A DNA stretch of 26,082 nucleotides from a virus. Within the stretch, counting starts at the first letter, position 1. Each line of letters starts with the position of its first letter. Positions 1 through 26,082 of this stretch are shown one piece after another. Location of the stretch: IMG/VR virus record IMGVR_UViG_3300035698_031992, positions 1-26,082 of that record, one strand, 5' to 3'. A program made the position numbers and the translations under genes. The notes under the pieces are model-generated. The model was given only the letters and a program-made list of their open reading frames with translations. It was not told the origin of the DNA and did no database searches.

Positions 1-196
1 CGGACGCCCCATCACCGCCGAGACGACCAAACGTCCCGCAACCTGGAAGGAAAGCTGGGCAAGCCGCCGAGGAAATAGTAAGACCTTGGCGTTGGTGGGC
101 TGACAATTGCGATTTGCGGCACTAGTGTGGTGGCTTGCGTGGGCCCAAGGGTGCTATCAACCCGTCGTCATGCTGCTCTTTTAGGGAGAGTCGTCC

Positions 197-949
197 ATGT
201 CCGTACAGGAAGACCATGCGTTGGTCGAAAACGTCGTTCTTCAGCAGATCAAGCTGAAAAAACACACGTTGGACCTCTTTATTGCCCCGGGAAATCTCTT
301 TATCCCCAATGCTGTTTCTAGGCTTTTCTCAAAAGTCGTCAGGATTGACCAGGGCGATACGGTCTTCGATATCGGCACCGGCACCGGAGTGCTTGGGATT
401 TGGGCCGCACTGGAAGATTCGGCTATAGTCTTCGCTGTCGACCCCGTCGAAGACCACTGCGAGCTGGCCGCTCAAAATGCCCAAACAAACGGCGTTGGAC
501 ACAAGGTCGTCGTCCACCACGGCAGCCTCTTCGATCCCTTGCCCGAAAACGTGCGGGCCGACGTGATTATCGGCGACGTCTCGGGCATAGCCGACGCGCC
601 CGGCAAGGCCTTGGGCTGGTATTCCGACAACGTACCTACCGGCGGCGGCGACGGCACCGAGGTTGTCATCGGGCTGATCGAGCAATCCCGCAACTGGCTG
701 GCCGAGGGCGGACGCCTCTACTTCCCGCTTGCCATTGGTCTTTCCAACGACGAGCTGGTTATAGAAGCCGCGCAAGCCTGCTTTGGCAGTTTGAAACAGG
801 TCATGGAGGTCTGGTTTCCACTTTCCGAGGAAGAATACGAAATCGTATCCTGCTGCCTGCCCCCGTCGTTGCTGAACAAGGTATGTCGCAAGGGCTCGCG
901 CATGGCCTGGAACGGCCATATCTACGAAGCAACACAACCGTTTAACTAG
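197..949 (+). CDS. Class I SAM-dependent methyltransferase (PrmA/HemK-like fold)
   Basis: 250 aa. The frame contains a Rossmann SAM-binding motif I (FDIGTGTGVLGIWAA, about residues 54-68), an acidic motif II at the end of the next strand (FAVDPVEDH) and a motif IV-like segment (ADVIIGDVSG), where small-molecule and protein methyltransferases bind substrate. The substrate is not evident: motif IV is GDVSG rather than the NPPY of N5-glutamine or DNA N6-adenine methyltransferases. An AGGGAGAG ribosome binding site lies just before the ATG, which favours 197 over the out-of-frame ATG at 127. The gene stands outside the phage cassette, on the opposite strand from the portal gene, and is probably a resident chromosomal gene or a planctomycete accessory gene. 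The fold is confident; the specific role is not. Confidence 0.8.
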   Translation: MSVQEDHALVENVVLQQIKLKKHTLDLFIAPGNLFIPNAVSRLFSKVVRIDQGDTVFDIGTGTGVLGIWAALEDSAIVFAVDPVEDHCELAAQNAQTNGVGHKVVVHHGSLFDPLPENVRADVIIGDVSGIADAPGKALGWYSDNVPTGGGDGTEVVIGLIEQSRNWLAEGGRLYFPLAIGLSNDELVIEAAQACFGSLKQVMEVWFPLSEEEYEIVSCCLPPSLLNKVCRKGSRMAWNGHIYEATQPFN

Positions 950-1065
950 ACTATCAGAAAATTGCCCTTGGCAGATGCGGGGGCAAAACGCTATCCTTCC
1001 GCGCTGCAAAATCCCTGCTTCTTTTCCTTATTTTGGTCTTCAAATTCGCCATGGAGGGCGATTCC

Positions 1066-1317
1066 ATGAAGAAACTGGTACTCTTTATTGCGTTGCTGGC
1101 GATCTGCGGTTGCACCAACCCCATGCTCGTCGACATCCACAACGGCACGTTTTGCAATTCGACCAACGTCGAGGCCTATGCCAATAAACACGGCATAACA
1201 TACGGCCAAGCCTTGACCGAGCTGCGTCGACAGTCCGACGAAATCTGGCTGAACGACATCCCCCAGCAGCCAGCGGACAATAACGACGGCGTGGAAAAAT
1301 TACCGAGCAGCAAGTAA
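1066..1317 (+). CDS. Small putative lipoprotein
   Basis: 83 aa from the ATG at 1066. I prefer this start to the upstream ATG at 1033 because GGAGGG precedes it and it begins directly with a signal peptide: MKK, a hydrophobic stretch, then a Cys in LAICGCTNP that could be the lipidated residue. The mature part is short, polar and has no recognised domain. Its stop lies 3 bp from the convergent stop of the portal gene on the other strand, so this gene marks where the phage cassette ends. I infer an envelope-attached protein of unknown function. It could be a phage lysis-type lipoprotein, but nothing in the sequence proves that. Confidence 0.6.
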   Translation: MKKLVLFIALLAICGCTNPMLVDIHNGTFCNSTNVEAYANKHGITYGQALTELRRQSDEIWLNDIPQQPADNNDGVEKLPSSK

Positions 1318-1320
1318 TCG

Positions 1321-2427
1321 TTACTTCTCTTCCAGGGCCGCCTCCAACCCGTGCCGCGCCGCCATCGTGCCGACCGACATGGCTCCGTTGCGGACCAGGA
1401 TCTGATCGGCTTGCGCTTCGCGCAGGCGGTCGCGAACTGCCAGACTGGGCGGGACGGCTTGAATATCAACAGCGGCCGGCGTTTCCGCGGCCAGACGGCC
1501 CGAGTGTACCGCATGTTCAATCACGCGCCGCAACACCTCGCGGTCGTCTTCGAGCATATCGTGTTGCAAGCGCTCGAACATCCGCACGGCCGGGCCCTCG
1601 GCCACCATGGTCGAAGAGTAGCTGGCGTTACTGGCGTCGCTGCTCAACATGAACTCGGGCATCACAAGCCGCGCGGCGATTGCCCGCAGTTCGGCTTGCA
1701 ACACGCGGATGAACTGCCCGGCGTCGATCCCCGCGGCGGGAAACTCATAGTCGGTTCCGCCGAAGGCGTCGAGGATCGTGCCCGGCTCGTAGCGGCGGAA
1801 GTGGCTCGACGCGCCGCTGGCCCGATTGGTGACGGTCGCGTCGGCCCCGTCGGCGACGAACTGCTCGACACTTTCGCGGTTGCCGGCATTATGCTTGCGG
1901 ATCAGGGCAATGGCCGATTGAATCTCGGAGACCACGCTCATGTTTCGCAGCAGCTTTTCCGCCCGCCGCAGGTTCTTTCGCACGGGGTAATAGAGCGGCA
2001 GACCGCGTTTGACGTTGGCGTCGACGTTGGCCTTGCGGTGCTGGATGGCCGCGGACTCGACCAGCCGCCCGTCGATATAATAGCCCTGCACGGTTTCCAC
2101 GTCCGCCGGGTCGGTTTGGATACCGAACGAAGCCGCCGCGTCGTCGGCTTTTTCACGCGGCGTGGCGATTTGCGTGGGCTCGACGAACCGCACGCGCGTG
2201 ACGCCGTCGGGCGAAAAGAAGAACCGCAAAAATGCCTCGCCGTCGCGGTCGCGGCGCCGCACCAGTTCCTGCTGGCGGCTGTGCCAACGGTTGATTTCGA
2301 GGAACTCGTCAATCACTTCTGCGGCAGCCTCGATCATACTTTCGTCAACCGCCGACTGCGGACGCCGCCGCTTGGGAACTACTCGATACGCGTGCCCCGT
2401 GCCCACGATGTAGTTGATGCGGTTTTC
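1321..2427 (-). pseudogene. Portal protein gene, 3' part (interrupted by the integrated element)
   Basis: Codons 94-461 of a lambda-type (gpB-like) phage portal protein, the dodecameric channel through which DNA is packaged. The fragment begins at the GAA codon shared with the other half and continues ENRINYIVGTGHAYRV, the second half of the family motif 'N-x-A...VVGTG'. The middle and C-terminal regions follow (VRFVEPTQIATP, LYYPVRKNLRRAEKLLRNMSVV, ELRAIAARLVMPEFMLS). In the integrated state, ATGs at 2439 and 2436 contributed by the element could start a 372-aa product (1321-2439), but they lack a good ribosome binding site. The first 94 codons lie at 17848-17567. Joined, the two give an uninterrupted 461-codon frame of normal family length. 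The gene is therefore broken by insertion, not decayed, and exact excision would repair it. Confidence 0.93.
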
Positions 2428-2444
2428 AACCCACATCACAAAAC
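2407..2444. other. attL: left attachment site of the integrated element
   Basis: Left junction. The outer half (to 2424) is portal coding DNA; the inner half is element DNA. The crossover core is TTC at 2425-2427, identical to TTC at 17567-17569. The element-side arm CCACATCACAAAAC (2431-2444) is the inverted partner of GTTTTGTCACGTGG (17551-17564), matching at 12 of 14 positions. This is the half-site layout expected of a large serine integrase attP. Confidence 0.9.
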
Positions 2445-2672
2445 ATACAAGTTGTTTTCACCCGTCAAGACGTCTTCGGACTGGACCCTTCAGAACGTGC
2501 TGCTGCGGCTGTACGGGGCTTGTTTGACGGGTCGGCTGTTCAGTCGGTTGCCGTTGCTGAAGCCCTTGAGATGACGCCACGCGGGGCACAGAGGGCCCTT
2601 GGGGCAGCAAGGGACTGTGGACTCGTTCGGCTAGCACAATTCACCGGTTGGCTTCCTTGCGAAAACGGGTAA
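2427..2672 (+). other. Displaced 3' coding segment of the serine integrase (81 codons, winged-helix-like)
   Basis: Starting at the last base of the att core, a stop-free plus-strand frame runs 81 codons to TAA at 2670-2672. It has no start codon or ribosome binding site of its own in the integrated state. In the circular element the integrase frame passes through the core (codon 549 CTT, then CAA at 2427-2429) and continues exactly into this frame, giving a protein of about 630 aa. The segment reads like real protein: an alpha-helical stretch then VAVAEALEMTPRGAQRALGA followed by CGLVRL, the helix-turn-helix plus wing pattern of winged-helix DNA-binding domains. What is seen is the open frame, its register and its protein-like composition. 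That it is translated as part of the integrase is inferred. Confidence 0.75.
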
Positions 2673-2800
2673 AATACTAAATACACATTGCCGGGTAGGC
2701 CGCGACGGTGGCCAAATATGTCGGGTAGGTTGAGCGGGCTTCCTTCAATGCCTAGTATCAACCGCCCGGCTGGCCCGGCTTAAAATTGAAGGATTCTATT

Positions 2801-3841
2801 GTGGACAAGACAGACCTCCCCGACCTTATTAGGGTTTTCATCGATCAAGTTGACGGCCACGTTTATCAGGTGGGCAATTACACCAAGCACGCCGCCGAAC
2901 TTTCGGACCTGACCCGGCGCGGCCTTAAGGGATCAGGCATGGATGACATGCTGACAAATAACAACGACCTCCGCGCGGAAATCCTAAATAGTCAGCAAGC
3001 AGTATGTTGCGCCATCAAGAAGGTGGCCTCACTCATCGGCCCATCTAAAGCTATCACGCGGAATCTACTGGCGTTTCATGTCGCGGTGGACACCGAGCCA
3101 ACCGTGGGTGGACATGACACCATGCGGGCGGCGTGGGAGAATCTCAAGCCGGAATTGCAGGTGATTGTTCTTCAGGGTTCGATGCTGGAAGATGACGGCG
3201 ATTCGCCACCAGTTGACAAACCGCCGGCCGTTGCTGGTCAGTCGCAATATGCACTCAAAGAAGAGGCCGGCACGTGGACAGTGAGGTTCGAAGGAAAGCA
3301 GGCGCAATTCACGGATGGGCCGGGAGCGCTGGCGGACATCCATCATATCCTGACGGAATACTCCCAAAACCCTGATTCAAAGATTGATATTTTTGATCTG
3401 CCTAGAAACAAAGATCGGTTGAGAGATGGACCGCAAGAGAAAGCAGACGGGGATAAAGCCGCACTGCAAAAGGCGAAAGCAGCCGATAGGAGCGAATATT
3501 CCAAGTCCCTCAAAGGGATCTACGACCTAGAGCAGGAAATCAAAGAAATTCAGGATTCCAGTAATCCCGCAAGGCTAGCTGAATTACCCGAAACCGAGGA
3601 AGAACTAGCCAATCTCCAGAAGATTCACAATGCTAATTTCGGCAAAGGTGGTAAACGGCGAGACATGGGCAGCGAAAGCGCAAAAGCCGTCGATGCTACA
3701 AAAAAAAGAATTCAGCGGTTGAGAAAAAAACTTCTCAGCGACAAGGTAGGGCTCGGATGTCTTGCCGATCACCTGGATTCCCTGGATATAGGCGAGACTT
3801 GCCAGTATAAACCCGGCGTGAAGATACCCTGGGATCTCTAA
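2801..3841 (+). CDS. Protein with actinobacterial regulator-type C-terminal domain, function unknown
   Basis: About 346 aa from a GTG at 2801, which has GAAGGA eight bases upstream; an in-frame TTG at 2786 is the alternative. The N-terminal 130 residues are helical and unrecognised. Around residues 165-205 comes a WTVRFEGKQAQFTDGPGALA...IDIFDL segment, followed by a charged coiled coil and a terminal CLADHLDSLDIGETCQYKP. This architecture (a 'W.VR..G....D..G...L..LL......V..LDL' module, a coiled coil, then 'H...S...G..C.Y.P') is one I know from C-terminal regions of actinobacterial and planctomycete regulatory or hypothetical proteins. It is the first complete gene inside the left end of the element. 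Function is unknown, and a role in sensing or protein-protein contacts would be speculation. Confidence 0.72.
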   Translation: MDKTDLPDLIRVFIDQVDGHVYQVGNYTKHAAELSDLTRRGLKGSGMDDMLTNNNDLRAEILNSQQAVCCAIKKVASLIGPSKAITRNLLAFHVAVDTEPTVGGHDTMRAAWENLKPELQVIVLQGSMLEDDGDSPPVDKPPAVAGQSQYALKEEAGTWTVRFEGKQAQFTDGPGALADIHHILTEYSQNPDSKIDIFDLPRNKDRLRDGPQEKADGDKAALQKAKAADRSEYSKSLKGIYDLEQEIKEIQDSSNPARLAELPETEEELANLQKIHNANFGKGGKRRDMGSESAKAVDATKKRIQRLRKKLLSDKVGLGCLADHLDSLDIGETCQYKPGVKIPWDL

Positions 3842-3857
3842 AACTTTCTTCTTTTTA

Positions 3858-3898
3858 TTTCAGGACGCGCTTTGTCCTGAAACGGACGCGACTTGTCC
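3858..3898. promoter_or_regulatory. Operator-like tandem repeats upstream of the HTH gene
   Basis: The 15-mers GGACGCGCTTTGTCC (3863-3877) and GGACGCGACTTGTCC (3884-3898) match at 13 of 15 positions and are spaced 21 bp apart, two helical turns. Each is itself a GGAC...GTCC inverted repeat, and the first extends to a perfect 9-bp stem (3858-3866 with 3874-3882). A partial third copy, GGAACAAGTCC, lies at 3969-3979, immediately before the gene at 3981. This fits binding sites for the HTH protein encoded just downstream. The first hairpin could also act as a transcription terminator for the upstream gene. Confidence 0.6.
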
Positions 3899-3913
3899 CG
3901 CAACATAGGCAGA

Positions 3914-3958
3914 GGCCTGAGTGATTAGTCCGGTGTACCCAGCACCGGCACTCAGGCC
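3914..3958. promoter_or_regulatory. Nested inverted repeat in the leader of the HTH gene
   Basis: GGCCTGAGTG (3914-3923) pairs perfectly with CACTCAGGCC (3949-3958). Inside it, CCGGTG (3930-3935) pairs with CACCGG (3943-3948), leaving a one-sided six-base bulge. The total is 16 GC-rich base pairs in 45 nt, ending 22 bp before the start codon at 3981. It may be an mRNA leader structure, a regulator-binding dyad or part of an origin; the sequence does not decide between them. Confidence 0.55.
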
Positions 3959-3980
3959 GATCCTAAGCGGAACAAGTCCA

Positions 3981-4190
3981 ATGTCCACCTGTTGTACCAC
4001 GTTGCCGACCGTGGGCGTCATCGCCCGGGCGACAGGCAAATCTATCCATGCCGTGGAATACGTTATCCGTACCCGCGACATCAAGCCCATCGGCCGCGCT
4101 GGCAATGCTCGCGTTTTCTCGTTGGCGGCCGTCCAGCGTATCAAGGGTGAACTCGCCCGCATCGACGACGAACGTGGGGGCAACTCATGA
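3981..4190 (+). CDS. Small Xis/MerR-like helix-turn-helix protein
   Basis: 69 aa from the ATG at 3981; an in-frame ATG at 3921 lies inside the nested hairpin and is a poorer choice. The segment TVGVIARATGKSIHAVEYVIRTRDIKPIGRAGNARVFSLAAVQRIKGEL has the MerR/excisionase winged-helix pattern: a helix-turn-helix, a wing carrying the basic residues, then a 'vfs..av..ik' helix. Its stop overlaps the next start (ATGA), placing it at the head of a coupled operon with the topoisomerase-like genes. Proteins this size and shape near an attachment site often serve as recombination directionality factors or repressors. I infer that either role is possible. The operator-like repeats upstream suggest autoregulation. 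Confidence 0.7.
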   Translation: MSTCCTTLPTVGVIARATGKSIHAVEYVIRTRDIKPIGRAGNARVFSLAAVQRIKGELARIDDERGGNS

Positions 4191-4339
4191 TCGCTCCCGC
4201 CAAACAGCCCTGCCCCCTGCCCATCACCATCCCCGATCAACTGGTCGAGCCTCCCCAGTCGGCAATTGAAGCCGTCGCGGCGCTGCTGCTCGACGTTGTT
4301 GATCGTGCCGGCCAAGAGGAAGTTGAGGTGGTGAAATGA
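4187..4339 (+). CDS. Small coupled ORF, 50 aa, unknown
   Basis: This ORF starts on the ATGA overlap with the HTH gene and ends on the ATGA overlap with the topoisomerase B-like gene, so all three are probably translationally coupled. The peptide is acidic, with a proline-rich beginning (MIAPAKQPCPLPITIPDQLV) and a helical AIEAVAALLLDVVDRAGQEEVEVVK end. I recognise no family. The double overlap is the main reason to call it a gene. Confidence 0.55.
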   Translation: MIAPAKQPCPLPITIPDQLVEPPQSAIEAVAALLLDVVDRAGQEEVEVVK

Positions 4340-5673
4340 ACACGACCACAAAGCTAGATCGCACCACCTTCACGACCTCCAGACTCATGGAGTTCTGCTC
4401 CGAGAAAGAGCTCGTGAATCAGACCGGCCACGATAGCGGTGATTGGCCGCTGGTTGTCCTAAAAGAACTGTCAGACAACGCATTGGACGCTTGCGAAGAG
4501 GCTGATATATCGCCCGAAATCAATATCGTCGTCAACGACAAAGGGATCACCGTAGCCGACAACGGCCCGGGCATCCCAGACGAGACCGTGGAGAAAATCC
4601 ACGACTATTTAGTTCGCGTATCCAGTCGCGAAGCATACGTTGCGCCAGATCGAGGCGCCCAAGGGAATGCCCTGAAGACGATTTTGGCCATGCCCTACGT
4701 TTTGAGCGGCGATGATCGACACGGAAGGGTGGATATCGCCACGCCCGGGAAGCAACATGAAATCGTCTTCAAGGTCGACCCAATACGGCAAGAACCGAAG
4801 ATAGAACGGATCACCCGGCCCAGTCGTAATGTAAAAAACGGCACAAAAATATTCGTCCATTGGCGAGATACAGCAAGCGATATTTTGGCCCATCACAAAT
4901 GCGATTTTTTACAATTGGCGTCTGATTACACATTTTTGAATCCACATCTAACTATCTCGATCGACTGGTTCGGAGAACAAACTACCGTCGAGGCCACCGA
5001 TCCCACCTGGCGGAAGTGGAAGCCGAACATGCCGACCTGTGCCCACTGGTACAGCCAAGAGGATATGGAACGTTTGCTGGCAGCATACATCACCCACGAC
5101 CAGGACAACGGCGGCAGTCGCTTTGTCCGCGACGTGGTGAAGGAGTTCCGCGGCCTCTCTGGCACATCCAAGCAAAAGGCCGTGCTCGACTCTTGCGGTA
5201 TGTCCAGAACGCCTCTTTATTCTCTCTGCGACGACGACGGCATGGATCACAAAGCCGTGGCCGCCCTGCTCGCGGGCATGAAGGATAATAGCGCCGAGGT
5301 GAAGCCGTCGGCCCTGGGGGTCATCGGCAAAGATCACCTTCGCCAGCGATTCATAGAACGTGGATGCGACAAAAAGACATTCCGCTACAGAAAGATTCTC
5401 GATGTGGATGATGGTATACCGGTCGTGATCGAGACGGCCTTCGCGCTACTGAAGAACGACAACGCGCGGCGGCGAACAATCACTGGTGTCAATTGGTCGG
5501 GCGCGATCGGCAACCCATTCCGGAGTCTTGGTGAAGATTATCACGACGGCCTCAGCGCTCTCTTAGAAAAACAAATGGCCGGATACCGCGAGCCCGTTCT
5601 TTTTTGCCTACACTGCGCGTGCGCTCGGGTTCGCTACACAGATCGCGGCAAGACTAACGTTGTAATCCACTAG
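4336..5673 (+). CDS. Topoisomerase VI subunit B-like GHKL ATPase
   Basis: 445 aa. It carries the Bergerat ATP-binding fold in order: N-box KELSDNALDACE (residues 43-54, with E44 and N48), G1 box DNGPGIP (75-81) and the lid/G2 box RGAQGNALKTI (106-116), all in the wording of type IIB topoisomerase B subunits. Downstream segments resemble the H2TH-like insert (MERLLAAYI...VVKEFRGLSGTSKQKAVLDSCG), which Topo VI-B has and gyrase B lacks. Length is a little shorter than archaeal Topo VI-B (about 530 aa). It overlaps the preceding gene by ATGA and is followed 12 bp later by the A-like subunit. The pair probably forms a strand-passing enzyme used in replication or segregation of the element. A nuclease/ATPase defence complex derived from Topo VI is a second possibility. 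Confidence 0.85.
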   Translation: MNTTTKLDRTTFTTSRLMEFCSEKELVNQTGHDSGDWPLVVLKELSDNALDACEEADISPEINIVVNDKGITVADNGPGIPDETVEKIHDYLVRVSSREAYVAPDRGAQGNALKTILAMPYVLSGDDRHGRVDIATPGKQHEIVFKVDPIRQEPKIERITRPSRNVKNGTKIFVHWRDTASDILAHHKCDFLQLASDYTFLNPHLTISIDWFGEQTTVEATDPTWRKWKPNMPTCAHWYSQEDMERLLAAYITHDQDNGGSRFVRDVVKEFRGLSGTSKQKAVLDSCGMSRTPLYSLCDDDGMDHKAVAALLAGMKDNSAEVKPSALGVIGKDHLRQRFIERGCDKKTFRYRKILDVDDGIPVVIETAFALLKNDNARRRTITGVNWSGAIGNPFRSLGEDYHDGLSALLEKQMAGYREPVLFCLHCACARVRYTDRGKTNVVIH

Positions 5674-5685
5674 GAGAAGAATTAA

Positions 5686-6966
5686 ATGAAGGGTGAACTA
5701 TTCACAAAGGCCATTGAATCGGTCACTGACGATTGGCGAAAGCAGCGGCAACGTGAGGATCGCGGCTGGCCCGAGGTTAAGCAACGGCGCCGCCGAGTTA
5801 TGTCTTGCAACGAATATGAATACTCCACTCGGGTAACTATCACTGACGCTGCCAACGAGTGCATGGAGGCAGCATACATGAAGGCCAGCGCCGGTGGCAC
5901 CCTGCCAGCAGCAGCGAGGCAGATTATGTATGCAGCAAGACCAACGATCCTAGCTAACGCTCGTGACCGCCACGGCAATCCGCTTCAATTGAGATCTGAG
6001 TATTTTACACAAACGCTGCTTCCGGATTACATGCGGGAATTCGGCTGCGAGGACTGGGATGTAGTATTTGACGCCCGCGGTCACCTGACCGAGCCGCACA
6101 CAAAAAAAACAGTCCCACTCGGCACGCTGGACGTGCGGAGATATTTGCGAAATGCGGCCCACGGTGGAAATGATGATATTTCTTACGAAGAGGTCGACAG
6201 GGAATATCCAACGTGCGGGCCCGACGGCAGGTACAGCGCGATCCTATTCATCGAGAAGGAAGGATTTCTGCCGTTGTTCAATGCCGTAAATCTGGCCAAG
6301 CGATACGACATTGCGATCATGTCCACCAAGGGAATGAGCGTGGTTGCCGCGCGATCTCTCGTTGAAAACATCTGCGGCGATTTCGACATTCCCCTGCTTG
6401 TTCTCCGTGACTTCGACAAGGCCGGCTTTACGATTGCCGCTACGCTCCGCAGGGATACGAAAAGGTTTCAGTTTTCCAAGGACTTTGATTGTGTTGACCT
6501 GGGGCTCCGTCTGGAGGATGTGAAGAAGTGGGATCTGTCTTCCGAGGAGGTGTTCTACAATTCTAACCCCCGCAGGGATCTCAAGAAGAACGGCGCTACG
6601 CCTGAGGAAATAGACTTCCTACATGAGGGCGGCAGTAAAAAACGACATTATGGGCGCCGGGTCGAATTGAATGCATTCAGTAGTGATGCCTTCATCCGGT
6701 GGATCGAATCAAAACTGGAGCAGCAGGGCATTAAGAAGGTGATTCCGGACACGGGCACTTTGAAGGGCGCCTATGCTCGGGCGATCAAAGTCGCCACCGT
6801 AAACAAGGCCATCGAAGACGCCCTGGGTGATGCCGACGAGGCCGCCGAATCGCACGTCATGCCCAAGACACTCATACAGCAGATCCGCCGGCGACTAAAA
6901 AAGAATCCAGAGTTGCCATGGGACCAAGTGGTCGCTGAAGTTGCGGCAAAGAAGATTAACGAATAA
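5686..6966 (+). CDS. Topoisomerase VI subunit A / Spo11-like protein with Toprim domain
   Basis: 426 aa, with AGGAGAA ahead of the ATG. Residues 76-86 (AARQIMYAARP) match the winged-helix segment of Topo VI-A that holds the DNA-cleaving tyrosine, so Tyr82 is the candidate nucleophile. A Toprim fold follows: Glu190 in ILFIEKEGF, the STKGMSVVAARSLVE helix, and the D-x-D pair Asp242/Asp244 in LLVLRDFDKAGF, which bind Mg2+. All catalytic elements of a type IIB topoisomerase A subunit are visible, and the ATPase partner is the upstream gene. Type IIB enzymes are rare in bacteria. Known bacterial ones include the fused Topo VIII of plasmids and phages; this pair is split in two, as in archaea. Activity is not proven. 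Confidence 0.85.
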   Translation: MKGELFTKAIESVTDDWRKQRQREDRGWPEVKQRRRRVMSCNEYEYSTRVTITDAANECMEAAYMKASAGGTLPAAARQIMYAARPTILANARDRHGNPLQLRSEYFTQTLLPDYMREFGCEDWDVVFDARGHLTEPHTKKTVPLGTLDVRRYLRNAAHGGNDDISYEEVDREYPTCGPDGRYSAILFIEKEGFLPLFNAVNLAKRYDIAIMSTKGMSVVAARSLVENICGDFDIPLLVLRDFDKAGFTIAATLRRDTKRFQFSKDFDCVDLGLRLEDVKKWDLSSEEVFYNSNPRRDLKKNGATPEEIDFLHEGGSKKRHYGRRVELNAFSSDAFIRWIESKLEQQGIKKVIPDTGTLKGAYARAIKVATVNKAIEDALGDADEAAESHVMPKTLIQQIRRRLKKNPELPWDQVVAEVAAKKINE

Positions 6967-6978
6967 AGGAACACTCAA

Positions 6979-7242
6979 ATGGACATAGCAGACGGATCTG
7001 CCCACAAATGCCAATGTGGCACCTCGGGCTCATGCCTGAAATGCCCCGGCCAAAACCTCGACGCCCTCGAAGGGATCGAAGATCGTCTCGCCAGCGACAT
7101 TAAGCGGCTATCACACATCCCAGACGAGCGTGCGGACCAGGTAGCAGGGTCTTGCCTGCAATCCCTGATCGAGCTCAAGCGAATCCGCCTGGGTATCGAC
7201 GAGCCATCCGCAAAACCACCAATAAACGAAAGCCTATTATGA
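6979..7242 (+). CDS. Small Cys-containing protein, unknown
   Basis: 87 aa, 12 bp after the Topo A-like gene and behind a weak AAAGGAACA site. The N-terminus has four cysteines in CQCGTSGSCLKC, possibly a small zinc-binding knuckle; the rest is helical. The stop overlaps the next ATG (ATGA), so it is coupled to the S49 protease. No family recognised. Confidence 0.6.
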   Translation: MDIADGSAHKCQCGTSGSCLKCPGQNLDALEGIEDRLASDIKRLSHIPDERADQVAGSCLQSLIELKRIRLGIDEPSAKPPINESLL

Positions 7243-8144
7243 AATCTTACGATTCAATTAGTTCCTTTATCAGCGGTTCCGTGTGGGCCATCCTGCCTGC
7301 AAAAATGGACGCCATGCTTGACGTTATTGATGCACGCTCGGCGGGCATATCCGTTGACGCCAAGACGGCCGAAATGATGGCGGCGGCTAACCGTCGGGCC
7401 ATCGCCCCCAGGACGCACCGCAGCGTTGGTGTGCTGCCTGTATACGGCATCCTCAGCCAGCGTATGAATCTCATGTCCGCCATGTCGGGCGGCACGTCTA
7501 CAGAACTGCTAGGCCGAGACTTCGACGCCCTCATGGCCGATGAATCAGTTGAGAGCATCATCTTGGACATCGACAGCCCCGGCGGGAACTACTACGGCAC
7601 AATGGAGATCGCCGAGAAGATCCACGCAGCCCGCGGTAGCAAGCCCATCGTGGCTGTTGCTAATAGCATGGCGGCCTCGGCTGCGTATTGGATCGGCACG
7701 GCGGCCGACGAGTTAGTGGTCACGCCCTCGGGCGACGTGGGCAGCGTGGGCGTGCTGGCCGTGCATGAGGATCACTCAAGAGCCAACGAGAAGGCTGGCA
7801 TTAAACCGTCCTACATCACATACGGCCAGAACAAGGCCGAAGCCAATCCCGACGGCCCGCTCAGCGATGAGGCGACAGACCATCTACAGCAGTCTGTCAA
7901 CCGGGCCGGCGAGACCTTCGTCCGTTCCGTGGCTAAGCATCGCGGCATTGACCCGGCAACTGTACACCAGGCGTTCGGCCAGGGGCGTTGTTATGGTGCG
8001 GTAGGAGCCGTTCGCCGTGGCATGGCTGACCGCATCGGCACGCTGGAAAGCGAGATTGACCGGCTGGCGAATGCAAAACAGCGTGCTCGCGGTCGTCGGA
8101 CGATTGCAACGCAACGCCGCCGGCTTTCCATATTGTCCCAATAA
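7239..8144 (+). CDS. S49 family serine peptidase (SppA/SohB/lambda-C type)
   Basis: 301 aa from the ATG at 7239, which overlaps the preceding stop; the longer frame beginning at 7152 runs inside the upstream gene. The S49 core is clear: VGVLPVYGIL, DIDSPGG (110-116), VANSMAASAAYWI with nucleophile Ser147, and Lys199 in GQNKAEANP as general base. The 52-residue Ser-Lys spacing equals that of SohB (178/230). There is no signal peptide or membrane anchor, so this is a cytoplasmic form like phage head-maturation proteases such as lambda gpC. It sits between replication genes rather than next to a capsid gene. A role in processing a helper phage's head proteins is inferred. The C-terminal tail is rich in arginine. 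Confidence 0.88.
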   Translation: MKSYDSISSFISGSVWAILPAKMDAMLDVIDARSAGISVDAKTAEMMAAANRRAIAPRTHRSVGVLPVYGILSQRMNLMSAMSGGTSTELLGRDFDALMADESVESIILDIDSPGGNYYGTMEIAEKIHAARGSKPIVAVANSMAASAAYWIGTAADELVVTPSGDVGSVGVLAVHEDHSRANEKAGIKPSYITYGQNKAEANPDGPLSDEATDHLQQSVNRAGETFVRSVAKHRGIDPATVHQAFGQGRCYGAVGAVRRGMADRIGTLESEIDRLANAKQRARGRRTIATQRRRLSILSQ

Positions 8145-8234
8145 GAAATTGCAAATAAACCAACACCATCCCGCTCGCGCCGGCCGTCGGGAATGGGTCA
8201 CATCAACGCCGGGCCCAAAAGAGGAAAAATACTA

Positions 8235-8582
8235 ATGAAGTTTGAAATCCAAAACCCCGTGGGCGTGCCCGTCGGAAATTATCGGGCCAAGTTCGCAGCC
8301 GTGCGGCGCGTGCCGTTCGATGACGGCTTCGCGGTGCGGTTCATTTTCAATGTGGTCGAAGGCCCGTATGCCGGCGTTGCTGCAAAGCGTCTCGCGCCTG
8401 AGTTGGCGTCTCCAACAAACACGACGGGCCGACTGGTTGCTGGGATCACTGGCGAGGTAGTCTCGCCGAAGACCACAGTGGACATCGAACCGTATCTCGG
8501 GCAGGTCCACGAGATCGAGGTCGAGGCGATGCCGAATGGCACCGGAACTCGCGTCGCGGCCGTCTCGCCGTTGAGCAGATAA
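8235..8582 (+). CDS. Small phage-type hypothetical protein, replication-associated by position
   Basis: 115 aa from the ATG at 8235, behind GAGGAAAAA. I chose this over the ATG at 8193, which lacks a site. The fold looks all-beta: VPVGNYRAKFAAVRRV, FAVRFIFNVVEGPYAG, LVAGITGE, VDIEPYLGQVHEIEVEA. This 'G.Y.A.F......G.G..F.F.V..GP..G......' pattern recurs in small proteins of planctomycete phage-like elements and recalls phage ssDNA-binding or DUF proteins near replication genes. It precedes the initiator gene, which suits a ssDNA-binding role, but that is only inferred. Confidence 0.65.
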   Translation: MKFEIQNPVGVPVGNYRAKFAAVRRVPFDDGFAVRFIFNVVEGPYAGVAAKRLAPELASPTNTTGRLVAGITGEVVSPKTTVDIEPYLGQVHEIEVEAMPNGTGTRVAAVSPLSR

Positions 8583-8683
8583 CTAACGCTTCGCTACTGG
8601 AGCAACGCAACTATCAAAGAGGCCAGCGACCAGATGACCAGCCCCGTCGAAAGTATGACATTCAAAAGACTAGGAATTAGCGA

Positions 8684-9376
8684 GTGACACGGAAGGTAAA
8701 CAACTCGAAGGTAGACCGACCTAAAAACACGGTCGTCGGCCACATTAAGAACGGCTTCCTGGCCCGCATGATGCACTATTCGCCGCCGGCGGTCGCTGTT
8801 TGGCTTGCCCTGGCAAACCGGGCTGATAAATCCGGATATTGTTTCCCGTCGATCTCAACACTGCAAGACGATACCGGCTTGGCTCGCGCCTCAACCTACA
8901 AGGCGATTCGTGAGCTTAAAGAGTCAGGTGAAATTACGGTTGAATCCGGCGGCGGCATGGGCAACCCGTCTAATCATTACCAAATTGTAGGTGGTCCGGG
9001 AAATGAACTAGTTCAAAATATGAACCAGTTCAAATCAGAGACAAAGGTAGTTCATTCTGGAGACAAGGTGGTCCGTAGAATGAACTCTAACCATACACAA
9101 GAACCAAACACAGTAACCAGACGGGGAAAAACACGCCCGCGATTTGTTCCACCTTCGGTTCAGGAAGTGGCAGCCTACTGCCGCGAACGCAAAAACAACA
9201 TCGACCCTCAACACTTCGTCGACCGTAACGAATCGATCGGTTGGGTGGTCGGAAAAGCCCGCACGCCAATGAAATGTTGGAAAGCGGCCGTCCGTACTTG
9301 GGAGCGCAATGGATTTTCCAACGGCAAGCCAGAACAACTCAAACAGGAAATTCAATATCGTGATATCCGCAAATAG
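8684..9376 (+). CDS. Winged-helix replication initiator-like protein (lambda O / DnaD-like)
   Basis: 230 aa from GTG at 8684, with AGGAA ten bases upstream. Residues about 28-90 form a winged helix typical of phage initiators: SPPAVAVWLALANRADKSGY, then FPSISTLQDDTGLARASTY, KAIRELKESGEITVE and the wing GNPSNHYQIV. The linker is low in complexity and the C-terminal 70 residues are basic. The next gene is a DnaB-like helicase, the usual partner of such an initiator (lambda O with P/DnaB). An iteron-like cluster lies inside this gene at 9004-9085, as in lambda, where the origin lies within O. Its role would be to bind that origin and load the helicase. Confidence 0.75.
   Translation: MTRKVNNSKVDRPKNTVVGHIKNGFLARMMHYSPPAVAVWLALANRADKSGYCFPSISTLQDDTGLARASTYKAIRELKESGEITVESGGGMGNPSNHYQIVGGPGNELVQNMNQFKSETKVVHSGDKVVRRMNSNHTQEPNTVTRRGKTRPRFVPPSVQEVAAYCRERKNNIDPQHFVDRNESIGWVVGKARTPMKCWKAAVRTWERNGFSNGKPEQLKQEIQYRDIRK
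9004..9085. repeat. Iteron-like cluster inside the initiator gene (candidate origin)
   Basis: TGAACTAGTTCA (9004-9015, a perfect palindrome) and TGAACCAGTTCA (9021-9032) lie 17 bp apart and are both followed by AAA. GTTCATTCT (9050-9058) and AGAATGAAC (9077-9085) form a 9-bp inverted pair. The TGAAC/GTTCA half-site thus occurs six times in 82 bp. The local sequence is more AT-rich than its surroundings. The position, within an initiator gene and before a helicase gene, is that of the lambdoid origin. Confidence 0.55.
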
Positions 9377-9776
9377 TAAAACTCTCGACCCGCTCGACAC
9401 CGCGCCGCCGGCCGACGTCGAGGCCGAACGATGGGTCATCGGTTCCATCTTCCTCAGCGTCGACTTGCTCGACGATCTGGCCGGGTTGCGCGCCGACGAT
9501 TTCCATGATCCGACCAACGCGGCCGTCTTCGCGGAAATGCTTTCGCTTCACGCGCAGGGCCTACCAGTTCACAACGCCATCGTGCAAAAGCATCTTGGCA
9601 GCGACGACGCCAAATCGCGGGTCTACGAGATAGCCGCATCGGTTCCCGTAGCCCATCACGTCGAGCACTACGCCGCAATAGTGCGTGAGAAGGCCGCGCT
9701 TCGACGCCTACGCATCGTGGCAACGAATCTGCTAGCGACACCCGCTTACAGGCGGACGCGCCAGAAGCGATTCTAG
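9360..9776 (+). pseudogene. dnaB: Replicative helicase DnaB-like, N-terminal part (frameshifted)
   Basis: The start is probably GTG at 9360, behind CAGGA, overlapping the end of the initiator gene; an in-frame ATG at 9309 is also possible. The product begins PPADVEAERWVIGSIFL, the DnaB N-terminal collar domain, and proceeds through AVFAEMLSLHAQGLPVHN and VPVAHHVEHYAAIVREKAALRRLRIVATNLLA, all standard DnaB. The frame then leaves the family and stops at 9776. The continuation of the domain linker (NESASDTRLQADAPEAILERSEAALSEIR, split here as NESASDTRLQ then ADAPEAILERSEAALSEIR) is in the -1 frame from about 9722. I see no classical slippery heptamer, so a one-base indel in the region 9725-9750 (mutation or sequencing error) is likelier than programmed frameshifting. 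Confidence 0.8.
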
Positions 9777-10681
9777 AGCGGTCTGAGGCGGCATTATCCG
9801 AGATCCGTCTTGGCACCGATGAGACCGAACCGGTTACTATCCGCGCCGCGACCATGGACGCCATCGCATACGTCGATGCAATCCAGCAGCGAGGCAGCGC
9901 AGCGGGCGTGCTTACTGGTCTAGAAAGTTTCGACTGCGACCAGGGTGGTCTCTTCCCGGGCGAGTTGACAATCCTTGCCGCGCGGCCGGGTATCGGCAAG
10001 ACGTCCCTCGCGATGCAGATCGCCGATCATGTTTCGTCAAAAGGCCAGCCTGTGTACTTCGCATCGTTGGAAATGTCCGCCGTCGAGCTGTCGATCCGCC
10101 TTGCGTGCTCCACGTCTGGCGTATCGAATCGCCTCGTTCGCACCGGACGGCTGACCGAGCAGGATAACCGCAAACTCAGCGAGGCCATGAACCGCCAAGC
10201 GGACAACGCGCTCGACATCCACGACCAGCCCGGTTTGACCGTAGCCGAGATCCGACGACAAATCCGCCGCAGGAAAAAACACGGGCTGGCCCTGGCCGTC
10301 ATCGACTATCTGCAACTGCTATCAGCCGCCGACCGCCGCTTGCCGCGCGAACAACAGGTGGCGACGATCACCAAGTCGCTCAAGGAAATGGCCCGCGAAT
10401 ACTCGGTCCCCATCCTCTGTTTGTGCCAACTCAACCGGCTGGCCGATGGCCAAGAGCAACCCCAGCTCAGCCACCTCCGCGAATCTGGGGCTATTGAGCA
10501 GGACGCCGATACGGTGCTCTTCCTGGCGCCGCACACGCCCACGGACATAGCACGCAATAACGCCTCATTGATTGTTGCTAAAAACAGAAATGGCGAGGTT
10601 GGCCCCATCCCGCTGGACTGGCACCCGAGTCAGACGCGGTTTACATGCACGGAACCTATTTGTGAGGAATGGACAGGATGA
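9722..10681 (+). CDS. dnaB: Replicative helicase DnaB-like, RecA-type C-terminal domain
   Basis: The second part of the frameshifted helicase gene. An ATG at 9854 could start a separate 275-aa protein. The RecA-like motor is complete: Walker A ARPGIGKTSLAMQ, H1a YFASLEMSAVELSIRL, Walker B LAVIDYLQLL, H3 LCQLNRLADG, and the arginine-finger region LRESGAIEQDADTVLFL. It belongs to the SF4 ring helicases that unwind DNA at replication forks. Whether the C-terminal half functions alone from 9854 is open: SF4 motors can form rings without the collar, but loading usually needs it. The stop overlaps the next start (ATGA). Confidence 0.85.
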   Translation, partial: NESASDTRLQADAPEAILERSEAALSEIRLGTDETEPVTIRAATMDAIAYVDAIQQRGSAAGVLTGLESFDCDQGGLFPGELTILAARPGIGKTSLAMQIADHVSSKGQPVYFASLEMSAVELSIRLACSTSGVSNRLVRTGRLTEQDNRKLSEAMNRQADNALDIHDQPGLTVAEIRRQIRRRKKHGLALAVIDYLQLLSAADRRLPREQQVATITKSLKEMAREYSVPILCLCQLNRLADGQEQPQLSHLRESGAIEQDADTVLFLAPHTPTDIARNNASLIVAKNRNGEVGPIPLDWHPSQTRFTCTEPICEEWTG

Positions 10682-11019
10682 GCGATATAAACATCGAAAC
10701 CCTACTACTAATCGAACCGCGACTGGTCGGCCTAATCAACAGAGCACGTGAAGCCGGGCAGCAACACGTCGGCTGGTGGGCGTGCTGGTCGGAGCTAATG
10801 GAAGAACTGTCCCACGTCGTTGGGCACGGTTGCCACTGTGAAGAGCTAAGGTCAGACCACTGCTACACCATCGCGAGGTGGGCAATCCATCAGGCGTGGC
10901 AAGGTCGGCCTATCGTCAGTGAGATCGACATCGCGACCACGTTCCCGTGGGAAGCCGGTTGGGGCACGTCTGCTGATGACGAGCCTATCACCGACACAAC
11001 GGCAGTGTCCAGTCAATAG
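10678..11019 (+). CDS. Small hypothetical protein in phage operon
   Basis: 113 aa from the ATG at 10678, which overlaps the helicase stop (ATGA); an in-frame ATG at 10669 would add three residues. It has a Trp-rich stretch (VGWWACWSELMEEL) and a Cys/His cluster (VGHGCHCEELRSDHC) that could bind a metal. No family recognised. Its place between helicase and small terminase is typical of small phage accessory genes. Confidence 0.55.
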   Translation: MSDINIETLLLIEPRLVGLINRAREAGQQHVGWWACWSELMEELSHVVGHGCHCEELRSDHCYTIARWAIHQAWQGRPIVSEIDIATTFPWEAGWGTSADDEPITDTTAVSSQ

Positions 11020-11124
11020 GGGGTAGGGGGGGTCCAAAAGTATGGACGACTGTAGCGGAACCGCACACTCAGGCGTGCGCAAAACTTCCGTTCCCCGAAT
11101 CAAATCAGTTTTTAGAGGATCACT

Positions 11125-11454
11125 ATGACACCAAAAACCAAAGCCCCAAAGCATCTTCGGCCAGAAACCGCCGCTTGGTACGTAACCGTATGCGGCGAAT
11201 ACCAACTTGAGGACCACCACCGCCGTTTACTGCGGCTCGCGGCTGAAGCGTGGGACCGATGCCAACAAGCCCGGCAAGCCCTTGCCGACAACGGCATGGT
11301 TTACACCGACCGATTCGAGGCCCCCAGGGCACGGCCTGAAGTTTCGATAGAGCGTGATTCAAGGATCGCGTTTAGCAGAATGATCAGAGAACTGGGCTTA
11401 GATTTGGCCGAGCCCGAGATAAAACCACCAACTATTCAACCGAGGACTAGATAA
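11125..11454 (+). CDS. P27-family phage terminase small subunit
   Basis: 109 aa behind AGAGGATCACT. The sequence HLRPETAAWYVTVCGEYQL, then DHHRRLLRLAAEAWDRCQQA, GMVYTDRFEAPRARPE and RDSRIAFSRMIRELGL follows the P27 small-terminase pattern closely: an N-terminal 'L.....W', a central helical region and 'R.HP.......' followed by the oligomerising helix. TerS recognises pac or cos sites and brings DNA to the large terminase. No large terminase lies anywhere in the element, so this TerS would have to work with one supplied in trans. This is the trait that phage-inducible islands use to redirect packaging. The end overlaps the next gene (TAATG). Confidence 0.85.
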   Translation: MTPKTKAPKHLRPETAAWYVTVCGEYQLEDHHRRLLRLAAEAWDRCQQARQALADNGMVYTDRFEAPRARPEVSIERDSRIAFSRMIRELGLDLAEPEIKPPTIQPRTR

Positions 11455-12083
11455 TGCCCAGAGTTTTTCGAAAAGCCAAAACCAGAATCGGCAACTATGG
11501 CCCGGAATATCGCGACGTACTTGAGCGCGGCGGCCCATGCATCGGACGCAATCCAGCCGAATTTTTCGACCGCAACGGCAACGAGAATATTGAGAACATC
11601 TTCGAAGCCTGGAAGGCAGGGAAGGCCGATATTCAAGCCGCATGGAAAACACTCGGCAAGCGGCCGTGGGCGTGGTGGTTGTTCGACTCGCCCGAACCCC
11701 GCGACCGCGATCTAGACGAATCCGAACAACTCGACAGGCTCGGCCTGTTGGGCGCCGATGAGTTGGCCAGTTTGACAGCCGAGGCCCGCGACGCAAACCG
11801 GCGACTTTACGCAAACCCGTGGAGTAACGGCGGCCTACCGTTTCGACGAAACTGGGCCTTCTGGCGATTCCTGCAAGATCGTGATCCGTCCATGACCGAG
11901 GCCGAGCAGTTGATCGAGATGGACCTCTTGACCGACTACGAAAAAGCCATCCAAGCAGAACCCCGAAAAGCACTGGCCGGCGGTGTAGGCTGCATTCGGT
12001 CGCGGTTCCATTATCTCACAGGTGAAGAGTTGGATCTCCTGAAACTACACAGCCCGACACTGAGGCCGGGGCGAAAACATTAA
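11454..12083 (+). CDS. Phage-associated hypothetical protein
   Basis: 209 aa, translationally coupled to terS (TAATG). The diagnostic piece is LGKRPWAWWLFDSPEPRDRD, then DESEQLDRLGLLGADELASL. I know this 'RP.AWW.FD.PEPR...ES..L...GLL...E' wording from hypothetical proteins encoded beside small terminases in many prophages. Molecular function is unknown. It is conserved next to packaging genes, so a role there is reasonable. Confidence 0.65.
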   Translation: MPRVFRKAKTRIGNYGPEYRDVLERGGPCIGRNPAEFFDRNGNENIENIFEAWKAGKADIQAAWKTLGKRPWAWWLFDSPEPRDRDLDESEQLDRLGLLGADELASLTAEARDANRRLYANPWSNGGLPFRRNWAFWRFLQDRDPSMTEAEQLIEMDLLTDYEKAIQAEPRKALAGGVGCIRSRFHYLTGEELDLLKLHSPTLRPGRKH

Positions 12084-12091
12084 CTAGCGTT

Positions 12092-12152
12092 TTACCTACC
12101 CGCGCCGGTGTTGGCGTGGTGACTTTACCCGCGTCGTTTGGCGTGGTGAACT
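12092..12152 (+). repeat. Imperfect tandem repeat with CCCGCG...GGCGTGG hairpins
   Basis: Two roughly 30-bp units each contain TTACC, CCCGCG, a short spacer and GGCGTGGTGA, at 12092-12123 and 12124-12152. In each, CCGCG-C can pair with GGCGTGG allowing G-U pairs. A longer hairpin of the same wording forms the terminator at 12840-12881. This short intergenic stretch precedes the coiled-coil gene, so it may attenuate transcription there. Confidence 0.4.
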
Positions 12153-12171
12153 TTTTTGAAAGGACATGAAA

Positions 12172-12825
12172 ATGTCAACCGTAGCGACTATTGAGAAGAT
12201 GGACTCTTGGCTTGCGAGCCGACTAGGAAGAAAGCAAATGGATAAGATCGAGAAAGAACAGGCGGCCGACACCTACGCGGCCCGCAAGGTCTTGGCTGAT
12301 CGTGTCGCCAAGATTGAAGCTGAGAGAGATGAGATCCTCGCTGACCTGACCAAAAAGGTTGACGCGTCGACAGAGCGTCACGACGTAGCCAAAACGGAGT
12401 TTGACGCGGCGCTAGCGAACATGCACGCACTACGTCGGCAACGAACGTCTGCTTGTGATTCGCGAGAGCGGGTCGCCGAAAAATTACGGCACAAGCTTCG
12501 CGAGACCTCCGACAAGAAGATCGGCGATTTCATCCACAAAACTTTTGATATGCGAGACCAGGCCCAGACAGAACAATGGCAGGAGGAGCTGCGGCGAACC
12601 GACCGACCCGGCAAGGCGTCGTGGGCTGTAATCGCTGAAGTCTTTTCGAACAAGTCCAGCATCGAGGAAAGGGTTGCGGCAATCAACAATGCCCGCGAGG
12701 CTGCAATCACGCTCCAGACGTTGGCCGTCAAAGACGTCGACGCCGAGCTTCAAAAGATCCGTGACACGATTCCGGGAGGTGACTTGCCGTTTATTAAGAC
12801 CGGCGAAGTCGACACGGAAGCGTAA
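12172..12825 (+). CDS. Coiled-coil protein, scaffold-like by position
   Basis: 217 aa from the ATG at 12172, seven bases after AGGA; the ATG at 12166 is too close to that site. Nearly the whole protein is charged helix, with a long coiled coil at about residues 20-110 (KQMDKIEKEQAADTYAARKV, IEAERDEILADLTKKVDAST and onwards). It has no membrane segment. It precedes the prohead protease gene, and helical proteins in that position are often scaffolding or head-assembly factors. There is no sequence signature to prove this; a structural or DNA-binding accessory role is equally open. Confidence 0.6.
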   Translation: MSTVATIEKMDSWLASRLGRKQMDKIEKEQAADTYAARKVLADRVAKIEAERDEILADLTKKVDASTERHDVAKTEFDAALANMHALRRQRTSACDSRERVAEKLRHKLRETSDKKIGDFIHKTFDMRDQAQTEQWQEELRRTDRPGKASWAVIAEVFSNKSSIEERVAAINNAREAAITLQTLAVKDVDAELQKIRDTIPGGDLPFIKTGEVDTEA

Positions 12826-12839
12826 CCATTATCGCGGTG

Positions 12840-12882
12840 CCCGCGCCGTCATCTTGTCGCCCGGCGGCGTGGGCTTTTTTTA
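12840..12882 (+). terminator. Rho-independent terminator between coiled-coil and protease genes
   Basis: GCCCGCGCCG and CGGCGTGGGC form a 10-bp stem (one G-U pair), followed at once by TTTTTTT. It ends 14 bp before the next start codon. It may therefore modulate rather than end transcription into the protease gene. Confidence 0.7.
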
Positions 12883-12895
12883 GAAAAGGATAAAC

Positions 12896-13549
12896 ATGAT
12901 ACTTAGTTCAAATACAATCTCGGCCCGGGCAGCATGCCCCCACACGATTGGCAGTGTGCCGGAGTGCCGTAGCGCGTTACCTGATGCCTATCAGCCTGAT
13001 GGGGCATATCCGGGCAGGGTCTACGATGCCATTGGTGATAAACTCACCGGTTGTGCCGTGAATTATAGCACTGTCTTGCGCGGTGGCGTCGGGGCAGTCG
13101 GAGAGAAAAAAGGGCCGGCAACCCCGTTAAGATTCATCCGTGGGTGTTTTTATCAGTCGTTGGCGGTCGACGCTGACGATATTGAGGTGTGCCTCAACCA
13201 TGATAAGTCACAGGTGATCTGCACGCCCGGCAACCTCTATTTGATAGACAGGCCCGACGGACTGCACTTCACCTGCTGGCCGGAAAAAAGTCGGGCGGGC
13301 TACGGGGCCGTATTGGCAGCCATCGCCGGCGAAATCAATGGCGTATCAATCAGCGGGTTTATCCGTGAAAGCACCAAGTCCCTTGGCGTCGAGCAGGTAC
13401 TGTGTTTCGAGCTTATGGAAATCTCGATCATGACCGGCCGCCAGCGACCAGCAGACAGCGAGTCTTATGTATCGTACACACGGGCGGGCGCACTTGAAGC
13501 CGCGCGAAAAGAAAAGATCGGGGCGGCGGAAGCGTATTTTGAACATTAA
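12896..13549 (+). CDS. HK97-type prohead protease (U35/S78 family)
   Basis: 217 aa behind AAAAGGATAAAC. Residues 77-130 read TPLRFIRGCFYQSLAVDADD, then IEVCLNHDKSQVICTPGNLY and DGLHFTCWPE, the standard 'pGaF...l......v.l..nHd.........l.l..D..GL.f' of herpesvirus/HK97-fold head maturation proteases. A second block, GVSISGFI then VLCFELMEISIM, matches 'g.S..f.........l.EvSl'. Catalytic candidates are His102 and Ser151, with the 49-residue spacing seen in HK97 protease (65/114). It would cleave scaffold or capsid delta domains during head assembly. No capsid gene follows, so its substrate is presumably supplied by a helper. The N-terminal 70 residues are atypical. Confidence 0.75.
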   Translation: MILSSNTISARAACPHTIGSVPECRSALPDAYQPDGAYPGRVYDAIGDKLTGCAVNYSTVLRGGVGAVGEKKGPATPLRFIRGCFYQSLAVDADDIEVCLNHDKSQVICTPGNLYLIDRPDGLHFTCWPEKSRAGYGAVLAAIAGEINGVSISGFIRESTKSLGVEQVLCFELMEISIMTGRQRPADSESYVSYTRAGALEAARKEKIGAAEAYFEH

Positions 13550-13560
13550 CAAGGTCTGTC

Positions 13561-13760
13561 ATGTCTGAAATTAACCCCGAACAGATAACTGCCATTTGTG
13601 ACACCCGCGAGCAAACCCCGCTCGACTTGTCGCCGTTGTGATCCGAGCCCGGCACACTCACCACCGGCGACTACAGCGTCCGTGGCCTGGAACATGTCGT
13701 CTCGGTCGAACGGAAAAGCCTGCCCCGTGAATGCCCACGCGGGGCGGGGTTCCTACGGGA
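13561..13760 (+). pseudogene. ERCC4-type nuclease remnant (nonsense mutation, 3' truncated)
   Basis: From ATG at 13561 the frame reads ITAICDTREQTPLDLSPL, then TGA at 13639-13641, then SEPGTLTTGDYSVRGLEHVV and SVERKSLP. This is the beginning of an ERCC4/XPF nuclease domain: the DTREQ...GTL.TGDYS...V.VERKS motif with its acidic and Lys catalytic residues. The TGA occupies a site where Trp (TGG) would fit. The similarity ends near 13720, followed by a GC-rich hairpin and then the end of the convergent DUF2513 gene, so about two thirds of the usual gene is missing. Phages use such nucleases in recombination or host takeover; this copy is dead. Confidence 0.75.
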
Positions 13761-13764
13761 AGGT

Positions 13765-14127
13765 TTAAGTAACACCCTCAAGGGCAAGTTTAGTCACCAG
13801 TTGATTAACTACACCAAAAGCAATCGAACCGCCCTTTTCGCTAATGATATCACGAACACGCTGCCACGCAGTCTCACTACGTATTTTGTCAAGAAACTCA
13901 TGTCCGTCCCACGTTAACTCGAAAGGAAGCACGTAGATCACACGATCACTTGTTTTAGATGTTACCGGTTCACACCTCAAGAGTTTGGCGTCGTACATCA
14001 AAACAAGGTGATACTTGATTGTCAGATCGTCGTACCCATCAATAGGCGGCACTTCCACCATGTTCAGGGTTTCCTTCTCGTCAAAGAAGAAAAGCAGTTT
14101 ACGAATGAGTTCCATGTCACGTTTCAT
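13765..14127 (-). CDS. DUF2513 family protein
   Basis: 120 aa from the ATG at 14127, preceded by AAAGGGCAAC; upstream in-frame ATGs lack a site. It begins MKRDMELIRKLLFFFDEKET, the signature opening of DUF2513 proteins, and continues with YHLVLMYDAKLL...LTWDGHEFLDKIR, the winged-helix-like core of that family. DUF2513 genes are common in prophages and islands, often near toxin-antitoxin or regulatory genes, and their function is unsettled. Here it lies on the minus strand, opposite the main operon, in the regulatory segment of the element. A DNA-binding or immunity-like role is possible, but nothing shows it directly. Confidence 0.75.
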   Translation of the reverse strand: MKRDMELIRKLLFFFDEKETLNMVEVPPIDGYDDLTIKYHLVLMYDAKLLRCEPVTSKTSDRVIYVLPFELTWDGHEFLDKIRSETAWQRVRDIISEKGGSIAFGVVNQLVTKLALEGVT

Positions 14128-14205
14128 AATGTTGCCCTTTATGCAAAGTTTTAATCCTCTCACAGAATATAAATTACTCAACAACACTTATGCCACCAAC
14201 GCCCC

Positions 14206-14508
14206 CTACGGCGACGTTGGCACAAAAGTAATACGACCCTCAGAGGCGTAGTTAATGAGAATATGCATCGAATCACCGCCCGGCAGGCCAAGGCTGAATT
14301 TCTTGGCGTCGACAATCACCAGCAGAAACTTCTCGCCGGCGATGAGGCGCGTACCGAGCGGGACGATGATCTCACCAGACCGGTCCGGTGTCTTACCGAG
14401 TTCTACTTTGGTGTTCATTAGAACCTGGACAGCCATCGGTTTGTCTTCACCCCTCAGAATCCCTCGCATTCTCAACACCGTGCAGTACCTCCCCGCTATA
14501 AGATTCAT
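14206..14508 (-). CDS. Hypothetical protein in regulatory segment
   Basis: 100 aa from the ATG at 14508, with a possible later start at 14436 (MAVQVLMNTKVELGK). It is mostly beta-strand (SGEIIVPLGTRLIAGEKFLL, VIVDAKKFSLGL) and has no family I recognise. Plausible minus-strand promoter hexamers lie upstream (TTGACG, 18 bp, TAAACT, within about 14530-14560). It probably shares a transcript with the DUF2513 gene 79 bp downstream. Confidence 0.5.
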   Translation of the reverse strand: MNLIAGRYCTVLRMRGILRGEDKPMAVQVLMNTKVELGKTPDRSGEIIVPLGTRLIAGEKFLLVIVDAKKFSLGLPGGDSMHILINYASEGRITFVPTSP

Positions 14509-14591
14509 AGTATTTAGGTAAACAAACCATAGTTTAGGACCATAGTCGCCAACCCGTCAATACCCCCCCCCAGGCGGTTTAGCGTGCAGTA

Positions 14592-14619
14592 TTGACAAAC
14601 TAGCCCGGATCAGTAAGAT
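14592..14619 (+). promoter_or_regulatory. Sigma70-type promoter, rightward
   Basis: Consensus -35 TTGACA (14592-14597), 16-bp spacer, -10 TAAGAT (14614-14619). It points at the structured-RNA candidate, the membrane protein and the integrase. A weaker leftward promoter (TTGACG/TAAACT on the minus strand) lies just to its left, so the region is a divergent control point. Confidence 0.55.
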
Positions 14620-14625
14620 TACGGG

Positions 14626-14770
14626 TGATTAAACCGGAGCTTAGCTCCAGACCGCTTAAACAATGCTTATTTGTAAGACAAACGCCGTCTCTGACCGTGC
14701 CCACGTGGTGACACCGGGCGGGTATCCTAGCGGGTGCCTAATCGCGATCGGGGACGGCGTTTGTTTTTGC
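14626..14770 (+). ncRNA. Candidate structured RNA or long leader with 12-bp closing stem
   Basis: ACAAACGCCGTC (14678-14689) pairs perfectly with GACGGCGTTTGT (14753-14764), followed by TTTTGC, so the stem doubles as an intrinsic terminator. The 63-nt loop can fold further: GCCC (14699-14702) pairs with GGGC (14716-14719), enclosing GTG/CAC. A consensus promoter sits directly upstream (14592-14619), and no ORF with a ribosome binding site lies between. A terminated transcript of about 145 nt would result, either a small RNA or an attenuator in the leader of the membrane-protein and integrase genes. The 5' end is inferred from promoter spacing. The family is unrecognised. Confidence 0.5.
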
Positions 14771-14806
14771 GCGCGCTCATAGAGTGTGCCAAGGAGAATC
14801 TATCTC

Positions 14807-14937
14807 ATGGCTAAGCAACATCAATTCAAACACCGGATCCCCGGTTCAAAGGCTGCAAGATAGAGTCCCGGCTATTGCCGGTAATGCGAACCGGCGTGCG
14901 TATCGTGCTGGACGTGCCGATTGAGAGTGATACGTAA
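14807..14937 (+). pseudogene. Short ORF, probably frameshifted
   Basis: ATG at 14807 has a good AAGGAGA site but stops after 18 codons (TAG 14861-14863). A +2/-1 shifted frame then continues with protein-like KIESRLLPVMRTGVRIVLDV and stops at 14935-14937. A single indel near 14850 would join them into a small protein of about 43 residues. Either a small decayed gene or an upstream regulatory ORF. Confidence 0.35.
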
Positions 14938-14956
14938 GTAAAACCCCCGCGTGAGA

Positions 14957-14985
14957 CGCCCGGCGGGTTTCGGCTCGCCGGGCTG
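14957..14985 (+). terminator. GC-rich hairpin before the membrane-protein gene
   Basis: GCCCGGCG and CGCCGGGC form an 8-bp stem around a GGTTTCGGCT loop. Only a weak T-tract (TGTTT) follows, so this may be an attenuator rather than a full terminator. Confidence 0.4.
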
Positions 14986-15009
14986 TTTAACCTTAAAGGA
15001 GAAACGATA

Positions 15010-15918
15010 ATGGCGACAGAAGGCAAAACGAAGAAAAAAAGTAAATGCAGAACCATTTGCATGTGGTTATTGGGGGTCATAGGATTTCTCGCAATCGTTT
15101 TCATTTGGTGGTACGTTGGCCAGTGGCCGATGAGTTTGGTGACGAAAGAAAGCCCCACGCTGGCCGACTACGGTGCTTTCGGTGACATGTTCGGCTTTGT
15201 CAATTCACTCTTTTCGGCGCTGGCCCTTTTCGCGATTGTCATAACGTTGTGGATGCAGAGGGAAGAGCTCAGGATGCAACGGGAACTACAAATGCAGGCC
15301 CAGGAAGAATGGAAGAAAACCGTGGAGGCCCAGACAAGATCTGCTAAAGCCCAAGAAGAGGCGGCGAAAATTCAAGAGAAAGCCACCGAGGTGCAACAGT
15401 GGCAGGTGGCCACAACGAAGTTTGCCATCTACATGCAAGGCGTTATCGCACTGCAGCAGTCACCGCCTGTTGAACAACTCACAATTCAACAAGCAGCTTT
15501 TCTTGAGAGAATAGCCAGCATGGTTAGCAACATAGAGGAGCACGATGAAGAGATAGCTGATTGTGTCTCGACGCCAGAAGTGCTTTCACTGGTAATTCAC
15601 CGGCTGCTAAATATTAAAAGAACCTACATGCGTCGGTGGGAGGATGAAGCAAAAAACTCGGGGGATGTGCGTGCGACCGGTGCTTTGGTGGCAAGGGACG
15701 CTAGAGTCGAAATGGAAAAAATTATTGACGACATCCCCTCTGGATATTCAGGTGCTTTTCGTGAGATCTTAAAATATTTTATATTTTTGGAAAAACTAGC
15801 ACAAGTAAGCAAGACAACTGATGAATATAAAGTAATGAACGAAGGTGTAGAAGAAAGGATAACTGTGCTTTGCGGCAACCTGTCGGAGTATTTGACAGTA
15901 AAAAACAAAAAGGATTGA
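15010..15918 (+). CDS. Two-TM membrane protein resembling putative phage abortive-infection proteins
   Basis: 302 aa with AAAGGAGAAAC upstream. A basic N-terminus is followed by TM1 (MWLLGVIGFLAIVFIWWYVG), a periplasmic loop with DYGAFGDMFGFVNSLFSALA running into TM2, then LFAIVITLWMQREELRMQRE and a long cytoplasmic coiled coil (about residues 85-135). The 'G.fGD.fG..N.l.s.la...ii.tl..Q..EL..qR.EL' wording is that of the 'putative phage abortive infection protein' type of membrane proteins. The C-terminal 160 residues are helical. It lies 3 bp before the integrase gene, a usual place for cargo. I infer a phage-exclusion role; function has not been shown for most members. Confidence 0.65.
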   Translation: MATEGKTKKKSKCRTICMWLLGVIGFLAIVFIWWYVGQWPMSLVTKESPTLADYGAFGDMFGFVNSLFSALALFAIVITLWMQREELRMQRELQMQAQEEWKKTVEAQTRSAKAQEEAAKIQEKATEVQQWQVATTKFAIYMQGVIALQQSPPVEQLTIQQAAFLERIASMVSNIEEHDEEIADCVSTPEVLSLVIHRLLNIKRTYMRRWEDEAKNSGDVRATGALVARDARVEMEKIIDDIPSGYSGAFREILKYFIFLEKLAQVSKTTDEYKVMNEGVEERITVLCGNLSEYLTVKNKKD

Positions 15919-15921
15919 CCA

Positions 15922-17580
15922 ATGAAAAAACTCACCCCAGCGGTTGCATACATCCGCATGTCGAGCGACCGGCAGGAAGCCAGCCCCGACCAGCAGCGCG
16001 AGGAAGTCGCCAAACTGGCCAAGCGCAAGGGCTTTCAAATCGTCCGCGAATACTTCGACGAAGGAATCAGCGGAGACGCCACCGAAAAACGTAAAGACTT
16101 TCAGCGGATGGTCCGCGACGCTGAGGAAAAGGGCGACTTCGCTGTTATCCTCTGTTGGGACCAAGACCGCTTCGGGCGCTTCGATTCAATCGAGGCTGGC
16201 CGATGGATCTACCCATTACGCAATGCGGGTGTGTGGCTCGAAACCGTGGGGCAAGGGTCCATTGATTGGAATGACTTCACGGGTCGCGTGATGTACGGCA
16301 TTCTCCAGGAAGGCAAGCATCAATTCCTGGTGGACCTATCCAAGAATATCTTACGTGGAAAGATCCAGGCAGCCAAGCAGGGGCGCGGCGCCGGAAATCC
16401 GGCTTGGGGTATGGATCGTGCTTACTATGATCCCAGTGGGAAACTGGTAAAGCGGGTTCCGTATGGCGAAAACTTTTCGAAGCCGAGAGGGTGGACCATG
16501 CGATTTGTCGCGTCAGAGGACACTGAGGCCGTCGAAATAGTCCAATGGATCTTCGACACTTTCGCCAATAGCGACTGTGGCATGTCCTGGATTGCCGGAG
16601 ACCTTAACCGGCGCGGCGTGAAGTCTCCCAAAGGTAAAGCCTGGAGCGTCCAAACCATCCGGGGCATCCTCACGCGCCGCGTCTACTCCGGGGCAAACGT
16701 GTTTGGGGCCAACCGATACGGCAAGTACCACCACATGGGCGACAACGGGGAAGCGACCAAGGGCAAGAGCGGTTCCCGCGATGGCGACCCTATCATCGTT
16801 GCGGACATCCACGACGCCCTGGTGGATCTGGAGAAGTTCGAGCGATGCCAGCAGAAGTTAGCTGAGCGAGCCACTAAAGGACGAAGCCCACGTTATAGCC
16901 GCTACCTACTCAGTGGCGTGCTGCGCTGCGGCCACTGCGGCGGCGCCATGGTCGGCAAAGGATACGCCAAGGGCAATGTGCCGCGATACTACGCTTGTGT
17001 CACCGGCCAGAATAGACCAGGTGCGTGCTGCCGTTATCAGGTTCGCCAAGACGCCATGGAAGACTACGTCTTGGGGTTGCTGGAAAAGCAACTGCTATCC
17101 AAGCAGGCCGTCGACCAGATCACCCGAGCGATACACCGACAGGCCAAGAGCCGCACTGGCTTCAAGGATCACACCAAGGCCCTCAAATCGCAGATCGAGA
17201 CGCTAGACCGGAAGATAGCCAAGGGCAACGAGAACTTGCTGCTGGCTGCTGCGGATCACGTGGCGGATCTGTCGACGTTGCTAGGGGAGTGGAAGTCCGA
17301 GCGGGACCGACTCCAAAAGGAACTGGAGCGAACGGCGACCAGCCCAGACGGCAAAACGACCGAGAGCCGAACCAAGCAGGCCGTGGCTGAGATAGAACGG
17401 CTTCGAAAACATATGAAGACCGGCGACCCTATGAAGATGCGGGGCGTGATTCAGGACATCGTAGAGGATATCGAGCTTTGGTGGGAGCCCTACGGCAAGC
17501 GAAATAAACGGCTGGCGCGGGGCGTTTTAAGCTACCGGAAGGACTTGGAGGTTTTGTCACGTGGCCTTCGTGGCCGTTGA
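15922..17580 (+). CDS. Large serine integrase (C-terminus altered by integration)
   Basis: 552 aa in the integrated state. The N-terminal catalytic domain begins AVAYIRMSSDRQEASPDQQR (nucleophile probably Ser14). The recombinase domain includes GGNPAWG-type AGNPAWGMDR and GMSWIAGDLNRRGVKSPKGK, and the zinc ribbon has CGHCGG then a second Cys pair (YYACVTGQ, GACC). A coiled coil at about 415-500 and a closing ELWWEPYGKRNKRLARGVLS strand follow. It catalyses integration through a Ser-DNA covalent intermediate. The last three codons and the stop (17570-17580) lie beyond the crossover core and come from the portal gene. In the circular element the frame runs on into 2427-2672, giving about 630 aa. 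The gene points outward into the right attachment site, antisense to the portal fragment. Confidence 0.95.
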   Translation: MKKLTPAVAYIRMSSDRQEASPDQQREEVAKLAKRKGFQIVREYFDEGISGDATEKRKDFQRMVRDAEEKGDFAVILCWDQDRFGRFDSIEAGRWIYPLRNAGVWLETVGQGSIDWNDFTGRVMYGILQEGKHQFLVDLSKNILRGKIQAAKQGRGAGNPAWGMDRAYYDPSGKLVKRVPYGENFSKPRGWTMRFVASEDTEAVEIVQWIFDTFANSDCGMSWIAGDLNRRGVKSPKGKAWSVQTIRGILTRRVYSGANVFGANRYGKYHHMGDNGEATKGKSGSRDGDPIIVADIHDALVDLEKFERCQQKLAERATKGRSPRYSRYLLSGVLRCGHCGGAMVGKGYAKGNVPRYYACVTGQNRPGACCRYQVRQDAMEDYVLGLLEKQLLSKQAVDQITRAIHRQAKSRTGFKDHTKALKSQIETLDRKIAKGNENLLLAAADHVADLSTLLGEWKSERDRLQKELERTATSPDGKTTESRTKQAVAEIERLRKHMKTGDPMKMRGVIQDIVEDIELWWEPYGKRNKRLARGVLSYRKDLEVLSRGLRGR

Positions 17581-17592
17581 TGGCGAATTCAT
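17551..17592. other. attR: right attachment site of the integrated element
   Basis: Element arm GTTTTGTCACGTGG (17551-17564), core TTC (17567-17569), then portal coding DNA (GTGGCCGTTGATGG on the plus strand). Joined to the left end it recreates an attP of two 14-bp arms around an 8-bp centre. Joined to the portal side of the left junction it recreates attB within codons for NGHENRIN. Confidence 0.9.
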
Positions 17593-17848
17593 TAGTAGCA
17601 GCCAACGTGCGGCACTGGTCGCGGATATCGGCCAGCTCCCGTTCGCTTGCAGGCACGCCGGCGGTGGCGATTTTCGCGCCGCCCGCGGAACCGATCTGCG
17701 ACCAGCGTTGCCCGTCGCTATCGAAAAACGGCTCGGCCGGATCGACAAAGTCATTCCAGAGCGCGTCAAAGGCCTCTTCAAGTCGTCGTTGCAGGCCGAT
17801 AATCGGCCCACGGTTCCCATTCGCCTTAGTTTGTTTTTTTGTATTCAC
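17567..17848 (-). pseudogene. Portal protein gene, 5' part (interrupted by the integrated element)
   Basis: The first 94 codons of the lambda-type portal protein. The start is GTG at 17848 behind AAGGAATAG. The product runs MNTKKQTKANGNRG to CRTLAATNEFAINGHE, the first half of the family's 'R.L...N..A...' motif that precedes VVGTG. At the crossover core the frame leaves the portal and continues 46 codons into antisense integrase DNA, stopping at 17429, so the integrated state would make a 139-aa non-functional chimera. The remaining codons are at 2424-1321. Confidence 0.92.
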
Positions 17849-17901
17849 GGTTCTATTCCTTATTGGTTACAGTTTATTGTAAGGTTCATAAAGTGGCCAT
17901 A

Positions 17902-17982
17902 ATACTAACCCGAAGCGCAAGCGAAGGGAGTGGAACCCAGGGAAACGTTGCTTCTCCCTTCGCTTGCGCTTCGGGTTAGTAT
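17902..17982. repeat. 29-bp perfect inverted repeat (planctomycete-type intergenic repeat)
   Basis: Positions 17902-17930 are the exact reverse complement of 17954-17982, with a 23-nt loop. The arm contains CCCGAAGCGCAAGCGAAGGG, very like a motif I recall as widely scattered in Pirellulales genomes. It lies between the large terminase (ending 18028) and the portal start (17848) on the minus strand, where the RNA hairpin could reduce read-through or protect transcript ends. Confidence 0.85.
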
Positions 17983-18027
17983 GAGATGGCAAAACATCAT
18001 GCAAGTCCCAAATCCCACGCCCCACGT

Positions 18028-19647
18028 CTACCCCACCGCCAACCTGGCCCCCAGCCCGTCGTCTCGCACAGGCGTCAACATCTTCGCGGCCAGCCGCACG
18101 GCCATCTCCAAAGCATCCGGCCCGTCGTCGTGATCGCCGAGCGGAAAATCCTTGAGCTGTTCGACCAGCAGTCGCGTCTGTGGCGAATCGCTCTTGAAGC
18201 GTATCCTGCGCGACGCCAGATACGGTCCCAGGCGTCGAATCCGCACCAGCTTGTTAACCCGATTGTTCAAGAGCCAGGGCCGCGCGGCCGTCAGGCCTTG
18301 GCGACGAAACTCGGCCTCGAAGCTATCGGCCAGCAGTTCCTGAAACTGATTGGCTTCCACGCCGAACGCATCGGGTCCGAAGCGTCGATAGAAATCCACG
18401 CCGTCGGCCACGATCTGCGGCGTCGTGCGTCGCGACATATCGGCTTCGACATAAAGCGTGCCATCGCGATCGATTCCCAACGCGACCAGAGCCGAATAGT
18501 CGCCGCGCCGCGCGTCGCCACCTTTGCTGGGATCGAGGGCAAGCGTTTTCACGCGCAGGTTCTTGGGCCACTCGTCGAACCAGATTCGCTCGTCGAAATA
18601 CGATTCGGGCCACTCGCAAAATTCCGGGTTGATGGGCGAGTTCTGTTTTTCGCGTTCGAAGGCCGTGCGTCCGCTTTGGGCCCTCATGCACATCAGCGTG
18701 TAGAGATCCTCGGCCTCGGACCAAAGCACGACCGCGCCCTCGTCCATGGTCGCGCGGTTCTTCTCGTAATACTCGCGTGCCTTGCTGCGGTAATCCCGTG
18801 CGGCCAAGTCGGTGTAAATGGCCTCCCACTGCTGCCAGAGCGACATTTCCGTGGGCCATTTTTGTATGGCTTTGAACACCCGCGAGCTCCAGCCGGGTGT
18901 CTCGCAAATCTCCATGGCCAGTGCCTCGCGATGCAAGGCGGTGGCCAGATTCAGCACGTTGGTGTCTTTGTCGCCGGCTTTCAGAAGCGTGCCGTGGAAC
19001 CAGGTGCGGGCCCGTTCGCGCTGCGCGGCCGAGACGATATGGCTGTCGTTTTGCAGGTCGTCGCAAACGATCAGCGAGGGCCGATGTTCGCGCTCCCGGC
19101 GGCCTCGAATCCGCTGCCCCGTGCCAAAGGCCTCGATAACCGCCCCATTTCTCAACACGATCCGCCCGGCCCGCCATACCGGCCCGCGTCCGGCCGCCTG
19201 CGGGTAATCCTCGGCCAGCAGCCGGTTCGAGGTCAACTCGCTGCGGATGTTCTCCAGATGGGCCACGGCCTGATGCTTTGTGTCGGAAACGATCCAGATA
19301 TACGGCTCGGTCTTTTCCAAAGCCGCCCGCAACGGAGCGGCCAGGGTGCCGATCGTCGACTTGGCCCCGCCACGCGGACCCAAAACGTTTAACTTCGTGC
19401 CGCGTTGACGTCGCATGTAATCCAACCGCCGCGCCAGCCAGATGTGCATGGCCGACGGTTTTCGACTGAAGTGCGCCGGCAAGTATCGCCCGGCCCAAGC
19501 CAACAGGCCCAGATCCTCTTGCCGCCTGGCCGCCTTGCGTCTTGCCTGCCCGTGACGCCACGACAGTTCGGCGTGGAACGAAACCAGCAACTCGCGCAGA
19601 CAGTCCGCGTCCAACCCGCAGTCGGCAAAAAAATCCAGGTCACTCAT
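18028..19647 (-). CDS. Phage terminase large subunit
   Basis: 539 aa from ATG at 19647, overlapping the TerS-like gene end by 8 bp; a longer frame begins at 19695 without support. The ATPase has Walker A VLGPRGGAKST (88-98), IVSDT after the next strand, and Walker B SLIVCDDLQ (191-199). The RNase H-like nuclease domain has TLALDPSKGGDARRGDYSAL, FGVEANQFQELL and a closing GDHDDGPDALEMA with acidic metal ligands. It packages phage DNA into proheads through the portal. It appears intact. It belongs to the outer cassette, not the inserted element, and is of a different lineage from the P27 TerS, so it need not be that TerS's partner. Confidence 0.92.
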   Translation of the reverse strand: MSDLDFFADCGLDADCLRELLVSFHAELSWRHGQARRKAARRQEDLGLLAWAGRYLPAHFSRKPSAMHIWLARRLDYMRRQRGTKLNVLGPRGGAKSTIGTLAAPLRAALEKTEPYIWIVSDTKHQAVAHLENIRSELTSNRLLAEDYPQAAGRGPVWRAGRIVLRNGAVIEAFGTGQRIRGRREREHRPSLIVCDDLQNDSHIVSAAQRERARTWFHGTLLKAGDKDTNVLNLATALHREALAMEICETPGWSSRVFKAIQKWPTEMSLWQQWEAIYTDLAARDYRSKAREYYEKNRATMDEGAVVLWSEAEDLYTLMCMRAQSGRTAFEREKQNSPINPEFCEWPESYFDERIWFDEWPKNLRVKTLALDPSKGGDARRGDYSALVALGIDRDGTLYVEADMSRRTTPQIVADGVDFYRRFGPDAFGVEANQFQELLADSFEAEFRRQGLTAARPWLLNNRVNKLVRIRRLGPYLASRRIRFKSDSPQTRLLVEQLKDFPLGDHDDGPDALEMAVRLAAKMLTPVRDDGLGARLAVG

Positions 19648-20233
19648 GCGATTCCTCCTCGCCTTTCGCGTCACTTGCGTCTTGATTGTCGGCATCTTTA
19701 CTTTCGCTTCCCACGGGTCTTTCGCTTCCCACGGGCATACTCTTCTTTAGAGCATGGTTTCTGAAGAATTCACTGATCATTTTCCGTATCCGTTTCATAA
19801 TATTCTTGCGGAATTTGGCCACCGGAACCTCTTCTGTAATTATCTGCGACAACTTTGACAGCAAGCCCCTCATCTGTGCGACGCTAATCACACCCGTCTT
19901 CTTCGGTCCGAAATCTTCCGGGTTTCTACGTTCCAACCACCAGGCCGCAGCCCGCCAGTATTGCGCTTTTTTGGCCGCGTCCTGGATATTGCGCACGAAA
20001 CCGATCTCCGGATTCGATTCGTGGCGATGCATTTCGGCGGCAAAGGCCTCGTCTTTTTCCATCTCCCGCGTTATCAAGGACGGTTTGCAGTCGACGTATG
20101 TGGCCGCCGTCCGCCGCCCGCATCCGACGGCCACAATTGCCAATATTTCTCGTTTCTTGACCGCGCTCAAAACCGAACATTTACGTACTTTCGCCACTCG
20201 ATTCCCTTTCACTTCCGTGATACTCCCTCCCAT
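19640..20233 (-). CDS. Terminase small subunit-like HTH protein
   Basis: 197 aa from ATG at 20233. A GTG at 20197 with AAGGGAATC before it is the better-supported start (185 aa). The N-terminal part has a helix-turn-helix (KKREILAIVAVGCGRRTAAT, YVDCKPSLITREMEKDEAFA). It is followed by AKKAQYWRAAAWWLERRNPE then DFGPK, the wording of TerS-like proteins that stand just before large terminases, notably in planctomycetes. The C-terminal 60 residues are basic then acidic. It overlaps both neighbours, consistent with a coupled packaging operon. It would recognise the packaging site for the downstream large subunit. Confidence 0.72.
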   Translation of the reverse strand: MGGSITEVKGNRVAKVRKCSVLSAVKKREILAIVAVGCGRRTAATYVDCKPSLITREMEKDEAFAAEMHRHESNPEIGFVRNIQDAAKKAQYWRAAAWWLERRNPEDFGPKKTGVISVAQMRGLLSKLSQIITEEVPVAKFRKNIMKRIRKMISEFFRNHALKKSMPVGSERPVGSESKDADNQDASDAKGEEESHE

Positions 20234-21359
20234 GAAAATCGGGCTCCCGATAATCGGGGCCTAAAAACTCGAAGGAAACCACGGCCCGGCCCGACGAACT
20301 GCGATAGCCGCGGGCGAAGCGGTGCGTGTTTCGCGACGAGCCCAACTTCTTCACGCCAACCGCCCGCCAAAGCGGCGAACGGCGGCAATGCTCGATCATG
20401 GCCGGATGCCCGGCCGTGATGTTCAAGCGGTGCCCTGCGGCCAGATGCAACTCGGCCACCGCACGGGCCATGCGCATGCCGATGCCCACGCCCTGATAGT
20501 CGGGCAAGGTCACCAGGCGGCTGATCCGCCAACGCTTGCGATGTCCGATAAGCGTGACCGTCGCGCAAAACACCACCGGCACGCCCCGCCATAGCCCCAG
20601 GAAACAACGCGCGCTGGGGCTGAGCGTGCCGGTCAGATAGTGATAACGCGCAAACATTCGCCACGCACTTCGTCGGCAGCGAAAGACTTCGAGCTCGATT
20701 TCGGGTCGCCGAAGACACCTCCGCTGGAACGTCGACGTCGCCATATCCAGGGTCCAATCCGGCGCAAGCCACTCGGCCACGTCGTAATGACACGTCACGG
20801 CCACGAAACGGCAATTCACCCGCCCGTCACGCACCGCCCGGGCAACGGCCGCCGAGCCGATCTTGGCCACGTTGCGATCCACAACGCTGGTAAACTCGTC
20901 GAAAACACAAGTGTTAGCGGCGACGCTTGCCGTCGCGTTATCACCCCCGTCGCTTTGGGCCAACGCGCGGGCCAGATCACACCGAAATCGCTCGCCGCCG
21001 GAGAGGACTTCGTAGGGCTTGATCCAACTCGGCGGCGAGCTGAAACCGACCGCCGTGAACAGGCCCGTAATCTCCTTGATGGGACGCTCGCCCAGACAGT
21101 CGACTACCGCTCGATCCTTGGGCCAATCGCTCTCGCGCCAAACCCGCGCGCCGAAAATATTGCCCGCCATCGTGCTCTTGCCGCTGCCAGATGGCCCCAC
21201 GATCAACCCCACCCGCCAGTCGTCGCCCAGCTCGGGCATGTCCACGCTAAACCGCTCGCGGGCACGCTCCTCGATGGGCACATCGAACATGCCCGCCAGT
21301 TGCTGCACGCGAAACGAATCGTAGACCGGACAGCTTACTTCAACTTCAACCTTTGGCAT
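20181..21359 (-). CDS. ABC-type ATPase fused to GNAT-like acetyltransferase domain
   Basis: 392 aa. The N-terminal ABC ATPase has Walker A VGPSGSGKST (about 54-63), signature VLSGGERFRCDLARAL (about 118-133), Walker B NTCVFDEFTSVVD and a His-switch in VTCHYDVAEWL. There are no membrane segments, so it is not a transporter. After about residue 220 comes a GNAT-type domain with an acetyl-CoA loop RLVTLPDYQGVGIGMRMARA, then VAELHLAAGHRLNITAGHP. Proteins combining these two domains occur in phages and prophages near packaging genes; their function is unknown. It overlaps the TerS-like gene. Modification of a phage or host protein or nucleotide driven by an ABC engine is inference. Confidence 0.82.
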   Translation of the reverse strand: MPKVEVEVSCPVYDSFRVQQLAGMFDVPIEERARERFSVDMPELGDDWRVGLIVGPSGSGKSTMAGNIFGARVWRESDWPKDRAVVDCLGERPIKEITGLFTAVGFSSPPSWIKPYEVLSGGERFRCDLARALAQSDGGDNATASVAANTCVFDEFTSVVDRNVAKIGSAAVARAVRDGRVNCRFVAVTCHYDVAEWLAPDWTLDMATSTFQRRCLRRPEIELEVFRCRRSAWRMFARYHYLTGTLSPSARCFLGLWRGVPVVFCATVTLIGHRKRWRISRLVTLPDYQGVGIGMRMARAVAELHLAAGHRLNITAGHPAMIEHCRRSPLWRAVGVKKLGSSRNTHRFARGYRSSSGRAVVSFEFLGPDYREPDFHGREYHGSERESSGEST

Positions 21360-21399
21360 AATATGTCTCGCTGGATTATGTTGTGTTAGTATGGCAGCT

Positions 21400-21990
21400 T
21401 CACAAATTCATCACCCGACAGCGAAGCCCCTCGCCGCAAAGCCGTTCGTAAACCGTCCTCTGCTCGGCCTCGTCGCGACAATCCACAACCACCTGAAACG
21501 CCTTGGGGATCTCCACCTCGGGCGGCGGCCCTTTTTGTGGCCCGTTTTGCGGACCGTCTTGCGGTAATTTGAGATCTTCAAGCGGGCTGTTATCTAAAAG
21601 TATCTTGTCCAGCAGCGACGCGACCGCCTCGTTCTCCGTCTCCACGTCTTGCAACAGCCCGGCCAGCACATCGTGATTGGCCTCGGCCATGGCCCCCAAC
21701 GGGTCCAACACGGCCAAAAGCTTGTCGGCCTCGTCGTCGTCCAGGTCGACAATCAGCACCGGCACCTCGGCGTCCGGCGTGGTCTGCGCGCGGAGATGCC
21801 CGTCGATCAACTGCAAGGAACCGTCGTCCAATTCCCGCGCAAGCAGCGCCCCGGCATAGCCAATCTCGGCCAACACTCCCCGTAAAGCATCACCCTGTTG
21901 CCGCGGATGCGTTCGCCAGTTGCGCGGATGCGGCTTGAGCAACCCTGCCTTGACCCGCCGCAACCCCTTCACCCGATCCCGTATTTGCAT
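21400..21990 (-). CDS. ParB/Srx-like (sulfiredoxin fold) protein
   Basis: 196 aa from ATG at 21990, preceded by GGGAGAA; upstream ATGs (22047) lack a site. ParB N-terminal motifs are visible: LLKPHPRNWRTHPRQQGDAL, GYAGALLAREL, LQLIDGHLRA (the GxH-R loop) and PVLIVDLDDDEADKLLAVLD. It lacks the helix-turn-helix of chromosomal ParB. Such short ParB-like proteins are common beside phage terminases and DNA methylases; some have nuclease or CTPase activity. It lies 40 bp upstream of the ABC-GNAT gene in the same operon. Confidence 0.8.
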   Translation of the reverse strand: MQIRDRVKGLRRVKAGLLKPHPRNWRTHPRQQGDALRGVLAEIGYAGALLARELDDGSLQLIDGHLRAQTTPDAEVPVLIVDLDDDEADKLLAVLDPLGAMAEANHDVLAGLLQDVETENEAVASLLDKILLDNSPLEDLKLPQDGPQNGPQKGPPPEVEIPKAFQVVVDCRDEAEQRTVYERLCGEGLRCRVMNL

Positions 21991-22046
21991 CGTCTGTTCT
22001 CCCGTAGGGCGCGTCCGCGACGCACCAAGAATTGCTCCCACCCTCA

Positions 22047-22301
22047 CTAAGCCATACTCCGCAACCGCTCAGCGATCTGCGTAATCTGCACCTCGTGAGT
22101 TTCCAACTTGGCCTCGTGATGTGCATACATTGTCCACAATTTCTCGTGGGCTTCGTTGGCCTTGTCGACTTTCTTACAAAGGATCTCGACCTGATTTGCC
22201 AGCACGGCCAGCTTGGCGTGGACCATGAACATCCATGGCCCCAACGCCAGCAAACCCGACACAACCACACCGACGACAATCCCCCACTCGTCCGAACTCA
22301 T
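22047..22301 (-). CDS. Small membrane protein with coiled coil (holin-associated-like)
   Basis: 84 aa behind GGAGGAATTATGCC. A single N-terminal TM segment (WGIVVGVVVSGLLALGPWMF) is followed by a heptad-rich helix (LANQVEILCKKVDKANEAHE onwards). The layout resembles phage XhlA or Rz-type lysis accessory proteins, though without family-specific motifs. Its position within the cassette makes a lysis or envelope role possible. Confidence 0.6.
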   Translation of the reverse strand: MSSDEWGIVVGVVVSGLLALGPWMFMVHAKLAVLANQVEILCKKVDKANEAHEKLWTMYAHHEAKLETHEVQITQIAERLRSMA

Positions 22302-22325
22302 GGCATAATTCCTCCGTTTGATTCG

Positions 22326-23003
22326 TTACGCATTCCCGCTGGCCGTGACCCGTTCGCGGTTGGGGCTGGCCGCCGCGCCTTGCGGCTCCTCGCTGGGCCG
22401 CACGCCGTGCGGGATGGGAATACGGTTCTCGTCCCCGCCGAAGCTCACGCACATGTCGAACAATTCCGAAAGCGAGGCGTAAAGCATCAACGACTCGCGC
22501 GGTGTGACCCGGTAGGTGGCGAAACGGCTGTCCAGGCGCGTGGCCTCGACAATGTGCTGGTCCAACGCCGTTATGAACATCCGTGCGTCGACGTTGCGGA
22601 GGTCCACCGTGCCCAGCGAGGGAATGTTGGGGTCCGTGCCGTCCAGACGATAGGGTAAATCGAATTCCCGCCCGGCCGGACGAGCCACCTCGTCGCCCAG
22701 CGGGCTGAGCTTGTTAACATCATCCGGAAGCGATATCTCCAGATTACGGGCACGCTCTTCCAGCGTCTTTATATCCAGCGACTGCGGATTGTGCGTAATC
22801 TTACGCCGCAAGAAGTCGAGGTGCATCAAGTGTTCGAGAATGAACTCGTTGGTGGCCGTATCCCAGCCGCTCTGCACGCCGAATTCGCCGTCCTGCAATA
22901 TCTGTCCCCGAAATAACAGGCAATGGCCCGCATAGGTGTGAATCGAGCGGTTGCGAAACCGCGTAATCGCGTCTTCAAAAGTGTCGGTGCCGATGATTGG
23001 CAT
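22326..23003 (-). CDS. Hypothetical protein of the phage cassette
   Basis: 225 aa from ATG at 23003, behind GAAAGGAAC. The longer frame starting at 23039 has no site. No known domain is seen. It is soluble and helical, with an Arg/Asp-rich middle and a disordered C-terminus rich in Pro, Glu and Ala. It lies between the secreted protease and the small membrane protein on the same strand, so it belongs to the same transcript. A minor structural protein is possible but unproven. Confidence 0.6.
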   Translation of the reverse strand: MPIIGTDTFEDAITRFRNRSIHTYAGHCLLFRGQILQDGEFGVQSGWDTATNEFILEHLMHLDFLRRKITHNPQSLDIKTLEERARNLEISLPDDVNKLSPLGDEVARPAGREFDLPYRLDGTDPNIPSLGTVDLRNVDARMFITALDQHIVEATRLDSRFATYRVTPRESLMLYASLSELFDMCVSFGGDENRIPIPHGVRPSEEPQGAAASPNRERVTASGNA

Positions 23004-23035
23004 AGTTAAGTTCCTTTCAAGTAAGGTATGGGGTG

Positions 23036-24520
23036 TCACGTCTCACTCACCGGCTCAGCCGGCATAGGCTGCCCGTCATGAATCCGGTAAAACCGTTGTG
23101 CAACCCGCTCTCGCAAGTCGCGTGCCCACGAGGCCAATGCCCCGTCGCTACTCTTCTCCGTCCGCCGCAACTCTTCGTCATATTCTCGCCCCAGCGTGGC
23201 ATCGGCCGTTGGGCTGTGACCCGACAGGGCGAACACATCGGCCAATTGCTGGGCGTAAGAATCGTTCAACTGCGGGCGCTGCGTTTGGGCTCTTTGATCT
23301 TTTGCAATTCTCCGTGGCTCCGTATCGGTTTGTTGTTTTTCATCCAGCCGTTTCTTCACTCGCCGTCGTAATAGCCGCCCCAGAATCGTTATCCCCAGCG
23401 TTGCCGCAATTGCCGGCGGACCGGTCCAGCCCAAGGCCGCCATCAATCCCGGCAGCCAAGCTGCTGCGGCCGTCTCGCCATGCTGGGCCATGAATTCCTC
23501 GACGACCCGCCCGGCCACATCCCGCGCCGCATCCCGCGCTACATTGCCAGCGACCGCCCGTGCTTTTTCGCCAAACTCTGTGCCGTTGAGATCCATTCCC
23601 CGCAACCGCGTTTCCAGGCCGTCCAAACGCCGCTGCAGCAGCCCTACGGCCGCGCCTTGCTCGTTCCCATCGCCAGGCCGAACCGGAACCACCGGCCGTT
23701 GCACCCCGGGAACCGTGGGCAAGGGGATTTGCGGTTTTGGATTCTTAGGCTTTTGTGTCCTCGGAACATTTCCCGCCAATCCACCGAACACGCGCGCCAA
23801 AAAAATCCTAATCCGCCCACAATACGTCCCGCCCACAATTCGCCCGTTGGTTCCCCACAGCACGGCCACCAGCTCGCCACGCTGGTTGAATACGGGCCCG
23901 CCCGAATCGCCCTGGCGTGCCATGCCCGACAGCTCCAGCGTTTCGAAGCTGGATGTGCCCTCGGCCCGCACGTAGCCTCTGGCCTGGCCGCGATTGCACC
24001 AATAACGTCCGTCGCTGCCGTACCCGCAACTGCTTAACCACTGGCCCGGCCGCGGCGCGGCGCTCGCGATCGTCACCGCGACGGCCCGCGGCCGGGCGAT
24101 CTGCAATACGGCCAGATCCCACTGCCGGTCGACTCCCAGCAGACGGGCCTCAAAATTGCTGCCGTCGGGGAAAGCCACCGTAATCCGCCCCGCCTTTTCC
24201 GCCCCGGCCCCTCCCGCCACATCCTCGAACAAATGTCCACAGGTCAACACGTAAGCGGCAGCCGCATCGTCACGGCCGCCGCAATTCAACTCGACCAGCG
24301 TGCCCGACCCCAAGTTCCGCCCACGAGCCGTTTGGTTGACCACCCGCGCAACGGACGAAGCATGAGCGGACGCATTTCCGGCCGGCCCCACCTGGCAACT
24401 TCCACCCACGCAATTGGCACCCACGCAATTAGCGCCGACTGCATTACCCTCGGCCACCGCAACGAAAAGCAACGGCAAAACAAACGCGATTGTCAGTATC
24501 TTCAATATGAGTTCTTTCAC
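23036..24520 (-). CDS. Secreted trypsin-like serine protease with C-terminal membrane segment
   Basis: 494 aa from GTG at 24520, overlapping the upstream stop (GTGA). It has a signal peptide (ILKILTIAFVLPLLFVAVAE), then a Cys repeat (GANCVGANCVGGSC) coded by near-identical short DNA repeats. The S1 protease domain follows with His in VLTCGHLF, Asp in WDLAVLQIA and Ser in QGDSGGPVF, so the triad is complete. A Pro-rich linker (KNPKPQIPLPTVPGVQRPV) and a helical region follow, then a hydrophobic segment (LPGLMAALGWTGPPAIAATL) and a basic tail. The protein probably acts at or beyond the envelope. Such proteases are unusual in phage cassettes; entry, lysis or virion processing are possibilities. 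Confidence 0.85.
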   Translation of the reverse strand: MKELILKILTIAFVLPLLFVAVAEGNAVGANCVGANCVGGSCQVGPAGNASAHASSVARVVNQTARGRNLGSGTLVELNCGGRDDAAAAYVLTCGHLFEDVAGGAGAEKAGRITVAFPDGSNFEARLLGVDRQWDLAVLQIARPRAVAVTIASAAPRPGQWLSSCGYGSDGRYWCNRGQARGYVRAEGTSSFETLELSGMARQGDSGGPVFNQRGELVAVLWGTNGRIVGGTYCGRIRIFLARVFGGLAGNVPRTQKPKNPKPQIPLPTVPGVQRPVVPVRPGDGNEQGAAVGLLQRRLDGLETRLRGMDLNGTEFGEKARAVAGNVARDAARDVAGRVVEEFMAQHGETAAAAWLPGLMAALGWTGPPAIAATLGITILGRLLRRRVKKRLDEKQQTDTEPRRIAKDQRAQTQRPQLNDSYAQQLADVFALSGHSPTADATLGREYDEELRRTEKSSDGALASWARDLRERVAQRFYRIHDGQPMPAEPVSET

Positions 24521-24963
24521 CAGACTTCTGCCCCCGCAAACTCCAGATCCACCTCGTCCGATTCAACCCGCTCGGGTTCCAACCGTTCGGATTCCTCACG
24601 CCAAGCACGCACCTCTTCGTATCGCCGTTGGTGCTCGGCCCGCAATTCCAACCCCAGCGGCAACTCCGGACGCGGGTCGCGCCAGCGGCCCTTTCCCGTG
24701 GCGGCCAACCGTTTTCGCAACGCGCACAAACGGCAAGGCATAAACACCATGCCGCCACAAGTCGTGCATCGCTGCGGCGGACCGCTGGGGCGCTCGAACT
24801 CGTCATTGACCTTCGCCCGCGGCTCGTACTCGGGCCGTTTCCCATTGGCAATCGCCCCCACCGTGCCCCGACTGATGCCCGTCAGCTTAGCGATCTTGCG
24901 CTGGCTAAAATTGCCTTCGGCCAACAGGCGACGAATCTCCGCTACCATCGACGGTGCAAGCAT
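24517..24963 (-). CDS. Helix-turn-helix protein with Zn-ribbon-like Cys cluster
   Basis: 148 aa from ATG at 24963, behind GGAGAGGAG; the frame upstream to 25020 runs into the terminator. The N-terminal HTH (VAEIRRLLAEGNFSQRKIAK, LTGISRGTVGAIANGK) is like those of resolvase-type or transposase-type regulators. A CTTCGGMVFMPCRLC cluster around residue 80 is a probable zinc ribbon, followed by an Arg/Glu-rich helix. It is a likely DNA-binding regulator of the cassette and the first gene after the strong terminator, so it may head its own transcript. Confidence 0.75.
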   Translation of the reverse strand: MLAPSMVAEIRRLLAEGNFSQRKIAKLTGISRGTVGAIANGKRPEYEPRAKVNDEFERPSGPPQRCTTCGGMVFMPCRLCALRKRLAATGKGRWRDPRPELPLGLELRAEHQRRYEEVRAWREESERLEPERVESDEVDLEFAGAEVW

Positions 24964-25021
24964 TGCAGCGCTCCTCTCCAAAAAGCCACTCAAACGAAAA
25001 CCGATCCGCCAAGCCATCAAT

Positions 25022-25067
25022 AAAAAAAGAGCCCGCCGCCGGAAATAATCCGGTGACGGGCTCTTTT
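25022..25067. terminator. Strong bidirectional terminator
   Basis: AAAAGAGCCCG and CGGGCTCTTTT form an 11-bp stem, with an inner CCGGA/TCCGG pair and A- and T-tracts on the two sides. It separates the HD/small-protein pair from the protease-to-portal operon. Confidence 0.85.
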
Positions 25068-25254
25068 GATACCTGTTTTCCCAGCCAGGCTCGACCGATA
25101 CCCTAATTGTTGCTAACGATGAGCAATATCATAGAACAAGCGGTGGCACAATTTCAAGGCGTTTTTGAGAGTAGAGAGGAGAAGGGCGGAAAATGTGGAA
25201 TGAAGAAGCTCGAATGAGGAAAGAATTAAGAATGCATGAATGTCGAAGATCTGG

Positions 25255-25452
25255 TTAGCCGAGCCGCTTGCGGCCGCAGGCATGACGTTGGCGAACTTCT
25301 TGTTGGACGGCCTGCCAATCCTCTTCGGTCATAGCCGAAGGATCACCGCTGCAGAGCCCTTTTAGGATCTCGGCTTCTATCTGACTATTTGCCTTCCGAG
25401 ACTGTTCCGCAGGACTCGAATCATTTCGGTCATGTTCTTCGTAACCGCTCAT
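25255..25452 (-). CDS. Small acidic protein coupled to the HD hydrolase gene
   Basis: 65 aa, starting on an ATGA overlap with the upstream HD gene's stop. It has a helical IEAEILKGLCSGDPSAMTEEDW then QAVQQEVRQRH, like small antitoxin-like or accessory proteins, but no assignable family. The coupling suggests it works with the HD protein. About 190 bp of gene-free sequence follows, including a GAATGA-rich stretch (25195-25250) that recalls degenerate planctomycete intergenic repeats. Confidence 0.6.
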   Translation of the reverse strand: MSGYEEHDRNDSSPAEQSRKANSQIEAEILKGLCSGDPSAMTEEDWQAVQQEVRQRHACGRKRLG

Positions 25453-26048
25453 TCCAAAACCCCCTCCAACCCCGCCACCGCTCGTTCCAACTCATCCACC
25501 AGCGGGCAAGGATCGTGCATCTTCAGCCGCTCGACCACGCTGCGATAGTACCAGAGCGTGCCTTCACGCTTGCCGCCGAATTGACGCCAGATCGACTCGC
25601 CTTCTTTTCGATAGGAGGCCGTTAGCGAGCGGACGTTGTCGAGTTTATCGGCGGCCGAAACCAGACGCACCGACGGCCCGGCCGTTTCCAGATGCGCCAG
25701 ATAAGCATCTTTGCGGGCCTGCCAGGGCGGCTTGGGCGACTCGTCCGTATCGCTACAGCCATCGACGATCTCTACCACCGCATCGCCGAAGCGGCGTCGG
25801 ATCTCTTCCCGCGCGGTTGCTCCGCCCTGGTCCTCAACTGCATCGTGCAAGAGCGCGGCCACGGCTTCATCTTCGCTAGCGCCATAGTCCAACACAATAC
25901 CCGTCACCCGCAACAGATGCCCCAAATATGGCGTGCCCGATAGCTTGCGGCGTTGCTTAGAACTCGTAAAACTATTGTTTCCTGAATTACTGTTTTCGGT
26001 TATAGTTCTTTCTCCGTTTTTCAAAGGATTGAAATGGAGGATATACAA
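25449..26048 (-). CDS. HD-domain phosphohydrolase, (p)ppGpp hydrolase-like (MESH1/SpoT type)
   Basis: Up to 199 aa. The SpoT-type HD hydrolase core is complete: RRKLSGTPYLGHLLRVTGIV with the first His ligand, DEAVAALLHDAVED with the HD pair, and RLVSAADKLDN with the final Asp. No synthetase domain is present, so it is a small alarmone hydrolase that probably removes the 3'-pyrophosphate of (p)ppGpp or a related nucleotide. The start is uncertain: the ATG at 26048 overlaps the divergent gene's start and lacks a site, so translation may begin further in. The position, at the head of the minus-strand block and coupled to a small protein, hints at a control or toxin-neutralising role. Confidence 0.8.
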   Translation of the reverse strand: MYILHFNPLKNGERTITENSNSGNNSFTSSKQRRKLSGTPYLGHLLRVTGIVLDYGASEDEAVAALLHDAVEDQGGATAREEIRRRFGDAVVEIVDGCSDTDESPKPPWQARKDAYLAHLETAGPSVRLVSAADKLDNVRSLTASYRKEGESIWRQFGGKREGTLWYYRSVVERLKMHDPCPLVDELERAVAGLEGVLE

Positions 26049-26082
26049 TGCAGGATGCGAATAGTTGGGGGCAACAGGTGAG
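26048..26082 (+). CDS. Start of a divergent gene, cut by the window end
   Basis: ATG at 26048 with GGAGG seven bases upstream, followed by 11 open codons (MQDANSWGQQV). Too short to identify. Its presence argues that the HD gene on the other strand starts further inside than its most upstream ATG. Confidence 0.5.
   Translation, partial: MQDANSWGQQV

Follow-up and report, generated by a model that had tools for sequence, protein, structure and literature searches.

What becomes of an integrase gene when the site through which its element integrates lies within the gene itself? This question is raised by a 26,082-nt IMG/VR virus contig (IMGVR_UViG_3300035698_031992, single strand; the whole stretch is called the window here), for which a first-pass annotation had claimed that integration truncates the integrase. 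Joining the element ends and the portal flanks confirmed this claim: a planctomycete mobile element is inserted in a phage portal gene via a site within its own integrase gene. The features of the insertion are as follows.

1321-2427, minus strand: portal gene, C-terminal part (PF05136 and phrog_21; restored frame)
2386-2467: attL, crossover dinucleotide TC at 2426-2427
2427-2672, plus strand: C-terminal extension of the circular-form integrase, 81 codons and a stop, predicted winged helix, orphaned when integrated
2427-17568: integrated element, 15,142 bp by reconstruction
15922-17580, plus strand: large serine integrase, integrated form, 552 aa (PF00239, PF07508, PF13408; reconstruction)
17528-17609: attR, crossover dinucleotide TC at 17568-17569
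17567-17848, minus strand: portal gene, N-terminal part, GTG start at 17848 (restored frame)

The insertion divides a minus-strand portal gene of lambda type; when the flanks of this gene were joined, a gapless 461-aa portal was obtained, which reads EFAINGHE/NRINYIVG across the junction (slash). The core common to attL and attR in the window is TTC. The reconstructed attP forms an imperfect palindrome with TC at its centre, and 19/25 arm positions match; this score was reached by 0/20,000 shuffles, the best alternative centre scored 10, and attB had no comparable symmetry. The sites of serine integrases typically combine a short core with a symmetric attP. Because the attP palindrome is centred on TC, we believe that the att sites in the window are placed correctly, and the very short identity between them, together with the symmetry of attP around the central dinucleotide, is that of large serine recombinase sites.

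The integrase is the last gene of the element. Its Pfam domains follow the order of a large serine recombinase, namely Resolvase (PF00239, residues 7-155), Recombinase (PF07508, 202-316) and Zn_ribbon_recom (PF13408, 329-386), and all of them lie upstream of attP. The integrated form ends in SRGL/RGR and a stop, and codons 550-552 (R-G-R) with this stop come from the portal gene, as the first-pass annotation had described, read antisense. When 17568 was joined to 2427, an open frame of 630 aa was obtained, consisting of 549 codons and 81 further sense codons at 2427-2669, with the stop at 2670-2672; the earlier coordinates of these codons and both earlier lengths, 552 and 630 aa, were exact. 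As reconstructed, attP lies inside the integrase frame, right after the conventional integrase domains, and one gene encodes two products (about 630 vs 552 aa) determined by the state of the DNA. Precise excision would restore the portal gene and the long integrase together. AlphaFold modelled the 552-aa form poorly (mean pLDDT 60); all that this model indicates is that the final strands stop near residue 545, immediately ahead of attP. An open frame as long as the continuation arises by chance in 7-21% of cases per element, so the frame alone is little proof. We regard the in-frame continuation as real because it is conserved in three further elements, with similarity in that frame only.

These elements came to light among the planctomycete relatives that the 630-aa protein retrieved in scans of genomes and of viral contigs. 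The integrases L002 (57% identity), L016 (56%) and L003 (81%, partial) belong to elements that split portal genes at the identical codon. Element sizes were 10,465 bp in G001 and 14,649 bp in G002; G003 is split across contigs, and its two ends were joined by inference. In all four same-site elements, the window included, the crossover dinucleotide is TC, the integrase frame runs through attP, and the attP palindrome is kept (19, 15, 19 and 18 of 25 positions); in G002, both attP arms have changed together and the palindrome is retained. The circular and integrated lengths were 630/552, 632/554 and 654/566 aa, and G003 is partial. A continuous frame of about 630 aa was therefore present in the reconstructed circles of relatives, as the first-pass annotation had anticipated, and none of them stopped inside attP. 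Among uninterrupted portals, the site was read straight through in 30/30, and 29/30 would supply the integrase stop exactly three codons past the crossover, because the conserved Ile-Asn of AINGHENR is TGA or TAA on the opposite strand. The integrase stop is thus part of the target portal gene. No intact free copy of an element of the portal clade was found among viral contigs (searched with the domain profile and with the G005 long form), phages or plasmids.

The four segments lost on integration are 81, 81, 91 and 90 aa long, with 26-44% identity to the window segment. Of the third codon positions, 62-74% differ, compared with 35-57% of the first and second positions. The integrase frame gave a BLOSUM62 sum of 578 and 0 stops, whereas the two alternative frames scored -120 and -50 and contained 27 and 18 stops. 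AlphaFold predicted a winged helix for the segment (core pLDDT > 90), and its top Foldseek matches were winged-helix DNA-binding domains (best E 0.009, probability 1.0), in agreement with the winged-helix-like fold proposed earlier. By these predictions and comparisons, the lost segment is a real conserved domain with a predicted winged-helix fold. That the lysogen expresses the domain separately was considered and rejected: the host part of attL held no in-frame start codon before the segment in 4/4 same-site elements, and the sole candidate starts in the window segment, TTG and ATG, are both well inside it. The segment is therefore orphaned when integrated and, as the sequence reads, can be made only from the circle. 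Since it is conserved despite having no start codon when integrated, it must be under selection in the circular form. A degradation tag was also rejected, because the tails end in CENG, VEIE, AKTV and KMVK, which are not tag-like.

A second portal site was found in G005, the complete genome CP036272.1 of Planctomycetes bacterium SV_7m_r, in which a 42%-identical integrase lies in a different, unrelated lambda-type portal gene. The insertion point is GHEHVDP/AKEANAQ, the core is GTCGATCC, and the element is 16,491 bp. The G005 integrase is co-oriented with the portal, whereas those of the window, G001 and G002 are antisense; its reconstructed circular form has 711 aa and two winged helices, compared with 596 aa when integrated, and its attP symmetry is weak (11/25). 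The left end of a viral contig (G004) matches G005 and also has two winged helices; its right end is missing from the contig. The arrangement thus recurs in at least four related elements. A profile built from the four same-site segments recognised the double winged-helix repeats of G005 and G004 (E 3e-4 to 6e-10 in a small test set). It also gave a weak match (E 4e-4) in G332, to the winged helix at the C-terminus of an integrase gene that is uninterrupted. The G332 gene carries the full architecture, integrase and winged helix, in a single continuous frame, and no placement of its attP was achieved. Further double winged-helix segments occur in G537 (L122, L124), G643 (L121, L125), G777 (L123) and G431 (L120); they lie at contig ends or are decayed or incomplete copies, and some have G005-like cores outside portal genes.

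In the window, the interrupted portal gene adjoins the genes for the large and small terminase subunits and is thus a late gene of a phage-like cluster.

18028-20233, minus strand: host cluster terminase, large subunit 18028-19695 and small subunit 19640-20233 (phrog_38, phrog_4102)

The TerS-TerL-portal cluster (17567-24520 in the window; also L115-L118) also contains ParB-like, ABC/GNAT-like and trypsin-like genes. It was present in 128/297 genomes of one planctomycete order, mostly once per genome, and was syntenic in the four genomes compared. The cluster could represent a prophage lineage that is very common, or else a set of genes resembling a gene-transfer agent and passed on vertically. 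At 17902-17982, between the portal and the terminase genes, the perfectly matching 29-bp arms of an inverted repeat enclose a 23-nt loop; this structure may be a terminator or a regulatory hairpin.

The element itself carries the following recognisable cargo.

4336-6966, plus strand: Topo VI-like pair, GHKL ATPase (4336-5673) and Spo11/Topo VI A Toprim protein (5686-6966), by Pfam
7179-8144, plus strand: S49-type head maturation protease (phrog_53, E 2e-83; PF01343)
9854-10681, plus strand: DnaB-type helicase (PF03796)
11125-11454, plus strand: terminase small subunit of the element (phrog_83, PF05119)
12896-13549, plus strand: S78-type prohead protease (PF04586)

In view of the Topo VI-like pair, the DnaB helicase, the two head proteases and a terminase small subunit of its own, we consider it a satellite-like integrative element that targets a phage late gene. 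Its searched proteins included no recognisable portal, large terminase or capsid. The Topo VI-like genes are adjacent and are carried here by a small bacterial element. Two open frames, 9309-9776 and 9854-10681, share the DnaB-like helicase, which may reflect a split gene or a frameshift.

In the integrase tree, the window is grouped with integrases from the two portal sites, from capsid genes (L005, L078) and from a cytochrome-like gene (L004), and with G332; the support for this group was 97/95, with some long branches, and the target genes of L004, L005 and L078 were assigned by eye from the translated flank. In another clade, the end of the integrase overlaps tRNA-Pro genes, and no winged helix is present. 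Some copies of this clade stop inside the tRNA (RGDWI or RGDTI before the stop), whereas others run about 30 codons further, and L018 and L019, close on the tree, differ in this respect. Loci of this clade include L038 (9138-9251) and L076, as well as L018, L074, L075 and L079; the integrated copies end within the tRNA, and in two others the same core is followed by a conserved tail some 30 aa long. The contig of G421, a member of the same clade, yielded no second att site. Serine integrases in tRNA genes are unusual, and mycobacterial serine integrases avoid tRNA genes (PMC9262239). The tRNA-Pro clade indicates that attP can overlap the integrase 3' end even where no conserved domain is lost. 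On the sequences compared, an attP at the integrase 3' end is frequent in the family, and the conserved lost domain is what sets the late-gene clade apart.

We believe, with even confidence, that this is a satellite-like element with a two-form serine integrase, of which the long form integrates and the short form excises with a directionality factor. The long form (about 630 aa), made from the circle, would be the integration form, and its winged helix would add DNA contacts that favour attP x attB recombination or suppress the reverse reaction. Integration swaps the winged helix for three antisense portal codons and a stop, leaving the 552-aa form as the sole product that the integrated gene can encode. 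This short form would keep all catalytic and att-binding domains and, with a putative directionality factor, carry out excision. Loss of the domain might also lock the element in place or alter directionality, as the first-pass annotation proposed. The two-form model is supported because the four same-site elements share TC, a symmetric attP and a continuous frame; because the extension is conserved only in its frame and has no start codon when integrated; because G005 repeats the arrangement in another portal gene (711 vs 596 aa), with the left end of G004 matching; and because a winged helix is predicted, all Pfam domains are upstream of attP, and 29/30 portals give the stop. The failure to find a free copy of the portal clade and the tRNA-Pro clade, in which the overlap occurs without a winged helix, count against it. 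A further step, that the direction of the integrase is set by its own reaction with no separate regulator, the long form integrating and the leftover gene encoding only a short form suited to excision, is put forward tentatively, as a possibility that we rather doubt.

The winged helix may instead be regulatory, with the long integrase on the circle repressing its own or other promoters of the element until integration lifts this control. Its closest structural neighbours by Foldseek are transcription regulators, but winged-helix folds are also used by recombination proteins, and we consider this reading unlikely. It is somewhat harder still to believe that the domain is needed for integration or for stability of the long form, that its loss has no regulatory meaning, that the short form excises equally well, and that attP lies in the integrase frame merely since the att site adjoins the gene. 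Overlap of attP with the integrase end is indeed common in the family, including tRNA-Pro integrations without a winged helix; yet a domain dispensable at every step would not stay conserved, and an attP positioned before an entire domain carries a cost, unless this position is tolerated or of use. As for a chance open frame, wrong att placement or an assembly artefact, the chance frequency given above and the origin of the window as an IMG/VR virus contig might invite the suspicion, but the same structure occurs in independent assemblies, including the complete genome CP036272.1, and the attP symmetry and protein-level conservation speak against it; with conserved relatives ruling it out, this explanation is scarcely credible.

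SSV integrases have attP within the integrase gene, which is disrupted on integration. Archaeal tyrosine integrases of the pTN3 type are likewise disrupted by integration (PMC5495485). The element studied here is similar in that attP lies inside the integrase gene and integration disrupts that gene. However, SSV and pTN3 have tyrosine recombinases and target tRNA genes, whereas here a serine integrase is involved, a complete short integrase with its own stop persists, and the accessory domain alone is lost.

In the integration-dependent immunity of mycobacteriophages, attP lies in the repressor gene, and the part lost is an ssrA-like degradation tag (PMC9262239). The likeness to these phages drawn in the first-pass annotation holds for the outcome, since attP is in a coding gene, the 3' end of the product is removed on integration, and the form of the protein is coupled to the state of the DNA. 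It does not hold for the gene or the lost part: attP is here in the integrase instead of the repressor, the integrase is of the serine instead of the tyrosine type, and the tails carry no ssrA-like tag. Closer precedents, which the first-pass annotation does not mention, are the archaeal tyrosine integrases above and the satellites that are embedded in late genes of helper phages.

Helper-embedded PICIs are described as satellites embedded in phage late genes, portal sites included (PMC10111431). They resemble our element in being satellite-like, lying in a late gene of a phage-like cluster and disrupting it until excision. They differ in having a tyrosine integrase clade and Enterobacterales hosts, compared with a serine recombinase in planctomycetes, and in having key genes co-oriented with the late gene, whereas the integrase is antisense in the window, G001 and G002 and co-oriented only in G005; no integrase truncation is reported for them in the text read (PMC10111431). 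This comparison suggests that embedded elements came to target phage late genes a second time, with an unrelated recombinase family and in a different phylum.

The earlier remark that no serine integrase had been described this way agrees with our search: no report of a serine integrase with a conserved DNA-binding domain lost on integration was found in the open-access literature, a scope outside which most subscription journals fall. The parts are known singly (attP in an integrase gene, a tail lost on integration, late-gene embedding); their union in a serine integrase was not found within that literature and is new to that extent. The unidirectionality of serine integrases without a directionality factor is a long-studied question and the basis of many genetic tools. 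Artificial C-terminal fusion of a directionality factor to large serine integrases is reported to drive excision (PMC5737554), so that an attached domain can set the direction of recombination. Unlike in those fusions, the extra domain here is natural and is missing from the form encoded in the lysogen, and a natural family with a C-terminus altered by integration offers matched long and short forms for testing directionality.
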